IMG/VR virus record: IMGVR_UViG_3300048593_000672
Span: 1 to 64,000 of that record
Length of the DNA stretch: 64,000 bases
Strand: one strand, 5' to 3'
From: a virus
Under the pieces are notes generated by a model, which did not search any database, was not told the DNA's origin, and saw only the letters and a program-made list of their open reading frames with translations. Of this stretch, positions 1-64,000 are shown piece by piece; within the stretch, counting starts at the first letter, position 1; each line of letters begins with the position of its first letter. A program made the translations under genes and the position numbers.

Positions 1-216
1 ACTTCCTCCTCGAATCTTAGCCTCTTGGAGAGTCAGCAACCTGCAAACAAACTTGATCAATCACTAAATAGAGCATTACGCTGATTCTACATATTGATAC
101 AAAACCCCTTGACCGTAAACACTTCAAGGCTTTTGTATCTTGGACTACATTCTGAATTTGGAATTGCTGATTGATGACACGCTCTAATTCTTCAGCAATT
201 TCTGCGATTAATTTAA

Positions 217-262
217 GGCGGCACCCAGATTTGAACTGGGGAATGGAGGTTTTGCAGACCCA
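217..262 (-). other. 3' half of a tRNA-Cys gene, candidate attachment-site core
   Basis: On the minus strand this reads as the anticodon loop CTGCAAA (anticodon GCA), a T-arm CCCAG-TTCAAAT-CTGGG and a 3' acceptor strand TGCCGCC. The matching 5' acceptor GGCGGCA and the D-arm are missing: upstream sequence instead runs into phage-like DNA. Temperate phages often carry the 3' half of a tRNA gene as attP so that integration restores the host tRNA. The inference is an attP or a prophage end (attL/attR); a decayed tRNA is the alternative. Positions 1-216 hold no gene I can support. Confidence 0.65.
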
Positions 263-314
263 AGTCCCACAACATCTAAACACTGATTATAGGGGAGCTT
301 GACAACCCCGTAAA

Positions 315-791
315 TTAATTGGCTTGAATTTGGCTTAAACCCATTTGTTTTAGTATTTCTGTCATCTTTTTTGATAACTGTAACTGTTCCTTCATCTTGT
401 CAACACTTATCGTTATTAGCTTAATAGCTAATGGAGCTATGTCCTCTGGCTCTAAATGCTTTATAACGATACTCTCAATCATGCCTTTGTCTAAAGTTTG
501 GCTTACGGCTTGTTGGTAAGCTTTGCTGGCTTCTTTAACATCCTTAATTTCATCATTTTCAAAATAATAATTTAGTTCATCTAGGGTAACATTCCACATT
601 TTGGCAATAGTCTTCATATTGTCCCATTCAGGCGTAGAGGTCTTTTTGGGACTTGTCATTGTTTGAATGAAGCCGTGAGAAACTGTATTGCCCCCTAAAT
701 CAGAAAACCACTTTGCTAGTTGATCTTGAGTCATTCCCAGTTCATCTTGCTTATCTACAAATAATTTGATTAATTTTTGTCGGTTTAGCAT
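315..791 (-). CDS. HTH (XRE-like) regulator, candidate phage repressor
   Basis: A 158-residue protein. Residues about 18-48 (GMTQDQLAKWF then SHGFIQTM) look like an XRE-type helix-turn-helix, and the remainder is helical with acidic and lysine-rich segments. The gene lies divergently from the large rightward operon, with the operator-bearing promoter at 885-915 between them, which is the classical position of a repressor controlling the early promoter. A weak ribosome site (AAAGGGG) lies upstream of the ATG at 791. Function is inferred from the fold and position; that it binds the shared operator ACAACT-N6-AGTTGT is a hypothesis. It could instead be another DNA-binding regulator such as a Cro-like protein. 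Confidence 0.7.
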   Translation of the reverse strand: MLNRQKLIKLFVDKQDELGMTQDQLAKWFSDLGGNTVSHGFIQTMTSPKKTSTPEWDNMKTIAKMWNVTLDELNYYFENDEIKDVKEASKAYQQAVSQTLDKGMIESIVIKHLEPEDIAPLAIKLITISVDKMKEQLQLSKKMTEILKQMGLSQIQAN

Positions 792-884
792 CTTGATTGT
801 TGTTAAAGGGGTTTATCAATTAATAACATCGAGCAACATAAATTGGCAAGGCTGTAAAGCAAAATAGACACTAAAATTGCAAGC

Positions 885-915
885 TTGACAACTCTAGTCA
901 GTTGTGAGATGATAA
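885..915 (+). promoter_or_regulatory. Early rightward promoter with palindromic operator
   Basis: TTGACA at 885-890 is followed at about 18-19 bases by TGATAA-like sequence. The operator ACAACT-CTAGTC-AGTTGT (888-905) has perfect 6-base arms and overlaps the -35 box, so a bound repressor would block polymerase. It precedes the GTG-started gene at 940, and the same element recurs before other transcription units. Confidence 0.75.
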
Positions 916-939
916 ACTGTAGTTTAGAGAGGATTAATT

Positions 940-1575
940 GTGTCAAAACAAAGACATAATAATGATGCCTACTACACCCATGCGGGATTGGTGAAGGCAT
1001 TACTGGATAACGTGGAGATTAGTGGGACTGTGTGCGAACCCTGTGCGGGGGAGGGGCATATTGCATATCAGTTAACTGAGTCTGGGCTTGAAGTGGTTTC
1101 TAATGATGTTGATATGTCGCTAGATTATCCACACCATGTTCTTGATGCCACCACCAACTCTTGTTGGGACGTGATGGGCGAAGGGAAGGAATTTAAATGG
1201 ACAGTAACGAACCCTCCCTACCGTCAGCCCGACTGCCAAAAGATTATTGAAAATGCCTGGGAGTATTCTAAAGTTGGTATCGCAATGCTGTTGCGGTTGA
1301 CTTATCTTGAGCCTTGTGCTTTATCGTCTAAGGATGTCATTAACTGGACTCAACGCTATCCAGATCGTGAGTTGAGTTGGGATGACCTTAATGGTCGCGC
1401 ACCATTCCTAAAATCAGCCCCACTTTCTCATCTGCTGGTATTTAATCCCCGTCCACAATTTCGGACTGACACTAAGGGGACTGACAACACAACCGTTGCT
1501 TGGTTTGTTTGGCAAAAAGACTGGGCTGAAGGTACTCAAATCGAATTTATTACGGACTGGAAAACTAATGTTTAA
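940..1575 (+). CDS. Class I SAM-dependent DNA methyltransferase (adenine-type NPPY)
   Basis: A 211-residue protein with the SAM-binding motif CEPCAGEGHI (residues 32-41) and the catalytic motif NPPY (91-94), the order seen in gamma-class amino-methyltransferases acting on adenine N6. It starts with GTG at 940, supported by GAGAGGA a few bases upstream. It is the first gene after the early promoter and its stop overlaps the next start (ATGTTTAA). There is no companion restriction enzyme nearby, so it is probably an orphan modification enzyme, perhaps protecting phage DNA from host restriction. It is short compared with complete adenine methyltransferases and may lack a target-recognition domain. 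Confidence 0.7.
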   Translation: MSKQRHNNDAYYTHAGLVKALLDNVEISGTVCEPCAGEGHIAYQLTESGLEVVSNDVDMSLDYPHHVLDATTNSCWDVMGEGKEFKWTVTNPPYRQPDCQKIIENAWEYSKVGIAMLLRLTYLEPCALSSKDVINWTQRYPDRELSWDDLNGRAPFLKSAPLSHLLVFNPRPQFRTDTKGTDNTTVAWFVWQKDWAEGTQIEFITDWKTNV

Positions 1576-1957
1576 AAACTGTACTTTTAACATCAATATC
1601 TTGCCTGATGATAAGCACCAGCAAGAGCAATCTGATAACTATGTCAAGCTTGGTGATTTTGATTATCAAGAGCCAACCGAGTCTTTGCTTCAAGAGTTAC
1701 ATTTGGTTAAGGGGGCTGATTATTATTGGCAAAATAATAGCTGGCTTGAAGCTTGTGAGCTATGGGTTTTGCCTACTCGTTTTGGGCAAGTCTATGATGC
1801 AATCCATTCTTCTGCTGGTGTTCTTATTTGTCAAGCAAATGAGGATGTGCTTAACTCTAGCTTGTACAGGCTACTAAAAGAGCATAAAACTGTCAGGATA
1901 GAATTTGTCACCGATGCGATCTATAACATCTATAAGGTAAGTCAAAATGCAAATTAA
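1568..1957 (+). CDS. Hypothetical early protein
   Basis: A 129-residue protein beginning MFKNCTFNI; the ATG at 1568 overlaps the previous gene's stop, which favours translational coupling over the longer open frame starting inside the methyltransferase. No family is recognised. The sequence is acidic with a central aromatic stretch (ADYYWQNNSWLEACELW) and no signal or membrane segment. It sits between a methyltransferase and an SSB gene, overlapping the SSB start by 11 bases, so a role in early DNA metabolism is possible but not shown. Confidence 0.7.
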   Translation: MFKNCTFNINILPDDKHQQEQSDNYVKLGDFDYQEPTESLLQELHLVKGADYYWQNNSWLEACELWVLPTRFGQVYDAIHSSAGVLICQANEDVLNSSLYRLLKEHKTVRIEFVTDAIYNIYKVSQNAN

Positions 1958-2315
1958 CACAGTAAACTTGGTGGGTCGGCTGGGACGCGATCCGGAAATT
2001 AAGTTTTTTGGATCGGGTAAAGTTAACGCAAAATTCCCTATCGCTGTTAACAACCCATTCAACAAAGATCAAGCCGATTGGTTCAATGTTGAGGTGTGGG
2101 GAGAAAAGACAGTTGATGTTGTTGCCAAGTATTGCAAAAAAGGCTCCCTAGTTGGCTTGACAGGTTATGTCAAGATTGAGCACTGGGACGATACAAGCAC
2201 TGGTGCTGCCCGTTCTAAGCCAGTTATTAATACTGACAACATTTATCTTTTGGGTGGCAAAAAAGACAATGAGCAAAAAACAACACAAAACTATGATGAG
2301 GAGATTGCTTTTTAA
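1947..2315 (+). CDS. ssb: Single-stranded DNA-binding protein
   Basis: A 122-residue OB-fold protein of the bacterial SSB family: MQINTVNLVGRLGRDPEIKFFGSGK at the start and WFNVEVWGEKTVDVVAKYCKKGSLVGLTGYVK in the middle are typical of the fold's strands. The C-terminus ends EEIAF, resembling the acidic tip ending in phenylalanine that SSBs use to recruit partner proteins. It would coat single-stranded phage DNA during replication. It overlaps the preceding gene and is followed two bases later by a Gp157-like gene and a second SSB-like gene. Confidence 0.9.
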   Translation: MQINTVNLVGRLGRDPEIKFFGSGKVNAKFPIAVNNPFNKDQADWFNVEVWGEKTVDVVAKYCKKGSLVGLTGYVKIEHWDDTSTGAARSKPVINTDNIYLLGGKKDNEQKTTQNYDEEIAF

Positions 2316-2317
2316 TT

Positions 2318-2845
2318 ATGAATAATTCACTTTATAGCATTAGTACCGAGTTATCGGAACTCAATTTTGCCATTAGCAATGCAATGGAGTCCGACGATCT
2401 CACCCCAGAACAAAAAGATGAATGTGTCTCTAGTTTTTTTGAGATTTATTTAGCTGTTGAAGAACGGTTTGATGAACGGATAGATTGGTTGGCGGCTGAT
2501 GCTAAACAGAATGAAGCCCAAGCCGATGCTTGTAAGGCAGAAGCTAAACGAATCAGTCAGATCGCAGCAACTTATGAGGCGCAAGCTGAACGTATTCGGC
2601 AAGCAATTCTTGATGCTATGCAACAGCATAATAAATCAAAGGTTAACGGTACCTTTTGCAAGTTGTCTATTCGTAAAAACGCTCCCAAGTTAGTTATTAA
2701 TGTTGGGGTTGATAATCTACCAGATCATCTTGTTAAGACAGCTATTGTCAAAGAACCAGATAAAGCAGCCATTAAAGAACACATTGGTAATTGTTTTAGC
2801 CCCATTGCCCACTACGAACAAACTCAATCTTTGGTAATCAAATGA
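2318..2845 (+). CDS. Siphovirus Gp157-like protein
   Basis: A 175-residue protein matching the Gp157 family pattern (Pfam PF05565): an N-terminal helical segment, a long alpha-helix with alternating acidic and basic residues (residues about 60-105), then a beta-rich C-terminus with KLSIRKNAPKLVI and PDKAAIKEHI. The family is common in phage early operons beside SSB and recombination genes; its exact function is uncertain. It overlaps the next gene by four bases (ATGA), indicating coupled translation. Confidence 0.8.
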   Translation: MNNSLYSISTELSELNFAISNAMESDDLTPEQKDECVSSFFEIYLAVEERFDERIDWLAADAKQNEAQADACKAEAKRISQIAATYEAQAERIRQAILDAMQQHNKSKVNGTFCKLSIRKNAPKLVINVGVDNLPDHLVKTAIVKEPDKAAIKEHIGNCFSPIAHYEQTQSLVIK

Positions 2846-3135
2846 ACAATGCAACTTTAAGCGGTGAACTTAGCTCTGATCCTCAAAGCCGATTTGTTAA
2901 TGATGGACAAACACAAGTTGTTAATGCTGTTTTGCAATTTAACAATTTTAAGGGCCAACCTGAGCGGATGAAGATCGCGGCTTGGGGCAATCAAGCTGCC
3001 GAACTGCAAAAATACCAGCAGGGGACAATGCTGATTGTCGAAGGCCGGTACAAGTCTTTAAAAATCGAACGGGATGGTTTTAAGGAAGATGTGCTTGAGT
3101 TGAATGTTTCTAAAATTCATGAGGTGAACGTATAA
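2842..3135 (+). CDS. Second SSB-like OB-fold protein
   Basis: A 97-residue protein with an SSB-like pattern: MNNATLSGELSSDPQSRFV, then KIAAWGNQAAELQKYQQGTMLIVEGRYKSL. It is shorter than the SSB at 1947-2315 and lacks an acidic C-terminal tip, ending in VSKIHEVNV. The pair flanks the Gp157-like gene. It may be a divergent paralogue with a separate role, such as recombination or a heteromeric SSB. It overlaps both neighbours by a few bases. Confidence 0.75.
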   Translation: MNNATLSGELSSDPQSRFVNDGQTQVVNAVLQFNNFKGQPERMKIAAWGNQAAELQKYQQGTMLIVEGRYKSLKIERDGFKEDVLELNVSKIHEVNV

Positions 3136-3452
3136 TGCCAAATGTCAAAAAAGTTGACTGGGATGAGCTAAACGATCAAGGCCGAGTTTTGGAGACACTA
3201 GCAAAGCCACCATCACCCCCACCACAGACACCAAGTAAGCTACAACGTAACGAATTACGCTTTGAGCTTTACAAAGCCGCACTGACCGGTATCTTGGCTA
3301 ATAGTCTTACTCAGGACTGCATTTCTAAAGCCATTGAGTTATCGGGTGTTCCCGCGCAGCAAGCAGAGCCACTTGTGAGACAAGCTAATGCCAGAATTGC
3401 TTTAAAACAAGCTGATGCGGCTTTGGCTGAGTGGGAGAAAAACCAAACTTAG
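3135..3452 (+). CDS. Hypothetical early protein
   Basis: A 105-residue protein with a proline-rich linker (PPSPPPQTP, residues about 25-33) followed by a helical domain rich in alanine and glutamine. No family recognised. Its ATG overlaps the stop of the second SSB-like gene, and a terminator hairpin follows at 3482, so it is the last gene of the SSB block. The flexible linker plus helical tail would suit an adaptor or loader protein for the helicase downstream, which is speculation. Confidence 0.65.
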   Translation: MPNVKKVDWDELNDQGRVLETLAKPPSPPPQTPSKLQRNELRFELYKAALTGILANSLTQDCISKAIELSGVPAQQAEPLVRQANARIALKQADAALAEWEKNQT

Positions 3453-3481
3453 TTAGACGACTACCAACAGGACTAAGATCG

Positions 3482-3509
3482 AAGGGGGGAGATTACCCCC
3501 TTATTTTTT
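3482..3509 (+). terminator. Rho-independent terminator after the SSB block
   Basis: AAGGGGG (3482-3488) pairs with CCCCCTT (3496-3502) across a 7-base loop and is followed by ATTTTTTA. It lies in the 73-base gap before the primase-helicase gene and should limit read-through unless there is antitermination. Confidence 0.75.
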
Positions 3510-3525
3510 AATCGCTATACAAACT

Positions 3526-6459
3526 ATGAACAACCATCAAGCACTGATAGACGGGCTTACGACGCTACATAAATACGCCCCTGATGCGTGGGTTTATCCC
3601 TGTAATGCTCAAAAAATGCCAGCAGCTTATCATCGTGGGGCACCTGACAGACACATCATCCCCTCCGACTTGTCCAAGGCTCTCAAAAAGGGTGAACTAC
3701 TACTACCTTGTCCCGCCGACAATGACAAGAGCTTAAACCAGAATAAAAACGTCATCCCAGACACCACTGGATTTAAGCTGTTGACTGGCCGCAAATTCAG
3801 TTATCAGTGCCAGCAAGTCGTGTTAATCGCCATTGATGTTGATGGGGATGAGGCGAGGGAGACGCTTAATGTTTTGCGTGGCGATCGCCCACTCCCCCCT
3901 ACTGTTACCTGGTCATCGGGAAAACATGGTCGTTGCACGTACCTCCACCATTTCTCTGCTGGTGCTATTAAAGACACGCTTAAGAATAAGTCCCTGGGCA
4001 TTAAGGACGGGCGGGTAATCAAAGTCAACGGTGGGAGGTTAGAGATCATTGCTAATTGGCCTGGGGTTGTTGTTCCCCCCTCCGCCCATGCTGAAACCGA
4101 TGGTTATACATTTTGGGAGGGCCGATCATTTGCTGAAATAGCGATCGCTGAATTGCCAGATTATTTTGTGAGTTACCTGTGGGAAGAAAAGCGGATTAAG
4201 TCGCTTGATGACATTAAGTTACCCGTAGATGCAACTATCCCACTAATCGAATGCTGCTCTAAAGAAGTTCGGCAATTAGTTAATGATGGGGTGCCTGAAG
4301 GTTCAGGACACAACGATCAGTCTATTGCAGTTGCGTTAGAGTTGGTGGCGGTTCAGCGTTATTTAGACTATTTGGGTCAGTCTTACGATGCGGATGCAAC
4401 AAGTTATTTTACCCGATTCTTGGTGGCAAGCAATGTTGATGGGCGACGAGCAGAAGGACGTATTGAATGGGCTAAAAGCAAAAACGTTATTGAGCCAGCC
4501 TGTAAGCAGGAAGGTGTCAATAACTGTATTCGCGGCTGGTATTGGACTGAACATCTAAAAAACAATAATAGTTTTTCACAATTGGCACCAGCCAGCAAAA
4601 ATAAAGCGATTACACCAGAACAACAATCCAGTATTTGGGAACAGTTAAAAACACTCTATCACAGTCAAAATAGCATACAGGACATAGAGCTAGGGATAGC
4701 TAAAATCGCTTTTGAAAACAGTCGTCAACGCTCGGAAATCGAACGTCTCTATCAGTCTGTTTGTAAGACATTAGAGCAGGATCTAGCTAAGGATTTAGCC
4801 AATGAAGAGTTTAGCGAGTTTCAACTTAATACCAACCTCTTAATTGATATTGCCGATATTCTCCCCCCAGAACTAGCGGTAGAGTTAAAACGTAAAGCCA
4901 AAAATCGTTTTCATCCTTTACGTTACTTGGCTTATCTGTGGCCAGCTTGCGGAACATTGGTAGGGGCAAAAGCCCATGTAGTTGATCCTCGCGCCTCAGA
5001 TTGGCAATCCTATTTTATTTTTTATTGTATTGACATGGGGCTTAAGGGGGATGGAAAAACCACTGCCGGTAATTCAATCATGTATTACTTATTAAATAAG
5101 TTAATTGAAGCTGATCAGGAATGGGTAAGACTCCAAACCCAATTAAAGAATGTAAAACGGGCGTGGAAGCGAATGACACCACCAGAGCGTGAACACAATA
5201 CTGGTGATGCCAACCTTGATCCAGATGCTTTTGAGGATACTATTGAGGCAAAGAAAAAATGGGTTTTTAATAATCCCACAGTGCCAGCCGTATTAAAGTT
5301 TTTATCCGAACAAGATCCGTGGCATTCTGCTATTTTATTTAATGATGAACTGGCAAGTTTGATTAAGGGATTCAATCAATATAGTAAGGGAGATGGTAAT
5401 GATAAGGAGTATTGGTTGCAAGCTTTTAATGGACGTTCCTATTACGGATCTGAGCGTGTAACCGAGGGCAAAACTCATCAACTCCGAGGTCAGTTAATAC
5501 AGATTGCGGGGGGGATGCAACCTGACGTTTTCCGACAGCATTTATCTTTAGCAAAAAATCAAGATGGTTTAACAGACCGTTTTTTAATCTGCGATCCGCC
5601 AGAGATTGATGTGCCGATGAGGATGGACTTTGTGGAAACTAATCATGTTGCTATGCTTAATAAGATTTTCAAGTCTTTAGAGTCAATTCCGGTTGACAAG
5701 GATCGCTTCAGTTCTTACCCAATTTACTTTGAATCGGATGCGGCTCAGTATTGGGAAAAGTGTTGGGTAAGACTTAATCAATTAAAAGCTGAAAATCGAA
5801 TTAAAAACCCAAACTTTAGCGGTTATTGCGCCAAACTAATCACATACTTTCCCCGTCTTGCTGGTATTCTTTCCCTTATTTGGCAAGCGCATTATCGGGA
5901 TGAGGATGAACAATTTATACCAGCAAAGATACCTTTACACATAGCAGAAAAAGCATGGTCGCTTATCTGTTTTTATGCAACTCAATATATCAAAGCCGCC
6001 GCTATGTCGGATGAGTCGGCCAACCCACTTAGCAAGTTACTGAAAGACATTTGGGTTGTGGTTGAGCGTGACGGATCTATTACCCCCAGGCAAATTATTC
6101 AGTATTTTGGCAGTCGCAACGTTGGACAAAAGTTTGACTCTGCTTTTGCCAAGAGTCAGCTACAGGTGTTGGCTGACAATGGTTATGGCATCATTGAGCC
6201 AACTAAGAACAGTGGTATTCGACTCATTTATAAGGCTCCATCCGTAATCAAACAATCTGTCTTTAAGTTGCCAGAAATTCCCAAGCAATTAATTAAAGGG
6301 TGTGTTGCTAAAGTTTTATCCCCCAACTATGGGGTTGAGACAGATAGCGTTTGCTTCGTCTTTGAGCTTGACCACGACAATGACATTGCCCAGGTAATGT
6401 TGGAGGGGATAGATAATCCAGTTCCCATTCCATTTAGGCATTTGGCAAAGCAAGATTAG
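3526..6459 (+). CDS. Primase-helicase replication protein (PrimPol-like plus DUF3987)
   Basis: A 977-residue protein. The N-terminal third resembles bifunctional primase-polymerase domains: TGFKLLTGRKFS then a catalytic acidic strand VLIAIDVDGDEA (near residue 103). The second half resembles DUF3987 helicases: NRFHPLRYLAYLWPACG followed by a Walker A motif GLKGDGKTT (near residue 505), an acidic strand AILFNDELASLIKGF near 605, and an arginine-containing segment GLTDRFLICDPPE. This is the likely replicative primase-helicase of the phage. The final ~60 residues form a small separate beta-rich piece. HIP1 sites lie inside the gene. No DNA polymerase was seen in the window, so the phage probably uses the host replisome. 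Confidence 0.8.
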   Translation: MNNHQALIDGLTTLHKYAPDAWVYPCNAQKMPAAYHRGAPDRHIIPSDLSKALKKGELLLPCPADNDKSLNQNKNVIPDTTGFKLLTGRKFSYQCQQVVLIAIDVDGDEARETLNVLRGDRPLPPTVTWSSGKHGRCTYLHHFSAGAIKDTLKNKSLGIKDGRVIKVNGGRLEIIANWPGVVVPPSAHAETDGYTFWEGRSFAEIAIAELPDYFVSYLWEEKRIKSLDDIKLPVDATIPLIECCSKEVRQLVNDGVPEGSGHNDQSIAVALELVAVQRYLDYLGQSYDADATSYFTRFLVASNVDGRRAEGRIEWAKSKNVIEPACKQEGVNNCIRGWYWTEHLKNNNSFSQLAPASKNKAITPEQQSSIWEQLKTLYHSQNSIQDIELGIAKIAFENSRQRSEIERLYQSVCKTLEQDLAKDLANEEFSEFQLNTNLLIDIADILPPELAVELKRKAKNRFHPLRYLAYLWPACGTLVGAKAHVVDPRASDWQSYFIFYCIDMGLKGDGKTTAGNSIMYYLLNKLIEADQEWVRLQTQLKNVKRAWKRMTPPEREHNTGDANLDPDAFEDTIEAKKKWVFNNPTVPAVLKFLSEQDPWHSAILFNDELASLIKGFNQYSKGDGNDKEYWLQAFNGRSYYGSERVTEGKTHQLRGQLIQIAGGMQPDVFRQHLSLAKNQDGLTDRFLICDPPEIDVPMRMDFVETNHVAMLNKIFKSLESIPVDKDRFSSYPIYFESDAAQYWEKCWVRLNQLKAENRIKNPNFSGYCAKLITYFPRLAGILSLIWQAHYRDEDEQFIPAKIPLHIAEKAWSLICFYATQYIKAAAMSDESANPLSKLLKDIWVVVERDGSITPRQIIQYFGSRNVGQKFDSAFAKSQLQVLADNGYGIIEPTKNSGIRLIYKAPSVIKQSVFKLPEIPKQLIKGCVAKVLSPNYGVETDSVCFVFELDHDNDIAQVMLEGIDNPVPIPFRHLAKQD

Positions 6460-6463
6460 TAGC

Positions 6464-6492
6464 TTGACAACTCAAATTAGTTGTGTTTTAAT
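6464..6492 (+). promoter_or_regulatory. Internal early promoter with perfect-arm operator
   Basis: TTGACA (6464-6469), a 17-base spacer and TTTAAT form a sigma-70-type promoter. The operator ACAACT-CAAATT-AGTTGT (6467-6484) has perfect arms and overlaps the -35 box. It would re-initiate transcription of the methyltransferase cluster under the same repressor as the main early promoter. Confidence 0.75.
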
Positions 6493-6518
6493 TGTTGATA
6501 GTTATAGTTTTTAAAACA

Positions 6519-6761
6519 ATGATTAAACAAGCCAAAAATTTATGCAAGGGTGACGTTATTTATTTAGTTGAGCAAAAAGTAGCGGCTACTGTTGTAGCTG
6601 TATATCCTCACTGGAATAAAGACTCTATTCAGCTTGCAGAAGTATTGTCGTTTCGCGGGGTGTATGGCACAACACAAACAAATGTTGTTCGCTTTAAAAA
6701 TAATTTTTGCATCCCAGTCATCGCCCAATCGGAGGTACATCGTGACATTAATCGCTCTTAA
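6519..6761 (+). CDS. Hypothetical small protein
   Basis: An 80-residue protein starting MIKQAKNLCKGD; the ATG at 6519 was chosen over an upstream TTG because that TTG lies in the promoter's initiation zone. Beta-rich pattern with KGDVIYLVEQ and VAATVVAVYPHW, reminiscent of small SH3-like barrels, but no family is recognised. It is the first gene of the second early transcription unit and overlaps a tiny membrane-peptide gene at its 3' end. Confidence 0.6.
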   Translation: MIKQAKNLCKGDVIYLVEQKVAATVVAVYPHWNKDSIQLAEVLSFRGVYGTTQTNVVRFKNNFCIPVIAQSEVHRDINRS

Positions 6762-6834
6762 ACAAAGTTCTACTTTTGTTTTGATAATGCTCTTGCCAAC
6801 TTTAATTTGTCTTGTTTTGTGGGGGTGGCAATGA
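6742..6834 (+). CDS. Tiny 30-residue membrane peptide
   Basis: A GTG start at 6742 lies six bases after a strong GGAGG, and the frame encodes MTLIALKQSSTF then a continuous hydrophobic segment VLIMLLPTLICLVLW, ending just past it. Its stop is part of ATGA, which starts the C5-methyltransferase. The good ribosome site, the membrane segment and the coupling at both ends support a real gene. Function unknown; translation through it may also set the level of the methyltransferase. Confidence 0.55.
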   Translation: MTLIALKQSSTFVLIMLLPTLICLVLWGWQ

Positions 6835-7829
6835 TAACTTTTGCCAGTCTTTTTACTGGATATGGTGGGGCTGATCTGGGGGCTGTCCATGCAGGATTGA
6901 CCCGTGTATGGGGGATTGAAAAAGACCCTAGTATTGCTTACGTTGCCAACTTAAATCATGGTAACTATATCTTATGTTTAGACGCAAAAGATTGTAATTT
7001 TAGCTTGTTTCAACGTCCAGACTGGCTACACGCAAGCCCTCCCTGTACAACTGCCACTGTAGTTAATGACAAAAAAGAATCACAGGAAGATATTGATTTA
7101 GCTCAGGCAATTTGTCGAGCGATTGAGGTATTGCAACCTCAATATTTTAGTCTTGAAAATGTTGCGGGTTATGTCAGATATCAATCTTTTGCCAAGATCG
7201 TATCACGACTATACGATCTTAATTACGCATGGGATTATAAAGTCTTGGATTGTTCTGATTACGGAGTTCCACAAGCTCGAAAAAGATTATTCTTTGTAGC
7301 GTCAAAAAATCCCTCTGTTTTTGGATGGGTTGATCGCATTCCAAAAGTAGAGGAAAAAGCCAATTGGTATGACGCGATCGCTGATTTAATCCCTACTCTC
7401 CCAGAATGCAAGCTAAAAGAGTCTCAAAAAACAGCGTTAGTTAATAGTCATGAAGTTTTGACTAACTCCATTGAAAAGTCAGAATACTTCCGACAATTAC
7501 CAAATCTAGCTATTCAAAATAGCGGTTCTCGCAAAGATAAAGACGGGAATCCTACTAACACTATCCGACTAGCCAATGAGACTATCTGGACTATTAGGGC
7601 TATGTCTGGCAACGTCCGACCTAACCCCCATCAAGTAACTTTAATCGTTGATGGTCGGGTATTACGTCCTACGATTGAATGTTATGCCAGATGGCAATCT
7701 TTTCATAATAGCTATCAGTTTAGCGGTGATTTTAAGCTAGATATGCGCGGAGTGGGCAATGCAGTCCCACCATTAATGTTTTCTCAAATTGTAAGGAGTG
7801 TTTTAAATGATTTTTGCAAAACTTACTGA
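6831..7829 (+). CDS. C5-cytosine DNA methyltransferase
   Basis: A 332-residue Dcm-type enzyme. Motif I is FASLFTGYGGADLG (residues 4-17), the catalytic cysteine is in ASPPCTTA (C72), the ENV motif is SLENVAGY (109-111), and motif VIII is QARKRLFFV. A GNAVPP motif near the C-terminus completes the class. The variable region between is short, as in monospecific enzymes. The ATG at 6831 overlaps the stop of a tiny membrane peptide and follows a G-rich ribosome site. No endonuclease partner is visible. Confidence 0.9.
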   Translation: MITFASLFTGYGGADLGAVHAGLTRVWGIEKDPSIAYVANLNHGNYILCLDAKDCNFSLFQRPDWLHASPPCTTATVVNDKKESQEDIDLAQAICRAIEVLQPQYFSLENVAGYVRYQSFAKIVSRLYDLNYAWDYKVLDCSDYGVPQARKRLFFVASKNPSVFGWVDRIPKVEEKANWYDAIADLIPTLPECKLKESQKTALVNSHEVLTNSIEKSEYFRQLPNLAIQNSGSRKDKDGNPTNTIRLANETIWTIRAMSGNVRPNPHQVTLIVDGRVLRPTIECYARWQSFHNSYQFSGDFKLDMRGVGNAVPPLMFSQIVRSVLNDFCKTY

Positions 7830-8136
7830 CATCGAACAACAATTACTTTTATTACTTGTTGATGGCATGACATCTGATGAAATTGCCACTATCTTAGGAA
7901 AGTCTAAAAGCACTATTGATAATCAAATTGCTGAACTAAGAGAAAAGACTGGTCACAAGACCCGACTAAGTTTGGTGAATGACTATTACAGATCAACTTT
8001 CTGTAAAGACACTATTCAGGATGAACTTAATATCTTAGATGTAAAAATTGCCGTGTGTGAGGCAGAGTTAGAAGTTCATCGCACTATGCGACAAATCAAA
8101 TTTAATCAATGGTTAAAAACTCAAAGAGGTTATTGA
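7807..8136 (+). CDS. LuxR/GerE-type HTH regulator, short
   Basis: A 109-residue protein. Residues 5-55 form a GerE-like helix-turn-helix (LTDIEQQLLLLLVDGMTSDEIA, then GKSKSTIDNQIAELREKTG), the C-terminal domain of LuxR regulators and also close to sigma-70 region 4. There is no sensor domain. The C-terminal half is helical (LDVKIAVCEAELEVHRTMRQ). It overlaps the end of the C5-methyltransferase gene by 23 bases. It may be a transcription activator for middle or late genes. Confidence 0.7.
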   Translation: MIFAKLTDIEQQLLLLLVDGMTSDEIATILGKSKSTIDNQIAELREKTGHKTRLSLVNDYYRSTFCKDTIQDELNILDVKIAVCEAELEVHRTMRQIKFNQWLKTQRGY

Positions 8137-8137
8137 T

Positions 8138-9091
8138 ATGAAGACTTACATTATCACTTGGCTTCGTGGCAATCAGACTCTATATCTTAGCGAGATACTT
8201 GGAAGCCAATCAAATTGGAGTCATGACATTAAAGACGCTCTCAGATTCTCCCAAAACAATATTCCCAATCTCTGTATAGATAAGTTTTATCAAGTTCATG
8301 ACTTGAGTAAGCTTCGCAAACTAATTAAATCCCCCCTACGCTACCCAGGCGGCAAGTCAAGAGCCATCAAACACATTCTCCCACTTTTTCCCAAGGGGAT
8401 TTCTAAGGTTGTTAGTCCTTTTATGGGCGGGGGAAACATTGAGATTAATCTGGCAAATCAGGGAATTGAAGTTCATGCCTACGATAAATTTAGCCCGTTA
8501 ATTTTTTGTTGGCAATTAATCAACAGCGTTCCCGTTGAGTTTGCAACTTTAATTCAAAAGCATTATCCGTTATCAGAAGCAAGCTTCTATCGAGAGCAAA
8601 AGCGTTATTGTTCGTTACTGGAAGCGGACAATTTTATGGAGGTAAGACTTGAATTAGCTTTATGGTTCTTTATCCTAAACCGTTCATCGTTTAATGGTAC
8701 AACATTGTCTGGGGGGTGTTCTAATCCGTCAAAACAGTTCACTCAGTCATCTATTGATCGGGTACGTAACTGGCAAAAATTAGACAACTTAAAAATCGGT
8801 TATGCAGATTTCAAGGATTCACTAAATGCACACAAAGATGCGTTTGTCTTTGCAGATCCTCTATACATGATTGACAGCAATCTTTATGGCAATAAAGGCG
8901 ATTTACATAAGAATTTTGACCATCAAGGATTGTTTAAATACTTAAATGATAGAAATGGTTGGATTCTCTGTTACAACGATTGTTCAACTATCAGGGAGAT
9001 GTATTCACGGTTTAAAATTGTTGAACCTGAATGGAGTTATGGTATGGGCAAAAATAAAAAGAGTCGTGAACTCTTGATTTTAAATTATTAG
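8138..9091 (+). CDS. D12-class (Dam-like) N6-adenine DNA methyltransferase with DPLY motif
   Basis: A 317-residue protein. Residues about 64-317 match D12-class methyltransferases: SPLRYPGGKSRAI, SAM-binding PFMGGGNIE (94-102), ILNRSSFNG, and the catalytic motif region VFADPLYMID (about 237-246). The usual DPPY is here DPLY; this proline is normally conserved, so activity or specificity may be altered. The first ~60 residues (MKTYIITWLRGNQTLYLSE) are an extra domain not part of the methyltransferase fold. It follows the HTH gene by one base and is probably in the same operon. Confidence 0.8.
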   Translation: MKTYIITWLRGNQTLYLSEILGSQSNWSHDIKDALRFSQNNIPNLCIDKFYQVHDLSKLRKLIKSPLRYPGGKSRAIKHILPLFPKGISKVVSPFMGGGNIEINLANQGIEVHAYDKFSPLIFCWQLINSVPVEFATLIQKHYPLSEASFYREQKRYCSLLEADNFMEVRLELALWFFILNRSSFNGTTLSGGCSNPSKQFTQSSIDRVRNWQKLDNLKIGYADFKDSLNAHKDAFVFADPLYMIDSNLYGNKGDLHKNFDHQGLFKYLNDRNGWILCYNDCSTIREMYSRFKIVEPEWSYGMGKNKKSRELLILNY

Positions 9092-9093
9092 CT

Positions 9094-9492
9094 ATGGCTG
9101 CTAAAAAAATAGATATAAGCTATTGTGGTTACAAACCCAACCAAAAAGTAGATAAACTCTACATAAGAGATGGAGTTAAGTACTGGGTTGGGCCATATCT
9201 TGTTTTTGACCCAGAGCTAGAAATTAATACCAGCAGGGGACAAATGAAAAGGAAGCTCAAAGACCATCAAATTAGTCGATTAACAAACCATGTTCCTGTA
9301 TGTAGCAGCTTAGATGGCAAAGCTATTGTTATCCATAAGGATAGGATTAGACCCCACAAAAAAGATGCTGTTACCTTTGCTCATGTCTTTGGAACTGTTA
9401 ATAGCGGTGGTATTATCCTCGCTGGTGCTAGTTACGAAAAAGCGGAAGATTTATCGTTGGGGATTGAGTCAATAACTGAGCTTGACAACTAA
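9094..9492 (+). CDS. Hypothetical protein
   Basis: A 132-residue protein, lysine-rich in its first half (KKIDISYCGYKPNQKVDKLYIRDG) and ending in SITELDN. No family recognised and no membrane segment. It starts two bases after the D12 methyltransferase, and its 3' end contains the next operator-promoter (9482-9510), so the gene and the promoter overlap. Confidence 0.6.
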   Translation: MAAKKIDISYCGYKPNQKVDKLYIRDGVKYWVGPYLVFDPELEINTSRGQMKRKLKDHQISRLTNHVPVCSSLDGKAIVIHKDRIRPHKKDAVTFAHVFGTVNSGGIILAGASYEKAEDLSLGIESITELDN

Positions 9493-9510
9493 GCTTAGTT
9501 TTGATATTAT
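9482..9510 (+). promoter_or_regulatory. Internal early promoter with operator variant
   Basis: TTGACA (9482-9487), exactly 17 bases, then TATTAT (9505-9510): close to a sigma-70 consensus. The operator ACAACTAAGCTTAGTTTT (9485-9502) is a near-palindrome with arms ACAACTAAG / CTTAGTTTT. It overlaps the last codons of the upstream gene. Confidence 0.8.
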
Positions 9511-9543
9511 TAAGATATTAAGTCAATCACAAAAACAAAAACA

Positions 9544-9777
9544 ATGGCTGATCCAAAATACAAAACCCTTGCTGAATTAGTTGAAGCTATTAAGAATGGA
9601 AGTCTTGATATTGAAGGTCAAGATTTATCTATTCAAATTGATAATGATTCAACTGCTATGCACTATTACGATGAAAACGATAACAGTAATGACGTTTTCT
9701 ACTTTGACGGGCAGAATCCTAGTTGTTTGTTAGAACAGGCTTTGACTCTTTTGGGTGTACCTTGGCAGAATGCTTGA
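9544..9777 (+). CDS. Hypothetical acidic small protein
   Basis: A 77-residue acidic protein (ADPKYKTLAELVEAIKNG, then many Asp/Asn: YDENDNSNDVFYFDG). It is the first gene after the 9482 promoter. The strongly negative charge could mimic DNA, as some anti-restriction proteins do, but nothing specific is recognised. It overlaps the start of the next gene by eight bases. Confidence 0.65.
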   Translation: MADPKYKTLAELVEAIKNGSLDIEGQDLSIQIDNDSTAMHYYDENDNSNDVFYFDGQNPSCLLEQALTLLGVPWQNA

Positions 9778-10150
9778 CTCTAACCGTTTGAGGTTTGACT
9801 GCTCGGAAAGACGGGCTTTTATCAATCAATTAATTAATTACTTTATGTGTTCAAAAATGCGATTAGGTTTGCGGACTAGATGCCAAGCCGAAGCAGTTGC
9901 TCAGGGCTTCCATCCCGATTTGGGGCTTGCTGTGATGTCTCATTATCTAGATGAAATGTTGTTAGGTCAGCCAGTAAGTGATGTAGTTTTTGAGCTTAGG
10001 TTTTGGCGTAACCTTATCACGTTTGCTAATGACTTTGATGATCAAGCTGATAACCGCTTACATCAAGTGTATACCGAGATTCACAACGCAGTAAAAAACT
10101 ATTTAGCTTATGTCAAAAATACCAGCGAAGAGAAGTTACTGGCTAGTTAA
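9770..10150 (+). CDS. Hypothetical helical protein
   Basis: A 126-residue, mostly helical protein (MLDSNRLRFDCSERRAFINQLINYFM...). The ATG at 9770 overlaps the preceding stop and is preferred to an upstream GTG. No family recognised. Its last codons contain one copy of the dispersed ACCAGC motif (10118), shared with the overlapping start of the next gene. Confidence 0.6.
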   Translation: MLDSNRLRFDCSERRAFINQLINYFMCSKMRLGLRTRCQAEAVAQGFHPDLGLAVMSHYLDEMLLGQPVSDVVFELRFWRNLITFANDFDDQADNRLHQVYTEIHNAVKNYLAYVKNTSEEKLLAS

Positions 10151-10301
10151 TGGCGAAAGTCGTTTAGAGTGCCATCGCTCTGAGTGGGATAAAGATAAAT
10201 GGATATTTTACCCACTCCCCAAAGACGATTCTATCCCCCCACCTATCTTTGTTAATAGAGAAGATGGGGTTGGGGAAAGGGGTTGGACACTTGAATTTTA
10301 A
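10110..10301 (+). CDS. Hypothetical small protein
   Basis: A 63-residue basic and tryptophan-containing protein (MSKIPAKRSYWLVNGESRLECHRSEWDKDKW). It overlaps the 3' end of the previous gene by 41 bases in another frame. No family recognised. The compact arrangement within an unbroken run of rightward genes supports it, though a purely fortuitous frame cannot be excluded. Confidence 0.5.
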   Translation: MSKIPAKRSYWLVNGESRLECHRSEWDKDKWIFYPLPKDDSIPPPIFVNREDGVGERGWTLEF

Positions 10302-10311
10302 GGAGGTTATT

Positions 10312-10449
10312 ATGTCTGACAAAAAACAAAAGACAGTAACGCACAACAATATCTCTGTCGAGCCTGGCACTCGCCTTGGCGCACCAATAGATGAAGTGTT
10401 GGAGCGTAAGCAACAATATCTTGCAAGGTTTAGACAAAACAACAATTGA
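10312..10449 (+). CDS. Very small hypothetical protein
   Basis: A 45-residue basic protein starting MSDKKQKTVTHNN. The ATG at 10312 has one of the strongest ribosome sites in the window (AAGGAGG, spacing about 6-8), which decides the start against a longer upstream frame. No family recognised. Confidence 0.6.
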   Translation: MSDKKQKTVTHNNISVEPGTRLGAPIDEVLERKQQYLARFRQNNN

Positions 10450-10459
10450 GGAATTAATC

Positions 10460-10648
10460 GTGTTAATACCAGCAAAACAGTTATTACCAGGTTACAGAAT
10501 TTATGACCGAGATAGTCAGCGACTAGCTACTATTTTAAGAGTTGGTAATCACGTTTTTTATTATCGCATTGATCACTGGGCTGGTTACACAACAGCCCCC
10601 ATCAATGATCAATCTGTCTCAGTCATTTCTTTAGGGGGTGTGGGATGA
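10460..10648 (+). CDS. Very small hypothetical protein
   Basis: A 62-residue protein with a GTG start after GAGG (MLIPAKQLLPGYRIYDRDSQR). Beta-rich composition with HVFYYRIDHWAGY. It overlaps the ASCH-like gene by four bases (ATGA). No family recognised. Confidence 0.55.
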   Translation: MLIPAKQLLPGYRIYDRDSQRLATILRVGNHVFYYRIDHWAGYTTAPINDQSVSVISLGGVG

Positions 10649-11217
10649 GCAATCTAACCAACTTCTTAGATGATTTTACGTTTGAAAAGCCTATTTTATT
10701 CTCTACCCTAATAGTTCAAGCCATTTTAGAGGGGCGTAAAACTCAAACTCGGAGGGTGATTAAATGCGACTTTTATGTTGAGAATGACCCACCTTTAACA
10801 GCATATATTCCATGCTACATTACTGGGGAGCCACAACCAGTTAAACTACCTTGCCCCTATGGACAAATCGGTGACAGGCTATGGGTGCGGGAGACGTTTG
10901 CTTATCATCACACTGGACAGCTTTTTTACAAGACAGATATTCCAGTCCTTTGTCATAAAAACTGGAAATGGAAACCATCTATCTTTATGCCCCGCACAGC
11001 ATCACGAATCACCTTAAAAATAACCGATATTCGTATTGAGCGATTACAGGATATTAGTGAAGAAGATTGTCTATCTGAGGGCATCAATTATCAAGGTAAT
11101 GCGTATGATACTATCGGCGCATTTAGCGACTTATGGGATTCTATTAACGCTAAAAAACACCCTTGGCAATCTAATCCTTGGGTTTGGGTAATTGAGTTTA
11201 AGAGGATTGAAAAATGA
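10645..11217 (+). CDS. ASCH-domain-like phage protein
   Basis: A 190-residue protein with the pattern of phage ASCH-like proteins: ILEGRKTQTRRVIK near the N-terminus, GDRLWVRETFAY in the middle, then FMPRTASRITLKITDIRIERLQDISEEDCLSEGI, and FSDLWDSINAKKHPWQSNPWVWVIEF at the end. ASCH domains bind RNA or modified nucleosides; the phage subgroup is conserved but uncharacterised. It overlaps the helicase start by four bases, so the two are probably translated together. Confidence 0.75.
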   Translation: MSNLTNFLDDFTFEKPILFSTLIVQAILEGRKTQTRRVIKCDFYVENDPPLTAYIPCYITGEPQPVKLPCPYGQIGDRLWVRETFAYHHTGQLFYKTDIPVLCHKNWKWKPSIFMPRTASRITLKITDIRIERLQDISEEDCLSEGINYQGNAYDTIGAFSDLWDSINAKKHPWQSNPWVWVIEFKRIEK

Positions 11218-13181
11218 CCGCTTTTTTATCAACACCCACACCACTAAGTTTAGTTAAGCCCAAACTAACTCCACCTGTCCTGCGGGAAGACCAGTTAAAT
11301 GTTAAGCGCCAAGGCTATCAGTTAATCCGTGAAGGCCACAAGCGCATTCAGTTCGTTTGCCCTTGTGGTTGGGGAAAAACTGTTTTGGCTGTTAGTTTGA
11401 TTCACGACATCGCTTTTAAGGCCCAGGAACAGAAGGGTGGTAAAGAACGTAAAGTTTTGTTTTTAGTTCATGCCACCTGTTTAGTTGATCAGACTATTCA
11501 ACAGCTTGCTACTGCTGGTATTTGGGCGGGAATAATTGCGGGGGGCTATAAAGAAAACCGCCACAAAAACGTTCAGGTTGCGATGGTTCAAACCCTTGTC
11601 AAGCGTGACATTAGCTGGTTTGTTCCTGATGTAATTATTGCTGACGAAGCCCATGAATCGCTTTGGTATAAGTGGTCATTAGAGCGTTTTCCTAAACTCA
11701 AAGACGGCCAAACCATTTTTACGGCTGGTGCTTTAGATAATGAGTTGAGAGCTATCGGTTTTAACATTGACGCGACTATTTTGAATGGCGATCGCTATCC
11801 CACTTTTGAAGAAGTAAAGCACCAGCACAAAGAATTTTTGAAGTCTAATCACCCCGATCGTGGGGGGAGCAAAGAAATTACCCAACAGGCTAATGCAGCT
11901 TGGGATGTTCTTAAAGACCATCGTGACTTGTTTGATAGTGGCGATCGCCCAACTAACGCTCCTATCCTGATCGGACTAACTGCAACCCCCTGGCGATTAT
12001 CCAAACGTCAATCAATGGGTGACATCTTCCCAGTCCAAGTGTTAGGCCCCACGCCTGGAGAGATGGTTGCGCTAGGTCAAGCGACTAATTTTCAACAGGG
12101 TTTAGTCCCGTTCGTTTACTGGGGTATTGGTGGGGCTGAAACTAAATCATTACGAGTCCCGAGGGGGGGATCGGATTTCACTGAAGCCCAATTAGATGAA
12201 AGTTTTGCCATTCCCGAAGTTGTCCAGTGTGCGGTGGATAATTACATGGATAAGTCAAAGGGTCGTCGGTTCGTCTGCTTCCCTGTCTCCATCCACCACG
12301 CCCAGATGTTAGTCCATGCCTTTACTCGTGCTGGTATTCCTTGCGCTCTTATCAAGGGCGATACTCCCAACGGTAGTAAAGACAAGATTACGGACAAAGA
12401 GACCCGTAATTCTATCTACGCAAAAGTTCGTAAAAAAGAGTTGATGGGGATAATTTCGGTAGGCTGCATAAATTTAGGATTTGACCTACCTGAGATTAGC
12501 TGTGTGATTGATTGCTGTCCAACTTTAAGCCGTTCCAAATATGTTCAGGGGGCTGGTCGGGGCCAACGGATCGCGCCCTGGGATGGAAAAGTTGACTGTC
12601 ACTACCTCGACCAGGCGGGGAATGTGATGCGACATGGGCAGATCGAATCTATCCAGTATGGGGAATTAACACCAGCAGGGGAAATTATTCCTGAAGAAGC
12701 CCCCATGAAAGAATGCCCTGAGTGCCATCGGCTTTTAGTCACCTTCCACATGAAATGTATTCATTGTGGCTATGAGTTTCCCGCCCCCGAAAAAGAGCTT
12801 GCTGTCGGTGATATGCAGTTAATCGTTAGGGAAGATGAAGAGGGTCTTTACTATGCCTTTAAGGACTTACTACGTCAAGCTTATCAGTTTAATAATGCTC
12901 CATATTGGGCTGAAATGCAAATCAATGAACATGAACTTTACAAAACCCATAAATCAGTTAAGAACAAACAAATTCAGCTTGACAAAAAAGGCAAGCATTT
13001 GTTATGGCATCCCGTTAAAGCTTGGTATCACCACGCAATTTTTGAAAAGCCCACAAAAGAGGACGAACAAGCCTATATGCAATACTTGCAGAATGTAGCA
13101 TCAAAATACGCTGAACCCAAGCCCGATTGGTGGTTCCGCAATTACATGAAAAAGGAATTTGGGGAGGGTTGGAATGGATAA
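11214..13181 (+). CDS. SF2 DNA helicase with inserted J domain and zinc ribbon
   Basis: A 655-residue superfamily-2 helicase. Motif I is CPCGWGKT (near residue 50), motif II DEAH (near 144), motif III GLTATPW (near 254), motif V in GCINLGFDLPE and motif VI QGAGRGQR. Between motifs II and III, residues about 195-240 read as a DnaJ J domain: FEEVKHQHKEFLKSN, HPDRGGS, then ANAAWDVL. C-terminal to the helicase core is a four-cysteine zinc ribbon (CPECHRL ... CIHCGYEF). Phages use such helicases in replication fork remodelling or recombination. The J insertion could recruit host DnaK to the replication complex, which is an inference. Confidence 0.85.
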   Translation: MTAFLSTPTPLSLVKPKLTPPVLREDQLNVKRQGYQLIREGHKRIQFVCPCGWGKTVLAVSLIHDIAFKAQEQKGGKERKVLFLVHATCLVDQTIQQLATAGIWAGIIAGGYKENRHKNVQVAMVQTLVKRDISWFVPDVIIADEAHESLWYKWSLERFPKLKDGQTIFTAGALDNELRAIGFNIDATILNGDRYPTFEEVKHQHKEFLKSNHPDRGGSKEITQQANAAWDVLKDHRDLFDSGDRPTNAPILIGLTATPWRLSKRQSMGDIFPVQVLGPTPGEMVALGQATNFQQGLVPFVYWGIGGAETKSLRVPRGGSDFTEAQLDESFAIPEVVQCAVDNYMDKSKGRRFVCFPVSIHHAQMLVHAFTRAGIPCALIKGDTPNGSKDKITDKETRNSIYAKVRKKELMGIISVGCINLGFDLPEISCVIDCCPTLSRSKYVQGAGRGQRIAPWDGKVDCHYLDQAGNVMRHGQIESIQYGELTPAGEIIPEEAPMKECPECHRLLVTFHMKCIHCGYEFPAPEKELAVGDMQLIVREDEEGLYYAFKDLLRQAYQFNNAPYWAEMQINEHELYKTHKSVKNKQIQLDKKGKHLLWHPVKAWYHHAIFEKPTKEDEQAYMQYLQNVASKYAEPKPDWWFRNYMKKEFGEGWNG

Positions 13182-13338
13182 AAAAGATAACTATCCCAAC
13201 AAACATAATCATACAAAAGAACCAATGCCAAGACACGCTTATTTAGCTTGGCACGACTGGGCTAAAGAGATGTCTAAAACCCACCGACAAATTCAATGTC
13301 CAGACTGTAAGCTTTATTGTATTTGGGTAAAACTTTAA
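13174..13338 (+). CDS. Small CxxC protein
   Basis: A 54-residue protein starting at an ATG that overlaps the helicase stop by eight bases, with GGGAGG just upstream. It is basic and histidine-rich (KHNHTKEP) and has a C-terminal CPDCKLYC cluster that could bind a metal. No family recognised; coupling to the helicase suggests an accessory factor. Confidence 0.55.
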   Translation: MDKKDNYPNKHNHTKEPMPRHAYLAWHDWAKEMSKTHRQIQCPDCKLYCIWVKL

Positions 13339-13350
13339 CAGGACAAAATC

Positions 13351-13533
13351 ATGCAATCAATCAACTTTGATCTCGGTGAACTATTAGTAATACAATTATT
13401 GATAGAAAGTATGCTTGAAAGTCAGCCAAACCCTCTTGTCTCAGTCGAAGACTTGATGTTGTCTATCGCATTACGATCTGCTCAAACAAAAGTAAACGAA
13501 GCCATTAAAAAAGAAAATGAAGCCAATGCTTAA
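13351..13533 (+). CDS. Hypothetical small helical protein
   Basis: A 60-residue, mostly helical acidic protein (FDLGELLVIQLLIESMLESQ). Starts 12 bases after the previous stop. Its 3' end overlaps a short 22-codon frame at 13517. No family recognised. Confidence 0.55.
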   Translation: MQSINFDLGELLVIQLLIESMLESQPNPLVSVEDLMLSIALRSAQTKVNEAIKKENEANA

Positions 13534-13585
13534 ACAACTAATCAACAAACTACTTTCCCTCGCTGGTATTAGTTTATGCAAATAA
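13517..13585 (+). CDS. Possible 22-residue peptide
   Basis: An overlapping frame encodes MKPMLKQLINKLLSLAGISLCK, a short amphipathic, basic peptide, whose stop overlaps the ATG of the following membrane protein. It holds one of the dispersed motif copies. It may be only a coupling leader or may not be expressed. Confidence 0.25.
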   Translation: MKPMLKQLINKLLSLAGISLCK

Positions 13586-13725
13586 TTAAATTTATCTTTT
13601 TTGTCTTTTGTGCCTACAGTTTAATCTTGTTTGGTTTAGGCTTTTACTATGGAGCAAGAGTCTATAAAATACAAAAACAAAAAGCTTGGCTTGAGTCTTT
13701 ATTTTTACAATCATCAACAAAATGA
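13576..13725 (+). CDS. Small single-pass membrane protein
   Basis: A 49-residue protein with one transmembrane segment (IIKFIFFVFCAYSLILFG) followed by a short basic tail ending QSSTK. The stop is embedded in AATGAG, which also starts the DUF6464-like gene. Too short for a usual ORF cut-off, but the arrangement and membrane segment support it. Function unknown. Confidence 0.55.
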   Translation: MQIIKFIFFVFCAYSLILFGLGFYYGARVYKIQKQKAWLESLFLQSSTK

Positions 13726-14279
13726 GAACCAAAAACTTTATCAAGACTGTCAGATCGTTAATGACTGAGACTGACCACCAAAAAGAATTTGACAACTACG
13801 TTAAATGGGAGTCAAAAAAGACAGAGCAAGGCAACCGTAACATTGATCTGTTAGCTCAAGCTGTTAATCAAGCCGTAAGCAAAGTCAATAAAACAATAGA
13901 TGATTTTAGCCGCTCTATTATTGATTGCTCAGATCGGGTTAATGAGTTTAAGAGCCTCCTGCCTATTGAGGGAGAATACAAATTAATAAGACTTATCTCT
14001 CCTAGTCGTCTTTTTATGGGGTTTGCTGATCCGACTTTTACGGTTCCCATCCCAGAATCGTGCCAAGTTTCCCCAATGAATGTGACTTGTAATTATGGGG
14101 GTTATAACAGCAATGGCGTATGGGGAATAGATTGGTATCGAACTGTGATGGGTGGCTTTGATGTTGATTTATCTGAAGCCAACGACAAAATGCACAATTG
14201 TCCCTATTTTGTCAACAGTTCCCAACTAAAATGTACAGCAAACCCCACTAATACTAATTGTTTGGAGTGTAATGAGTAA
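13722..14279 (+). CDS. DUF6464-like cyanobacterial protein
   Basis: A 185-residue protein. The C-terminal 80 residues (CQVSPMNVTCNYGG, GVWGIDWYRTVMGGFDVDL, NCPYFVNSSQLKCTANP, TNCLECNE) recall the cyanobacterial family DUF6464, with conserved cysteines that may bind metal. The N-terminus is a charged helix. The family is of unknown function and, to my knowledge, nearly restricted to cyanobacteria, which supports the host assignment. It starts in an ATGA overlap with the membrane-protein gene. Confidence 0.6.
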   Translation: MRTKNFIKTVRSLMTETDHQKEFDNYVKWESKKTEQGNRNIDLLAQAVNQAVSKVNKTIDDFSRSIIDCSDRVNEFKSLLPIEGEYKLIRLISPSRLFMGFADPTFTVPIPESCQVSPMNVTCNYGGYNSNGVWGIDWYRTVMGGFDVDLSEANDKMHNCPYFVNSSQLKCTANPTNTNCLECNE

Positions 14280-15061
14280 TGCTATTCACAACCCACGACC
14301 GCAACCTTATCATTGACAGCGAAACTTATTTAGCAGCCTACAGTTTTGAGCCAACTGCCATCGAAACAACCGCCACACTCGACCCCAACAATGCAGAATT
14401 AAAGTCAATCTATAGCGATCAAATCACACCAGCTTTTGTTTTGGGTGGTGGCTTGCGCGACGCTAAAATCATTCACTTACAGGGTGTAGATTGGCGATCA
14501 CTTCCCCCCACCGTTGAAGCCCATCCCTTTAAAGAAGTTGGGCAAGTCGGGAAAGTTACTGGCAAGGGTCGGACTGCTTTTACCGTAGAAAATCGCACTC
14601 GCATTAGTGCTGCTCTCGCTGGTGCTTCTGTCTTAAAGACCAGTCCACTTTGCTTACATAATTTCTGCGATGTGCCAAGAGTCGTCATTGGGGGGGGCTG
14701 TGGATTAAGTATTGGCTACTATACTCATCAAGCTACCGTTGATACTGTCAACAGCCAGTCCAGCTTTCTCTTGTCTAGTACCAGTGATTTTACCTATGGC
14801 TATATCGAATTTACGTCTGGAGAAAATGCCGGGTGTCGATTTGCTATTAGCACTGGCTACAACGGCGCAATTGAGCTTGCTGAAATACCAGAGGGAGAAG
14901 TTAAAGTAGGGGATGAGGTAACAGCCGTTGGGGGCTGTGCCAAAACTCCAACGGCTTGTCAAGCCTATGGCAACTTCATAAACTTTATGGGCATTCCCAC
15001 CGGAGGGAGTTGGATACCTGGGATGGACGCAGTTCAAAATGCACCAATTGAGAGGGCTTAA
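14279..15061 (+). CDS. DUF2163-like tail hub protein (GTA gp13-like), displaced
   Basis: A 260-residue protein whose C-terminus (GCAKTPTACQAYGNFINFMGIP, GGSWIPGMDAV) matches the end of DUF2163 / phage BR0599-type proteins, components of the distal tail hub in gene-transfer-agent-like tails. In those clusters DUF2163 sits between the DUF2460 protein and the NlpC/P60 peptidase. Here those partners are at 33122 and 42776, while this gene is inside the early operon. It may be expressed early or late through another promoter. The internal beta-rich region has paired cysteines (LCLHNFC). Confidence 0.7.
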   Translation: MLFTTHDRNLIIDSETYLAAYSFEPTAIETTATLDPNNAELKSIYSDQITPAFVLGGGLRDAKIIHLQGVDWRSLPPTVEAHPFKEVGQVGKVTGKGRTAFTVENRTRISAALAGASVLKTSPLCLHNFCDVPRVVIGGGCGLSIGYYTHQATVDTVNSQSSFLLSSTSDFTYGYIEFTSGENAGCRFAISTGYNGAIELAEIPEGEVKVGDEVTAVGGCAKTPTACQAYGNFINFMGIPTGGSWIPGMDAVQNAPIERA

Positions 15062-15064
15062 GCA

Positions 15065-15373
15065 ATGACTGATAAACTACAAGCACCAGCAAAGGGTGAT
15101 TATGTTTTAGCCACACTATATCCTGATGGCAATGCTGCCGATCCTTGGTTTATTGGCTATTACGATTGTCTGAGTAATGATAATCCTCCCCGTCATTTTA
15201 TTTTAGATAATGAGGGAAAAAGAGACTATCACTCCTATCGAAAAGTGTCAGTAATCACACAAGATATTGGTGATTGGCTAATAAAAGAAAAAGACAAGCT
15301 TGAAACATTGAATAAAGACTTGTGGCCCATTGTAAATAGACTATTGAGAGGGCTTAATGTACCTTCAAGTTGA
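15065..15373 (+). CDS. Hypothetical protein
   Basis: A 102-residue protein with a beta-rich N-terminal half (GDYVLATLYPDGNAADPWFIGYYD) and a helical C-terminus (DWLIKEKDKLETLNKDLWPIVNRLL). The first half resembles small SH3-like nucleic-acid-binding folds seen in phages, but no family is named. It starts three bases after the tail-hub gene and overlaps the next gene by 17 bases. Confidence 0.6.
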   Translation: MTDKLQAPAKGDYVLATLYPDGNAADPWFIGYYDCLSNDNPPRHFILDNEGKRDYHSYRKVSVITQDIGDWLIKEKDKLETLNKDLWPIVNRLLRGLNVPSS

Positions 15374-15563
15374 TCTTTTCGGAGAACACCAGCCAGTGGA
15401 TAAACATGGCAATCCGTTGAAAATTGGGGATAAAATCAAAATCTCTAAAGATGATACTCTAGGTGCCACTGTTATTGGTTGTGAAGTCAATCTAGTTGTC
15501 TTTGACGGCTATCGTACAATGTCATTTGACTCTAGTTTATTGGAGAAAATTAACAATGACTAA
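15357..15563 (+). CDS. Hypothetical small protein
   Basis: A 68-residue protein (MYLQVDLFGEHQPVDKHGNPLKIGDKIKIS). It has a KOW/SH3-like look: KIGDKIKI then LGATVIGCEVNLVVFDGY. It overlaps both neighbours by a few bases. No specific family recognised. Confidence 0.55.
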   Translation: MYLQVDLFGEHQPVDKHGNPLKIGDKIKISKDDTLGATVIGCEVNLVVFDGYRTMSFDSSLLEKINND

Positions 15564-15990
15564 GGAACAATTTGCAGCAATGCTTGATGATCGTCAATAT
15601 GGCGATGAAATCACTACTGGAGAGTGTAAACTAGCTAATGAACATGGTTTGTTGGTTGTCTTTGGGGATAGTGATGATGGAGTAAAAATGCGTGGTTTTT
15701 ATCATTACTTCTTCAATGCAATTAAAGGTGGATCGTGGCAGTTCTTTCTGACTGACAATAATGAACTTGTTTTCGCTGCACAAGATAGCTTGTTTTCTTC
15801 TGCCATAGACAGGAGCAAGCCATTAATCATAGAAGCCAATTGGTGTCCAGATAATCTTGATACTTCATGGCTAATTAAAGCCAATGTGGATTGTGCAACT
15901 TTTGACATCTTTGAAGATGATGAACTATTTTGTCGGGGTGTCGTTCTCGATAAGAAAGATATTGTTAAAGCATTATTAGGAGAGAATTAA
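15556..15990 (+). CDS. Hypothetical protein
   Basis: A 144-residue acidic protein (MTKEQFAAMLDDRQYGDEITTGECK). The ATG at 15556 overlaps the preceding stop and is preferred to a longer upstream start. No family recognised. Beta-rich with three cysteines. It lies in a run of small rightward genes at the end of the early operon. Confidence 0.6.
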   Translation: MTKEQFAAMLDDRQYGDEITTGECKLANEHGLLVVFGDSDDGVKMRGFYHYFFNAIKGGSWQFFLTDNNELVFAAQDSLFSSAIDRSKPLIIEANWCPDNLDTSWLIKANVDCATFDIFEDDELFCRGVVLDKKDIVKALLGEN

Positions 15991-15992
15991 CC

Positions 15993-16154
15993 ATGATTGA
16001 CTTTACACCCCTTGAATTACAAGTTATTCACACAGTCTTACGATTAACCAATGAGAAAAGTCCTGAGCCACTTCCAGAGTCTAGTCGGGAATGGGCAGAT
16101 GCTATGAGGTCGGCTATTAAAAAGATTGAAGACTTTGCCAAGTCGGGAGATTAA
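15993..16154 (+). CDS. Hypothetical small helical protein
   Basis: A 53-residue helical protein (MIDFTPLELQVIHTVLRLTNEKSPEP), with an AGGAGAG ribosome site nine bases upstream of the ATG and two bases after the previous stop. No family recognised. Confidence 0.55.
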   Translation: MIDFTPLELQVIHTVLRLTNEKSPEPLPESSREWADAMRSAIKKIEDFAKSGD

Positions 16155-16157
16155 TCA

Positions 16158-16448
16158 ATGACAACTAATACCAGTAAAGGAATGATTGAAGTTGATTGGG
16201 GAGTATCAATAGAAATAAACTCCTTAACGGTTCAGCAGCCAAGTGGATTACAGGGAGGGATTTTTGTCGAAGCTCTTTATTGCCATAATGGGCAAAAAAA
16301 ATGGCGAATTAAATCCGAAGCTTATTTTTATGGAAAAGATAAAACATGGATTGATTTTTACGACAAAGAACAATTTACTGACACTTACTGTTGGGACGAT
16401 ATGGTAGAAGCATTTTTATTTGCTCAAAAACATTTAATTGAAAATTAG
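16158..16448 (+). CDS. Hypothetical protein
   Basis: A 96-residue beta-rich protein with many aromatic residues (CHNGQKKWRIKSEAYFYGKDKTWIDFYDKEQF). No family recognised. It follows the previous gene by three bases in the same operon. Confidence 0.6.
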   Translation: MTTNTSKGMIEVDWGVSIEINSLTVQQPSGLQGGIFVEALYCHNGQKKWRIKSEAYFYGKDKTWIDFYDKEQFTDTYCWDDMVEAFLFAQKHLIEN

Positions 16449-16458
16449 GGGGTTAACA

Positions 16459-16620
16459 ATGCCAGACAATAACTCAACAAAGTATAGTATCAGCCAAGCT
16501 TTTAGATTGGCTGGGCGAAAAGCTGCAATTGCACTTCAGGAAGAACGTCATGAATTTGATAAGCCTAAAAAGCAAAAACCTAAAAAACAAAAACCTGAAT
16601 GGATGAGGTTGGATCAATGA
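16459..16620 (+). CDS. Hypothetical small basic protein
   Basis: A 53-residue protein with a lysine-proline tandem (KPKKQKPKKQKP, residues about 36-47) encoded by a short direct repeat, suggesting a nucleic-acid-binding tail. The ATG at 16459 follows GGGGG. It overlaps the next gene by four bases (ATGA). Confidence 0.5.
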   Translation: MPDNNSTKYSISQAFRLAGRKAAIALQEERHEFDKPKKQKPKKQKPEWMRLDQ

Positions 16621-16886
16621 GCAATAAAGTTTTAAAGCCTGCAAAAGATTTAGTTGTTGGCGAAAAATTCAACTTTAATAATGGGGAAAAACCTTCATAT
16701 GTGTGGGTAGTTGACAGCATAAAAAAAGACCCTCGATTCCCCAACGAAATAGAACCAATGGATGTGTGGGAAATCACTTATCACATGGAGCATCCTGATA
16801 TTCAATCCCCCCGTCAGCATTTTGTCCACGCTGATAAAAGTGATCTTGTTTTAGCGATAGTTAACGCACCCCCGCCCGTAATTTAG
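16617..16886 (+). CDS. Hypothetical protein, last gene of the early operon
   Basis: An 89-residue protein (MSNKVLKPAKDLVVGEKFNF, then WVVDSIKKDPRFPNEIEPMDVWEITYHME). No family recognised. Its 3' end overlaps the 3' end of the convergent tape-measure gene by 26 bases. I see no clear terminator between the two operons, so transcripts may collide or overlap here. Confidence 0.6.
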   Translation: MSNKVLKPAKDLVVGEKFNFNNGEKPSYVWVVDSIKKDPRFPNEIEPMDVWEITYHMEHPDIQSPRQHFVHADKSDLVLAIVNAPPPVI

Positions 16887-19800
16887 CCAACTGGCGATCG
16901 CGTTCAATCTGACTCATTGACTTGCCAAGATCATTCGTGTTAGCCACTTCAATCTTAATGGTTTGATTGAAGTTGTTAACAGTTCCCTCGCTGGTATTAG
17001 TCTGAGTAGTGTTGGGGATGTAGGAAACAGGGCCGCCCTTGGCAAAATTCTTAACATCCTTGGCCATACGTTCTGACCAGTCTTTATAGTTGCGGTAGTC
17101 GCTGGCTTCGTTTGCAGAAATCACATACTCGTCAGCATTAAGGACGGCCAGGATGGGCCGCTTACCACCCGACTGCGACCTCTCCCGATTCATTGCTTGA
17201 CTAATGCCTTCTACCAGTCCCCCACCCGCATAATTATCAATCTTGAGGGGGTCAACGGGGCCGCCGTCGGCAAAGTTGAACGCATGACTAATCATTCCTG
17301 TAAAGCCGCCCGATAAGCTGTCAGCTATTGATTGACCCGCACTGGCATTACCAGCGTTAAACAGATTGCCAAAAATATCACTGCCAGCATTGATAAAGCT
17401 ACCGCCGCCGCTAACTGTTAAAGCACCAGCAAAAGCAGATAGGGCTGTAGTCGCTTCTGTCAGTCCCAAAATAAAACCGGCCATGGCGGGGTCAGTGGAA
17501 GTAATACCAGCGAGGAAAATGTTATCCATTGCTTGGCTGGTATTAGTCGTTGATTCCGTCAGGCTAGTAAATGCACTACTCAAATCAATTGTGTCGGGTA
17601 AAGCTTGACCTGTTGTTAATGTATTGCTTAAGTCAAAAGGCACAATGTTGTTGGCCGCTATGCTTGCCCCCCGCTCACCTAGTCGCGTAATTACATGGGG
17701 ATAAAATTCTTTGTTATCCAGACCGAGCATTGGCCCAACCCATTCAGCGATCGCATTTTGGAAGGGTTTGATAGCTAACTGCTCTAACATCATCCCCAAA
17801 ACAAGATCCTTGACTTTGTTGAGCGACTCCCCTAGTCCCTTAGACTCTAGGATCGCGCTACGCAGCCCCGAACTAAACTCTTTTAGACCTGGGATAGCGT
17901 CAACAAATGATCGCTTAATATTTAACTCACTAATCTCAGCCTGAAACCGCCGCATTTCACTAGCCTGTTGAGGCGAGTAAGCACCATCCCGAATCTGCTT
18001 CTCTAAATCAACTCTGGCTTGAGCCGCTTGCATCCGAGCATTAATAATCGCACTGGGGTCAATTAACGTTCCCATTCCCCAATCATTCTGCGCCCCAACG
18101 TCATAACGGGTTTTGTAGAGGTCAGCTTGAATTTTGGCATAACCCTGTTTAGATGCCATAATTTTATCGAGTCGCAACCAGGCTTCAGTGGCTCGTTTAG
18201 TGGGTTCTTCTAACGCAGCCATCGCCTTGGATTGCCTGTCAATTTCTTCCCGACGAGCTTGCATAATGGGAATGCTGTCGGTATAAAGTTTTAAATTGCT
18301 TTGATAAACAGACATAGCTTGCAACTCTTGAGTAGTTGCTTGGCGACCAGCTTTCGTCAGTTCAGCTTGCTTGTCAGCTAAGGCTTGTGCCGCAACCGCC
18401 GCACCAATATAGGCATCATCCATCTGTCTGCCAAGATTCCGCAATTCATCATCAAAATCACGGTTCATCTGGCGGAATTGTACACTAACTCCTTCTACAG
18501 CCAGGTTAATCTCATCAGCAGCCGTTTTATAGCCCTTGCTGTTAATGGCTAACTCACGATACTTGATATTGTTATCCTCAACTTTTCGACTCAAGTTAAG
18601 AGCCATATCTTGAAGGGATTGTAATTGCTGTTGGAAGGCATTGTTGAACTTGACCACCTCAAGATTGCCTTGCAGATCAAGCACAGCCCGATTGACCCCA
18701 ATTGTCGCATTCTTAACATCATTAATCTGACCAGCCGTATTAGTTAAACTACTCGTATCTTGTACAGTGATTGGATTTTGATCTGTAATTTGCTGTAAGC
18801 CGCTATAGTCATTAATTGCCCTTGGCTGGTATTTTGTAATAAATGGACTTTGTACGTTTGGCAGGACATTTCCCCCATTCATATCAACTTGAGGCTCAAG
18901 TTGAGAAGGTTGATAGCCTGGGAGTGTTTGATATTTTTTAATGTTGGGGTTGACATTGGCATTGCTACTACCAATCCCCTTGGCCGCATCAACTCTTGCC
19001 TGACTTTCCTTAAATTGTTTGGCAATTGCCTCAGTGCGTTTTTTCCAATCCTTCGACGACATCCTATCAATAAACTTAATGCCTTTTGACTCATAAAACT
19101 CATCAAGTTTAAAGGCTTCAGGATAAAGTTCTTTTTGATATTTGATAATATCTTCTAATGGCTTGCGGCTAATATTATTTGGATCGTTCAACTCAGCTTG
19201 ACGTTTTCTTGCCTTCTCCTGTTCGATCCGTTTGGCCCGCGCAGCAGTAGTGGCATTAGTCTGGAAAATTGCAGATCCCATATCACTAATACCCTCACTG
19301 GCATCAGCGACTAGCCACTCTTTGGGGGCCGCCGATCTCATTTGATTGTATAAGATACCCCTTACTCTAGATAAAGACTTCAAGTATTTAGATCCGTAGG
19401 CTGGATCTGTAGCATAGCGACCATAGCGACCCTTAAAGTCACGGTTGATAAAATCTTCAGGAGTGCTAAAGAAAAAGTCTTTTTTAAGTTTAATTGCTGC
19501 GTACTCTAAGCCCTGTCCGTAGGTTTTAAAGTGCTTGTTATTGCCAGCATCATCGTTGCCATAGTTCAGTGGGTTTTTAGTAAACTTCCCTCGTCCCTTG
19601 GTTCCAAAATGGCTTTCAATAAATGCTTGAGTTACTAAGGCATCAATGCTAACTCCTGACTTGGTAGCAGCATTTTTAAAATCCTCAACTGTCATTTGAG
19701 AACCATACTGGTTCAGCAATCTTGCTAAGTTTTTCTCCCATCCCATCGATTGAGTAGTAGCAGCCTGCGCCGGAGCGGTCAAGATGTTTTGCGCTGGTAC

Positions 19801-22800
19801 TTGTAGTTGATACGATGTTTTAACTTGCTTTGGTGCAGCAAGATTTAATCTCATCCCCCCGCCATACTTGCCCATCAGCCCGTTTAGTCCATTAACATCC
19901 CCAGGTGCGTAGTATTTAGTTGGTTGTACGACCGCACTTGGCTGACCAATCGGGACTGAGAACGGGACTCGTTCAACTACCGACTCACCGTAGCGGGGAT
20001 CGATATTAATACCAGCAGAGGGATTGTATGAGAGAGGGGCGGCTGGCAGTGAAGGGAGCTTGTTTTGATAGCCGCTATTGGGAGCTTCTTTCGTAATCCG
20101 GGTTATGATTTGCTCTAGCTCACGCCCTAACTTAATAGATGACGACTCCATCTGCATCATCATTGACCTAAACTGTTCATTGAGCCGGATGATGCTACGA
20201 GTGCGTTCCTCTTCGGCCCGCAGTTGTTTCTCCTGTTCATCCCGAATGCGCCGGAGAGTCGTCACATACTCTTGGCCAACCTGACGTTGTTTCTCATCAA
20301 GCGATCGCCCTTCCCCTTCCAAATTGCCGATATTCGCGAGGAAGTCAACAAAGATACTGGCAGTCTTTTTACCAATACTGTCGGGTTGGAAGCTGATGGA
20401 TTCAACAGCCAGCGTAGCCTTAGCTTGTCTCAGTTTCTCGCTGGTGCTTTTAAGTTCATTCTGAGCGGCCAATAGTTGACCTTCCAAATCAAACTGTAAA
20501 TCAGCCCAAGCCTCCTGCAAACCGCGAGTCTCGATAAAGGCATTACGGGCTGAATCCTGCACAGACCAGCCAAAGTCACGGACTTGTTGTTGCCAACCAA
20601 TCTCAGTCTCTAGCACAGAGCGGTTAAAGTCCTCTACCGATTGACCCAAGCCCCGATAATACTCTTCAGTGTTCTGTCCCGACTGCATCACTGCAAACTC
20701 AGCTTTAGCTACAGCTTCATTAGCACTTGCTAGTTGTTTAGCTAACTCTACTGGGTCTTGGGAGTTATCCTTAAACAGTGCTTTAACATCTCTTAACTGA
20801 CGTTTAGCTGTAGCCAAGTCATTGTAAGCAGAAAAAGCTTGAATATCTTGAGTGCCAATTTTGCCCTTACTAGCAGCTTGATACATCTCAATATTCGTGT
20901 TGCTAGCCGCAATCTGGGTGTTAGCTTGACGGATAGCATTGAGTCGTTGTTGCTGTAGCTTTTCAAGATCAATTTGAGCTTGTAAAACTTTGCCCTCTAA
21001 CTCATTCGCTTGCTGGTATTTTTCTTTAAACTTAATAGATTGCTCTAAGAAAGTTTTTAGTCCCCCGCTAATACCATCCCCAGATTCAACCAACGCCTTC
21101 ATTGTCTCCACGCTGGTATTCATGATCATGTCTAGGGGGTCTTTATATTTCTCCCCACCACGACCTCGTAACTCAAGCCGGTTCATTGCATCCTGAGCGA
21201 CACTTGGCTCTAGTCCATTTAAAGCAAAACCTTTAAATGTTTCAGCATCTTGTTTAACAGGCAATAATTCCCGTTTGGCAGTAGTTAAGTTATCTAAAGC
21301 TTGCTGGCGTTGTAAATCAATATCATCAAGTTTTTGATTAAGCCGAGCTTCAAGTAATTGATTATTACGACGACTTGCTAACCCCTGATTGTATTCAGCG
21401 ATATTAGCACCAGCAGAAGAAACTAATTGACTAGCTCCTTGTAAACCAGGAATCTTTTGGTTGATAGAACCAGTGTGCATTCTGATTGCTTCTAGCCTGA
21501 CGTTGGTATCAGACATTAGCTTGGCAATGACTTCTAGCTTTGCCTCACGTGCTTGAGCGTCGGGATTCTTTTTGACTGTCTCCCTCATAGCCTCATAAGC
21601 TTTATTCATCTGCTCTAAAGCAATCTGATTGCCAAAAGTTTCATTGACGGCTTTTTCTCGATCCCCCACCTTTACTGCCAACTCAGCACTAAGGTTTTTA
21701 AACTCCTCACGGTTGTTACCACCCAATTTACTGTTATTAGCTAAACGAGTTCTGATAACAGCAATCTCTCGATCTAGCTGAGAAATATCAGCTTTACCTT
21801 TTGCAAGGTTTTGGGGATTAGCGTAATTTGCATCCGCCTGTTCGATCAGTCTTTTGCCATAGCTAATACCCCTGTCAACTTGCTTGAGGTCTTCCATCAA
21901 ATCCCGCCGATCATCCTTATCCATGCGAACGGATTTGTAGATATTGCCTTTTTCGTCTCGGTAGTCAATAACGATGTTATTTATGCCACTATTTGGCGCA
22001 CTTGGATCAAAGCCAAATGGATGGGTGTAGTTATTTAGAACACCACCAAAAACTCGTTGGGCAAAGTCGCCAACTCCAGTGATAGGTGTTGGATTGCTGC
22101 CACCAAGTCTTGTGTAAGTTGGATCATTTCGATCAACCTTATTGGGGTCTTTCATCTTGCCAGTCAACGTATTAGTAGCTTCCAGATTATTAATCATCTG
22201 CTCTAATTCATCGTTAGTCTTTTTCAATTCCCCGTGATAGGACTGCCAAATTTTAGTTCCTTTATCAATCGCAAATCCAATAGCAGCAAAAGCAATTAGT
22301 TGGGGGGCGATCGCATATAAAGCACTTCCGATACCAGAAAGCGCACCAGCTGTAGCAGCTAAACCCCTTACCGCCACATTGCTAGACGATCCACTGATAA
22401 CCAGGTTCGTGTTTAGTTTGGCTAGTCCAGTATTTAAGCCATTGAGTATCCAGTTATTAGTCATAAACTCAAGCCCCAAAACCTTGAGCGCAATCGTTAC
22501 AACTCTTGAGGCTGTTCCCGTATCCAGTAAAGCAAAGACAAATTTAGCCCCAAGCATCGTTACTAAAAGTCCCAGACTCGCCGTTAATCCCGTCGCTACA
22601 CTGTTAAGCGCATTCATCCCACCAACAGCTATATCCATTGCTGGCTTGCCAACTCCCAAGATTGTTTCTCCCATCCGACCCTGTAGTTTTTCCTGGGCGT
22701 TCTGGAATCGGGCGATACTACCGAGCGGCCCTTCCTTCACCGTATTAATCGGTAATGTTGCTTCGTAGGCTAGTTGTTTGGCCAAGGGTTGCAAGTCTGT

Positions 22801-25800
22801 TTCGGGAAACATCTTGCTATTTTTCATCTGGTTGGTTAACTGTTCATGGGTTAATCCCTGGGAACGAGCCATAGCCCCGATAGCTTGGGGTAGTACCTCC
22901 GCAAGCTGCGAACGTAGTTCCTCGGCCATTATTTCGCCTTTTCCGATCATCTGAACTACACTGAGGAACGCCCGTTGCTGTTCATCGGGCGTTGCACCCT
23001 GACCAACCAACGCAGCCGAGAACCCTTCAAAGATTTCTTGTACCTGGGGCGCAACGGTGGTGTTGGCGGCGGCGACTGTTAACTTAGTGAATGACTGAGC
23101 AGCAACCAACGCATTAGCTCCAATCTCATCAGCGTATTGGGCGATCTCCTTTAATTTACTGGCTGCATTAATGCTTGAGTCGTAAGTTAAAGCCGCTTTC
23201 ATCCGTTCCAATTGCAGGGCGGTATCAATACCAGTGCGGGCAAAATCAACGAGCACCTGTTCGACCTGCTGAAAGCCCATGTACATCAACAGCCCACCAG
23301 CAAAGCCTTTGATGTTTTCAATGATGCGGGCAAGACCAGGCATTTTTTCTTCTAATGCCCCCATGATCCGACCTAAGCCACGAATGCCAGCACCAGCGGC
23401 ACCGGCCCCCGCTTCAATTTCATCAAGAATGTTGTTAAACCATTCCCAAAATCCCTTATCGGCATTTTGAGGTGCTTGAGCAATCCCCGCAACCATATTG
23501 TTAGCACGACTATTAATAAAGTCTTTGGCATTATCGCCCATGCGCCGAGGTGCTAAATCATCAACAGTTAAACCACGACGAGGCGGCACTGGATTGGGAG
23601 AAGCACCAGCAGGGGGAATAGGTGGTTTGCGGGGGGGTTGTCCATTGCCACCACCAACAGGAACGTGATTATAAAGTCCAGCCGCCATAATGCGATTGGC
23701 TTCTGCAATTTGCCAGGCCTGACCTGTTAGGGGAGTAGAATCTCTCACTGGTCTTGTTGCACTTGTCTGTTGCTGTTGAATTTCCGAAACCCACAATTGA
23801 AGAGCATCACCCCATACGTCATCACCATGTAGCGGGGGGGACTGACTTGCAATCACCCTATTATTAGGAGGTAATGGTGGAGGGACAATTCCTCTCGCTG
23901 GTGTTTGTGCCTCGGATAGAGGAGGTAGCGGTAGAAGATTAGATACCCTGTCTTGTGCAACAACAGCATTTAATTCTTTTTCATAAATAAAGGAAACAGC
24001 CCTTTTATAACCAGTACTGTTAATATCCCTCCCGATATTGATGTTTTTAATATCGCGAAGATACAAGTTTTTAAGACCTAAAGCCTCTTCTTTGTAATTC
24101 TCAATATTTTTCCAACCCTCTTTTTCTAATTGGGGAACTGGCAAATCAAGCATCTCAATTGATTGGATAGCACCATCAATACCAATCTTGTAGCCTAAGA
24201 CTAAATTCTCACCAATCTTGATAAAGACTTTACTGGGCGATTTTTCCCCCAGAACATCCATCGCGGTTGTGATAAGTTTTTTGCTGGTGTTGGCGATCGC
24301 AGCAATCGGCTCACCCTCCGAACCAGTAATACCAGCCGTCAGACCTTTATTGATGTTTAGACCGACTCGTTCCATCTTTCCATAATTTTCATCCCCTTCC
24401 ATCTCTTTAAAGCCATATCCGGCCCAAAGCCTTTCGCTACGAGCATCTATTGGGGATGTACGAATTGTGTTGGAGCCGACTACACTAAACAATTCTTGCA
24501 TCCACAAATCAAGTTGTTTGCGAAGGGCTGCACGAATAGCGGGGTCTTTAGTTGGTTTAAAATCTCCATTAACCATTAGATCGGATAGATACCAACCCAT
24601 AGTCTTTGACACATAAGCGTGTAGATCTAGCTTTTGCCCTTCAACTACTGCACTTCTAGTAAACCTAGTTCCTACTTCGGGGGGTTGAATTTGACTGTCT
24701 TTTGTTGTCAACTCTATTCTTGGCATAGAGGATTCAATTGACAGCTTTTTGTTGATGTCAAGGCTGGCTTTTTTACCTGTAGCAATGATTTTATCAAGAT
24801 AAGAAAGTATATTTTTCCTGACAGAATCAAAGGGTAATGTATCTGTGTCAGAAGCATTTGGCAGCATACTCTCTGCCTCTAGAAATGCTTGTTTTGCTGG
24901 ACTATCTTCAGTTTTGTTTACGACTCTTCTTTGAAAGCTTGAGTGATTAAAATCTTTAACGATACTACTGACATTCGCATCTTCCGCAAGTCCATAGTCA
25001 ATCGCTCTTAGCTGCCCTTGTTTATCTATTAAAATATTGCCACCATGTAAGTCATTGTGTGCAATACCATTTTCTATTAAAGACTTTTTGAGTCGAATAA
25101 CTTCTTTAAAGAAAGACTCTGGATACTTCCCGCCATCAGAAATATTATAAGCATCATTGGCAGTTTGCCCCCGAATCAGTTCCATTGCAATCGCAGCGTC
25201 ACTAGAGCTATATCGCTTTGATCCCAAAACCCTTGGGCCAAGTCCAAGCTCTCCGGCCCTTCGAGATAGTTCTATTTCCTTGTCTGTTATTTGTCCATGT
25301 TTTAAGGCATATCCTCCCATATCATAGACAGTTCCATAAAGACCTTCCCCCAGTGTTTTTATCCCAGGAATAGTCTTAAATTCCCATTTATGATCATATA
25401 ATTCCTGTTCTGTAGGGATATTTATGGCACTTTCGTTTTTTTGTATCGGCTGCTTTGTTACTGTCCTTTGTTTGATACTATCCAAAGCAGCTTTATTCCC
25501 ACCACCCCATTCATAATAAGTTTCAAGTGTCTCAGCTAAGTTGTCTGCAAAATTATGACCAAATTGCTTAGATTGGGCAAGTTCTCTTTTAACAATGCTT
25601 TCAATATCGCCAATAATCGCCGCCATTTCTTTCGGCACTTTCTGAGCAACTTGGCTAAAGTCTAAGCCTTGATCTAGTCCAGCAACAATGTCTTGACCAA
25701 TCTCTTTAAATACCAGCGAGGGAGAATTACTTTTGAGCGTCTTTTTACTACTAGTAATCATTTCCCGCAACATTTCAATCGTTGCGTCTTTCGGCAAATG

Positions 25801-28800
25801 ACCCCGTTCCTGTAATGCTAATAAAATGCCATCAGGAATAGCGACACCCATCCCATGCGCTTTTTTGAGGATGTCTTTTGGATCAACAAACTGGTCAAAT
25901 TGACCTTTCCAACCGCCCAATATTTTGTTAGTTGAAACAAGACTACCTTTGCTGCTTAATGCTTGGTCTGGCAGCCCTCCCAAAGATTGTTTTTCTGCAA
26001 TAAAGTTTTTAGAGTAGTTGGCTATACTACTAATACGTTCAACGTCAATAATGTCATTAATGATCCTAATTTGATCGTTAATATTTTTGCGATTAGTTTT
26101 TAATGAATCAATTAACTGCTTAAGCTTAACTTCTGGCGAGTCTTCCCTTGCTGGTGCTAGTGCGTAAGCATCCCCACGACTGGGAGGTAGGGGTGATAAA
26201 ACTGTCGTTGCAGGGGGTAGGGCATTCGTTTCTTTTGCCAGTAATTCAGCGTAAACGTGCTCAACTGGGCGGGGCATTAATCTGGGCAGGCTAGTTATAG
26301 CTTTGTTGCCAAAATTGCCGATTCCCGTTAACAGGTTGTAGGTCTTATCCTCAACAGCACTAGGCAATAATGCCAGTGGTTTTGCTACTTGATTTAATGC
26401 AAATTGTCCTACTCCACTCGCGGTCCGACCACTCAGCAGATAAGTCAATATAGTTCCAGCCCCACCCAATGCAGCCGTTCCCGCATCACCAATTCCAGAG
26501 CCTAAAGCCCCCATTCCTGGAATACGACTCAACCAACTAGCAGCAGTCGCGGCCCCACTCGTTAATCCTTCAGGCAATAATCCCGCAATTCCACTACCGA
26601 CAGCCCCAATTCCATGACTCAATAACGGTGTGACAACCCCGCTAGAGATAGCGTCCATTCCCGCCCCTAACAAAGGTAGATCGTGTCCCGCCATGCCTAA
26701 GGCGATCGCGGGGGAAATAGCTTGAGTTACCTTCTTAGCAGCTTGAAGATTTACTAATCCAAGGCTTACGACCTGAACAGTATCAAAAGCATATTTTTCT
26801 ATTCCCTTAGCCACTCCGTAATGCTGTGATGCAATAGTGCCTAGCGATCGCATCATCTTGTTAAACAAGCTGACTTCTGGGGAAGCCAAAGCACCAGCAG
26901 GGGAAATGTCATTGGCTGGCTGTTGATCGTTTACGCCTGGGGGATTTACTTCAGAGGGATTACCACCACGACCAACCATATCCCGATGAAAAGCAGCAAG
27001 TTCTCGATAAAGCATCTCTAAATACTTTTCGGCACCGCTTAAATTGCTTTCGCTGGTATTAGTAAAAGCTGACTCGACAGGGTTATTATTTTCCGTTGCT
27101 GGTGTTTGGGACTCTACGGGATTATTTGCTTTTTCTGTTACGGTACGCGAAAGATTAGGCAACTCTCCAATCATTCTGACAAGCAACGATGGGTCGGATG
27201 GGTTTCTAATGCTTTCGTCAGATGGGAGTCCGAGCGTATTTATTCTGGTAGCTCCAACGCCCTGCGATTGAAAAATGCCAGATAAAGAAAATTCATCGGT
27301 AGGAAAGATGGGAATATTTGCTTTTGTCTCTTCAGAAAGATTGCCTTTATTAGCAACAAACTCATCCATGACCGATTGCAAATACTCATACATTTTGACA
27401 ATTTGATCTTGATAAATACCAAATTGACTACCCTTCTCTTTAAACCACTTAATTGTTTCATGAGATAATTGCCGATTCAATCCTTTTACAGCTTCAGGGT
27501 TTAAGTCCCTCGCAAAATAACCAGCAAGAGAAGAATCGCCTGACTTGAAAGCAGCCAAGTCTTGATTGGTTTGTTTTGCCTCTTCTTGATATTTTAAATA
27601 GCCGCCTAAGTCACTAGGGTTTTCAGGCATTTTAACGCCAACATCAGAAAGTCGTTTTGCTAATTCAACTTCTATTTCTTTGAAATATTGGTTTATCAGG
27701 TCGTGTAACGCCTTACCACCAGTTCTTGTCAGTGTTACAGTCGCCGCACCATGCTCAAAAAAGCGAGTAATCAGTGATTCAACGTCAAAATTACCCCCCG
27801 CACTTTGACTTGTCTTAAAGCCTTTAAATGGAGAATTAAGGTCAAATTCACCTGTTTTCATCAATGATTTTAATTGTTCCCCAATCCCTATCAACTCATA
27901 TAAATTACCCGTTGATTCCGCTATTCCCGCTTCTGTCTTTCGATTTAATCCAGTAGGACGTTCACTACCAATCGCATTGTAAAAAATAGGGGGAAACGCA
28001 GGTTCCTTAAATAAATGTTTCCAGTCGTGAGCATCCGTCCCAGAAAGTCCTATTGTGTTTAAGAATGAAGCACCTGGCGCATTAAATCCCCTCCCCAAAC
28101 CAAGTCTATTACCAAATGTTAGGGGGTCGCCTTTAAGAATTGCTGATTGATAATTTTGGGGGATAACACCAGACAAGCCCAGTGTCGGATAAGACATTGC
28201 CAACGTATTTGTTTGCAAGCCCATGTATTGAGCAGTTCTGGCGTAAGACATTGCATCCATCCCGCCAGACATTGAATAGCCAACAAAACGACCTTCTTTC
28301 CCCTGACTGTTAGCTGCTAAAGTATTTGCTAATGCTTGAGTTGCCGCTATCGATGTTGCCATTGGATTAATGGCAAATAACGCTTGTCTTGCCACATTCA
28401 TTACCGTATTGGCAACATCCTTATCCCCCATCAGATCGGGGAGAATGGTCGAAAGTCCCTTCTTTATTAGTTCTTCTGCTGGTCTTTTTTCGCCTGGCAA
28501 CGGTGCATCTGAGTTGGGATTTTCGACAGGAATAAAGCGAACGTTAGGAGCAAAAGGTTCAAGGGCCATTGCTATTTGACGACCACCTTGACCCCCCGCA
28601 AATTGACCTCCACCCCCTACACTTACTGCGCCACTGTAATTTTGTAAGTCAGGAAAATTGCCTTTTATTTGATCGTAAAGCTGCTGAGCTTGTTTGCTAG
28701 TTCGATAAGTCTGAATGCCTTGAATTAGCTTTAATAGTGGTTGAAATTCCGCAATAATGGGATTAATAACATTGTCAACTATCCCTTTTGGTTGGGCTAA

Positions 28801-29763
28801 ATCTAGAAACTTATCTAGAGTCTGTAATTTAGAAGTTGTCCCCATTGAAGCTAAAGGACGATTTTCTATCGTGGCATAAATCTTTTTAAGCTCATTATCG
28901 CTTTGGATTATTTGATCGATAGCGGCAGCATTTGCTTGAGTCGCAATATCTCTCAGCTTATAGATTCGCTCCAAAGACTTTGCAATTCCTGATCGCGGTT
29001 TTGCGGCTTCTGTTGCTTTTTTAAAATCACCAGTGTCTAATAATTCTCCTAAAAAAGTCTCAAAATAATTATCGGTTCCCACTACAAAGTTATTAAAAGC
29101 TCTTACACCAGCTTTTACTTTTGCCGACGACTCTCTAACGCCACTCGTTGCAAATTCCCCCGCTAAAGTTCGACCAATTTCTTCAGCAAAACCAGTAGCA
29201 ATTTTATTGACTGCTTGCCCTGCAATATTCATTGGAATGCGAATTGGCGCAGAAACTACATCAAAAGCAAAGCCAGCGATTTTAGATAAAACTCCACCTG
29301 GCCGCAAGTGTGCAACTTCTTTAATAACGTCCCGAAAATCCTGATCTAACTGCTTACCGAGTCCCCTAATTTCACTTGCCAAAAGACTATCTTGCCTTAA
29401 GCTATCAACAGAAATTTGATGCCGAATCGTCCCACTAAACGATCCCCCCGCCATCATGTCATTTTTAAGCACCCCCAACTCCCGCCGAAACTCCCGAACC
29501 TGATTAATACCAGCAGAGAGGGAAGTAGGGTCGTAAAGCGACTTAATGGGGATTGATGCTTCTTTCCGCAGTTCCCCAATATGCTTAATTTTTTTGTCAA
29601 TTAAATCGTTGAGTCCATGCAGTTGTTTGGTGTCAACGGGAATGGCGATCGCAGACTGACGCTTAAGTTTGCCCAGTTCATTGTCAACTTGATACATCCG
29701 GCGATTGAAGTTATCAATCCGAGCGTCAATGTCAATATAGATCTGACCGCCATCAACTGCCAT
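16861..29763 (-). CDS. Giant tape-measure protein with hydrolase, kinase, GNAT and glucosaminidase domains
   Basis: A 4300-residue protein in one frame. From the N-terminus: an alpha/beta-hydrolase-like region with a GYSMSGG nucleophile elbow (near 496) and GTDAHDW (near 578); alanine/glycine-rich hydrophobic helices (about 980-1180); a protein-kinase-like domain (about 1455-1640) with GEGLYGTVY, YALKHG, MELIRGQT, AHNDLHGGNI and AIDYGLAE; a GNAT-like region (about 1690-1810) with RSERLWAGYGFKEMEG; a proline-rich linker (about 1930-2050); the conserved tape-measure core (about 2180-2340) with LERMKAALTYDSS and GEIMAEELRSQLAEVLPQA; long helical segments; a glucosaminidase (about 3340-3475) with TQAFIESHFGTKGRG and NPLNYGNDD; and a C-terminal ADGGPV / LNADEYVISANEA segment near 4165. 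It sets tail length; its enzymatic parts may digest the wall and enter the host. Confidence 0.9.
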   Translation of the reverse strand: MAVDGGQIYIDIDARIDNFNRRMYQVDNELGKLKRQSAIAIPVDTKQLHGLNDLIDKKIKHIGELRKEASIPIKSLYDPTSLSAGINQVREFRRELGVLKNDMMAGGSFSGTIRHQISVDSLRQDSLLASEIRGLGKQLDQDFRDVIKEVAHLRPGGVLSKIAGFAFDVVSAPIRIPMNIAGQAVNKIATGFAEEIGRTLAGEFATSGVRESSAKVKAGVRAFNNFVVGTDNYFETFLGELLDTGDFKKATEAAKPRSGIAKSLERIYKLRDIATQANAAAIDQIIQSDNELKKIYATIENRPLASMGTTSKLQTLDKFLDLAQPKGIVDNVINPIIAEFQPLLKLIQGIQTYRTSKQAQQLYDQIKGNFPDLQNYSGAVSVGGGGQFAGGQGGRQIAMALEPFAPNVRFIPVENPNSDAPLPGEKRPAEELIKKGLSTILPDLMGDKDVANTVMNVARQALFAINPMATSIAATQALANTLAANSQGKEGRFVGYSMSGGMDAMSYARTAQYMGLQTNTLAMSYPTLGLSGVIPQNYQSAILKGDPLTFGNRLGLGRGFNAPGASFLNTIGLSGTDAHDWKHLFKEPAFPPIFYNAIGSERPTGLNRKTEAGIAESTGNLYELIGIGEQLKSLMKTGEFDLNSPFKGFKTSQSAGGNFDVESLITRFFEHGAATVTLTRTGGKALHDLINQYFKEIEVELAKRLSDVGVKMPENPSDLGGYLKYQEEAKQTNQDLAAFKSGDSSLAGYFARDLNPEAVKGLNRQLSHETIKWFKEKGSQFGIYQDQIVKMYEYLQSVMDEFVANKGNLSEETKANIPIFPTDEFSLSGIFQSQGVGATRINTLGLPSDESIRNPSDPSLLVRMIGELPNLSRTVTEKANNPVESQTPATENNNPVESAFTNTSESNLSGAEKYLEMLYRELAAFHRDMVGRGGNPSEVNPPGVNDQQPANDISPAGALASPEVSLFNKMMRSLGTIASQHYGVAKGIEKYAFDTVQVVSLGLVNLQAAKKVTQAISPAIALGMAGHDLPLLGAGMDAISSGVVTPLLSHGIGAVGSGIAGLLPEGLTSGAATAASWLSRIPGMGALGSGIGDAGTAALGGAGTILTYLLSGRTASGVGQFALNQVAKPLALLPSAVEDKTYNLLTGIGNFGNKAITSLPRLMPRPVEHVYAELLAKETNALPPATTVLSPLPPSRGDAYALAPAREDSPEVKLKQLIDSLKTNRKNINDQIRIINDIIDVERISSIANYSKNFIAEKQSLGGLPDQALSSKGSLVSTNKILGGWKGQFDQFVDPKDILKKAHGMGVAIPDGILLALQERGHLPKDATIEMLREMITSSKKTLKSNSPSLVFKEIGQDIVAGLDQGLDFSQVAQKVPKEMAAIIGDIESIVKRELAQSKQFGHNFADNLAETLETYYEWGGGNKAALDSIKQRTVTKQPIQKNESAINIPTEQELYDHKWEFKTIPGIKTLGEGLYGTVYDMGGYALKHGQITDKEIELSRRAGELGLGPRVLGSKRYSSSDAAIAMELIRGQTANDAYNISDGGKYPESFFKEVIRLKKSLIENGIAHNDLHGGNILIDKQGQLRAIDYGLAEDANVSSIVKDFNHSSFQRRVVNKTEDSPAKQAFLEAESMLPNASDTDTLPFDSVRKNILSYLDKIIATGKKASLDINKKLSIESSMPRIELTTKDSQIQPPEVGTRFTRSAVVEGQKLDLHAYVSKTMGWYLSDLMVNGDFKPTKDPAIRAALRKQLDLWMQELFSVVGSNTIRTSPIDARSERLWAGYGFKEMEGDENYGKMERVGLNINKGLTAGITGSEGEPIAAIANTSKKLITTAMDVLGEKSPSKVFIKIGENLVLGYKIGIDGAIQSIEMLDLPVPQLEKEGWKNIENYKEEALGLKNLYLRDIKNINIGRDINSTGYKRAVSFIYEKELNAVVAQDRVSNLLPLPPLSEAQTPARGIVPPPLPPNNRVIASQSPPLHGDDVWGDALQLWVSEIQQQQTSATRPVRDSTPLTGQAWQIAEANRIMAAGLYNHVPVGGGNGQPPRKPPIPPAGASPNPVPPRRGLTVDDLAPRRMGDNAKDFINSRANNMVAGIAQAPQNADKGFWEWFNNILDEIEAGAGAAGAGIRGLGRIMGALEEKMPGLARIIENIKGFAGGLLMYMGFQQVEQVLVDFARTGIDTALQLERMKAALTYDSSINAASKLKEIAQYADEIGANALVAAQSFTKLTVAAANTTVAPQVQEIFEGFSAALVGQGATPDEQQRAFLSVVQMIGKGEIMAEELRSQLAEVLPQAIGAMARSQGLTHEQLTNQMKNSKMFPETDLQPLAKQLAYEATLPINTVKEGPLGSIARFQNAQEKLQGRMGETILGVGKPAMDIAVGGMNALNSVATGLTASLGLLVTMLGAKFVFALLDTGTASRVVTIALKVLGLEFMTNNWILNGLNTGLAKLNTNLVISGSSSNVAVRGLAATAGALSGIGSALYAIAPQLIAFAAIGFAIDKGTKIWQSYHGELKKTNDELEQMINNLEATNTLTGKMKDPNKVDRNDPTYTRLGGSNPTPITGVGDFAQRVFGGVLNNYTHPFGFDPSAPNSGINNIVIDYRDEKGNIYKSVRMDKDDRRDLMEDLKQVDRGISYGKRLIEQADANYANPQNLAKGKADISQLDREIAVIRTRLANNSKLGGNNREEFKNLSAELAVKVGDREKAVNETFGNQIALEQMNKAYEAMRETVKKNPDAQAREAKLEVIAKLMSDTNVRLEAIRMHTGSINQKIPGLQGASQLVSSAGANIAEYNQGLASRRNNQLLEARLNQKLDDIDLQRQQALDNLTTAKRELLPVKQDAETFKGFALNGLEPSVAQDAMNRLELRGRGGEKYKDPLDMIMNTSVETMKALVESGDGISGGLKTFLEQSIKFKEKYQQANELEGKVLQAQIDLEKLQQQRLNAIRQANTQIAASNTNIEMYQAASKGKIGTQDIQAFSAYNDLATAKRQLRDVKALFKDNSQDPVELAKQLASANEAVAKAEFAVMQSGQNTEEYYRGLGQSVEDFNRSVLETEIGWQQQVRDFGWSVQDSARNAFIETRGLQEAWADLQFDLEGQLLAAQNELKSTSEKLRQAKATLAVESISFQPDSIGKKTASIFVDFLANIGNLEGEGRSLDEKQRQVGQEYVTTLRRIRDEQEKQLRAEEERTRSIIRLNEQFRSMMMQMESSSIKLGRELEQIITRITKEAPNSGYQNKLPSLPAAPLSYNPSAGINIDPRYGESVVERVPFSVPIGQPSAVVQPTKYYAPGDVNGLNGLMGKYGGGMRLNLAAPKQVKTSYQLQVPAQNILTAPAQAATTQSMGWEKNLARLLNQYGSQMTVEDFKNAATKSGVSIDALVTQAFIESHFGTKGRGKFTKNPLNYGNDDAGNNKHFKTYGQGLEYAAIKLKKDFFFSTPEDFINRDFKGRYGRYATDPAYGSKYLKSLSRVRGILYNQMRSAAPKEWLVADASEGISDMGSAIFQTNATTAARAKRIEQEKARKRQAELNDPNNISRKPLEDIIKYQKELYPEAFKLDEFYESKGIKFIDRMSSKDWKKRTEAIAKQFKESQARVDAAKGIGSSNANVNPNIKKYQTLPGYQPSQLEPQVDMNGGNVLPNVQSPFITKYQPRAINDYSGLQQITDQNPITVQDTSSLTNTAGQINDVKNATIGVNRAVLDLQGNLEVVKFNNAFQQQLQSLQDMALNLSRKVEDNNIKYRELAINSKGYKTAADEINLAVEGVSVQFRQMNRDFDDELRNLGRQMDDAYIGAAVAAQALADKQAELTKAGRQATTQELQAMSVYQSNLKLYTDSIPIMQARREEIDRQSKAMAALEEPTKRATEAWLRLDKIMASKQGYAKIQADLYKTRYDVGAQNDWGMGTLIDPSAIINARMQAAQARVDLEKQIRDGAYSPQQASEMRRFQAEISELNIKRSFVDAIPGLKEFSSGLRSAILESKGLGESLNKVKDLVLGMMLEQLAIKPFQNAIAEWVGPMLGLDNKEFYPHVITRLGERGASIAANNIVPFDLSNTLTTGQALPDTIDLSSAFTSLTESTTNTSQAMDNIFLAGITSTDPAMAGFILGLTEATTALSAFAGALTVSGGGSFINAGSDIFGNLFNAGNASAGQSIADSLSGGFTGMISHAFNFADGGPVDPLKIDNYAGGGLVEGISQAMNRERSQSGGKRPILAVLNADEYVISANEASDYRNYKDWSERMAKDVKNFAKGGPVSYIPNTTQTNTSEGTVNNFNQTIKIEVANTNDLGKSMSQIERDRQLAKLRAGVR

Positions 29764-29765
29764 AA

Positions 29766-30221
29766 CTAACTACTCTCAAACGATTTAATAATTGCCCAGT
29801 CGTCGGGCCGAACATGGGCGATGACCTGGGCGATGTCCGAGGGCAACAAACCAAGCTTACTTGCATTACTAACAATCTTAGCTGTTTCCGTGTCAATCGG
29901 CTCTTTACCCTTCTCTGGAAATTGAAAGGGTAAAAACTTAGCCGCATCGGGATACTCAACGGAAAAGTGATCGGGATTATTGTGAACCTGAGTCCAGTAA
30001 GTAAAGTGAGCGACTAGCCTGGCCACCGTCATATTCTGGGCGTTAATCTCTTCGGCTCTTGACCGATTAATCAAAATCCACTTCTCGTATAACAACCAAT
30101 CAGGCAGTTCTTCAAAATCGGATAGGGGTTGGCCCCAATTTAGCCAATCCCCCAGTATCCGATCCCAATCTACCTGTTTGGCATTTAGGATTTCCCTGAT
30201 TTTTTCACAGGCTCCTTTCCC
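29766..30221 (-). CDS. Tail-assembly chaperone T extension, made by -1 frameshift
   Basis: From the slippery site at 30215-30221 the -1 frame is open without a stop to 29766, adding about 149 residues (GACEKIREILNAKQ, WLNWGQPLSDFEELPDWLLYEKWILINRSRAEE) to the upstream chaperone. This region has no convincing start codon or ribosome site of its own. The arrangement copies lambda G/GT: the short form coats the tape measure, while the T extension brings tail-tube subunits. It ends two bases before the tape-measure ATG. Confidence 0.75.
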   Translation of the reverse strand, partial: GKGACEKIREILNAKQVDWDRILGDWLNWGQPLSDFEELPDWLLYEKWILINRSRAEEINAQNMTVARLVAHFTYWTQVHNNPDHFSVEYPDAAKFLPFQFPEKGKEPIDTETAKIVSNASKLGLLPSDIAQVIAHVRPDDWAIIKSFESS

Positions 30222-31132
30222 CCCTCACTTTTTTCTGCTGGTGCTTCTACCCTGATGGCTGTCACTTGGTATGTTACGCCTTCTTCTAAGCTCAACCTTT
30301 GTTCTCCACAAAGGCTAAAAGAAGAGTCTGCTTTCATCTTGGCTGTAATCACATTGTCGGTATCTAGCCACCCCGTTTTACCCTGATTTTCCTTATTCAC
30401 AAATTCAGTAAACAGAGTCCGAACTAAACCTGGGGATAAATTTTTGACATTTTCAGCCGTGACTTTAAATGTTTTGCGCTCTGTATCAGACAAGTCTTTT
30501 AAAGCCACAACCCGCAAGGGAGAGGATAAAATACCAGCCAGCAACTCACAGTTATAGTTGGTTTGAGCTTCGGCATTCTGATCATTCAATTCACCTAGCT
30601 TAGTAAAGTCATCGCCTAACTTTTCGACAATTAACAGGTTGCGTTTTTTCTCTTCCTCGATTGCATCATCAAGGGATTTAGCATCACTAAGACCCAAGCT
30701 TGTAGCAATAGCCGTAAGAGCATTTACAGCCGTTTTATTTTGCTCGTCATTGTCTTTATCTAGGAGTTGGGCAAGGTCAAGTAACCGGCTTAGGGTTTGC
30801 TTTTTAGTGCCACTACCCAATTCCACCGTTACGACTCGATGGATTTCATCTTCGGAGATTTGATACTTACGGGAATTACTGCCAACAATGGCATAGTATT
30901 CTTTCTGAATCCTCTTAATTTCTTCTGATGCAGCCCCAACCGCTTCACGTTCACGACGAGTTAATCCCTTGAGCTTGTAAAGATAAATACCAATCTCCCC
31001 GTCACTGTTTTTTTCTAGTAGCTTGTCTAAAATCGGTTCTTCGGGGGAATCAAACGAATGGCAAAGATCGAACTCTTCAATGGGGATAAATACAGCTTCT
31101 TTTGCTTCCTTTAAATCCTTAAAAATGCCCAT
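30185..31132 (-). CDS. Tail-assembly chaperone (lambda G-like)
   Basis: A 315-residue charged helical protein (MGIFKDLKEAKEAVFIPIEEFDLCHSFD, with KGLTRREREAVGAASEEIKRIQKEYY), located between the tail-tube gene and the tape measure. Its position, acidic/basic composition and the in-frame GGGAAAG near its C-terminus identify it as the first product of the G/GT pair. The unshifted product ends ...PVKKSGKS at 30185. It starts just downstream of a leftward promoter at 31162-31190. Confidence 0.75.
   Translation of the reverse strand: MGIFKDLKEAKEAVFIPIEEFDLCHSFDSPEEPILDKLLEKNSDGEIGIYLYKLKGLTRREREAVGAASEEIKRIQKEYYAIVGSNSRKYQISEDEIHRVVTVELGSGTKKQTLSRLLDLAQLLDKDNDEQNKTAVNALTAIATSLGLSDAKSLDDAIEEEKKRNLLIVEKLGDDFTKLGELNDQNAEAQTNYNCELLAGILSSPLRVVALKDLSDTERKTFKVTAENVKNLSPGLVRTLFTEFVNKENQGKTGWLDTDNVITAKMKADSSFSLCGEQRLSLEEGVTYQVTAIRVEAPAEKSEGGKEPVKKSGKS
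30215..30221 (-). promoter_or_regulatory. Programmed -1 ribosomal frameshift site GGGAAAG
   Basis: On the minus strand the codons read GAG GGG GGA AAG GAG, giving the heptamer G-GGA-AAG in the correct zero-frame phase. This is the same slippery heptamer as in phage lambda's G/T genes. A -1 slip continues in an open frame for about 149 codons. An overlapping G-GGG-GGA lies directly upstream. Confidence 0.8.
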
Positions 31133-31161
31133 AAATAATTAATCACTATAGTTGTCAGCTT

Positions 31162-31190
31162 TATTATGGCATACAAACTTAGCTTGACAA
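31162..31190 (-). promoter_or_regulatory. Leftward promoter for chaperone and tape-measure genes
   Basis: On the minus strand TTGTCA, a 17-base spacer and ATAATA precede the chaperone start at 31132 by about 30 bases. The -35 overlaps a copy of the shared element read the other way (TTGACAACAACTTTAGTTGA from 31184), so the same repressor could act here. Confidence 0.6.
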
Positions 31191-31433
31191 CAACTTTAGT
31201 TGAAAACTCTCTGGGCTATACAACACCCGATGATTCTTCTGGTAAATTAATTGGGGTGGCAACTCAACCAAGATTGGCACTTCATTAATACCAGCAAGAA
31301 GATTGATTGTGTCGGGTAGGTAGGGAGCAAAATAGCCCAGGCGATAAAAAAGAGTCTGGTCAACCACTTTACAGTTGGCTAACCAGACTAAATCCAAATC
31401 GTTCCAATGAGAGCGCAAAAGATTAAGCCGCAT
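31179..31433 (-). CDS. Hypothetical protein between tail tube and chaperone
   Basis: An 84-residue protein (MRLNLLRSHWNDLDLVWLANCKVVD...). The ATG overlaps the end of the major tail protein gene (ATGCGGCTTAA), supporting coupled translation; the longer frame that starts inside the tail gene is rejected. Its position fits a small tail-assembly factor, but no family is recognised. Its last codons overlap the leftward promoter. Confidence 0.6.
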   Translation of the reverse strand: MRLNLLRSHWNDLDLVWLANCKVVDQTLFYRLGYFAPYLPDTINLLAGINEVPILVELPPQLIYQKNHRVLYSPESFQLKLLSS

Positions 31434-32127
31434 TTTGGGGGATCTTTTTCCATGTACCGTTAACATGCAACGTGACGTTGTATTGATTAAAGGCGTTGTT
31501 GGAACGTTGTTCAGACTCACTGAATCGGCAGTTAGCAATACGACCGCCTCGACCTTGGGCATTAAGAATCATGACTCGAAGCATCTTGCCAGCTTCAATC
31601 GCATCTTGCATTAACTTCTTGCCAGGATCACCGTAAATGTCGGGGCCGGAAGTTTGTCCAGAAGACATAACACCAGAAACAGCCTTGGCAATCTCTAAAG
31701 TGTTAAATGCTTGATCTTGATATTCCTGGGATTGGTTATCGGTGTTGGCAGACTTGGCAGAGAAAAAGGGGACAAAGCATTCAACAATAGCTGCCGAGTT
31801 GTCTGCGATCGCTACGGCTGCGGGATAGATGGGGATTGTGGTAGCGTTTGCGGCAGTTTTGGTCTTAACGCGAACAACTTTAGAAACGTTACTAACAACA
31901 AAAACAATGGGCTGACCTTCATACAAGATTTTGGTGCAACCAGTATCAACAGTGATAGTCGTGTCATCAACGTCAACAGCCGCAGCTAAAGTGAGCGTTT
32001 CAATGCCTGGGATAACACCGGCGGGAGCTTCTTCATCAAAAGGAGTGGGAGAGACAAAGATTTGAGTACCCTGACCAGGTGTGTAAAGGCTGGTATCGTC
32101 GAGGGTAGTGTAATTATCACCGGCCAT
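31423..32127 (-). CDS. Major tail (tube) protein
   Basis: A 234-residue protein, MAGDNYTTLDDTSLYTPGQGTQIFVSPTPF at the start and beta-rich throughout, ending SNNAFNQYNVTLHVNGTWKKIP, which fits a tail-tube subunit with a conserved final strand. Identification rests on position (after tail-completion genes and before the chaperone pair), size and composition rather than on a signature motif. Confidence 0.7.
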   Translation of the reverse strand: MAGDNYTTLDDTSLYTPGQGTQIFVSPTPFDEEAPAGVIPGIETLTLAAAVDVDDTTITVDTGCTKILYEGQPIVFVVSNVSKVVRVKTKTAANATTIPIYPAAVAIADNSAAIVECFVPFFSAKSANTDNQSQEYQDQAFNTLEIAKAVSGVMSSGQTSGPDIYGDPGKKLMQDAIEAGKMLRVMILNAQGRGGRIANCRFSESEQRSNNAFNQYNVTLHVNGTWKKIPQNAA

Positions 32128-32132
32128 AAAAA

Positions 32133-32573
32133 TTACCTATAAGAATTTGTTTGCGTCACAATTAAATTCATTCTAGCCTGTGCAGGATAAATTGCACCAT
32201 CTAGTTCAGCGTATGGTCTAATTACTGGATTTTGATGAATAACGAAACTACTCTCAGATTGAATTTTGCTAATAGCGATCGCCAACACCCCGTCATAATT
32301 CCACTGTCTCAGGATTAGCTCAAACAAAAGATGATAAGACTTTAAAGCCAACAACCCCCCATCATTCATTTTTGGCTCAAGATTTAAGATTGCCTCAATG
32401 CCAGAGCCATCAACGATCTTATAGTTTTGGGGAAGGTCGGGGGGACTTATCCACACGGCTGGTATTTGTCCCTGTTCAACCTGATACAGCCCCAGGTCAT
32501 CAGCTAACAAAAGTCTAATAGCATCTGAGACATTGAGGGCAAAAGTGTCTAGTTGAGTTTGGGTGATGGACAT
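32133..32573 (-). CDS. Tail terminator/completion protein
   Basis: A 146-residue protein starting MSITQTQLDTFALNVSDAIRLLLADD; ATG at 32573 is preferred over an upstream in-frame start. The pattern of an N-terminal helix followed by beta strands with WNYDGVLAIAISKIQ and a final YPAQARMNLIVTQ resembles tail-terminator proteins, which cap the tail tube at the head-proximal end. It precedes the tail-tube gene as in other siphophages. Identification is mainly positional. Confidence 0.6.
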   Translation of the reverse strand: MSITQTQLDTFALNVSDAIRLLLADDLGLYQVEQGQIPAVWISPPDLPQNYKIVDGSGIEAILNLEPKMNDGGLLALKSYHLLFELILRQWNYDGVLAIAISKIQSESSFVIHQNPVIRPYAELDGAIYPAQARMNLIVTQTNSYR

Positions 32574-32593
32574 AATAAATACCAGCAAAAAGA

Positions 32594-33073
32594 TTAGTAA
32601 TCAAATTCAGTTGTCTCAGTCTCAACCGTAATATCCCTCAAGCCAGCATCCTTAACGTACCGACCACGATCGTCGCGCAACCTGGTAACACCCCTCTTGT
32701 CCGTAGAAAGATTCGCTTTAAGCTTCTCGGCTATGCGCTCGGCAATACTCATCCCATCTTCCAGCGCATCGGACATAAAGGGTCGGGCGGGTAGAATCGC
32801 ATGACCGTTAGAGCCGCCTTCATGCACTAAATCACTATACTTAGCCGTGTTAAAAAACTTAACGTGAAGACCGTTAATATCAACGTCTTGGCTCTCTAAC
32901 AAATGCTCCGAGTCCAAAATATCCCTTGGACTGCCAGCAGGGGGTTTATGTTTACGGATAGTCTTATTGGGCCAATACCAGTGTGGAGATTCAATATTGT
33001 CCAGAATCTCATTGTGGATTTCATACGCAACTTCGGCTAAGGCAGCCTCTACCAGTGGATTAATGTTAATCAC
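32594..33073 (-). CDS. HK97 gp10-like tail-completion protein
   Basis: A 159-residue protein with the pattern of the HK97-gp10 family: helical N-terminus, then HWYWPNKTIRKHKPPAGSPRDILDSEHLLES and YSDLVHEGGSNGHAILPARPFMSDAL. This family joins tail to head. The open frame begins with GTG at 33073, directly against the -35 box of the opposing promoter, and has no clear ribosome site, so the true start could lie slightly inside. It opens the leftward tail operon. Confidence 0.7.
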   Translation of the reverse strand: MININPLVEAALAEVAYEIHNEILDNIESPHWYWPNKTIRKHKPPAGSPRDILDSEHLLESQDVDINGLHVKFFNTAKYSDLVHEGGSNGHAILPARPFMSDALEDGMSIAERIAEKLKANLSTDKRGVTRLRDDRGRYVKDAGLRDITVETETTEFDY

Positions 33074-33101
33074 TTGACAACTAAGTTTGCTATAGTATTA
33101 T
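33074..33101 (+). promoter_or_regulatory. Rightward promoter for the distal tail gene
   Basis: TTGACA (33074-33079), 16 bases, TATTAT (33096-33101). The element starts TTGACAACTAAGTTTG, a one-armed variant of the shared operator. It drives an isolated rightward tail gene at 33122 inside a leftward region. Confidence 0.75.
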
Positions 33102-33121
33102 CAATCATAACATTTTACGGT

Positions 33122-34768
33122 ATGCTGTCCTTCCCCCTAATTGAATCGTTAACCATTCAAACAACAGTTGACTTCCCAAAGAATCATATCTTGAGAGATG
33201 ATAAAGGGCGGGAACAGCGCATTATCCCCCACCAAGCCCCACTACGCAAATTTAACTTAACCAAAAAGATATTAACTGCCAGTGATGTTAATGATCTTTA
33301 TGACTTATTTGAAAGCATGAAGGGGGCTGGCGATAGCTTTCTTTACCAAGATAAATCAGATTATAGGGCGACTCGTTTAGCTAATACTTTCTCTGCTGGT
33401 GTTTATACTCAAGGCGTAATTATTAAAAGTGGTAGCACTTATTTACTTTGCAAAAAATACGCCTGTGGCGATAACATTCATTACCGTCCCATCTATCATG
33501 CCGACACATTAACGATTTACAGTGGTGATACGGTTGTGACAGGCTGGACATTCTTTGACGGTGGCACAATAACTGGATTATCTGGGGATGGCTATACTGC
33601 AAACTTTACTTTTAAAACCCCCGTTAGGTTTGAAGTTGATAAGCTTGAAAACGTCATCTCTACAAGCAAAAATAGCTCAGGTCGCTTACTTTATTCGCTT
33701 AACAATGTAATGTTATCTGAGACGCGACAAAGCATCCCTATCATCCTCACAGATACATTTCTAGACGATTGTGGACATACTTTTCAGATAGATTTCCTGT
33801 TTAACGCTACTATCAGCAAAAACTACACTACTGAGATAATCCCATTAGCCAGTGGATATGAAAAACGAACCTCGTTACAGGATGATGGCATTACTGAGAT
33901 TGACTTTGGCGATCGCACTCAACTAACCCAAGATCAACTTGAATACTTGCTATGCGTTTGGCTAAATACTAAGGGCTGTGGCGCATTCTTCAACTTTGAA
34001 GATGAAACAAATACCAGCGTGGGAGCAAGGTTTGATAATATCCCTTTAAGTTACACACAGCGATCGCCACTCCCCTATCCCAAATATGAAGTTAAGGGAT
34101 TAAGAGCAAGATTATTTTATGAGGGAATTTTAGAGGATACCGGCTACAACGGTTGGACTGGTTCTGTTTTGACGCTGTGTGATTGTATTAAGATTAAAAT
34201 AGAAACCCCACCTGCTATTACCGTTATTACCGTGCTAACCTATACGACGGGACAAAGCACTTTCGGTTATACGCTCTTACTAAAAGCGGCTCATTATGGT
34301 ACTTACGCGCAGTCGGATACGGTTGTAGGGACGTGGACTGACTTAACAATTGTTGGGAATGGCCCGATTATTGTTAGTGGTTTCTGGACATATGTAGGTG
34401 GATTTTCAATGTTGACCTATGGCGGGCCTATTGTAAACGGCATAAATTTAGGATGGCACGGTGGAGGCATAGACGAGGGTGAAGTTTATGTTTATCCCCG
34501 TTCAAATCCTAATGCACCTGGTTTCTCAACGATTGGCTCCATCTCTTATCAAATAGTGTTATCAAGTAATGGAAAAAGAGATATTATTCAGTTACCCTAC
34601 ACTAATCTAATTAGTATTGAAAGCGTGAAAAATATTAGCCAAACAATTACCTACATTGAGAGTGTAGATTATGAGATTGTCAGCCTTGTTAGTGGGCAGA
34701 TTAGACCATTAGTGGGCGGGGCGATTGAGGACAACCAGCAGCTAATTATTAGTTATTCAATAGCCTAA
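33122..34768 (+). CDS. Distal tail protein (DUF2460/GTA gp12-like, duplicated)
   Basis: A 548-residue protein starting MLSFPLIESLTIQTT at the ATG at 33122, just after the promoter; the longer TTG frame begins inside the -35 and is rejected. Residues 60-90 (DLFESMKGAGDSFLYQDKSDYRAT) match DUF2460. A similar segment recurs near residue 275 (LLCVWLNTKGCGAFFNFEDE), so the fold seems duplicated. The last third is a beta-rich extra domain. DUF2460 proteins form the ring joining tail tube and hub. It is read opposite to the surrounding tail genes and has its own promoter. Confidence 0.7.
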   Translation: MLSFPLIESLTIQTTVDFPKNHILRDDKGREQRIIPHQAPLRKFNLTKKILTASDVNDLYDLFESMKGAGDSFLYQDKSDYRATRLANTFSAGVYTQGVIIKSGSTYLLCKKYACGDNIHYRPIYHADTLTIYSGDTVVTGWTFFDGGTITGLSGDGYTANFTFKTPVRFEVDKLENVISTSKNSSGRLLYSLNNVMLSETRQSIPIILTDTFLDDCGHTFQIDFLFNATISKNYTTEIIPLASGYEKRTSLQDDGITEIDFGDRTQLTQDQLEYLLCVWLNTKGCGAFFNFEDETNTSVGARFDNIPLSYTQRSPLPYPKYEVKGLRARLFYEGILEDTGYNGWTGSVLTLCDCIKIKIETPPAITVITVLTYTTGQSTFGYTLLLKAAHYGTYAQSDTVVGTWTDLTIVGNGPIIVSGFWTYVGGFSMLTYGGPIVNGINLGWHGGGIDEGEVYVYPRSNPNAPGFSTIGSISYQIVLSSNGKRDIIQLPYTNLISIESVKNISQTITYIESVDYEIVSLVSGQIRPLVGGAIEDNQQLIISYSIA

Positions 34769-34847
34769 AGCTTGATATAAAAAATGGTTGAGTGGAAAGT
34801 AGCCTAGTCAAGTGATACCACGCTCTAGATATTGAACTATATTTTAA

Positions 34848-35066
34848 TCACAGGTATCTTAATGCAGTTGCTTCTGTATCTGTGATTGCCCGATTAAACA
34901 TAGAAAAAGACGAGACAACTCCATTAAAAAACCATGTATTATTGTAGCTACCCAGTCTATAAACATGATTAAAGTTTAAAGGCGTAACGTATGACCCAAA
35001 CGCACCATACCCTCTCTGGTAAATATTAAAGCTGGAATTTCCAGTTGAGCAGCAAATTGTTGTCAT
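34848..35066 (-). CDS. LamG-like tail-fibre piece
   Basis: A 72-residue protein resembling the end of a laminin-G/concanavalin-A-like domain: RLGSYNNTWFFNGVVSSFSMFNRAITDTEATALRYL. Such domains normally are 150-200 residues, so only the C-terminal part is present, as a separate gene two bases after the stop of the discoidin-like fibre gene. It may be a relic of domain exchange or act as a small tip subunit. Confidence 0.55.
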   Translation of the reverse strand: MTTICCSTGNSSFNIYQRGYGAFGSYVTPLNFNHVYRLGSYNNTWFFNGVVSSFSMFNRAITDTEATALRYL

Positions 35067-35068
35067 TT

Positions 35069-36007
35069 TTATTCTCTCAAAATACCATATAATCTTATTT
35101 CAGCGCAATCCGCGTAACTTGTTGCATTACTAGTAAATCGATAGAAAGAATAATCAGCAGTATTTGAAATAGAAGGAGAGTACCAACTCGAATCATTCGG
35201 AGTTGATAGCCCTGTTGCTAGGGTTGTCCAGTCCGTCCCATTGTTTGAGGCTGAAATACTGAACGGATTAAAACTCCAGCCTCCTTGCCTGGGTAACATA
35301 GAAATTCTATCCACCATCGCCGTTCTGCTTCCATTAAATTTAATAGTGAAATTTGGGTTTGCTTCATAATTACTATGGAAAAAATCAGTATTGACTCGGT
35401 TTGTTGCCTGAGCAGTGATCAAACCAGCATAGTTACTTGATTCACTAGCAGTAATAAAGCCCCTTGTGTGAGGATTTATAAAATTCTCAGTCGCCGCATT
35501 TGTTCCTAAATAATAAAGAATATCATTCGTATCATTGTCGCTGACATAAGTACAAATAATACCAGGTGGCACATAACCTGGTAGCCAATTGATAGTATAG
35601 GAACCAGTGATAACCTTAATATTATGATTTGTATCTAATAAGAAAAAATCAATTGAATTATTAGCATCTATTTTAACGCCTTTATTGGCGGGTATAGTAA
35701 CCCCATTTACGGTTGAAAGTCCATAAAAAACAATGTATTTTGTGCTTAAATTTACCCAAATAATATGTTCACCAATGCCTAAACTTGAACAATCTATGCC
35801 GATATTAGCCGCTATGTTATCGGTAAAATAATAGCCGCTAGAAGTCAAGGCAGTATTTTGATTGATGGGTAAGGAAAATTTGATACTTCCATTGAACGAG
35901 TTAGGATTGTCTGGCGCGATCGCCCCTCCACTCCCAACCCCTGAAGTAGCAGTTGACCGGAGTGTTGCCATTCTCCCGTCAATCAATTCGAGTGAGCTTT
36001 TCATCAA
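35069..36007 (-). CDS. Tail-fibre protein with discoidin (F5/8C)-like domain
   Basis: A 312-residue protein. The C-terminal ~130 residues resemble a discoidin/F5-8 type C carbohydrate-binding domain: GFITASESSNYAGLITAQATNRV, then WTTLATGLSTPNDSSWYS and YRFTSNATSYADCAEIRLYG. The N-terminal half is beta-rich and probably attaches to the tail. It is the likely receptor-binding protein for surface polysaccharides. It overlaps the gene upstream by four bases. Confidence 0.65.
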   Translation of the reverse strand: MMKSSLELIDGRMATLRSTATSGVGSGGAIAPDNPNSFNGSIKFSLPINQNTALTSSGYYFTDNIAANIGIDCSSLGIGEHIIWVNLSTKYIVFYGLSTVNGVTIPANKGVKIDANNSIDFFLLDTNHNIKVITGSYTINWLPGYVPPGIICTYVSDNDTNDILYYLGTNAATENFINPHTRGFITASESSNYAGLITAQATNRVNTDFFHSNYEANPNFTIKFNGSRTAMVDRISMLPRQGGWSFNPFSISASNNGTDWTTLATGLSTPNDSSWYSPSISNTADYSFYRFTSNATSYADCAEIRLYGILRE

Positions 36008-36477
36008 CTATCTCCTCTGATTAATGCCACAAATTCAGATGGTAAATCAAACGACTCAGCTATTGTTGCCCATAAATTTCGATGCTCTTGAGCTACTTCT
36101 GCGATCTGGCAAAACAGTGGAAAGGCTACCGCAAAATCATCTACCCCATGATCAATGATAAAACTGTAGGCTAGGTCTTTTTTGCCCACTATTGACGGAT
36201 GGCGAGTGTTAGCAATAGCTTCATAATTGATCATGTTTTGTTCAAATGATATTGTCAAATTGAATCCTACCCAACTAGGTACAGGATCGGCAATTGGCTC
36301 TGGGTTAGGGATAATTTCTATTTCTTCATCTGATTCAATAAAATCTTGCCACACTTTTTGTAAAACCGATAAAGTAGGCTCAGTCACTCCCGAAAAATTA
36401 GGTTCGTCATTAATCCAAGGGAGAATGCTTATAATGTCATTACATTCCAAGTAAATTGTAGTTTCCGATCTTTTCAT
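36004..36477 (-). CDS. Hypothetical protein of the fibre module
   Basis: A 157-residue acidic protein (KRSETTIYLECNDIISILPW; acidic proline linker DEEIEIIPNPEPIADP; then helical residues to FVALIRGDS). No family recognised. Lying between fibre genes and overlapping both, it may be a fibre-assembly chaperone; this is positional inference only. Confidence 0.55.
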   Translation of the reverse strand: MKRSETTIYLECNDIISILPWINDEPNFSGVTEPTLSVLQKVWQDFIESDEEIEIIPNPEPIADPVPSWVGFNLTISFEQNMINYEAIANTRHPSIVGKKDLAYSFIIDHGVDDFAVAFPLFCQIAEVAQEHRNLWATIAESFDLPSEFVALIRGDS

Positions 36478-37043
36478 GGGGCTATTCTCCTATAAGAAAT
36501 ATTGATTGCAAAGACTATATTATTAGGAGTGCCAACTTTAGTGCCTCTTACGGTTACACAATTTCTTGTTTTTCCGCTTACTACTTCTGTCGTGTCAATG
36601 ACATATTGAGTGGTAGAAAATAACGTGGTCAAAGATGCACTTGTTATCGATCCTAGCGATGCTACTTGAATCACGCTATCGTTAAGGGGAGCGTAGCCAA
36701 GGCTAACATCCCATCTATTATTAGCGTCTGCCGAAGAGACGGTGGTTGTAACGTTAGATTCAAACAAAAGAATCCTAAAAGAACCACTAGAAACAGGAAA
36801 ATACAATACGTTGGTTGAACTAAATACGTTTAGTCCTGATTGGATAGTATATATTTGTTTAGTAACCCAATAAACTCCATTCCAAAGCCACCATGTAAGG
36901 TCATCTGTTTTATACCAAATATCATCAGCTACCAAAGCACTACCATTAACCCTTGTCGTTGGTTTTGTAGATTGATAAAAATGTTCAACCTCGTTTATTC
37001 TAGTCCCGTTTGGTAGAATATTGGGGGGATTAATTAACAACAT
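36474..37043 (-). CDS. Fibre/baseplate structural protein
   Basis: A 189-residue protein. Residues 24-58 (FYQSTKPTTRVNGSALVADDIWYKTDDLTWWLWNGVYW) have the motif seen in phage fibre and baseplate proteins that ends in a W-x-W-x-G-x-x-W turn. The rest is beta-rich and rich in serine and threonine. Probably a fibre or upper baseplate component. Confidence 0.6.
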   Translation of the reverse strand: MLLINPPNILPNGTRINEVEHFYQSTKPTTRVNGSALVADDIWYKTDDLTWWLWNGVYWVTKQIYTIQSGLNVFSSTNVLYFPVSSGSFRILLFESNVTTTVSSADANNRWDVSLGYAPLNDSVIQVASLGSITSASLTTLFSTTQYVIDTTEVVSGKTRNCVTVRGTKVGTPNNIVFAINISYRRIAP

Positions 37044-37640
37044 TTAAACTACCTCCGTAACTCTAGCAGCACCGTTTGCTGATGTCCAAACACCTTTAAT
37101 CTCACCTGAATAATCATCCCCTTTGATGATTAATGTCGCGTCAGGTTGTAGCTTAACTGTGTAGTTGGTAGTAGATGCTGCACTAGCGTTACAACAGACG
37201 TATAAAATAGCAGTTGAATCATTATAAATAATCGCAGTTTTTCGATTGTTGTTTGCTGCCAATAAAGTAACAGAAGTAGCAATACTTGTTACATTACTTA
37301 GTGTTGAAGTTGCGGCATAGGATTGAGTTACAGATAGCGAGGTTGCCGGTGTTTTTACTCCCGCAACTAAAGCAGATAAGATAGCTTTTAATCTGTCAAG
37401 TACAGTATTGGCGGTTGGGATTGGCTGTATCTCCCCAACTTGAGCAACAATACTGGCTAAAGTTGCTTCTGTTGCTAATGTGTCTGTTACCGCTAATGCT
37501 GTCGATAATTGAGCCTCTGTTACTGGTTGATCGAGTTGATTGTTAACAGTAACGATACTGCTTTTTTTGTCAGTATCTACAATCAAAGCAGCTAATTTTT
37601 GCGTGTTTCCGCCAGCGTCTAATGCTGTTATAAAATCCAT
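37044..37640 (-). CDS. Structural protein of the fibre module
   Basis: A 198-residue Ala/Thr/Val-rich protein beginning MDFITALDAGGNTQKLAALIVD at the ATG at 37640, which overlaps the preceding stop (TAATGG) and has GGAGGG upstream. The pattern of a helical middle and a beta-rich C-terminus with KLQPDATLIIKGDDYSGEIKGVWTSANGAARV is common in phage virion proteins. No family named. Confidence 0.55.
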   Translation of the reverse strand: MDFITALDAGGNTQKLAALIVDTDKKSSIVTVNNQLDQPVTEAQLSTALAVTDTLATEATLASIVAQVGEIQPIPTANTVLDRLKAILSALVAGVKTPATSLSVTQSYAATSTLSNVTSIATSVTLLAANNNRKTAIIYNDSTAILYVCCNASAASTTNYTVKLQPDATLIIKGDDYSGEIKGVWTSANGAARVTEVV

Positions 37641-37948
37641 TACCAAAAAGCCCTCCAAAGCTGGCTAAATCGACTTCTTAGGTCAGTAGTAATATTAATC
37701 TCTCCAATTACTATTACCACGACATTGATTTTCTGATCCGGTGTTCGATACAATTCACTGGCAGACAAACCTCCGGCGATCGCCTCTGCATTGCTGTTAA
37801 AGTCTGGGATATAGGAACCATCAAAGACAATAGAGCTAATAGGTTTTGCGCTGATTATAGCAGCAACATTACTTGCACTAATGACGGCGTTAACCGGCTC
37901 AGAGCTAACAACGGAATTGACAGGTAAAGCATTGATAACATTAGACAT
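37640..37948 (-). CDS. Hypothetical small structural protein
   Basis: A 102-residue Ala/Val/Ser-rich protein with an internal repeat of the type NAxPVNSVVSSEPVNAVISASN. No family recognised. It overlaps both neighbours in the fibre operon. Confidence 0.5.
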   Translation of the reverse strand: MSNVINALPVNSVVSSEPVNAVISASNVAAIISAKPISSIVFDGSYIPDFNSNAEAIAGGLSASELYRTPDQKINVVVIVIGEINITTDLRSRFSQLWRAFW

Positions 37949-38342
37949 GGCTCACCCTTCCAATTACTTGAGCCAGTGCATAAGACGCTGACAAAACAAT
38001 ATTATTTCTAGAAATATTCATATCAAAAGGATAGGCTGTTTTAATAGACAAGGTGTTGTTGCCTTGGTATTTTGTGGGAGTTAAATCAACTGTTACATCA
38101 GACGACAGCAATGGGTAGAAATGAGTGTAATCTTTCGTCTCATCATAATAAGTCTCCCCCCATTCAAACGTAGCTAAAAGAGAGCCGTTATTCTCTTCTA
38201 GATCAGTTCGCAGTTGCCCAAAAGGAGTCCACAAAGTATAGTCACCATCAGGAAAGATAATTGAATAAAACTTTAGATAGTTCCAATCCTCCCCTTGTAT
38301 AATGGCGGCTTCGCCTGTAATATTTTGTAGTTGTCTTGACAT
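37941..38342 (-). CDS. Hypothetical fibre-module protein
   Basis: A 133-residue protein (MSRQLQNITGEAAIIQGEDWNYLKFYSIIFPDGDYTLWTPFGQLR...). Its beta-sandwich-like pattern (DWxxxxF, DLTGxTPxGQLR-like) resembles BppU-type baseplate N-termini and lysis-proximal fibre proteins. It follows a 5'-truncated gene remnant. No firm family. Confidence 0.5.
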   Translation of the reverse strand: MSRQLQNITGEAAIIQGEDWNYLKFYSIIFPDGDYTLWTPFGQLRTDLEENNGSLLATFEWGETYYDETKDYTHFYPLLSSDVTVDLTPTKYQGNNTLSIKTAYPFDMNISRNNIVLSASYALAQVIGRVSHV

Positions 38343-38350
38343 TTTAACCC

Positions 38351-38584
38351 CTACGAATAACGCCCTAAAATTTGAACTGTAACCTTGTTTGCTGTGTCTG
38401 TTACTGCCTGAATAGTATCGTTAACTGCTGACAGTGTCAAGGAATAGGGGAGATCAAAAATAAAGGTTTCTTTAGTGGCAATTTCTCTTTCAAAAAATAT
38501 GTTAGTTGTATCTGATGCTGTGCCAACACTCCCCCCTGAATTAGGGACATTATAAAGCTTTACCGTTTCTGCTGTTGTAATTGT
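38351..38584 (-). pseudogene. 5'-truncated remnant of a small virion gene
   Basis: An open frame of about 77 codons (ITTAETVKLYNVPNSGG ... QAVTDTANKVTVQILGRYS) ends properly at 38351, but its upstream end is a stop (TAA at 38585-38587) with no ATG, GTG or TTG near a ribosome site. The protein has the look of small virion proteins of the type encoded at 39855-40184, with the N-terminal half missing. It is best explained by a recombination joint just upstream, next to the end of the 38601 gene. Initiation at ATT (38581) is a less likely alternative. Confidence 0.5.
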
Positions 38585-38600
38585 TTATTATCAAAGATAA

Positions 38601-39530
38601 TCACAAAATCCTCATCCCCTGCCATTGCGTCCCGCCAACACTTAAGATAATATTCCCAGTAGTATTGTCAATAATCCTAGCGGCGGCTACCTCAGATGCT
38701 ACCCCACAAAATCCAAATTTCACAAATCCTCGGAAATAAAGAGTTGTACTGCCCCCATAAGCTGTGCTTGAATTTCTTCCCTCTAAATAAGAATAGGGAT
38801 CAATAATAGCTTGGCCGTCATAATTTCTCCCGCCATTATAGGCTAAGTAAGCGGCATTTGTCGCTCCGACCTCATTTAGCCTCGCATTCGCAGATGTTAC
38901 GGTTACTCCTATTCGCTTTGTGAAATCAAAAGTTGAAAGCAATAATGGTTGAATCACCGTGTTTACAGCCGTCCCTGCTGGATCTGTCTGTGAGTGGAAA
39001 TCGACGCTAAGTTGCTTCCAATTGGTATTAGCGTGTTTGGCCTTTGCCACATAAGCGTATAAATATCCTGAAGCATAAAGTCTTCCAAGCATCCATGCCC
39101 ATTGATCTGTTAAGTCAATTCTGTTAAGAAAGCCGAAATGATAACCAAAACAAGCTCCTGACGCATTGTAAATACAAATACAGCCAGCGTCACTATCGGC
39201 ACTTAACCAAAGCCGATTAATGCTTCCCTCAGTAAAGGTTAAAGTATGAGTCGCAGTTGGGGAACCATTTATTTTAGTTTCTTCTAACCACCCCCTAAGC
39301 GTTAGCGTCATACTAGGCGCGGAACCACTAACAACAAATTCAACCCAGCAGTTATGGTTATTTGATGTAACTCCTTTAGTAAATAAAGAAGTACCAGATA
39401 CTTTGCTGATGGTTGTCCACCCCGCACTAGCTAAATTCGTATCTAGTGTATTTATTAAATTAATAGCGGTTGTGAATTGATAGCCCGTGTAATCACCTGG
39501 AGTTGTGCTGTTTAAATAAACTACTGGCAT
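38601..39530 (-). CDS. Virion protein of the receptor-binding module
   Basis: A 309-residue protein (MPVVYLNSTTPGDYTGYQFTTAINLINTLDTNLASAGWTTISKV...). The opening 'ALDTALVAAGW'-like helix followed by beta strands resembles a class of large phage base-plate/fibre proteins of unknown function. Aromatic, glycine and serine content is high. It starts in the overlap with the 39530 gene. Confidence 0.6.
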   Translation of the reverse strand: MPVVYLNSTTPGDYTGYQFTTAINLINTLDTNLASAGWTTISKVSGTSLFTKGVTSNNHNCWVEFVVSGSAPSMTLTLRGWLEETKINGSPTATHTLTFTEGSINRLWLSADSDAGCICIYNASGACFGYHFGFLNRIDLTDQWAWMLGRLYASGYLYAYVAKAKHANTNWKQLSVDFHSQTDPAGTAVNTVIQPLLLSTFDFTKRIGVTVTSANARLNEVGATNAAYLAYNGGRNYDGQAIIDPYSYLEGRNSSTAYGGSTTLYFRGFVKFGFCGVASEVAAARIIDNTTGNIILSVGGTQWQGMRIL

Positions 39531-39853
39531 TAAAAACCTCTACTGTTTGGTGTGGCAGAATAAGGGGCAGGACTGACAAAATAAGCGATTGGTAAGTTGA
39601 TAAAAGGTGTGTCTGATTGAATAATCTTAAAAACAGAAATATTGCCAGATGAATCACTTGAAGGTGTGGCGCTCACACTCCCATCCCTTTTAGCAGCTTG
39701 ATTGATTGTAATTTTAGGCAGTCCAGTCTCAATGACTGGGGGAGCCGTATATCTTTTTCCCTCTTGACAAATTTTTATCAAAGGTAAATTAGACCCCGAT
39801 GGTGTAGCAACGGGGATAAATCTTTTGCCTTTAAAATAACGAGTTTTAAGCAT
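39530..39853 (-). CDS. Hypothetical small virion protein
   Basis: A 107-residue proline-containing protein (MLKTRYFKGKRFIPVATPSGSNLPLIKICQEGKRYTAPPVIETG). Several short TxP/SxP segments alternate with beta strands, suggesting an extended linker protein. No family recognised. Overlaps the next gene by one base. Confidence 0.5.
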   Translation of the reverse strand: MLKTRYFKGKRFIPVATPSGSNLPLIKICQEGKRYTAPPVIETGLPKITINQAAKRDGSVSATPSSDSSGNISVFKIIQSDTPFINLPIAYFVSPAPYSATPNSRGF

Positions 39854-39854
39854 T

Positions 39855-40184
39855 TTAAACCGTACTTTCTATGCCTGACAAAATCAATGTTACGTCTGTA
39901 GTTGTAGTTGACTTAGCCTCAAATTGATCCCCCGCCAAATACCGTTCCCCAAACTCAGTTAGTATTCCACTCCCATCGGCAGAACTGCCTATTTTTTCCC
40001 CATTAAAAATATAGTGAGGATCGGTAACACCTGTCCGAGTAACCTTGACTGTTATCGTCCCTGCTGTCGTACCATTTGACGCTCGAATCTTTTCCATTAA
40101 AAAATTATAGCCAGTCGTTACAGTGTGAACAGTCTGGAAAGATGTTGTTAGCTTGATGATTTCAGAGATTGCAGTTTCAGCCAT
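39855..40184 (-). CDS. Small virion protein
   Basis: A 109-residue beta-rich protein: SFQTVHTVTTGYNFLMEKIRASNGTTAGTITVKVTRTG then a C-terminal TDVTLILSGIESTV. The layout matches small phage proteins that form beta-sandwich collars or fibres. It starts four bases after the tail-hub gene's stop. Confidence 0.55.
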   Translation of the reverse strand: MAETAISEIIKLTTSFQTVHTVTTGYNFLMEKIRASNGTTAGTITVKVTRTGVTDPHYIFNGEKIGSSADGSGILTEFGERYLAGDQFEAKSTTTTDVTLILSGIESTV

Positions 40185-40188
40185 GATA

Positions 40189-42783
40189 TTAAAGCCAGTA
40201 TTGTAATTTTAAATAGTTTGTCGCATCGGGCGGTGAGGTTATCACAAAATCCGTTAAACTTTCACCACTACTGGCGGCGGTGACAGTAACCTTTCCCGTC
40301 TTGGTTGTGGCTGCGATAGTCCCTGTTGCCAAAGCGTCAGAAACAACAGAAAAAGCATTAATCCCCACACTATTGATGGCAGCACTAGTCGCACCCGTAA
40401 AGCCCACACCAAAGATAGAAATTGCATCGCCAATCGCTCCTTGAGTTGGACTAAAACCCGTAATAACTGGAGTAACAGTTGAGAGCGTTGGGGCGATCTG
40501 CACCGCTAACGGATAGCCACGCCCAACTATTGCGCTCAACTGATAGATTTTAACACTTAAATTAGTTTGGACAGAACCAAAATCTGTTACCTGGTCAGCC
40601 GCACTATAGCTTATCCCTCGGCTGGTGCTTGTCAATGTCCTTGCGACACTCAACCCGTCCATTACGTCAATCTCGTATCGCTCCGAAACCTCACTCATTA
40701 AACTTGAGGGGCTTGACCAGCCATCGTGACGATCGCGGCGATCCCATGCAATTGCAATATTCCCACCCTGGTCTTTGGTCGCACTTGCACTGACAGGGGA
40801 ATAGCATTCTAGAGAAATACCAGCAGAGGAAATTGCTGTGTAGCTTGCCACCGATGGCTCACTCCCATTAACCCCAACCGCTTTCAGTCGCAATGACAAG
40901 CCTATATCGGACTGGGCTAGTTTAATTTTGCCCAAATAGCCACTCAACAAAACAAACTGCTCATTTGTGCCATGTCCACTAATAGCCCAGTCAGTCCCCC
41001 GACAACCCCGCTTAAACTCACTCAGATCATAGACTCCGGTAGAGATGAGGGCTGCATCCCTGGCCATAATAATTTCATTGCCCAAGCTAAATAAAATCCC
41101 ATTATTCAAGTCAAATTGGGCTTGAGTCACAGAAGATAGTTGTCCTGTACAATCACTGACCCTAATTGTCGTTGCATTACTGGCCGTGGCTGTGGCGACA
41201 ATCCCGACAATGCTCTTACTGCTAACACTGGCAATACTTTGATAGCTTGCACCAGAATCCCGACTAACATAAATGTTTCCACCCCGCCAATTGGTATCAC
41301 CCACAACAGCAATATATCCCGTCCCATCTGGGTCGCTATCAGTAATAAGGGAGATGTCAAGGGGGATAAGTGTAGCAGTGCCAATAGGTGTAGTGGTTGT
41401 TTGAGGATAATCAATATCAGCGTCAATATCTGGATCTGGATAAACCGGCTGAACAATAATCGGCGTGTCGGGATCGCCTGGGTCGTATGTGACACTTCCA
41501 TTAGCACCAGCGCAAAAAAGCTCAATGAGGTAGTTAGTCCCAACCGTCTTTTTTTCTATCCGCCATAAACGATTAACATTTCCCTCGTTAATTGATATGC
41601 AATCTCCAACATTAAGCCCGTTATAACAGGGCATTAAATAAAGCTTTTCAAGCTTATGCTTGTATGCTTTAGACTGATACAGCAATCGGCTTGCCACTCG
41701 TCCCATATCCCCGTCATAGCCGACAATTGAAGTAGTAAAAGTATCTTCTTTTGTATGCGTTGCAGCCGGATCTTTATAGAATTGAAATCCCTTATCATGA
41801 TCCTTACCAGCATTGGTAAATGTAACCCCAACAAATGAGGGCATATCTAGGGGATCGGGTTCAGGTCTTTCATAGGGAGTAATTGTTGGTGTTTTATAAT
41901 CCCTTGCCCCTAGCGCATCAAGATCTATAGATTTTGTTAAAGAAGCATTGCTAATACGATCAAAATAAAGCTTGTCATCAGACTCCCAATAATAGAGAAA
42001 GTTGATTCGACAAATATCTTCTATAAAATCTTTAAAACTACTCCCGCTATTTTCATAGACATCACCAGCGACATTAATAGATCCACAATCCCCTATAAAA
42101 ACAACATCCTCTTGAGTAATTCCGTCCTTGGCTGCAACGTGCCAAATCAAGTCCTGTAGATCGGGATCTTGACCAAATCTAAATTTTGCCTCTACGTCTA
42201 TTTTGGGAAAACCAGACCCCTTATAAAGTTCAATCGGGTACTCATTAAAAGCTAATAAACTACATCCTCGAAAGGCTGGAACGTAGCCCTCTAGAGATGT
42301 TAGAAGATCTAGTGGGCTTTGATCTGCCCTTCCTAATCTCAATTCGGTATGATCATTAAATTGCTGAATTACATCCCCAGAATCCCAAGCTGTATAAATC
42401 TGGACTCCATTAGCCCAGACACGATTAAGTCCCTCATCAGAAATCTCACCACCAATCAAAAATACAGCAGTCAAATAGTAATTTGCTGTGTCAGCATTGG
42501 TAACTGTCGTATTTCCACCACCCCCTTTTCCGCCCGATGACTGAGTAGTGGTCGTAGTTGTGATGACTTCCTTTAATGACTTTGCATAGATCAACGAACA
42601 GCCATTAACTCGATTTAATCCATATAAATCACGAATTAAATAGCCAAATTCACTATTCGGTGCGCCTAAGTTGTCTAATCTTTGGGCTGGTGTGTTGACA
42701 TAATTTGTAGTGTGGGGCGCAAATAAACGGCCCAATAATCCGATACCAGCACTAGCAACAGCAGGAATAATTAAATTAGCCAT
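40189..42783 (-). CDS. Tail hub / tip attachment protein (GTA gp15/TipJ-like)
   Basis: An 864-residue protein. The first 120 residues contain a hydrophobic start and GGKGGGGNTTV loop. Residues 120-430 (GEISDEGLNRVWANGVQIYT, ELRLGRADQSPLD, LIWHVAAKDGITQEDV, and DFIEDICRINFLYYWESDDKLYF) match the central hub proteins of siphophages. The C-terminal region carries fibronectin-like strands and a final IPT/TIG-like domain (PVITGFSPTQGAIGDAISIFG, about residues 770-850). It forms the central tail tip. Its start overlaps the NlpC/P60 gene by eight bases, the usual order in GTA-like tails. Confidence 0.75.
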   Translation of the reverse strand: MANLIIPAVASAGIGLLGRLFAPHTTNYVNTPAQRLDNLGAPNSEFGYLIRDLYGLNRVNGCSLIYAKSLKEVITTTTTTQSSGGKGGGGNTTVTNADTANYYLTAVFLIGGEISDEGLNRVWANGVQIYTAWDSGDVIQQFNDHTELRLGRADQSPLDLLTSLEGYVPAFRGCSLLAFNEYPIELYKGSGFPKIDVEAKFRFGQDPDLQDLIWHVAAKDGITQEDVVFIGDCGSINVAGDVYENSGSSFKDFIEDICRINFLYYWESDDKLYFDRISNASLTKSIDLDALGARDYKTPTITPYERPEPDPLDMPSFVGVTFTNAGKDHDKGFQFYKDPAATHTKEDTFTTSIVGYDGDMGRVASRLLYQSKAYKHKLEKLYLMPCYNGLNVGDCISINEGNVNRLWRIEKKTVGTNYLIELFCAGANGSVTYDPGDPDTPIIVQPVYPDPDIDADIDYPQTTTTPIGTATLIPLDISLITDSDPDGTGYIAVVGDTNWRGGNIYVSRDSGASYQSIASVSSKSIVGIVATATASNATTIRVSDCTGQLSSVTQAQFDLNNGILFSLGNEIIMARDAALISTGVYDLSEFKRGCRGTDWAISGHGTNEQFVLLSGYLGKIKLAQSDIGLSLRLKAVGVNGSEPSVASYTAISSAGISLECYSPVSASATKDQGGNIAIAWDRRDRHDGWSSPSSLMSEVSERYEIDVMDGLSVARTLTSTSRGISYSAADQVTDFGSVQTNLSVKIYQLSAIVGRGYPLAVQIAPTLSTVTPVITGFSPTQGAIGDAISIFGVGFTGATSAAINSVGINAFSVVSDALATGTIAATTKTGKVTVTAASSGESLTDFVITSPPDATNYLKLQYWL

Positions 42784-43201
42784 CTATCACCCCTGGCACT
42801 TCATACACTTTGATAATACGATGAACATTGCTCTCCAATGTCCCGTAACAAACTTTTCTCGCCGTTGCGCTGGCATGAACAAACTTTTTTTCATCCACAA
42901 CAATTGCAGAATGGGTATCTAAATTATTAAACTTAATCGCTAAAACATTTGCGATCTTAATAACGCTTGATTCGACTAAATATTTTTCTAATTGCCGAAT
43001 CATAAAAGAGCCTCTGGCTAATGGCTCATAGTTGGGAATTATGTCATCTTTATCAACAAAGCCAACATTTTTGCCAACACCAAACAACAATTGCACACAA
43101 TCAACCCCCACCCCCTTAACGCATTGATGATGATGATAGGGAGTTCCAAGCCATGTTAAGGCTTCCGTAACAATTTGCTGTCGAGTAATCTTAGTTGCCA
43201 T
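42776..43201 (-). CDS. NlpC/P60 tail peptidase
   Basis: A 141-residue protein of the tail-associated NlpC/P60 family: WLGTPYHHH near residue 18, the catalytic cysteine in GVDCVQLL (C35) and the catalytic histidine in DTHSAIVV (H97), followed by FVHASA. These enzymes cleave peptide cross-links in peptidoglycan or act in tail assembly. It follows GTA gp14 in position beside the hub. It is the first gene of this leftward block. Confidence 0.8.
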   Translation of the reverse strand: MATKITRQQIVTEALTWLGTPYHHHQCVKGVGVDCVQLLFGVGKNVGFVDKDDIIPNYEPLARGSFMIRQLEKYLVESSVIKIANVLAIKFNNLDTHSAIVVDEKKFVHASATARKVCYGTLESNVHRIIKVYEVPGVIDG

Positions 43202-43231
43202 ACAATTAAATTAACATAGCGAAGTGAGACT

Positions 43232-43378
43232 ATGACTATGATTTTGCTATCAGCCCTTATGGCTCTGTATATGTGGTTAGTTATTGAGTCTATCTTTAAG
43301 GAGCCATTTCCCAATGACCTATCCCCTGAACAATCTTCTAGCGATCGCTGGCGACATCATCAGCGACCCAAGCATTAA
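43232..43378 (+). CDS. Possible small membrane protein
   Basis: A 48-residue frame with an N-terminal transmembrane segment (MILLSALMALYMWLVI) and a charged tail. It overlaps the start of the head-completion gene by 65 bases in another frame. The ribosome site is weak (GTGAG). Listed because the hydrophobic segment is clear and the neighbouring gene needs a rightward transcript, but it may not be expressed. Confidence 0.35.
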   Translation: MTMILLSALMALYMWLVIESIFKEPFPNDLSPEQSSSDRWRHHQRPKH

Positions 43379-43775
43379 AGCCAATGCGACAATAAGCTTT
43401 AGCCGAATCATCCGCGACTCCACCCCGACATTCACTACCGACAGTAAAGGGCGACAAATACCAGCAGAAGGAAGTAGCGAGGTGGTAGAGCTTAGTTGCT
43501 GGCTGCGGGAAGCAAGGGTAAAGCGTGACAATCCCCAAATGCAGGAAGGGGCGGATTTGAATGCCACTTACTTTGAAGGTCGGTTAGTTGACCCCAAAAC
43601 CTACGATTTCCCGATCAAGGCTAATAGCCCTATCACCGTCACGGTTAATGGACGCACCGGCACAATGCTTGTAGATACGAGGATGTTAGAGTCTCCAGCC
43701 AGCCAACAATACGACATTAAAGGGCAACTAGGCCAACAAATTGCAATCTTTGTACAGTTTAAACAAAATAATTAG
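43314..43775 (+). CDS. Head-tail connector (stopper-like) protein
   Basis: A 153-residue protein starting MTYPLNNLLAIAGDII at the ATG at 43314, with AAGGAG eight bases upstream; a longer TTG-started frame is rejected. The beta-rich sequence (SSEVVELSCWLREARVKRDNP, GRLVDPKTYDFPIKANSPITVTVNGRTGTMLVDTRM) resembles small head-completion proteins that close the portal. Position near head and tail genes supports this. It is oriented opposite to them. Confidence 0.55.
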   Translation: MTYPLNNLLAIAGDIISDPSIKANATISFSRIIRDSTPTFTTDSKGRQIPAEGSSEVVELSCWLREARVKRDNPQMQEGADLNATYFEGRLVDPKTYDFPIKANSPITVTVNGRTGTMLVDTRMLESPASQQYDIKGQLGQQIAIFVQFKQNN

Positions 43776-43776
43776 C

Positions 43777-43806
43777 TTGACAACTCACTTTAGTTGTGCC
43801 AAGATA
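43777..43806 (+). promoter_or_regulatory. Rightward promoter with perfect-arm operator
   Basis: TTGACA (43777-43782) followed at 17-20 bases by CAAGATAAGAT. Operator ACAACT-CACTTT-AGTTGT at 43780-43797 has perfect arms. The transcript would begin near 43812 and meets a terminator within about 50 bases. Confidence 0.75.
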
Positions 43807-43841
43807 AGATTGGTTTTGGACACTTGCCATGGTTAATACTC

Positions 43842-43866
43842 CCCCAGTTTGTTACTGGGGTTTTTT
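43842..43866 (+). terminator. Terminator (attenuator) inside a leader
   Basis: CCCCAGT (43842-43848) pairs with ACTGGGG (43854-43860) and is followed by six T. It lies between the promoter at 43777 and the first gene at 43872, so read-through must be regulated or partial. A 16-residue leader frame (ATG at 43829, MVNTPPVCYWGFLKYD) runs across the hairpin and ends inside the next gene. Confidence 0.75.
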
Positions 43867-43871
43867 AAAAT

Positions 43872-44114
43872 ATGATTGATCAAGATTATCGAAACTTTCG
43901 CATCCGTGATTTGGCTGAACGTATCCTTTTTGCTGGTGTTAATGCACACTCAACATTTATTGTAAACAGCACTGTCTACAATGCTGTCTCATCTGCATAC
44001 AACTACGCTAAACAGTTAGTTGATTATGGCATTCAACACTATCCTATTGTCACCGACGAATGTGGGGATGAAGAACCAGTCACCGCAGGCACCACCTTGC
44101 AGGATAGTTTATAA
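43872..44114 (+). CDS. Hypothetical protein
   Basis: An 80-residue protein (MIDQDYRNFRIRDLAERILFAGVNAHSTFIVNSTVYNAV). Helical, acidic at the C-terminus. First gene after the attenuator; adjoins the VRR-NUC gene directly. No family recognised. Confidence 0.6.
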   Translation: MIDQDYRNFRIRDLAERILFAGVNAHSTFIVNSTVYNAVSSAYNYAKQLVDYGIQHYPIVTDECGDEEPVTAGTTLQDSL

Positions 44115-44534
44115 ATGCTAGCCCCAATAATTATTAAAAGTCCCAAAAAAACTTACGCTACTAAATCAGAACATGATGAACAGGCTGAGTTCGTAGCTTG
44201 GTTTAAAAAGCTTTATCCCAACGTAGGTATTTTTGCTATTCCCAACGGTGCTAATTTGTCGGGGGATAAAAGTGGCAATCAACAAAAAGATGCTGCTGCT
44301 AGGGCTAAACAATGGCGGTATCTTGTAGCGGAGGGAGCCAGTAAAGGTCATCCTGATCTACAAATACCAGCGTGGAAAATTGTGATTGAATTTAAAAAAG
44401 CCAAGGGTGGTGTAGTCAGTCCCGAACAAGAGGATTGGCTAAGATATTACCGTTCAATTGGATGGAATGCTGTTGTTTGTTATGGCGCATCTCAAGCTAA
44501 AGATTTTATTAATGGTTTTGTTAGGAGGATGTGA
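44115..44534 (+). CDS. VRR-NUC domain nuclease
   Basis: A 139-residue PD-(D/E)XK-family nuclease of the VRR-NUC type: EHDEQAEFVAWFKKLYP, then IPNGANLSG, EGASKGHPDLQIP (catalytic D), IVIEFKKAKGG (ExK) and SPEQEDWL. Phage VRR-NUC proteins are small structure-specific nucleases, possibly resolving branched DNA before packaging. Starts immediately after the previous stop. Confidence 0.85.
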   Translation: MLAPIIIKSPKKTYATKSEHDEQAEFVAWFKKLYPNVGIFAIPNGANLSGDKSGNQQKDAAARAKQWRYLVAEGASKGHPDLQIPAWKIVIEFKKAKGGVVSPEQEDWLRYYRSIGWNAVVCYGASQAKDFINGFVRRM

Positions 44535-44701
44535 TGTTAATACTTATTATTTGCATTATCGCCCTTCCCCTATTCCTTCTCGTTGGTATTTTATCAGTTA
44601 GTTATTGGTATCCCCCGCAAGGTTATCAAGCTAAAACTGATAAGCCAGTGGGGAAACTACCAAATTTTAAAAGCTCTGTAAATAAAAACTATGGGAATTA
44701 A
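44534..44701 (+). CDS. Small membrane protein
   Basis: A 55-residue protein with an N-terminal transmembrane segment (LILIICIIALPLFLLVGIL) and a basic cytoplasmic tail. Its ATG overlaps the nuclease stop and follows AGGAGG, a strong ribosome site; its stop overlaps the start of the next gene. Function unknown. Confidence 0.6.
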   Translation: MLILIICIIALPLFLLVGILSVSYWYPPQGYQAKTDKPVGKLPNFKSSVNKNYGN

Positions 44702-44915
44702 AACTTTTGATATTAGAGAACACGACAAAGCCAGAGGAGAGAAGTTTGAAGTCAACAATTTCTCTCTTACTTATGATCGTGATTATGGAATTGATCGCCG
44801 TAGCGGTTGGACTGTAGTGATTGATGGCGTAGTCGTTGTTCAGCTTACTTTCATCTGGAAAGCCCTATTTTTATGCGCTAAATCTCTTTTTTTTCGGGAA
44901 TACGCTGATAACTAA
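44691..44915 (+). CDS. Hypothetical protein
   Basis: A 74-residue protein (MGIKTFDIREHDKARGEKFEVNNFSLTYDRDYG) with a hydrophobic C-terminal half (VVVQLTFIWKALFLCA). It ends convergently, overlapping the 3' end of the leftward head-tail adaptor gene by four bases. No family recognised. Confidence 0.5.
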   Translation: MGIKTFDIREHDKARGEKFEVNNFSLTYDRDYGIDRRSGWTVVIDGVVVVQLTFIWKALFLCAKSLFFREYADN

Positions 44916-45595
44916 ACCCCCCTAATCCTTAAACTCTTAAAGGGCAACATCATGTAGTCAGGAATTTGGCCAATTAACGTTGGGTCGGTGGCGTATTTGA
45001 TTCTAAATTCATCAAAGGGTACATTCAATTCACTTACGCCTTTAAACACCCCAGACTGCACAATATAAGTGAGAATAGCACCAGCAGAAGCCTTTAGTTG
45101 ATTGATTTCTTGTGTGTCTTGGGTAAAATCAAACCCCGCCCAATACTCACACTTGTAATCAGTAAATCCGCTTTGCTGGTATCCTCCACGCAAATAACTG
45201 GATTGCCAGCCAGAACTTATTAGATTGATATTGGAATAGTTAAGAAAGATTTGATTATTGCTATCTAAAATAAACTCATCATCCGTGAGCGATCGCCAAC
45301 TCCCTGGCGGAACTGCCCGATTGAAAGTGTCAACTACATTCCCCCCAATCCTGACTGACAGGGCAAAGGGGTGATCGTCGTCAATCAGAATAGGAAAATG
45401 CTGTAGAAAGAAAGATTGAGTTTTAAAATTTAGCTTACGAGTTTCGGTGCGAAGGGCAAGGTCTAACGGACGGCCCGCCCCCGCCTCCGACTCTAGGATA
45501 GATTGCAAATAGTAAAATGCCCCAGTTAAAGCGTCACTGGTTAAGTTAACACCTGGGGCGAATAATGGTAAGTCATCCTCATTCAGAATCGCCAT
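44912..45595 (-). CDS. Head-tail adaptor protein (probable)
   Basis: A 227-residue protein immediately downstream of the capsid genes. It starts MAILNEDDLPLFAPGVNLTSDALTGAFYYLQSILESEAG, the helical pattern of gp6-like adaptors, followed by beta strands. Identification is by position after the capsid gene and size. It is separated from a short zinc-protein gene by five bases. Confidence 0.55.
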   Translation of the reverse strand: MAILNEDDLPLFAPGVNLTSDALTGAFYYLQSILESEAGAGRPLDLALRTETRKLNFKTQSFFLQHFPILIDDDHPFALSVRIGGNVVDTFNRAVPPGSWRSLTDDEFILDSNNQIFLNYSNINLISSGWQSSYLRGGYQQSGFTDYKCEYWAGFDFTQDTQEINQLKASAGAILTYIVQSGVFKGVSELNVPFDEFRIKYATDPTLIGQIPDYMMLPFKSLRIRGV

Positions 45596-45600
45596 AATTG

Positions 45601-45843
45601 TTATTTGATAAAGCTACAATTACGCTTGCTAATAGGACAGAATCGCTCTCGTTCTGCCGTATCCCCAATATTGCGAGAGAGGGGTTTTTCACCACAAGTT
45701 TCACACAACTTGATAACCGACTTTGGCCCAGTTTGAGTACCAGCAAGATAAGCCCCTGCTGTTTTTGCCAGATCGATAGGTTCGATCGTTTTTTTAGGTT
45801 CCTCAAACGTTTCAAACTTTTCGGTAGTAGGAGTAGTAGCCAT
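45601..45843 (-). CDS. Small four-cysteine protein
   Basis: An 80-residue protein with CETCGEK and CPISKRNC near its C-terminus, a probable zinc site, and a threonine-rich N-terminus. Located between the capsid and the adaptor genes. No family recognised; could be a head-decoration or assembly factor. Confidence 0.55.
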   Translation of the reverse strand: MATTPTTEKFETFEEPKKTIEPIDLAKTAGAYLAGTQTGPKSVIKLCETCGEKPLSRNIGDTAERERFCPISKRNCSFIK

Positions 45844-45847
45844 ATTT

Positions 45848-47743
45848 TTAGAGTTCAGTTGCTAAGTAACGGACTTCGATTACGCGAGTTTGTTGGGGAA
45901 CATCACTGGTGTCGCTGTAACCAGTTGCATCAACGTCAAGAGGATCAAACGATTCATGGGAGAACCAAGCAAATTCACTGGCACGGTTCCAGAGGATTTC
46001 ACCAGTCCGGCTGCGAATTTCCATTGGCATCCCGACACCACGCGAAATGCTATCAGCACCGAGATTGTAAGTAGAACGAGTCTTTTTAGAGCCAGCCCCA
46101 GTCGTAACATTTTGAACTCCTGGGGTGCCAGGTGCACCCATGCCACGCTCATTCTGAGAGAAAATATGGAAACCAGAAACAACGCCGTGATAGCCAGAGA
46201 TTTGATCAATGTCAGTAATGGACTGCAATGCACTGGTAACACTTAACTGTTCTTCCATCGTTGCGGGGTTTAAGAACGCTTGACGATCAATAGTTACCAG
46301 GCTATCGGCTAACTGATTAAAACTATAGTCGTCAAGGATTTTGGCGTAATAATTCCCTTCGTACTTGGGAATCTTCATTGCAGCCATGTACTCATACTCA
46401 GAGCGCAAAGCAGAAGCCGTACAAAGCCCACCAGAGCCAACCACAAGATTGAGTGGATTAGTTTCAATCTCGTTATTATTGATATAAACAACAGCACTGG
46501 TCGGAGTGATTAAAGACCAAATAGCAAGGTCTTCAAAAATCATGTAGTTACGGGCAATATTAATATCAAACAAATTGAAAATATCAATCGCCGAAGTTTG
46601 CTCTGTGAAGTTGGCGACAAAGTAAGGTTCATTACCAGTTGCACCAATTTTACCCATCCCCCACTCTTTGAGGACAACATCAACAGTGCCAGTTTGCACC
46701 CCTTGACGGTTATCAGTAAGATTGGCAAACGTACCGTTACCAGATAACTGCCAACTAGAAACCGTGGTAGGTGGGGTATTTAGCGCATAACGCCAAACCT
46801 GCATTGTATCGCCCCTGTTTTTTTCCCACTGAATCTTGATGTTGGGAAATTGCCACATAATATAATTGGAACGGTGAGTAAACCGCATCAATCCACTTAA
46901 GAAGGGTAGAAAACCACCGACAATATCAGCAGGAATAACACCAGCGTTAAAAGTTACATTTGAACTTGAGCCAAACAACCCATTCCGTTTCAAGTAATCT
47001 TCATATTCTTGAAAAATGGGAAGATGCTGAAAACTGTTGACGTTGCGGAACTTTGTACCCAAGTCTTTTTCGGCTTCCTTAATATGACTAAAAAGCCACT
47101 GTTGCATGGCAGTACCGTTAGGTTGTCCCCATGAACTATCAACCCCACTGATCGAGTCTCTTACGTTTTTACGAACCTTGGGGGCTGACTCAAGAATGGA
47201 CTGAAACTCTTGAACTAAACGACTTTGGCGATCGCTACGGCTAATCTTCGTAAAAACAGAGCCATTGTAATTCTGACTACGCCCAGTAATCCCAGTCACC
47301 GCTTGCAGATTGTCCATTGCTTGCTCCTGCTGGTGTTTTTCATCCTGTGTTTGTTTTAAGCTGGCTTGCAAATCTGCTACTTGCTTTTTAAGGGCTTCCA
47401 TCTCAGGTGATTCAGCACAATCCTCTTCAATCGCCTGTACAGCCGTTAACTGAGCTTTGGCCGCAATTGCCGCCGCATCAGCCGCTTGTTGGATCATTGC
47501 CTGTACATCTTGAACAGTCATCGTAACTGTCTGGGGAGCGGAAACAGAAATACCAGCAGGGGGAATATCAGTCGATTGCAAGTTGATCGTTGCAGTTCGC
47601 TTAGTCGCTTTTGCCTTAGCCTCCGCCTTATCCTTAATTAATTCATTTAATACTTCAACAGTAGCTACACCCTCCTCAGAGGAAGGGGGTATTACCACTG
47701 TTTTTAGTTCTTGGGTAACTCGCGGCTTTCGGGTAGTTGCCAT
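45848..47743 (-). CDS. Scaffold-major capsid fusion protein
   Basis: A 631-residue protein. Residues 1-155 are charged and helical with a coiled coil (ESPEMEALKKQVADLQASLKQTQDEKHQQ), as in scaffold domains that are removed by the prohead protease. Residues about 175-631 fit an HK97-fold capsid protein (FNAGVIPADIVGGFLPFLSGLM; NIKIQWEKNRGDTMQVWRY; VKEWGMGKIGATGN region; C-terminal DVPQQTRVIEVRYLATEL). Size, order after a protease-like gene and the N-terminal coiled coil support this. The fibre-like neighbour genes are not part of it. Confidence 0.7.
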   Translation of the reverse strand: MATTRKPRVTQELKTVVIPPSSEEGVATVEVLNELIKDKAEAKAKATKRTATINLQSTDIPPAGISVSAPQTVTMTVQDVQAMIQQAADAAAIAAKAQLTAVQAIEEDCAESPEMEALKKQVADLQASLKQTQDEKHQQEQAMDNLQAVTGITGRSQNYNGSVFTKISRSDRQSRLVQEFQSILESAPKVRKNVRDSISGVDSSWGQPNGTAMQQWLFSHIKEAEKDLGTKFRNVNSFQHLPIFQEYEDYLKRNGLFGSSSNVTFNAGVIPADIVGGFLPFLSGLMRFTHRSNYIMWQFPNIKIQWEKNRGDTMQVWRYALNTPPTTVSSWQLSGNGTFANLTDNRQGVQTGTVDVVLKEWGMGKIGATGNEPYFVANFTEQTSAIDIFNLFDINIARNYMIFEDLAIWSLITPTSAVVYINNNEIETNPLNLVVGSGGLCTASALRSEYEYMAAMKIPKYEGNYYAKILDDYSFNQLADSLVTIDRQAFLNPATMEEQLSVTSALQSITDIDQISGYHGVVSGFHIFSQNERGMGAPGTPGVQNVTTGAGSKKTRSTYNLGADSISRGVGMPMEIRSRTGEILWNRASEFAWFSHESFDPLDVDATGYSDTSDVPQQTRVIEVRYLATEL

Positions 47744-47787
47744 AATTTTTAAAATAAAAAGCTTTCTTAACTAAATATACTTTAAAG

Positions 47788-48519
47788 TCAAACAAGTTTG
47801 GTAAGTTTTTCATCAAATATTCTGGCACTTGGCACATTCCCCGCCGTCACAAAGCTTAATTCTTTAGAAAAATGGGTGGCGTTATAGAATGCGTAAGGTG
47901 CAATATCCTCCGGCTCAATCTCCCCCCAAGCTGCCAACATCTGCGACCAGAAACCAGGTGGGTAGTGAGGATCATCCTTGCCAAAATCCCCACCACACAA
48001 GGGGCATTCATAACTTTGGTTGCGAGTAATGCCACCAGTAGAGACATCGTTTAGCTGTAAATAACGAATCGCGTTAACGGCAGGACTATCGGCGGGAATG
48101 GCGGCGTAACAAATTACAGCCTGATACTTCCCACACTTTTTGATCACCTCATAGTCAAGACGGGGGTTAATCGAATTATCCAAAATCAGATTGAGTTGGG
48201 CTGGCCCTGGGTTATCAAACCGGAATAACTCAGCATCATAAACAAATCCAAGTGCTTTGTTGACAGTCTCCCAGTCGTGATCCATCGTCAAAACTTGGCC
48301 CTTGTAACTGTCTCTCATTGACTCAAGAGCCAAATCTTGCCAAACCGTCAAATCTTCCCGCAACAGATTGTCACTAGCCAAGATAGGCACACTAATCATT
48401 TCATTGGGGCCAAAATCAGCCTGACCTTTCTTTTTGCAAGCATTTATTAAAGCCAACTGCTCATCAGTCGGATAATCAACACATAATTTTCGGGCGATCG
48501 CTTCTCTATCAAAAATCAT
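47788..48519 (-). CDS. Probable prohead protease
   Basis: A 243-residue protein (MIFDREAIARKLCVDYPTDEQ...) starting at the ATG at 48519. It lies just upstream of the scaffold-capsid gene, the usual place for the maturation protease. Candidate catalytic residues are the histidine in MDHDWETV and the serine in DVSTGGITR, a spacing compatible with HK97-type proteases; a CPLCGG motif adds a metal site. The assignment is by position and motif, not by strong similarity. Confidence 0.5.
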   Translation of the reverse strand: MIFDREAIARKLCVDYPTDEQLALINACKKKGQADFGPNEMISVPILASDNLLREDLTVWQDLALESMRDSYKGQVLTMDHDWETVNKALGFVYDAELFRFDNPGPAQLNLILDNSINPRLDYEVIKKCGKYQAVICYAAIPADSPAVNAIRYLQLNDVSTGGITRNQSYECPLCGGDFGKDDPHYPPGFWSQMLAAWGEIEPEDIAPYAFYNATHFSKELSFVTAGNVPSARIFDEKLTKLV

Positions 48520-48550
48520 CTTACAAATACCAGCGAGAGAACTATATCTC

Positions 48551-48625
48551 AATTATCAGGTAACTTAACTTAGTTGCGTTAAAATAAATAACCCTCGCGG
48601 CGCGTGAACGCCCAGGGTTTGTACA
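48551..48625 (+). promoter_or_regulatory. Rightward promoter variant and leader hairpin for the antirepressor
   Basis: TAACTTAACTTAGTTGCG with TAAAAT at about 48580 is a variant of the shared element. It is followed by a hairpin at 48590-48619 (AACCCT ... GGCG / CGCC ... AGGGTT) just before the antirepressor gene. The hairpin has only three T after it, so its role as a terminator is weak. Confidence 0.5.
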
Positions 48626-48638
48626 CTTAGCACAATAG

Positions 48639-49334
48639 ATGCACATGAACATTGTAAAGGTTTTCGACAACTCTGAGATTCGTTTTGTTGAACATCCCGA
48701 AGGAATCTACAGCTTTGGAATCGTCGCGACGGATTTAGCTGCCATTTTAGAAATTCAAAATAGCCATCAGCTTCCTGTTGACGATAACTGGAAGGGGGTA
48801 GATAGTATCACGACCCCTGGCGGAACTCAGTCTGTGACAGTAATCTGGGAGCCTGGTATTTATCAAGCGTTGGCCAAATCCCGTAAACCCAAAGCAAAGC
48901 CGTTCCAGAAATGGGTCTTTGAAGAAGTCTTGCCCTCCATCCGAAAAACTGGCAAATATGAGTCGATCCCCCAAGCCCCCCAGACCTACATTGAAGCTCT
49001 TAAAGCATTAGTGGCGGCGGAGGAACAAAAGCTGTTACTTGAAGCCAAGACTAAAATCTTGGAAGTTGAGAATCAGCAACTAGCCGAAGCGGTAGATGAA
49101 CTTTTTGACTATAGCTCAATTATCCGTATCGCCAAATTCAATAATGTCTCAGAAAAAGCGTTTGATTGGCGAAAGCTAAAAGCGGCCAGTCAGGTAATGG
49201 GATTAGAAATTAAGCGAGTACCCTGCCCCCGTTTCGAGACAAAATTACTGTACAGCCACGATGCTTGGCGGTTCTGCTATCCAGAAATGCGACTACCAGA
49301 GACAACTACCCTGGTCATTCAGCAAACAAAATAG
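48639..49334 (+). CDS. BRO-N domain antirepressor
   Basis: A 231-residue protein. Residues about 1-110 are a BRO-N (Bro family) domain: IVKVFDNSEIRFVEHPEGIYSFGIVATDLAAIL, then WEPGIYQALAKSRKPKAKPFQKWVFEEVLPSIRKTGKY. A coiled-coil region (AEEQKLLLEAKTKILEVENQQL) leads to a C-terminal DNA-binding or interaction domain. BRO proteins in temperate phages commonly inactivate the repressor. Expression from a leader with a hairpin suggests tight control. It starts at 48639 or at the second ATG at 48645. Confidence 0.8.
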   Translation: MHMNIVKVFDNSEIRFVEHPEGIYSFGIVATDLAAILEIQNSHQLPVDDNWKGVDSITTPGGTQSVTVIWEPGIYQALAKSRKPKAKPFQKWVFEEVLPSIRKTGKYESIPQAPQTYIEALKALVAAEEQKLLLEAKTKILEVENQQLAEAVDELFDYSSIIRIAKFNNVSEKAFDWRKLKAASQVMGLEIKRVPCPRFETKLLYSHDAWRFCYPEMRLPETTTLVIQQTK

Positions 49335-49364
49335 CTTGACAACCAGTATTGGGTTTTAACCTAT

Positions 49365-49436
49365 ACCCAATACTGGAATCGAACCAGTCATCAACCGATT
49401 ATGAGTCGGATGCTTTAACCAATAAGCTAATTGGGT
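49365..49436 (-). tRNA. tRNA with CAT anticodon (Met or Ile2)
   Basis: Minus strand: acceptor ACCCAAT pairs perfectly with ATTGGGT; T-arm ACTGG-TTCGATT-CCAGT; anticodon loop CTCATAA. Anticodon CAT is elongator tRNA-Met or, if modified to lysidine, tRNA-Ile. The acceptor 1-72 pair is A-T, so an initiator tRNA is unlikely. 72 bases. Confidence 0.85.
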
Positions 49437-49452
49437 GTTAAGTTTTAAATCA

Positions 49453-49525
49453 GCCCCAAGACTGGATTTGAACCAGTGACCTCGTTGGGAAACCGTATTG
49501 CTCTACTAGACTAAGCTACTTGAGG
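49453..49525 (-). tRNA. tRNA-like gene with irregular anticodon arm (possibly Gly CCC)
   Basis: Acceptor CCTCAAG/CTTGGGG pairs, and the T-arm ACTGG-TTCAAAT-CCAGT and D-stem are good. The anticodon stem is poor and one base shorter than normal (16 instead of 17 bases between D and variable regions); the loop TTTCCCAA suggests CCC. The tRNA may be decayed or unusual. Confidence 0.55.
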
Positions 49526-49539
49526 ATGTGATCTCATTT

Positions 49540-49590
49540 ATCTTATCACAACCACAATAGCTTGACAACTGAATTTAATTTTGCTATTAT
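49540..49590. promoter_or_regulatory. Divergent promoter pair sharing one operator
   Basis: Rightward: TTGACA (49562-49567), 17 bases, TATTAT (49585-49590). Leftward: TTGTCA (complement of 49563-49568), 17 bases, TAAGAT (complement of 49540-49545), reaching the tRNA pair just downstream. Both -35 boxes lie in the same TTGACAA element, so one repressor could control tRNA and rightward transcripts together. Confidence 0.7.
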
Positions 49591-49596
49591 TAAATA

Positions 49597-49728
49597 GCTT
49601 GCAGTGGAGCGAGCGTGAGTATATAGCCTGCCCCCTTTCCACGGCTAACACTCAGCCCCAACCCAGACTGACTTACCAAAACAGAATTGAATCCTCAAAA
49701 AGTAAACCCCATCGTTTGGGGTTTTTTG
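49597..49728 (+). ncRNA. Candidate short RNA between promoter and terminator
   Basis: The strong promoter at 49562-49590 is followed by about 110 bases with no supported gene and then a good terminator (49704-49728). A transcript of about 130 nucleotides is expected. It may be a regulatory RNA or an attenuated leader of the gene at 49767. Confidence 0.45.
49704..49728 (+). terminator. Rho-independent terminator before a coding gene
   Basis: AAACCCCA (49704-49711) pairs with TGGGGTTT (49717-49724) over a short loop, with six T in a row at 49722-49727. It lies between the 49562 promoter and the gene at 49767. Confidence 0.8.
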
Positions 49729-49766
49729 CTAGAATGAGTGGGTTGTCAAGCCGAATAAGCCCTGTC

Positions 49767-50066
49767 ATGATCGAAAATATTACAAGAGGCATTATAATCG
49801 CACTGACGTTTACAGCAATTAATCAGCCACTCACCCCAGACATTGCGTTTGACTTAGGCTACAAAGTTGGAATTAGGAACTGCCTGTATATTGTCCCAGA
49901 TCAAATAGGCAGCAAGCAAGCCCTTGATATGGCCATTCAAAGCTTAATTAATGAAGAAAGGGAAGTAGTAATAAAAATTAATCACATGGACGAATCTTTG
50001 CCTATTGTAAAAGCTCATGTGGCGGGATACGATAAAGGATTAACACCCTGCAAGGATCGACTATAA
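49767..50066 (+). CDS. Hypothetical protein
   Basis: A 99-residue protein (MIENITRGIIIALTFTAINQPLTPDIAFDLGYKVG) starting at the ATG at 49767 downstream of a terminator; an upstream ATG at 49734 would add 11 residues but overlaps the terminator end. Longer frames that pass through the terminator are rejected. Contains KQALDMAIQSLINEEREVVIKI. No family recognised. Confidence 0.55.
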   Translation: MIENITRGIIIALTFTAINQPLTPDIAFDLGYKVGIRNCLYIVPDQIGSKQALDMAIQSLINEEREVVIKINHMDESLPIVKAHVAGYDKGLTPCKDRL

Positions 50067-50218
50067 TGTTTATCGCAAAACTAAAAGATGGAACAACTGT
50101 GTCATTTCCAGAGGAAGATTTAGAAAGATTTTTTGATCAAGACGGGGACAATCTACAGCCACAAACCAAAATACTTAAGGCTCGAAGATTGCCGATTAAC
50201 CCACCCACCCAAACTTAA
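50066..50218 (+). CDS. Hypothetical small protein
   Basis: A 50-residue protein (MFIAKLKDGTTVSFPEEDLERFFDQDGDN) whose ATG overlaps the previous stop (TAATG). Its 3' end overlaps the convergent MuF gene by 23 bases. No family recognised. Confidence 0.5.
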   Translation: MFIAKLKDGTTVSFPEEDLERFFDQDGDNLQPQTKILKARRLPINPPTQT

Positions 50219-50849
50219 GCTCTAACAAGGATTGATTATCGGGTCTATTCTGGCTAAACGAATATTCAAATGAGCATTTACAATTAGACCGACAATCACA
50301 GCCTTCCCCAATATTTTGCAAAATTCCCTTTGGTTGCCACCCCAAAGCAGCATACTGGGGGCATTGAGCGCAGGGAACTTTACTATTCAAAATACGCCGT
50401 TCGTAAGTAGCACCAGCAAGAGAAAATCCTTCTCTTCGGCCTCTCTCAAACATTCCCCTCGCCGCCGCCGCATATTGATCTAACCTAGCCGTAATTTGAT
50501 TCTCGGTCAATTGTCCCAGGGCCATCTCAGCACTAAACTTTCTTAGATAGCCATATTCCCGCCGCAATCGTCGCCCCACAATCCCATAGTCCCGATACTC
50601 CATTTGACCCGCCCCCAACTTGTAAAGCTGTAAGTTGAGGTCTTTGATGTTCTGGGCTATGTCTGACTCCCATTCGCCTAAACTTAGCCGCCCCTCAAAT
50701 AAATCAGTGGCGATCGCTCTATTTTCCTGCTGGTATTGTTCAATCTGTTTATTAACTAGATCTTTAATTGTGGCTAGTCCAACTAATCGACCCGTTGACT
50801 TATTGCGGTATCGGAGAGTCCTTGGGTCAAATTCAAAATCAGTAACCAT
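50196..50849 (-). CDS. MuF-like minor head protein
   Basis: A 217-residue protein. The region YAAAARGMFERGRREGFSLAGATYERRILNSKVPCAQCPQYA followed by CDCRSNCKCSFEY fits the Mu gpF / SPP1 gp7 fold, in which cysteines or histidines follow a helical domain. These minor head proteins associate with the portal and are sometimes injected. A C-terminal four-cysteine cluster could bind metal. It lies divergent to the decoration-like gene at 50885. Confidence 0.7.
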   Translation of the reverse strand: MVTDFEFDPRTLRYRNKSTGRLVGLATIKDLVNKQIEQYQQENRAIATDLFEGRLSLGEWESDIAQNIKDLNLQLYKLGAGQMEYRDYGIVGRRLRREYGYLRKFSAEMALGQLTENQITARLDQYAAAARGMFERGRREGFSLAGATYERRILNSKVPCAQCPQYAALGWQPKGILQNIGEGCDCRSNCKCSFEYSFSQNRPDNQSLLELKFGWVG

Positions 50850-50884
50850 GTTAAAATGTGAGGAAACTATAGTTACTTAATATT

Positions 50885-51463
50885 ATGCCTTTTCCCCCTC
50901 CCGCCAAAATCAATGGTATTCGTGCAGTCTCCGTTCCCGGCCAACACTCAGCCCAGGTTTTTAACACTCAAACCCTACAAGCTGGCGTTGTCAGTTCTGT
51001 TAGCTTGACTCGCCCTTCCAATACCACCGCTTATACGGGTGGAGATGTGATTGGGATTGCCGATACAACGACTCCCGCTAATGCTGGTTCTGCCATTCTT
51101 GAATTTACATCCGTCGGCAACACTGGCGAGTTGATCAAAATCGCAGCCTCAACTTTTCAAGTCAATCTGTCATCTGTCCCCGCCAGCATGACATCCTTCA
51201 AGCTCCATCTTTATAATGCTTCTCCTACAGCCATTCTTGACAATGCGCCCTTTGACTTGGTAAGCGGCGATCGCACCAAGTATCTGGGAAGTATTGACAT
51301 TGGCACTCCGGCTGATCTTGGCTCTACCCTATTCAGTCAAGAAGATGCTGTCAATAAACTGGTTAAATTAGTCACCACATCTCTTTACGGTGTAATTGAA
51401 ACGGCTGGTGGTTACACTCCCGCCAGTGGAACGGGAATGACTGTGACATTAATCACTGGCTAA
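50885..51463 (+). CDS. Capsid decoration-like structural protein
   Basis: A 192-residue beta-rich protein (VPGQHSAQVFNTQTLQAG; IEFTSVGNTGELIKIAASTFQVNLSSV; FSQEDAVNKLVKLVTTSLYGVIET). It resembles phage virion proteins of Ig-like or jelly-roll type that decorate heads. It is transcribed opposite to most head genes and lacks a strong ribosome site near its ATG. Function is inferred from composition and neighbours. Confidence 0.6.
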   Translation: MPFPPPAKINGIRAVSVPGQHSAQVFNTQTLQAGVVSSVSLTRPSNTTAYTGGDVIGIADTTTPANAGSAILEFTSVGNTGELIKIAASTFQVNLSSVPASMTSFKLHLYNASPTAILDNAPFDLVSGDRTKYLGSIDIGTPADLGSTLFSQEDAVNKLVKLVTTSLYGVIETAGGYTPASGTGMTVTLITG

Positions 51464-51734
51464 AATCTGGCAGTTCAACTTCTTGACAAGCCAATTTATG
51501 CGTTGAATCCGATAAAAACCGAATCCTCCCATCTGTCACTAATGAGTGGCAGATTTTTTTGGGTCTTGCTTTATCGGTAAAGTCAATTTCAACTAATACG
51601 GAAGGCATAAAACTTGGTTTTTCTAGTGTTCCACTAAAAGCCCATTTACGAGTAGCTGTTGAGACTTCATGAATCTCCCCACAGCCTGGGCATTGGAAAG
51701 AGTAACCATTGTTTGTGTGTTGAACTTTAGCCAT
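51453..51734 (-). CDS. DUF6527-like zinc protein
   Basis: A 93-residue protein with the DUF6527 pattern: FQCPGCGEIHEV, then KWAFSGTLEKPSFMPSVLVE, KICHSLVTDGRIRFLSDSTHKLACQEVELPDF. The family is widespread in phages and sometimes mislabelled as ammonia monooxygenase; function unknown, presumably binds zinc through the CxxC and later Cys/His. Located beside the dCTP deaminase gene. Confidence 0.8.
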   Translation of the reverse strand: MAKVQHTNNGYSFQCPGCGEIHEVSTATRKWAFSGTLEKPSFMPSVLVEIDFTDKARPKKICHSLVTDGRIRFLSDSTHKLACQEVELPDFSQ

Positions 51735-51739
51735 TATCT

Positions 51740-52318
51740 TTAACCCTTACTTGGTTGAACAGTGTGATCGCCGTTGTAACGTCCAGTTTTTTGATAGGAG
51801 ACAATACAGCTTTCGTGAGAATGAAAAATTAATTGACCAATTCTCATCCCTGACGATAACGGAATAGAGCGGTAGCGAGAATAATTTTTAAGCTCAAGGG
51901 TTAATGCTGAGTTACTAAAACCAGCAAAAGCCCATACCGCTAACGAATGCCCAAGCCCTTGACGAGCCAAGGATGACTTAAGCGCAAACTCACAGGAGAT
52001 ATTATTAGGTAGATTAAACCGCTCTTTTGTACAAGCTAAAACAAGTTCATTGGGGGCAAGATAATATTTTTTAGCCAAGTTAATAGCTAAAAAATCTGTT
52101 GATTCACCATTTAAAACAGCCCAAAAATTATCCGCTAACAATCCCCGCACTTGTAACCACCATGCTTTTAGTGGTTGAATCCATTTGGGAGCTTCAACCA
52201 TAATTTTATCCCCCATCAAAACATCAAGACTTGCAGGATTAATCAGGCCGGGATTAAAAGGCTCAATTGCCCCAGTCCGTTCAATCAGTTCTTTGATCTG
52301 CCAATCAACTAAAATCAC
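51740..52318 (-). CDS. dcd: dCTP deaminase (Dcd family)
   Basis: A 192-residue protein of the dCTP deaminase/dUTPase family. Signature pieces: INPASLDVLMGDK, LACTKERFNLPNNISCEFALKSSLARQGLG (nucleotide-binding Ser and Arg), ALTLELKNYSR (catalytic glutamate) and LSSGMRIGQLIFHS. It converts dCTP to dUTP to supply dTTP synthesis. GTG start at 52318 with a G-rich ribosome site. It follows the interrupted gene at 52321. Confidence 0.85.
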   Translation of the reverse strand: MILVDWQIKELIERTGAIEPFNPGLINPASLDVLMGDKIMVEAPKWIQPLKAWWLQVRGLLADNFWAVLNGESTDFLAINLAKKYYLAPNELVLACTKERFNLPNNISCEFALKSSLARQGLGHSLAVWAFAGFSNSALTLELKNYSRYRSIPLSSGMRIGQLIFHSHESCIVSYQKTGRYNGDHTVQPSKG

Positions 52319-52320
52319 TT

Positions 52321-52548
52321 TTATTCCCCCCGTTCAGCGATCATTTGTCGGAGATAGTAAGCTAGATCAAGAGCTTCCTAGTATGCGTCAATCAAAGCAT
52401 TGCGGCCATTGTGAGCCTGTAGAATCGTTCCATATTTTGCCAGACCCATAAACTTTCGATCCTTTATATCAGCCACAACCAAATCGTGAATAGAGAGATT
52501 GTTGTTAGGGTTTGGCTGAGGTTTGTAAACAGATAAATTTTTAGTCAT
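52321..52548 (-). pseudogene. Small phage gene interrupted by an in-frame TAG
   Basis: A frame of 75 codons starting MTKNLSVYKPQPNPNNNLSIHDLV and ending EALDLAYYLRQMIAERGE. Codon 57 (52378-52380) is TAG between LIDAY and EALDL; the pattern on both sides (RNALIDAY-x-EALDLAYYLRQ) continues a recognisable phage protein family, in which this position is usually Gln or Glu. Only one base change from CAG or GAG separates it from a full gene. Either the gene is inactivated, or the amber is suppressed. The ATG overlaps the holin stop. Confidence 0.6.
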
Positions 52549-52726
52549 TAGAATCATTGTTTTTATCCCTTGAACTTTGAGCTAAACCCAGTGAACCAGC
52601 CAATGCAGCAGAAGCAATAGAAGGAGCGATCTTATCCCCCCACGGTGTAAATAGAGAAATACCAGCAAGAGAACAGCCGATTAGTGCTATTCCCATTGGA
52701 GTAAATGAGTTAATAATTTTTTCCAT
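52541..52726 (-). CDS. Holin-like small membrane protein
   Basis: A 61-residue protein with two hydrophobic segments (MGIALIGCSLAGISLF and PSIASAALAGSLGLA) separated by a short charged turn and ending in a charged tail (DKNNDSND). Size, topology and the overlap with the endolysin start fit a phage holin that lets the endolysin through the membrane. It is in the same leftward operon. Confidence 0.65.
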   Translation of the reverse strand: MEKIINSFTPMGIALIGCSLAGISLFTPWGDKIAPSIASAALAGSLGLAQSSRDKNNDSND

Positions 52727-53453
52727 TCAAAAATTTATTAGCTAAAGTGGCAATTAATCTAGCTTTGTCTAAGCCATTGATACATCGTCGAGCGTTGACA
52801 AAATCACGATTATTAATATTGACATAATCAGTTAACTTCTTGCCCGTAAAAGCCCCAGTCTTAAAGCCATGAACTAAGATAAATAAAGCTACGTTAGGCC
52901 CCATGGCTAAGTCGGGACTATTAACTAAATCAATCCCCAATAACTGACTATACTTTTGATAATTAGACCGCCATGTTAGCTGAACATAGCCCCTGCCAAA
53001 GTAAGTCTTGCCAGTAATTGGATCGGGTTTGCCATAAGTTCGACCAACTCCTTTTCCATATTCAGCAATCGGCTTAAAGGTATTAGCTGTTTCATGCTGA
53101 ACTGTTGCCAAGACATAAGCTTTTTGGGTAGTGAGTGTTAAGCCTTGGCGATCGCACTCAAAACGAATTGCTTCGATAGTTCCTTCCTTGGTAGAGAAGT
53201 CATGAGGAACTGATTTGTTTTTGTCAACAGCATCAATTAACTGCTTATAACTTGCCGGGCCAATCTGGTCAAGAAAAGCAGGATCGTGTTGATTGATAGA
53301 CTCCTTAAAATCAGACCAGGCATCCAAAGTCCTTGGGCCAAACAACCCATCAACTATGCCACAATCAAAACCTAATTTATTAAGAGCAGATTGAACACCT
53401 TTAAGTTCGTCATTGCTCAACTCGGATAGTTTTTTGGGTGATGTTAAGATCAT
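52710..53453 (-). CDS. Endolysin: peptidoglycan-binding plus GH19 (chitinase-like) domain
   Basis: A 247-residue protein. Residues about 12-75 are a peptidoglycan-binding domain (GVQSALNKLGFDCGIVDGLFGPRTLDA). Residues about 90-247 fit GH19 lysozymes: catalytic glutamates in QHETANTF (E121) and AEYGKG (E131), then GKTYFGRGYVQLTWRSNY. It cleaves peptidoglycan at lysis. Encoded downstream of a small CxxC gene and overlapping the holin gene, so lysis genes are arranged together. Confidence 0.85.
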   Translation of the reverse strand: MILTSPKKLSELSNDELKGVQSALNKLGFDCGIVDGLFGPRTLDAWSDFKESINQHDPAFLDQIGPASYKQLIDAVDKNKSVPHDFSTKEGTIEAIRFECDRQGLTLTTQKAYVLATVQHETANTFKPIAEYGKGVGRTYGKPDPITGKTYFGRGYVQLTWRSNYQKYSQLLGIDLVNSPDLAMGPNVALFILVHGFKTGAFTGKKLTDYVNINNRDFVNARRCINGLDKARLIATLANKFLNGKNY

Positions 53454-53571
53454 GTTCTTTTTCTAATGCCTCCAAATTGTTAAATCGTTTCTTCCAAGTC
53501 ATCGTACCAGACCAATAATGAACACCATCAATAAATTGTGTGGAACAGGTGGGGCAAACTTGAATAGCCAT
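53410..53571 (-). CDS. Small CxxC protein before the endolysin
   Basis: A 53-residue protein with a CPTC motif near its N-terminus (MAIQVCPTCSTQFIDGVHYWSG), then a basic helical tail. It has GAGG upstream of the ATG, and its end overlaps the endolysin start by 44 bases. Together with the promoter at 53598-53626 it begins the lysis operon. No family recognised. Confidence 0.55.
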   Translation of the reverse strand: MAIQVCPTCSTQFIDGVHYWSGTMTWKKRFNNLEALEKEHDLNITQKTIRVEQ

Positions 53572-53597
53572 GCTTTAGTCCTCATAACCTTTTGTTA

Positions 53598-53626
53598 GTT
53601 TACTACTAACTAAACTTAGTTGTCAA
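53598..53626 (-). promoter_or_regulatory. Leftward promoter for the lysis block
   Basis: On the minus strand TTGACA (53626-53621), 17-19 bases and AAACTA-like -10. The element TTGACAACTAAGTTTAGTTAGT is a copy of the operator with near-perfect arms (CTAA/TTAG). It precedes the CxxC, endolysin and holin genes. Confidence 0.65.
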
Positions 53627-53630
53627 GCCA

Positions 53631-53804
53631 CTAATCCCCTTCCACGCCCTTGTCTTTTTTGGACTGAGCTAGTCGGCGATCAAAATCATCTAATTGAGCT
53701 TGATTAATTTGACGGATTAGCTCATCACTTGATGGAGTAAAGTCAAGTTTTTGGATTGGACGGTGTTGTTCAGTCATAGGAACTGGCCCAGCGTAAAAGC
53801 CCAT
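53631..53804 (-). CDS. Hypothetical small protein
   Basis: A 57-residue charged protein (MGFYAGPVPMTEQHRPIQKLDFTPSSDELI). A GGAGG site lies about nine bases upstream of its ATG. It ends a few bases before the lysis promoter. No family recognised. Confidence 0.55.
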   Translation of the reverse strand: MGFYAGPVPMTEQHRPIQKLDFTPSSDELIRQINQAQLDDFDRRLAQSKKDKGVEGD

Positions 53805-53806
53805 AA

Positions 53807-53974
53807 TCAATCAACCTCCACAATCTCAGCCCGTAAAATACTCTTAAAATCGGGGTTGGGAGGTTTTTCTTCCCACTTTTTAACAGCATTCTCTAAGTCC
53901 GACTCATCACAATTGGCTTTACGCAAAAGCGTTGACATCGGAGGTAGATTCATCGCAGTAGGTTGAAAAGTCAT
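53807..53974 (-). CDS. Hypothetical small protein
   Basis: A 55-residue protein (MTFQPTAMNLPPMSTLLRKANCDESDLENAVKKWEEKPP) whose ATG has GGGAGGC just upstream, located directly after the portal gene's stop. A helical segment follows the proline-rich start. No family recognised. Confidence 0.55.
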   Translation of the reverse strand: MTFQPTAMNLPPMSTLLRKANCDESDLENAVKKWEEKPPNPDFKSILRAEIVEVD

Positions 53975-53976
53975 TG

Positions 53977-55314
53977 TCAATGCCTCCCATTAGTTACTAG
54001 CAAATCAAAATCTTTAAGAGATCGCTGAGACACCGGCTCACTCCCAACCCCGCCCATATCCAAATCACTAATACCAGCAGCAGAAGTTTCATCGTCATTG
54101 GCTCCCGCTTGTCCCCCAACCAATGCTGACATATTCCATTGGGGCCAAACAATCCGGTAAAATTGCCCCGTCTTCCGCCAGAACTCTTCACCCCGCTTTA
54201 ACTTGATCTCGGTGTCAATGACTTGCCGAATGATTTGGGTTAGAGCATTGCAGTATTCGTTGCGGAGTCGGGCGTGCTGAAAGGCTGGTTGGGCCGATAG
54301 CTCCCTAGCAGATCCCGTCATTGCCCCTGGGAACAGGTAAAGGGGCCAGCCAGGCAGCATCATCTTGAATCGCCATTGAAGATAAACGTCAATGAGAGTT
54401 TGAAGGTTGGGGTTTTGGGAGCCAAGTTTTTTAATGTCAGCCCCAGGCAGCATATACAAGTCAGTTACTACACCATTCAATTTATTTGCTTCATGCTTTG
54501 TTATATAAGTCTCACGACCAGCACTATTCATTAAATCAAACGTATGGACGTTGGGATTGATACCGATGTCATTGGCGGCGATCGCCAAATCGTGAGTAAT
54601 CTGCTTAAGTTTTGCCCAAATCCCAGTTGCTACGCTGGTCTTCCACTCCGACTTACCGTAAAGATGTTGCTGGTTACGCCGGAGGTGAATAATTTTCCAT
54701 GCGGGGAATTGAATCGCCTCTTTATCATCCAGGTAACGACGTTGTTCAAACCCAGTCAAATAGCCATTATCTTCTTCCTTCCGAAACATCTCAAACGTAG
54801 GCAAAAACAATGTTCTTCCCACCGTAAAGCCAGACCCATCCTTCTCCAATCCAATCTCTAAAAAGGTATCGCCATATCCCAACCATTGCTTTAAAGCCAA
54901 TTTGAGCTTATCCCCACCGATCACATATTCACCTGGCCAAGACTGACGACGGATAATATCAAGCCCGCAGTCGTAAACCCATTTATCAATCGGCGTAAAA
55001 TCTGGCTTTTGGGCAGTCCCATAATTAAAGTCTGGTGCAATCGTAAAACCCTGATCATCCCCATCCGTAGAGCCGTAAACCGCATTCACCGCAAGGGTTA
55101 GGGTGTGATCAATCTCATAACAATACTCGCAAGCCTCAACAATCTCCCTGGTAATCCCCCGCCGATCTTGCCGAACGATATTCTCTCCAATCTCCAGGTC
55201 ATAACGCTTAGAGTGATCCAAGCCAGCATAACCCACCACTGACAAAGGACGTTGCGATCCATCAATACCAGCAGAGGGATTTTGGTTGGGCTTGGATTTT
55301 TTCTTTTTAGCCAT
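53977..55314 (-). CDS. Portal protein
   Basis: A 445-residue protein next to the terminase genes. The sequence (MAKKKKSKPNQNPSAGIDGSQRPLS; RNQQHLYGKSEWKTSVATGIWAKLKQI; RFKMMLPGWPLYLFPGAMTGSARELSAQPAFQHARLRNEYCNALTQIIRQVIDTE) has the pattern of phage portal proteins, including a long helix near the C-terminus that forms the stem. It forms the dodecameric DNA gate at one vertex of the head. Confidence 0.75.
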   Translation of the reverse strand: MAKKKKSKPNQNPSAGIDGSQRPLSVVGYAGLDHSKRYDLEIGENIVRQDRRGITREIVEACEYCYEIDHTLTLAVNAVYGSTDGDDQGFTIAPDFNYGTAQKPDFTPIDKWVYDCGLDIIRRQSWPGEYVIGGDKLKLALKQWLGYGDTFLEIGLEKDGSGFTVGRTLFLPTFEMFRKEEDNGYLTGFEQRRYLDDKEAIQFPAWKIIHLRRNQQHLYGKSEWKTSVATGIWAKLKQITHDLAIAANDIGINPNVHTFDLMNSAGRETYITKHEANKLNGVVTDLYMLPGADIKKLGSQNPNLQTLIDVYLQWRFKMMLPGWPLYLFPGAMTGSARELSAQPAFQHARLRNEYCNALTQIIRQVIDTEIKLKRGEEFWRKTGQFYRIVWPQWNMSALVGGQAGANDDETSAAGISDLDMGGVGSEPVSQRSLKDFDLLVTNGRH

Positions 55315-55345
55315 AACAAAATTATAACCTACTTTAGTCCGTAGC

Positions 55346-55377
55346 TTGACAACTGTGATTAAAGTTGATAGGTTGAT
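55346..55377 (+). promoter_or_regulatory. Rightward promoter element for an HTH gene
   Basis: GCTTGACAACTGTGATTAAAGTTGA: TTGACA (55346-55351) and an imperfect operator (ACAACT ... AAGTTGA). The -10 (TAGGTT at 17 bases or TTGATA at 20) is weak. It precedes the gene at 55403. Confidence 0.55.
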
Positions 55378-55402
55378 AACTAACTAACACCAGCGAGGTA
55401 AA

Positions 55403-55786
55403 ATGACAGGAAGACGTTGGACAGAAGAAGAGGAATTTTTATTGGAGTCTTTAGCGGGTGAATTGCCAGTCCAAGAAATTGCCAAAAAGCTAAAACGTAA
55501 CCGCAATGCTGTTGAAATGAAAGCATTTAGGATGAATTTATCTATTCAAACAGAGACGGATAACTGGTCTATAACAGCACTAGCTAAACTATTAAATATT
55601 AATCCCTCAACAGTATTTGAATGGATCGCAAAAGGTCACTTGGGGGGGCAAAAAGTAGGCAGATCACGAACATCTTCCTACAAAATATCAAAAAAAGAAT
55701 TTAAGTTGTTCTATGAAACGTATGGGCCACGCAAACAAAGCCTTAAAAGACTTGATCCAGGCATCATCAACTTTTTGATTAATTAA
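55403..55786 (+). CDS. Two-domain HTH DNA-binding regulator
   Basis: A 127-residue protein. Residues 3-45 look like a SANT/Myb-type helix-turn-helix (RRWTEEEEFLLESLAGELPVQEIAKKLKRNRNAVEMKAF). Residues 52-115 look like an excisionase/MerR-type winged helix (WSITALAKLLNINPSTVFEWIAKGHLGGQKVGRSRTSSYKISKKEF). It has its own operator-promoter and faces the leftward terminase operon, overlapping the last gene there by four bases. It may activate late genes. Confidence 0.7.
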   Translation: MTGRRWTEEEEFLLESLAGELPVQEIAKKLKRNRNAVEMKAFRMNLSIQTETDNWSITALAKLLNINPSTVFEWIAKGHLGGQKVGRSRTSSYKISKKEFKLFYETYGPRKQSLKRLDPGIINFLIN

Positions 55787-56340
55787 CGGGTAAATTCGCC
55801 TGGTTTGCTGGTACTTCCGTGGTCTCGGCGATCAACTGTTGGTATATATTGACGCATCTGTTTTAGATAAGCGTCAGCCTCTCGCTCTCTTTCTTTTATT
55901 TCCCTCAAATCATTTCTTATGTGATTTACTGTTTCCTCTTTTCTGTATTGATCTTGACCAAGCTGTGTTATTTTTTCTCCAATTGCAATCATTGACAGCC
56001 TAAATTCTTGAGAAATCAAATTAAATTGATTGATAATCTCTTGGCTAGATATTTTCAATTCAGAAGAAAAAGTAGCCCGATCATTCTGCCTTTGAGTTTC
56101 TAAGTTTTTTTTAGTATCTTCAAATTCCTTGGCAACTTCAACTTTGTGCTTGTCCAGTTCTTTTTGTGTAACATTTATGTCTGTTCTGATTCGTCCCATC
56201 CACAAAATAGCAGGAACAGAGACAATAACTAAGCTAATAAACGTCCCCGCCCACCACTCAAAAGGAAGTTGCAAGTTTTTCGTGCTAACTTGATGCTCCT
56301 CTGTTGAGGGATTAACAGCCAAGTAGTATTGGTGTTGCAT
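55783..56340 (-). CDS. Membrane-anchored coiled-coil protein
   Basis: A 185-residue protein with one transmembrane segment (WWAGTFISLVIVSVPAILWM, about residues 29-48) and a long coiled coil (DINVTQKELDKHKVEVAKEFEDTKKN ... EIKEREREADAYLKQMRQY). It lies between the terminase and the HTH gene. The topology fits a spanin-like or cell-envelope factor, or a superinfection-exclusion protein. No family recognised. Confidence 0.55.
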   Translation of the reverse strand: MQHQYYLAVNPSTEEHQVSTKNLQLPFEWWAGTFISLVIVSVPAILWMGRIRTDINVTQKELDKHKVEVAKEFEDTKKNLETQRQNDRATFSSELKISSQEIINQFNLISQEFRLSMIAIGEKITQLGQDQYRKEETVNHIRNDLREIKEREREADAYLKQMRQYIPTVDRRDHGSTSKPGEFTR

Positions 56341-56342
56341 AA

Positions 56343-57923
56343 TTAAATATACCTATTTTGTCTTGACTGTTGAGGGAGATAACCAACAAAGCTTGTATCT
56401 GAACTGATTATAATTGCATTTTGGGCGTTTGTGACCTGTTCATAAGCCCCAGTTGCCGAATCCACGATGTCATTGACGGTGGCCTTGAATAAACCGTCAA
56501 AACTTTCGACAGCCGATAAAAACTGGCTATTCCAATCCCCCCGAATCAAAAATACATGGCCCTGTTGTGCCTGAGTAGCTAAAGGGAGTGCTCGTTGCAG
56601 CTTGCTTTTGTCGGGTTTGATGGCCCTAATATCAAACTCCCTATTGATCGCTTGTAGTTCCTCCGCAAAATCACTCTCTAAAATTTTAGAACTGGCCCCA
56701 CCCTCTAACTCATAGCGGATTTTGGTATTTATCCCATCGGCGATCGCCGTTCCCTTGATGGCCTCAAAAACTTCCCCCGCCTTTCGTTGAAATACCAGCA
56801 GGTCGAGAATGTAAATGTTTGTGCCGATCATTGCCATCAAACAACCCGCAGTTGAACAGGTCTTTTTCCCCGCATCCTCCCGACTGGTAGCAGCCAAATC
56901 CCAAAATCGAATTTTAATAAGCGGCTCACAGGGTAAATCAGCATAGTCAATGACTTTAAACCATTCACCACTAAAGACAAGACCAGCTTCATACCTGATT
57001 TTCCAGTTCCCGAATAGCAATCGTTGACGTTCAACTTCATGTAAAGCGTTTAAGTTGGCCAAGTATTCAGGGTTTTTGCGGAGAAGGGCGGGGTTGTCAT
57101 AGATACTGGCGGCAATGAAAGTAAACGACTTAATCATGTCATCGTAGGTCACAAGTCCATTACTTCCCTCTACGATCGCCCGTAATTTCTCTTTATGTTC
57201 TTCTATTAATTCCTGTTTAGTATCTCCCCAGTAAGTTATCTCGTTAAATCGCAAAAAATACCTAATAACACCAGATCGTTCCATAATGGGATAGCCAGTT
57301 TCAGGATGCCACCACCACTGAATAAATGACGCAACCCAACTATCAGCGTCGGGGTTCATTGTTGCCCTTACTTTTGGCTTAATCCCACAGCCAGAACGGT
57401 TCCGAGACAACATATAGAAAAATTGATTTTCGTGAAAATGGCACAATTCATCAAACCCAATCCAACAAAATTGCGCTCCCTGATAATCATAAACAGAATC
57501 CTCATGCTGTAAAGGTCTAAATGTTATTTCCGATCCCGTTGACCATCGCCAAGTTGGTGGTTTACTGGTAAATCGCCCCCCAATCTCCCGATAAAGTAAT
57601 TGACTTTCGGAGATTAAACCACCAGAGTTTGTTAACTGAGGATACGATCGCCTAAAAAATACAGCGTTATAGCCCGATGTCTGTATTGACTTTTGTTTTG
57701 CAGCATCAATTAACAAGAATGCTGATTTCCCTGAACCTGCGCTTCCCCCCGTAAAAAGCACATCAACCGGACAATTAAACATCTCAGTTTGTTTGCCTGG
57801 TTGTGGCGGTGGAAGTGGCCATTCAACTTTTGTGGTCGCTGAAACTTTAGCCCTAGTTGACTCTAGACAATGCCTTCGCAATTTAGGGCTAAGTAGTTGG
57901 GATGGTGAAACGCTATTTGCCAC
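56343..57923 (-). CDS. Terminase large subunit
   Basis: A 526-residue packaging ATPase-nuclease. Walker A GGSAGSGKS (59-67), Walker B WIGFDEL (154-160, ending with the catalytic acid) and nuclease acids in IRFWDLAATS (about 343) and DIVDSAT (about 493). It powers DNA into the head and cuts it. It overlaps the small-terminase-like gene upstream by a few bases. Confidence 0.9.
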   Translation of the reverse strand: MANSVSPSQLLSPKLRRHCLESTRAKVSATTKVEWPLPPPQPGKQTEMFNCPVDVLFTGGSAGSGKSAFLLIDAAKQKSIQTSGYNAVFFRRSYPQLTNSGGLISESQLLYREIGGRFTSKPPTWRWSTGSEITFRPLQHEDSVYDYQGAQFCWIGFDELCHFHENQFFYMLSRNRSGCGIKPKVRATMNPDADSWVASFIQWWWHPETGYPIMERSGVIRYFLRFNEITYWGDTKQELIEEHKEKLRAIVEGSNGLVTYDDMIKSFTFIAASIYDNPALLRKNPEYLANLNALHEVERQRLLFGNWKIRYEAGLVFSGEWFKVIDYADLPCEPLIKIRFWDLAATSREDAGKKTCSTAGCLMAMIGTNIYILDLLVFQRKAGEVFEAIKGTAIADGINTKIRYELEGGASSKILESDFAEELQAINREFDIRAIKPDKSKLQRALPLATQAQQGHVFLIRGDWNSQFLSAVESFDGLFKATVNDIVDSATGAYEQVTNAQNAIIISSDTSFVGYLPQQSRQNRYI

Positions 57924-58260
57924 CTAACACCGTAAAGTCAGCTTCCCCCATCTCCAACCCTGGGACGGGATTAATACCAGCAGAAGAAGGTTCTGTTATA
58001 TCAAAGCCTGCTTCTGTCAGTTTTTTGTAAGCGTGATTGATTACCATATCTGGGTTGGTTGCAAGTTCCTCAAATGCTTGTGCGATGACCGTTAAAAGCT
58101 CGTCAAATTGGGGGATGGCTTGCTCAATGTGTTCGTTATAAGTCTTGTCTGCCGCTTGCTCTAGCAGCGTTTTTACCGCCGACGATAGACTAACAATTTC
58201 GTCTCGACCATCATAACCCAATTCCCTTAAGGCAACTGATAAAGCACGATAGCCACTCAC
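57913..58260 (-). CDS. Small-terminase-like protein
   Basis: A 115-residue helical protein starting MSGYRALSVALRELGYD at a GTG at 58260 with AAGGAGG seven bases upstream; a longer frame starting in the promoter is rejected. Its C-terminus (INHAYKKLTEAGFDITEPS, then PGLEMGE) is similar to that of the 59434 protein (DKAYQQVTKAGFEVIDPT), so the two share a module. Proximity to the large terminase suggests packaging, but a second protein at 59434 competes for the small-subunit role. Confidence 0.5.
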   Translation of the reverse strand: MSGYRALSVALRELGYDGRDEIVSLSSAVKTLLEQAADKTYNEHIEQAIPQFDELLTVIAQAFEELATNPDMVINHAYKKLTEAGFDITEPSSAGINPVPGLEMGEADFTVLGGK

Positions 58261-58289
58261 TTGACAACCTCCTTGATACGCTCTAATTA

Positions 58290-58318
58290 CTTTAATCATT
58301 TGACGTTTTAGTTGTCAA
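58290..58318 (-). promoter_or_regulatory. Leftward promoter of the terminase operon
   Basis: Minus strand TTGACA (58318-58313) with TTAAAG or TAAAGT at 17-18 bases. The element GCTTGACAACTAAAACG is a one-arm copy of the shared operator. The first gene is the small-terminase-like one at 58260. Confidence 0.65.
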
Positions 58319-58665
58319 GCAACTTCAGTAGTCAACTGATTTTGGCATAGCAGCTTACCATTTGTCACCTTGCTAAAAAGTTGGAAGTCCAAAATCGCTC
58401 ACAGCAGGGCTTGTGGGATTTTAGAGTCAAAAAAGTTGGAGCGGTTTTTGAACTTGTGACACGACCATTGATTTTTCCCGTTTCAAACGGAACAACTCAA
58501 AACCCTTGCTGTGACTGATTCTTTAAGGGGGTTGGGGTCATCGAGAAAACGGCGTTTAGTCGCTGAAAGCATTACATGGCAAGACGTTGAGGGACATCGA
58601 GATAATCTACGACTCAAACTAATATCTTTTGCAGACTAATCAAGCTCAGTTTAGATACGACTAAC

Positions 58666-58713
58666 AGCTAAACGTCTCAATATAGCTAAACGGGATTTAA
58701 CACAGCTAAAACG
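58666..58713 (+). repeat. Three direct repeats AGCTAAACG
   Basis: AGCTAAACG at 58666-58674 and 58684-58692, and AGCTAAAACG at 58704-58713, spaced 18 and 20 bases. Possible terminase-binding (pac/cosB-like) or replication-protein sites. Confidence 0.6.
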
Positions 58714-58852
58714 CGATTCTATCCCCATCCCAGAAAGGATCGAGGGACAAGCACCAGCGAGAGGAAATTGGGGAGGGGGATCTGATGTACGAAAAAACTG
58801 ATGTACGCACTAATGGAGGATAGGAGTATATTAATATAGTAGTATATATATG

Positions 58853-58903
58853 TTATTATTATTATTATTATTATTATTTATTATTATTATTATTTATTAT
58901 TAC
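58853..58903 (+). repeat. (TTA)n microsatellite
   Basis: About 50 bases of nearly perfect TTA repeats with two phase slips. Easily melted; possibly an unwinding element. Confidence 0.85.
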
Positions 58904-58933
58904 TACTCTTTTTCTCCCATTTTCCCTGTACTC

Positions 58934-59203
58934 CTGTTAGTATTGTTAGCCCCTCTGTTAGCTATCTCTATCCCTTACTCCATATACATTACAGTCACTT
59001 TTCTCTACTGTTAGCATCCTCTCTACTTTTTTTATTCTTTTTCTCTAGTATTATATTATGTACTTTATAGAACATCTGCTTTTTTATTTTTTACTCTTAG
59101 TGGGGGGATGCTAACACTTACAGTTACACCAAAAATGAAAGCATTGCGGGGTAAGCACTTCAAGCTTTGTAATACAAATTACAGTGCTAACAGAGGCTAA
59201 CAA
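58934..59203. repeat. GCTAACAG iterons, left cluster
   Basis: CTGTTAG(C/T) at 58934 and 58955 with TTGTTAGC at 58943, and CTGTTAGC at 59008 (minus orientation); GCTAACAC at 59110, GCTAACAG at 59186 and GCTAACAA at 59196 (plus orientation; last pair spaced 10 bases). Orientation switches across 59010-59110, giving an inverted arrangement. Confidence 0.65.
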
Positions 59204-59433
59204 AGTTTTCTAGTAAATTTGCTCAAAACAATACATTTTACTGTTTTAATGTTTAACAATATAACGGCGCAGTGGGAGAATTGACAAAAAACACGTAATT
59301 AACGTGTTGTACTGTAAGTTTAGTTTGCGCGTATTACAATGTTAATGATTTTGTCAATATTTGTTAGTCAACAAAATAGCGACATAGATCGTTAAAATCT
59401 AGTCGCTATAATTCTTTCTGCTGGTATTTGTTA

Positions 59434-60162
59434 TTAATTATCGTCTAATTCAGCAAATTGGGTGTTGGACTGTTCTGGGAGCATTAGCGGCTCATTTTGT
59501 GATACAAGAAGTGTGGGATCGATGACTTCAAAGCCAGCCTTAGTGACTTGTTGGTATGCTTTATCAAGATCATTTTGACAGCCCAAGTTATTGATTAGGC
59601 TGACGCACTCCTTAAGTAAAACGACTGCATCCACAAAATCTTTCGATGGTCGGGCTGTAAAATGCTGGATTGCGGCCCTTCCATCCTCGTAAGTCCTTAC
59701 TGTGTCCACGTTTACGGTGGGCATAGACGCAATTTCGTCTGCTCTCTGCAACAATTTGGACGTAATACCCAAAACCTTAGCTTGACATTCTCTCTGCTGG
59801 TGTTCTCTCCAAGCAAGGTCGTCCTGTTGGCGTTTTTGCCAGTACGCTCGATGACGCTCCTGCCAACGGTAAACTTTTTCCCAATTCACAAACGACACGC
59901 CAGCACTGCTTCCTTTCGGCACTAGGCGGCTATTCTTGAGATCTGGAGTACCTCCGTTCTGGTCGGGATTGTTTGCTGTTAAGACATTTTTAGACTGTTC
60001 ATCAGCAACATATCGCCGCCATGCCTGAGTTATTGACGGTTTAATACCTGGTAAAAAATATTTTTGGAACTTGATAAAAGCCTCTGAATCTTCATCATCC
60101 TGCAAGTCCCAGATTGGCCACTTACTAAATTCTATCGGTTCTTTATCTGTTACTGAGGGCAT
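59434..60162 (-). CDS. Terminase-small-subunit-like protein
   Basis: A 242-residue protein. An N-terminal acidic segment leads to a helix-turn-helix-like region (FLPGIKPSITQAWRRYVADEQSKN), then a helical coiled stretch (VYRWQERHRAYWQKRQQDDLAWREHQQ) and VLGITSKLLQRADEIASMP, resembling small terminase subunits. The C-terminal AYQQVTKAGFEVIDP is shared with the 57913 protein. It lies inside the repeat-rich non-coding region, so it may bind those repeats. Confidence 0.55.
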   Translation of the reverse strand: MPSVTDKEPIEFSKWPIWDLQDDEDSEAFIKFQKYFLPGIKPSITQAWRRYVADEQSKNVLTANNPDQNGGTPDLKNSRLVPKGSSAGVSFVNWEKVYRWQERHRAYWQKRQQDDLAWREHQQRECQAKVLGITSKLLQRADEIASMPTVNVDTVRTYEDGRAAIQHFTARPSKDFVDAVVLLKECVSLINNLGCQNDLDKAYQQVTKAGFEVIDPTLLVSQNEPLMLPEQSNTQFAELDDN

Positions 60163-60309
60163 ATTTTTGGGTTGTCTCTTTATACTTCCACTCTACCAAA
60201 AAAAATTTTATTACACCACTCTCTGGGGTTTGGGAGTTGAAATATCCCCACCCCCCAATCCGTACTAGTCGGGATTTAGCCTCGGGGGGGATATAGAACA
60301 AAAGCTAGT

Positions 60310-60358
60310 GCTAACAGATGCTAACAGTACAAAAGTTGGTGCTAACAGGGGCTAACAG
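60310..60358 (+). repeat. GCTAACAG iterons, right cluster
   Basis: Four perfect GCTAACAG copies at 60310, 60320, 60341 and 60351: two pairs with a 10-base period. Together with the left cluster they flank the gene at 59434. The remaining DNA in 60163-60371 holds no gene. Confidence 0.8.
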
Positions 60359-60371
60359 TTTTTTTGAACTA

Positions 60372-60545
60372 CTAGTCTATCAACAATGCAAATGCAGTAC
60401 CCTCGAACTGTATCTCGAACTGCTCAGGCCGTAGTCGCAGGAAATCCAAAGCGTAGCCGTAAACACGATCCGCTTGCGATTCTAGAGTGCGATCGCTTAC
60501 TGTTGTGTTGCTAGATTGGGATAGTTTTTTGAGTTGCTGAAACAT
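60372..60545 (-). CDS. Hypothetical small protein
   Basis: A 57-residue protein (MFQQLKKLSQSSNTTVSDRTLESQADRVYGYALDFLRL) with AAGGA nine bases before the ATG, directly downstream of a strong promoter (60576-60604). It contains a HIP1 site. No family recognised; helical. Confidence 0.6.
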   Translation of the reverse strand: MFQQLKKLSQSSNTTVSDRTLESQADRVYGYALDFLRLRPEQFEIQFEGTAFALLID

Positions 60546-60575
60546 CTGATTAATTCCTTTACTTGATTACTTATC

Positions 60576-60618
60576 AGTATAAGACAATCCAAGTTATTTG
60601 TCAAGCTTAGATTGTCTT
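60576..60618 (-). promoter_or_regulatory. Leftward promoter inside a large palindrome
   Basis: Minus strand TTGACA (60604-60599), 17 bases, TATACT (60581-60576), a near-consensus promoter. It sits in an inverted repeat AAGACAATCcAAG (60581-60593) / CTTaGATTGTCTT (60606-60618) that differs from the shared operator, suggesting another regulator, perhaps encoded nearby. Confidence 0.8.
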
Positions 60619-60628
60619 ATTTTTTGAT

Positions 60629-61615
60629 TTACTTAACTTTGATCGTGTCTAGTCCCTCTGGCATGACAAGCTTGTATGTGTTGGGGGCTGTTAGTTCGTA
60701 CCCGTAGCCATTCATTAACGACGCTTGCCGGAACTTCCAGCTAAATTGCTCAGGATTAATCATCTCGCAGTTATTTGAGTCAGCTAGAGACTGTAAAGAC
60801 GCGATCGCAGTCTCACTCTTGTCCTTAATATTGATCCCATCCATTAAAGCCAATAACGCTAGGTGAGCAGAGCTGCCTTTTTTGACGGCTTTAATGCGAT
60901 CGCTCTCTACCGGCACACTGGGGTCGAGTCGTTTAAAGGGATCACTCAAACCACCTTTCGTATTCCCTGTTGTACCTACACTACGCTGGCCTTGGAGGCG
61001 TTTAATCATCACATCCTCTGACTTGATACACCCATACTCAACCCCTTTGTCACCTAGAAAGCTTTCAAGCTCACCTAAGTTTGTAAAGTGTAATCCGTTT
61101 AAATCTTCTATACTCTCAAAAGTATAAGAAAAAACAAATTGAGCATGATACTTGATCGGCTTAACTTCTACTGCTTTTTGCTGTTTAGCTAACACTTGTT
61201 TTTTGACATTAGCTAATGGCTGAAAATTAGACTTGACTAAATCAAACACACTGCTAGAAATAGCAGTTAAAGCACTGTAAGGCTTGCAAGCGTAATCGTC
61301 TGTGACGGGCCAGTAATAAAGCTCTCCCGACGATCCCGCCAAACCCGTCCCAATCGGCTCATTATCGCTTGCTGGTGTTACTTCTAACGCTTGATCTTTA
61401 GCTTGATTATTAACAGTCTCATTGTTGTCTTGATTGTCGATAGCAAAGTCTGATTCTAATTCACTGATAACAGACATTAATTGATCTTTAATCTCTACAT
61501 CAGAGTCAAGATCAAAGCGTTTATCAAGCTTAGCAAGTTTTCCAAATTCACGGACTAAAGCAGATCCGCCTAACTGAGATACTTTTTTGATTTGTTGTAA
61601 TGTAGCTTGAGACAT
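60629..61615 (-). CDS. Hypothetical protein
   Basis: A 328-residue protein from the ATG at 61615 (MSQATLQQIKKVSQLGGSALVREFGKLAKLDKRF). It has an N-terminal helical domain, an acidic Asn/Gln-rich linker (about residues 55-95) and a larger mixed domain (FVFSYTFESIEDLNGLHFTNLGELESFL; PFKRLDPSVPVESDRIKAVK). No family recognised. GAGAGGG upstream. Located beside ParB-like and origin-like elements, so a replication or partition role is possible. Confidence 0.55.
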   Translation of the reverse strand: MSQATLQQIKKVSQLGGSALVREFGKLAKLDKRFDLDSDVEIKDQLMSVISELESDFAIDNQDNNETVNNQAKDQALEVTPASDNEPIGTGLAGSSGELYYWPVTDDYACKPYSALTAISSSVFDLVKSNFQPLANVKKQVLAKQQKAVEVKPIKYHAQFVFSYTFESIEDLNGLHFTNLGELESFLGDKGVEYGCIKSEDVMIKRLQGQRSVGTTGNTKGGLSDPFKRLDPSVPVESDRIKAVKKGSSAHLALLALMDGINIKDKSETAIASLQSLADSNNCEMINPEQFSWKFRQASLMNGYGYELTAPNTYKLVMPEGLDTIKVK

Positions 61616-61717
61616 AATGCTGCCCTCTCTGTATCGAGTTGTTAATGTTTGTATAAATCTAATCTCCCACAATCCCACAACTTTGTCAAGCCTTTTCAGC
61701 AAAAAAGTTTAAATTAC

Positions 61718-61763
61718 TTTTAGCTATTGCTTACAAGCCTTACCCCGCAAGCAATAGCTAAAA
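61718..61763. repeat. Perfect 15-base inverted repeat
   Basis: TTTTAGCTATTGCTT (61718-61732) and AAGCAATAGCTAAAA (61749-61763) with a 16-base loop, between two leftward genes. It could form a strong RNA hairpin that stabilises or ends transcripts from the 62397 promoter; a U-run does not directly follow. Confidence 0.8.
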
Positions 61764-61774
61764 AACACGACTAT

Positions 61775-62323
61775 CTAAGCAGCTAAAAAGCTCTCGGACA
61801 AGCGTTCTAACACTTCCCTTTTGCTGGTATTAGTGTGCTTACTTAAAAGTTCCGCGCCATAGGCTACAGCCAGCTTGCGGGCATTGTCTATCGCCTCTTG
61901 ATAGACTGTATCTATGTCCTCAAAAATACTGGTAACAACGCCCTTATTGTACATATCTTGTAAGTTTAGATTAAACAAAAACTCGTTTAGATCTTTACTT
62001 TCCTTAGCTACGTTGATCACAATTTCTAACCGCTTTTGCAATAGCTCTAAGCCTTTAGGGGTCAATTGTTGATGCAATTTATCGCCTTTCAATTGACGAC
62101 TTTTTAACGTTTTATAAACACCATCTGGAAAGTGATCATAGATAACTTCTTTTGTGATTTGCGCCCAAGAGTGGGGTCGTAGATGTCCGTTCTGCTTTAA
62201 TCCTGTAAGGCGTTCAAGTTGGCTATAATACTCATCTTCAAAGCGTTTTAGCCAGTGATTAACTGGCATAACATAGTCATCAATATTGACATTAGGGCAT
62301 TTATCCTTTACAGTGGTAGTCAT
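61775..62323 (-). CDS. Hypothetical protein
   Basis: A 182-residue helical protein (DYVMPVNHWLKRFEDEYYSQLERLTGLKQNGHLRPHSWAQITKEVIYDHFPDGVY). The middle resembles short phage and plasmid proteins with a winged-helix look (LTPKGLELLQKRLEIVI). The C-terminus holds NTSKREVLERL, encoded by the dispersed motif. It is driven by a strong promoter at 62397-62425. Confidence 0.6.
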   Translation of the reverse strand: MTTTVKDKCPNVNIDDYVMPVNHWLKRFEDEYYSQLERLTGLKQNGHLRPHSWAQITKEVIYDHFPDGVYKTLKSRQLKGDKLHQQLTPKGLELLQKRLEIVINVAKESKDLNEFLFNLNLQDMYNKGVVTSIFEDIDTVYQEAIDNARKLAVAYGAELLSKHTNTSKREVLERLSESFLAA

Positions 62324-62396
62324 GTTGACCTCTTATGGTTAATGTTTGTATTTTTTGGGCTTGTACGCCCTTTTTTTGTGCTTTCAACACTTTATT

Positions 62397-62425
62397 AGTA
62401 TAGCAAGATCACAAGGATAAGTCAA
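62397..62425 (-). promoter_or_regulatory. Strong leftward promoter
   Basis: Minus strand TTGACT (62425-62420), 17 bases, TATACT (62402-62397). Upstream of the gene at 62323. Preceding bases GC match the GCTTGAC start of the shared element, but no operator arm follows. Confidence 0.75.
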
Positions 62426-62435
62426 GCTAGAACGC

Positions 62436-63944
62436 TTACGGCGCAAGCCTTTCAGCCCCCACCCCCAACATAGTCTCAATCCTACTAATCGCAATATCAG
62501 CATAGGACGGCGAAAGCTCTATGCCATACCCCACCCGACCAGTACTAGCAGCCGCAACAATAGTAGATCCACTGCCTGCAAAGCAATCAACAATTAGATC
62601 GCCTTCGTCGCTGAATGCTTTTATGAACCACTCTGGGAGCTTATGGGGAAAGGCTGCTTGATGGCCATTGTTTTTATTAACTATGTGAATATCTAAGACA
62701 TTACTAGGCAGGGCAACACCACTAACAAGATCGCTATTATCTAGCACCGGCATATTCCAGTGAGTGCCATTGCCACTATCTTCTCTTTTGCTGGTATTAG
62801 TCCCATCAAAGCAATAATCAGACTCATGCCCTACTCGCTCAGGGTAGAAGCGTTCAATTGCCCTATCTGACTTGGTAAAATGAAACACAGGTTCAAAGCC
62901 ATTTTTAAAACGATTTGGCCAACTCCCAGGCGCGGCATTGCGTACCCAGCAAAACTCATCTACAAAACACCAGCCCCATTGTTCAACGTGGGCTATTGTT
63001 AGCTTTTTAACGTATAAATGTCTTTGCCCTTGTTCACAATGCTCTTTAATGTTTAAAAAGTAACTGCCGCTATTGGCTAACCACAGCTTAATATTATGCT
63101 GAACACTTTTAAACCAACCAACATAGTTATCTGGCTCTATTGGCACAAAACCACTATTCTCATCATATTTGCGCTGGCTGGCATAGGGCGGGCTAGTAAA
63201 GATAATGTCTGCTTTTTTATCGCCTAACAATTTGGCCCACACAGCAAGATCTAAGCAGTCACCAACAATAATCCTATGATCGCCTATCGCCCAAATATCG
63301 CCTGGCTTGCTCCTATTCTCTACTATCTTATCATCGTCTAAGCTATTGTTATCAGTCAGATCGTTGTCTGTAACAGCGTTTAAATCGTCGTTAAAACTTG
63401 TTTGTTGATTAGCATTGTAGATATTATCTAAGCTATCAAAACAAGCTAAGTTAGTGACATTATTTTCTAACAGATAACTAGACTGAGCAGCTAACAAAGA
63501 CTGATCAAACAACTCAAAAACAGCTTGATCGCCTAACGCTGCAACGGTTGTGGCATTGTGGTCTATACTATATGCTATTGCGGCGGCTTGACTGTCTGAC
63601 TTAGCGATAGTAGCTGGCACCAACCAATCAATAATCTTGTCACCCTTAAGTAGCGGTTCAACGTCTTTTGGTGGGTCGGTCTTATTTTTTTTGTAGAGGC
63701 TTTTGAGGACGTTAAGACTACGATCATGCCCCTCCACCAGCGTTAATTTAATACTTTTATCGGCTAAAATATCATCTACACTTAAGTCTTTATACTTATC
63801 ATCTAGAAAGACTAGATCGACTTGGATCGGGTCACGGAAGCCATGATAGTCGATACTGGCTAAAGTGTGACTAGTAGAGTGCTTTTTGGAGTTATTAACT
63901 AAGCCTTCTAGACGGGAAAGGGGGATAAGGCGGTATTCAAGCAT
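62436..63944 (-). CDS. ParB-like domain fused to a beta-class DNA methyltransferase
   Basis: A 502-residue protein starting MLEYRLIPLSRLEG at the ATG at 63944. The N-terminal ~120 residues contain a ParB/Spo0J-like motif (LVEGHDRSLNVLKSLY). The C-terminal ~270 residues are a beta-class DNA amino-methyltransferase: IIFTSPPYASQRKYD (near 248), DEFCWVRNAAPGSWPNRF, and the later SAM motif DCFAGSGST (near 456). Order IV before I defines the beta class (N4-cytosine or N6-adenine). Fusions of this type occur in phages and mobile elements; the ParB part probably helps bind DNA. Confidence 0.8.
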   Translation of the reverse strand: MLEYRLIPLSRLEGLVNNSKKHSTSHTLASIDYHGFRDPIQVDLVFLDDKYKDLSVDDILADKSIKLTLVEGHDRSLNVLKSLYKKNKTDPPKDVEPLLKGDKIIDWLVPATIAKSDSQAAAIAYSIDHNATTVAALGDQAVFELFDQSLLAAQSSYLLENNVTNLACFDSLDNIYNANQQTSFNDDLNAVTDNDLTDNNSLDDDKIVENRSKPGDIWAIGDHRIIVGDCLDLAVWAKLLGDKKADIIFTSPPYASQRKYDENSGFVPIEPDNYVGWFKSVQHNIKLWLANSGSYFLNIKEHCEQGQRHLYVKKLTIAHVEQWGWCFVDEFCWVRNAAPGSWPNRFKNGFEPVFHFTKSDRAIERFYPERVGHESDYCFDGTNTSKREDSGNGTHWNMPVLDNSDLVSGVALPSNVLDIHIVNKNNGHQAAFPHKLPEWFIKAFSDEGDLIVDCFAGSGSTIVAAASTGRVGYGIELSPSYADIAISRIETMLGVGAERLAP

Positions 63945-64000
63945 AATTGGTAAGACGACAACTAAAATCAATTATGCCATAAAATGACAAAAATACCAGC

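Follow-up and report, generated by a model that had tools for sequence, protein, structure and literature searches.

Dispersed DNA words under selection are known from few phage genomes, and the purpose of the closest case, Corndog, is unknown. Corndog, of the Cluster O mycobacteriophages, carries 17-bp dispersed repeats (PMC4351075). The stoperators of Cluster A mycobacteriophages are 13 bp long, number 24-34 copies, lie mostly between genes and are oriented with transcription (PMC3029335). Chi is over-represented in lambdoid phages that have recombinases and are without a RecBCD inhibitor (PMC3784561). HIP1, GCGATCGC, is an 8-bp palindrome that occurs in most cyanobacterial genomes and is tied to methyltransferases (PMC4390886). 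In this study, we analysed a motif centred on ACCAGC in a virus that is probably a siphovirus of cyanobacteria. The virus record is 74,687 bases (74.7 kb) long, and the window is its first 64,000 bases. Individual copies and stretches are listed in Table 1.

A sequence-only reading of the window had counted about 100 ACCAGC cores where about 20 were expected. We found 112 ACCAGC/GCTGGT cores (64 forward, 48 reverse) against a mononucleotide expectation of 20.8, an enrichment stronger than claimed. Under a maximal-order Markov model, which predicts 65 copies, no hexamer of the window was more strongly over-represented than ACCAGC (z 5.8). In the whole record it occurred 134 times, against 57 ± 5.5 after synonymous-codon shuffling (200 shuffles, maximum 76). 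Neither a codon-aware null model nor a frequency no higher than that of other hexamers, the two objections that the reading had raised against itself, accounts for the count. The motif was scattered over the window, as described, but it did not end at position 64,000; the last 10.7 kb of the record adds 22 cores, and the motif runs to the record end.

The motif unit is asymmetric and about 22 bp long, ACWAATACCAGCRRRRGRAAWTT. Its conserved span begins at the A three bases upstream of ARYACCAGC and ends about 10 bases downstream. In the motif logo, information extends from -3 to about +19 and amounts to about 22 bits, compared with the roughly 10 bits needed to specify so many sites, and there is no dyad symmetry or palindrome. 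The unit is longer than the form proposed earlier, AA(T/C/G)ACCAGC followed by purines; other written forms are ARYACCAGCRRRRG and ACWAATACCAGCRRRRG. A position-weight matrix scored 124 sites of the whole record at more than 11 bits; at more than 14 bits there were about 100 that did not overlap. At least 12 near-identical copies of AATACCAGCAGGGG had been reported; only 3 are exact, with 7 at one mismatch or fewer and 28 at two or fewer (Markov control 0, 0 and 1). The triplet ahead of the core was AAT in 52 copies, AGC in 29, AAC in 19 and AGT in 1 (P 2e-14), and the near-absence of AGT is as expected of a recognition code. Avoidance of GTAC was considered as the cause of the rarity of AGTACCAGC and rejected. 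GTAC stands at 0.64 of expectation overall, which is too weak for 1 in 105, and AGTACCAGC is common among matches in cyanobacterial plasmids.

Table 1. Copies of the motif and related stretches (positions in the window).
Feature	Position	Strand	Remark
Scatter of ARYACCAGC(R4G) in window	1434..64000		112 cores; continues to record end
Exact AATACCAGCAGGGG	3011..3024	+	form named by the sequence-only reading
Exact AATACCAGCAGGGG, read Asn-Thr-Ser	9226..9239	+	
ACTAATACCAGCGAGGGAAAG, intergenic	13562..13570	-	24.3 bits; kept in relative at edge of alignable DNA
Left half of inverted motif pair, tape-measure gene	17503..17511	+	conserved in relative
Right half of inverted motif pair, tape-measure gene	17536..17544	-	conserved in relative
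ATTAATACCAGCAGAGGGATT, tape-measure gene	20008..20016	+	
AAATACCAGCGAGGGAGAA, tape-measure gene	25709..25717	+	
ATTAATACCAGCAAGAAGATT, intergenic	31287..31295	+	22 bits
6.3-kb gap, no site above 14 bits	34010..40342		P of such a gap 0.010
Third exact AATACCAGCAGGGG	47549..47562	+	
Copy in probable portal gene, antisense, read Ala-Ala-Gly-Ile	54070..54078	+	
Copy in probable portal gene, antisense, read Ser-Ala-Gly-Ile (NPSAGID)	55264..55272	+	
Intergenic copy	55386..55394	+	homology to relative stops just past motif
Copy read Ser-Ser-Ala-Gly-Ile-Asn-Pro-Val	57973..57981	+	
Intergenic copy	58750..58758	+	23.9 bits; kept in relative although an indel adjoins
Strong copy, methyltransferase gene	62790..62798	-	23.1 bits; missing from relative
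Left half of intergenic inverted pair	63992..64000	+	partner at record 64017-64025, minus strand; pair conserved in relative, adjoining a 1.1-kb insertion there

The motif was found in coding and non-coding DNA and in both orientations, and 84 of 100 strong sites lie inside open reading frames. The readings noted earlier were all seen: Ala-Gly-Ile/Ala/Val (56), Thr/Ile-Pro-Ala (20), Asn-Thr-Ser (18) and Tyr/His-Gln-Gln (11). The other two frames also occur, as Leu-Val-Phe (6) and, once, as Trp-Tyr-Trp. Orientation, a check that the reading had proposed, was unbiased relative to transcription (39 same, 45 opposite), and no strand bias by genome arm was observed. Copies, given earlier as one per 600 bases or so, lay on average about 0.55-0.74 kb apart, the value varying with the score threshold, and their spacing was close to Poisson. 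The phage also carries a different motif, AGTTGTCAAGC, in 16 copies, mostly at gene edges.

This placement bears on the idea that a phage repressor blocks prophage transcription at the motif, as at stoperators. Stoperators, too, are dispersed asymmetric sites, to which an HTH repressor of the phage binds (PMC3029335), and this phage has HTH proteins and a weak integrase match. Such silencing nevertheless seems to us very unlikely for a motif of about 100 copies that is mostly intragenic and randomly oriented, and AGTTGTCAAGC would be better suited to that role.

The conservation of the motif was measured between two genomes, this virus and one related IMG/VR contig of 46.4 kb, with 83% identity over the aligned parts. 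The relative carries the same motif at the same density, with 78 sites against 2-12 in shuffles, and 45 of 50 strong aligned sites are kept in it. At four-fold synonymous positions, 2 of 57 had changed in the core, compared with 1303 of 3613 elsewhere (P = 1e-8). The reciprocal choice, with sites picked in the relative, agreed (4.6% vs 16.9%, P 2e-13). Among 149 testable hexamers, ACCAGC was the most conserved, being intact in 83% of cases against a mean of 44 ± 11%. The conservation of HIP1 in the same two phages was similar (15 of 19 intact). Judged from these alignments, the word itself is maintained by natural selection on DNA, rather than on protein, as the earlier reading had held.

The relative also shows how copies are lost. 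Sites missing from one phage had been changed by substitutions in place, and no insertion or deletion of the unit was seen, so the copies are not mobile insertions. Mobile short interspersed repeats, one of the suggested origins, would agree with the presence of many near-identical copies in different genes, but they are contradicted at these informative sites. The copies are without longer shared flanks, and the degenerate columns remain degenerate, the Y column swapping T and C in 16% of conserved sites. We regard this origin as scarcely credible.

The 6.3-kb stretch of Table 1 is motif-free and yet avoids the same restriction sites as the rest of the genome. For this reason, it is probably a recent acquisition from a phage that lacks the motif.

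The motif was sparse in the other DNA sampled. Ten cyanobacterial plasmids (2.13 Mb) gave 63 matches, about 1 per 34 kb, which is no enrichment; the relative has 1 match per 0.7 kb. Two Cylindrospermopsis phages (101-104 kb) were not enriched, with 4 matches each, and distant tail-protein relatives were without the motif. Scans of viral contigs with TerL, the portal, the helicase, two structural proteins and three motif patterns returned one close relative only. Further pattern matches in these contigs were due to chance or to repeats within proteins, for example ISSAGIVT. A literature search found nothing relevant on the motif in cyanobacteria or cyanophages. The motif thus appears to be lineage-specific, having been found only in this phage lineage among the DNA sampled.

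These data also concern Chi. The motif could be a Chi-like sequence for a host recombination nuclease, which the phage accumulates to survive or exploit that nuclease. E. coli Chi starts with the six bases of the core, GCTGGT, the phage has a Sak4-like ATPase (AAA_24) of its own, and the lambdoid phages provide a precedent (PMC3784561). Opposite orientations were the more frequent among neighbours less than 600 bp apart, with P about 0.01 here and 0.06-0.11 in the relative, as though each strand had to be provided for on its own. However, true Chi, GCTGGTGG, is not enriched (4 copies vs 6.6 expected), and Chi sequences are 5-8 bp, whereas the degenerate unit found here spans about 22 bp. The plasmids without enrichment and the lack of strand bias by genome arm also speak against a Chi-like role, and recBCD is reported absent from several larger-genome cyanobacteria (PMC5101192). 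We consider a Chi-like role unlikely, and in the E. coli sense the suggestion does not hold.

Spacing on each strand was one site per about 1.4 kb. On the plus strand of the relative, sites were spaced more evenly than by chance (CV 0.61-0.68, P 0.002-0.011); in this genome the effect was marginal (P 0.05-0.18). Such regularity would suit sites where phage replication starts or restarts a strand through Prim-Pol/helicase, clamp or recombinase loading. The phage has a Prim-Pol/DUF3987 protein, two SSBs, a helicase, the Sak4-like ATPase and a weak DnaN-like clamp match. Minus-strand spacing, however, was not regular, and known primase sites are 3-5 bases, which counts against such a function. 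Its chance appears low to us.

The motif might also act as short homology or boundary sequences that promote the exchange of gene modules among phages of the lineage. Of the homology breakpoints between the two phages, a quarter (25%) fell less than 30 bp from a site, whereas shifted sites gave 8% (P < 0.001). The motif stood at 12 of 38 junctions near breaks compared with 2 of 26 others (P 0.03). A 54-bp island (record 66353-66406) consists of just an inverted motif pair kept between unrelated flanks. The association is confounded, because local alignments tend to stop at the last conserved word and a selected motif mimics the pattern; we therefore kept it out of the main evidence. The effect also wanes past about 60-100 bp, and we find promotion of exchange highly doubtful as the explanation.

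We believe, with moderate confidence, that the motif represents dispersed sites for a lineage-specific, sequence-specific protein acting genome-wide. The asymmetric site of about two helical turns, ACWAATACCAGCRRRRGRAAWTT, would be read by a putative DNA-acting protein of this siphovirus lineage. Since the roughly 100 sites occur genome-wide, in either orientation and irrespective of genes, the protein would most likely serve the whole genome, not individual promoters. Candidate roles include replication or recombination starts, genome organisation or architecture, protection and packaging. Sites would be gained and lost by point mutation and retained by purifying selection, and within genes they would persist where the encoded amino acids are tolerable. 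We infer from these patterns that a protein reads the motif, that the phage encodes it and that its role is genome-scale; the reader may instead be host-encoded. Candidate readers are a basic protein with CxxC pairs encoded at record 65482-65934, next to the clamp-like gene, and the products of record 67834-68496 and of window 7807-8136 and 315-791. One conserved basic protein was modelled as a candidate reader, and the model was uninformative (pLDDT 46). The interpretation of the sequence-only reading is therefore partly supported: selection on DNA stands, and a protein-binding grid with a putative reader is still the best account, while E. coli Chi and mobile repeats do not stand.

A bolder version, which we hold to be unlikely, is that the lineage wrote a dense genome-wide code of its own, with about one 22-bp site per 0.6-0.7 kb on both strands, for its replication or recombination machinery to read; paired sites would also mark module exchange, and the code would be a phage-encoded counterpart of Chi. 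Should the reader turn out to work in replication or recombination, the phage would have in this motif its own counterpart of Chi or of nucleoid-organising sites. The sequence of the motif has the specificity needed to pull down the reader in one step.

Compared with the systems described so far, selection on DNA is here demonstrated at synonymous sites, and the site is precisely defined. As in Corndog, a short conserved word runs across a whole siphovirus genome, is common to relatives and is partly intragenic. The Corndog repeat is a 7-3-7 palindrome in 34 copies, about two-thirds of them between genes or at gene starts, and is denser at the right end. In contrast, our motif is without dyad symmetry, about 22 bp long with a purine tail, mostly intragenic and present in about 100 copies over nearly the whole genome. 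It shares with stoperators the asymmetry, the dispersal and the restriction to a phage lineage, but it is neither mostly intergenic nor in a single orientation to transcription. The GCTGGT core and the genome-wide presence in coding and non-coding DNA resemble E. coli Chi, whereas the motif is longer and degenerate, full Chi is not enriched, and the sampled plasmids and other cyanophages show no enrichment. Although it is asymmetric rather than palindromic and confined to this phage lineage in the DNA sampled, the motif is like HIP1 in being highly iterated and independent of reading frame, and in both phages compared here the two words are conserved at synonymous sites.

The hexamer ACCAGC, counted with its complement, occurred 112 times in the window and was the most over-represented hexamer there against a maximal-order Markov model. 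The whole record of 74,687 bases, of which the window is positions 1-64000, held 134 copies, compared with 57 ± 5.5 after synonymous codons were shuffled within genes, which preserved all proteins and their codon usage and left intergenic copies untouched. Position weight matrix sites above 15 bits numbered 96, compared with 26.7 ± 2.8 in these shuffles. Because of the Markov ranking and the codon-shuffle excess, the two objections that the sequence-only reading had raised against its own motif, a codon-aware null model and a count no higher than that of other hexamers, are both excluded. The matrix converged on A-N-W-A-R-Y-A-C-C-A-G-C-R-R-R-R-G-R-A-A with weak T-richness beyond. The motif is about 22 bp long and carries about 22 bits, and about 10 bits are enough to mark as many places. 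Its R and Y columns are interdependent (AAT 52, AGC 29, AAC 19, AGT 1; P 2e-14).

One relative was found in IMG/VR, a virus contig of 46.4 kb whose TerL is 73% identical. Apart from a circular permutation it runs colinear with the record, and the two are 83% identical across 33.3 kb. The relative contains 78 motif sites, compared with 2-12 in shuffles, and 45 of 50 strong aligned sites still scored above 10 bits. At four-fold degenerate codon positions, 2/57 differed in the core columns and 1303/3613 elsewhere (Fisher P 1e-8). When the sites were picked in the relative, the core diverged by 4.6%, compared with an overall 16.9% (P 2e-13); divergence at control positions 30-60 bp from sites was 12-20%. 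Among 149 hexamers screened without bias, ACCAGC had the largest fraction of intact copies (64/77; all-hexamer mean 44%); HIP1, a conserved word known from cyanobacteria that served as positive control, had 15/19. The target of selection is the DNA word itself. Where one phage has lost a copy (TTTCAATACCAGCAGGGGAAACG versus TTTCAATATCAAAGTGGCAAGCG, for example), the difference consists of substitutions with no indels, which means that the motif copies are not the mobile short repeats that had been suggested.

No orientation bias was seen relative to transcription (39 same, 45 opposite) or between genome arms. Non-coding DNA held 2.0 sites per kb and coding DNA 1.26, a non-significant difference (P 0.11), and spacing across all sites was approximately Poisson. 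Neighbouring sites less than 600 bp apart tended to opposite orientation (P ~0.01 in the record, 0.06-0.11 in the relative), and all 10 pairs less than 40 bp apart were inverted, several being the identical pair in both phages. These neighbour signals are suggestive only.

Features of the record and their positions
Feature	Position	Observation
Presumable tape-measure ORF	window 16861-29763	one ORF of 4300 codons; 1.9 sites per kb, highest among regions compared
Motif-free stretch	window 34010-40342	unannotated genes, possibly tail-fibre-type
TerL	window 56343-57923	mosaic between the two phages; C-terminal part near-identical, N-terminal part strongly diverged
Sliding-clamp-like (DnaN) gene	record 64491-65934 (L004:491-1934)	overlaps a basic protein of 150 aa that carries CxxC pairs
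Second iterated motif AGTTGTCAAGC/GCTTGACAACT	record 297, 883, 6462, 9480, 31182, 43775, 49334, 49560, 49742, 53619, 55344, 58311, 70286, 70788, 70920, 73060	16 copies, mostly intergenic or at gene edges
HIP1, GCGATCGC	window	enriched; synonymous-site conservation in the phage pair
Near-absent palindromes	whole record and relative	CYCGRG, GGWCC, ATGCAT, GRCGYC, TTCGAA, CTGCAG and others

HIP1 was strongly enriched in the two phages (39 and 23 copies, ~1 expected), and its conservation in the pair is evidence that HIP1 selection reaches phage genomes. Sites of AvaI (CYCGRG), AvaII (GGWCC), AvaIII and AcyI and many other palindromic sites were almost absent from both, which suggests that the host has many restriction systems. 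The primase-helicase protein matched cyanobacterial plasmids, and the portal protein matched only Cylindrospermopsis phages. Taken together, these data indicate that the host is probably a cyanobacterium. The motif core was about 45 times rarer in ten cyanobacterial plasmids than in the relative, and no motif enrichment was found in Cylindrospermopsis phages. If the host's machinery imposed the motif on every phage, DNA recently acquired from another phage of the same host should carry it too. The 6.3-kb stretch without sites, which yet retains restriction-site avoidance, is likely a recent acquisition, and modestly disfavours host imposition.

The motif is a long, asymmetric and degenerate DNA site under selection, present once per ~0.6-0.7 kb regardless of gene context and common to a lineage. 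A sequence-specific protein probably recognises it and would act genome-wide. For replication and recombination the phage encodes Prim-Pol/DUF3987, a helicase, two SSBs, a Sak4-like ATPase and a clamp-like protein, and it also has several HTH proteins. Each of these could read the motif or recruit its reader. The clamp-like gene with its overlapping CxxC protein is unusual in a siphovirus. Module breakpoints between the two phages lay within 30 bp of sites in 25% of cases, against 8% by chance, and one 54-bp island is an inverted motif pair flanked by unrelated DNA. Because conserved words attract the ends of alignments, this closeness does not prove that the motif acts in recombination.

The second iterated motif includes a TTGACA box, and its copies probably form a set of promoters/operators; the L5 stoperator consensus ends in the same TGTCAAG (PMC3029335). 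Phages can gain Chi when RecBCD inhibitors are missing (PMC3784561). However, a Chi-like role in the E. coli sense is not supported: the likeness is limited to the core, full Chi was not enriched in the record, and recBCD is reported missing from several larger-genome cyanobacteria (PMC5101192). Stoperators are asymmetric and dispersed like the main motif, but they are intergenic and oriented (PMC3029335). The motif is placed here, as a variant, among the known dispersed conserved phage DNA sites; of those described, the 17-bp palindromic repeat found in Cluster O mycobacteriophages comes closest (PMC4351075).
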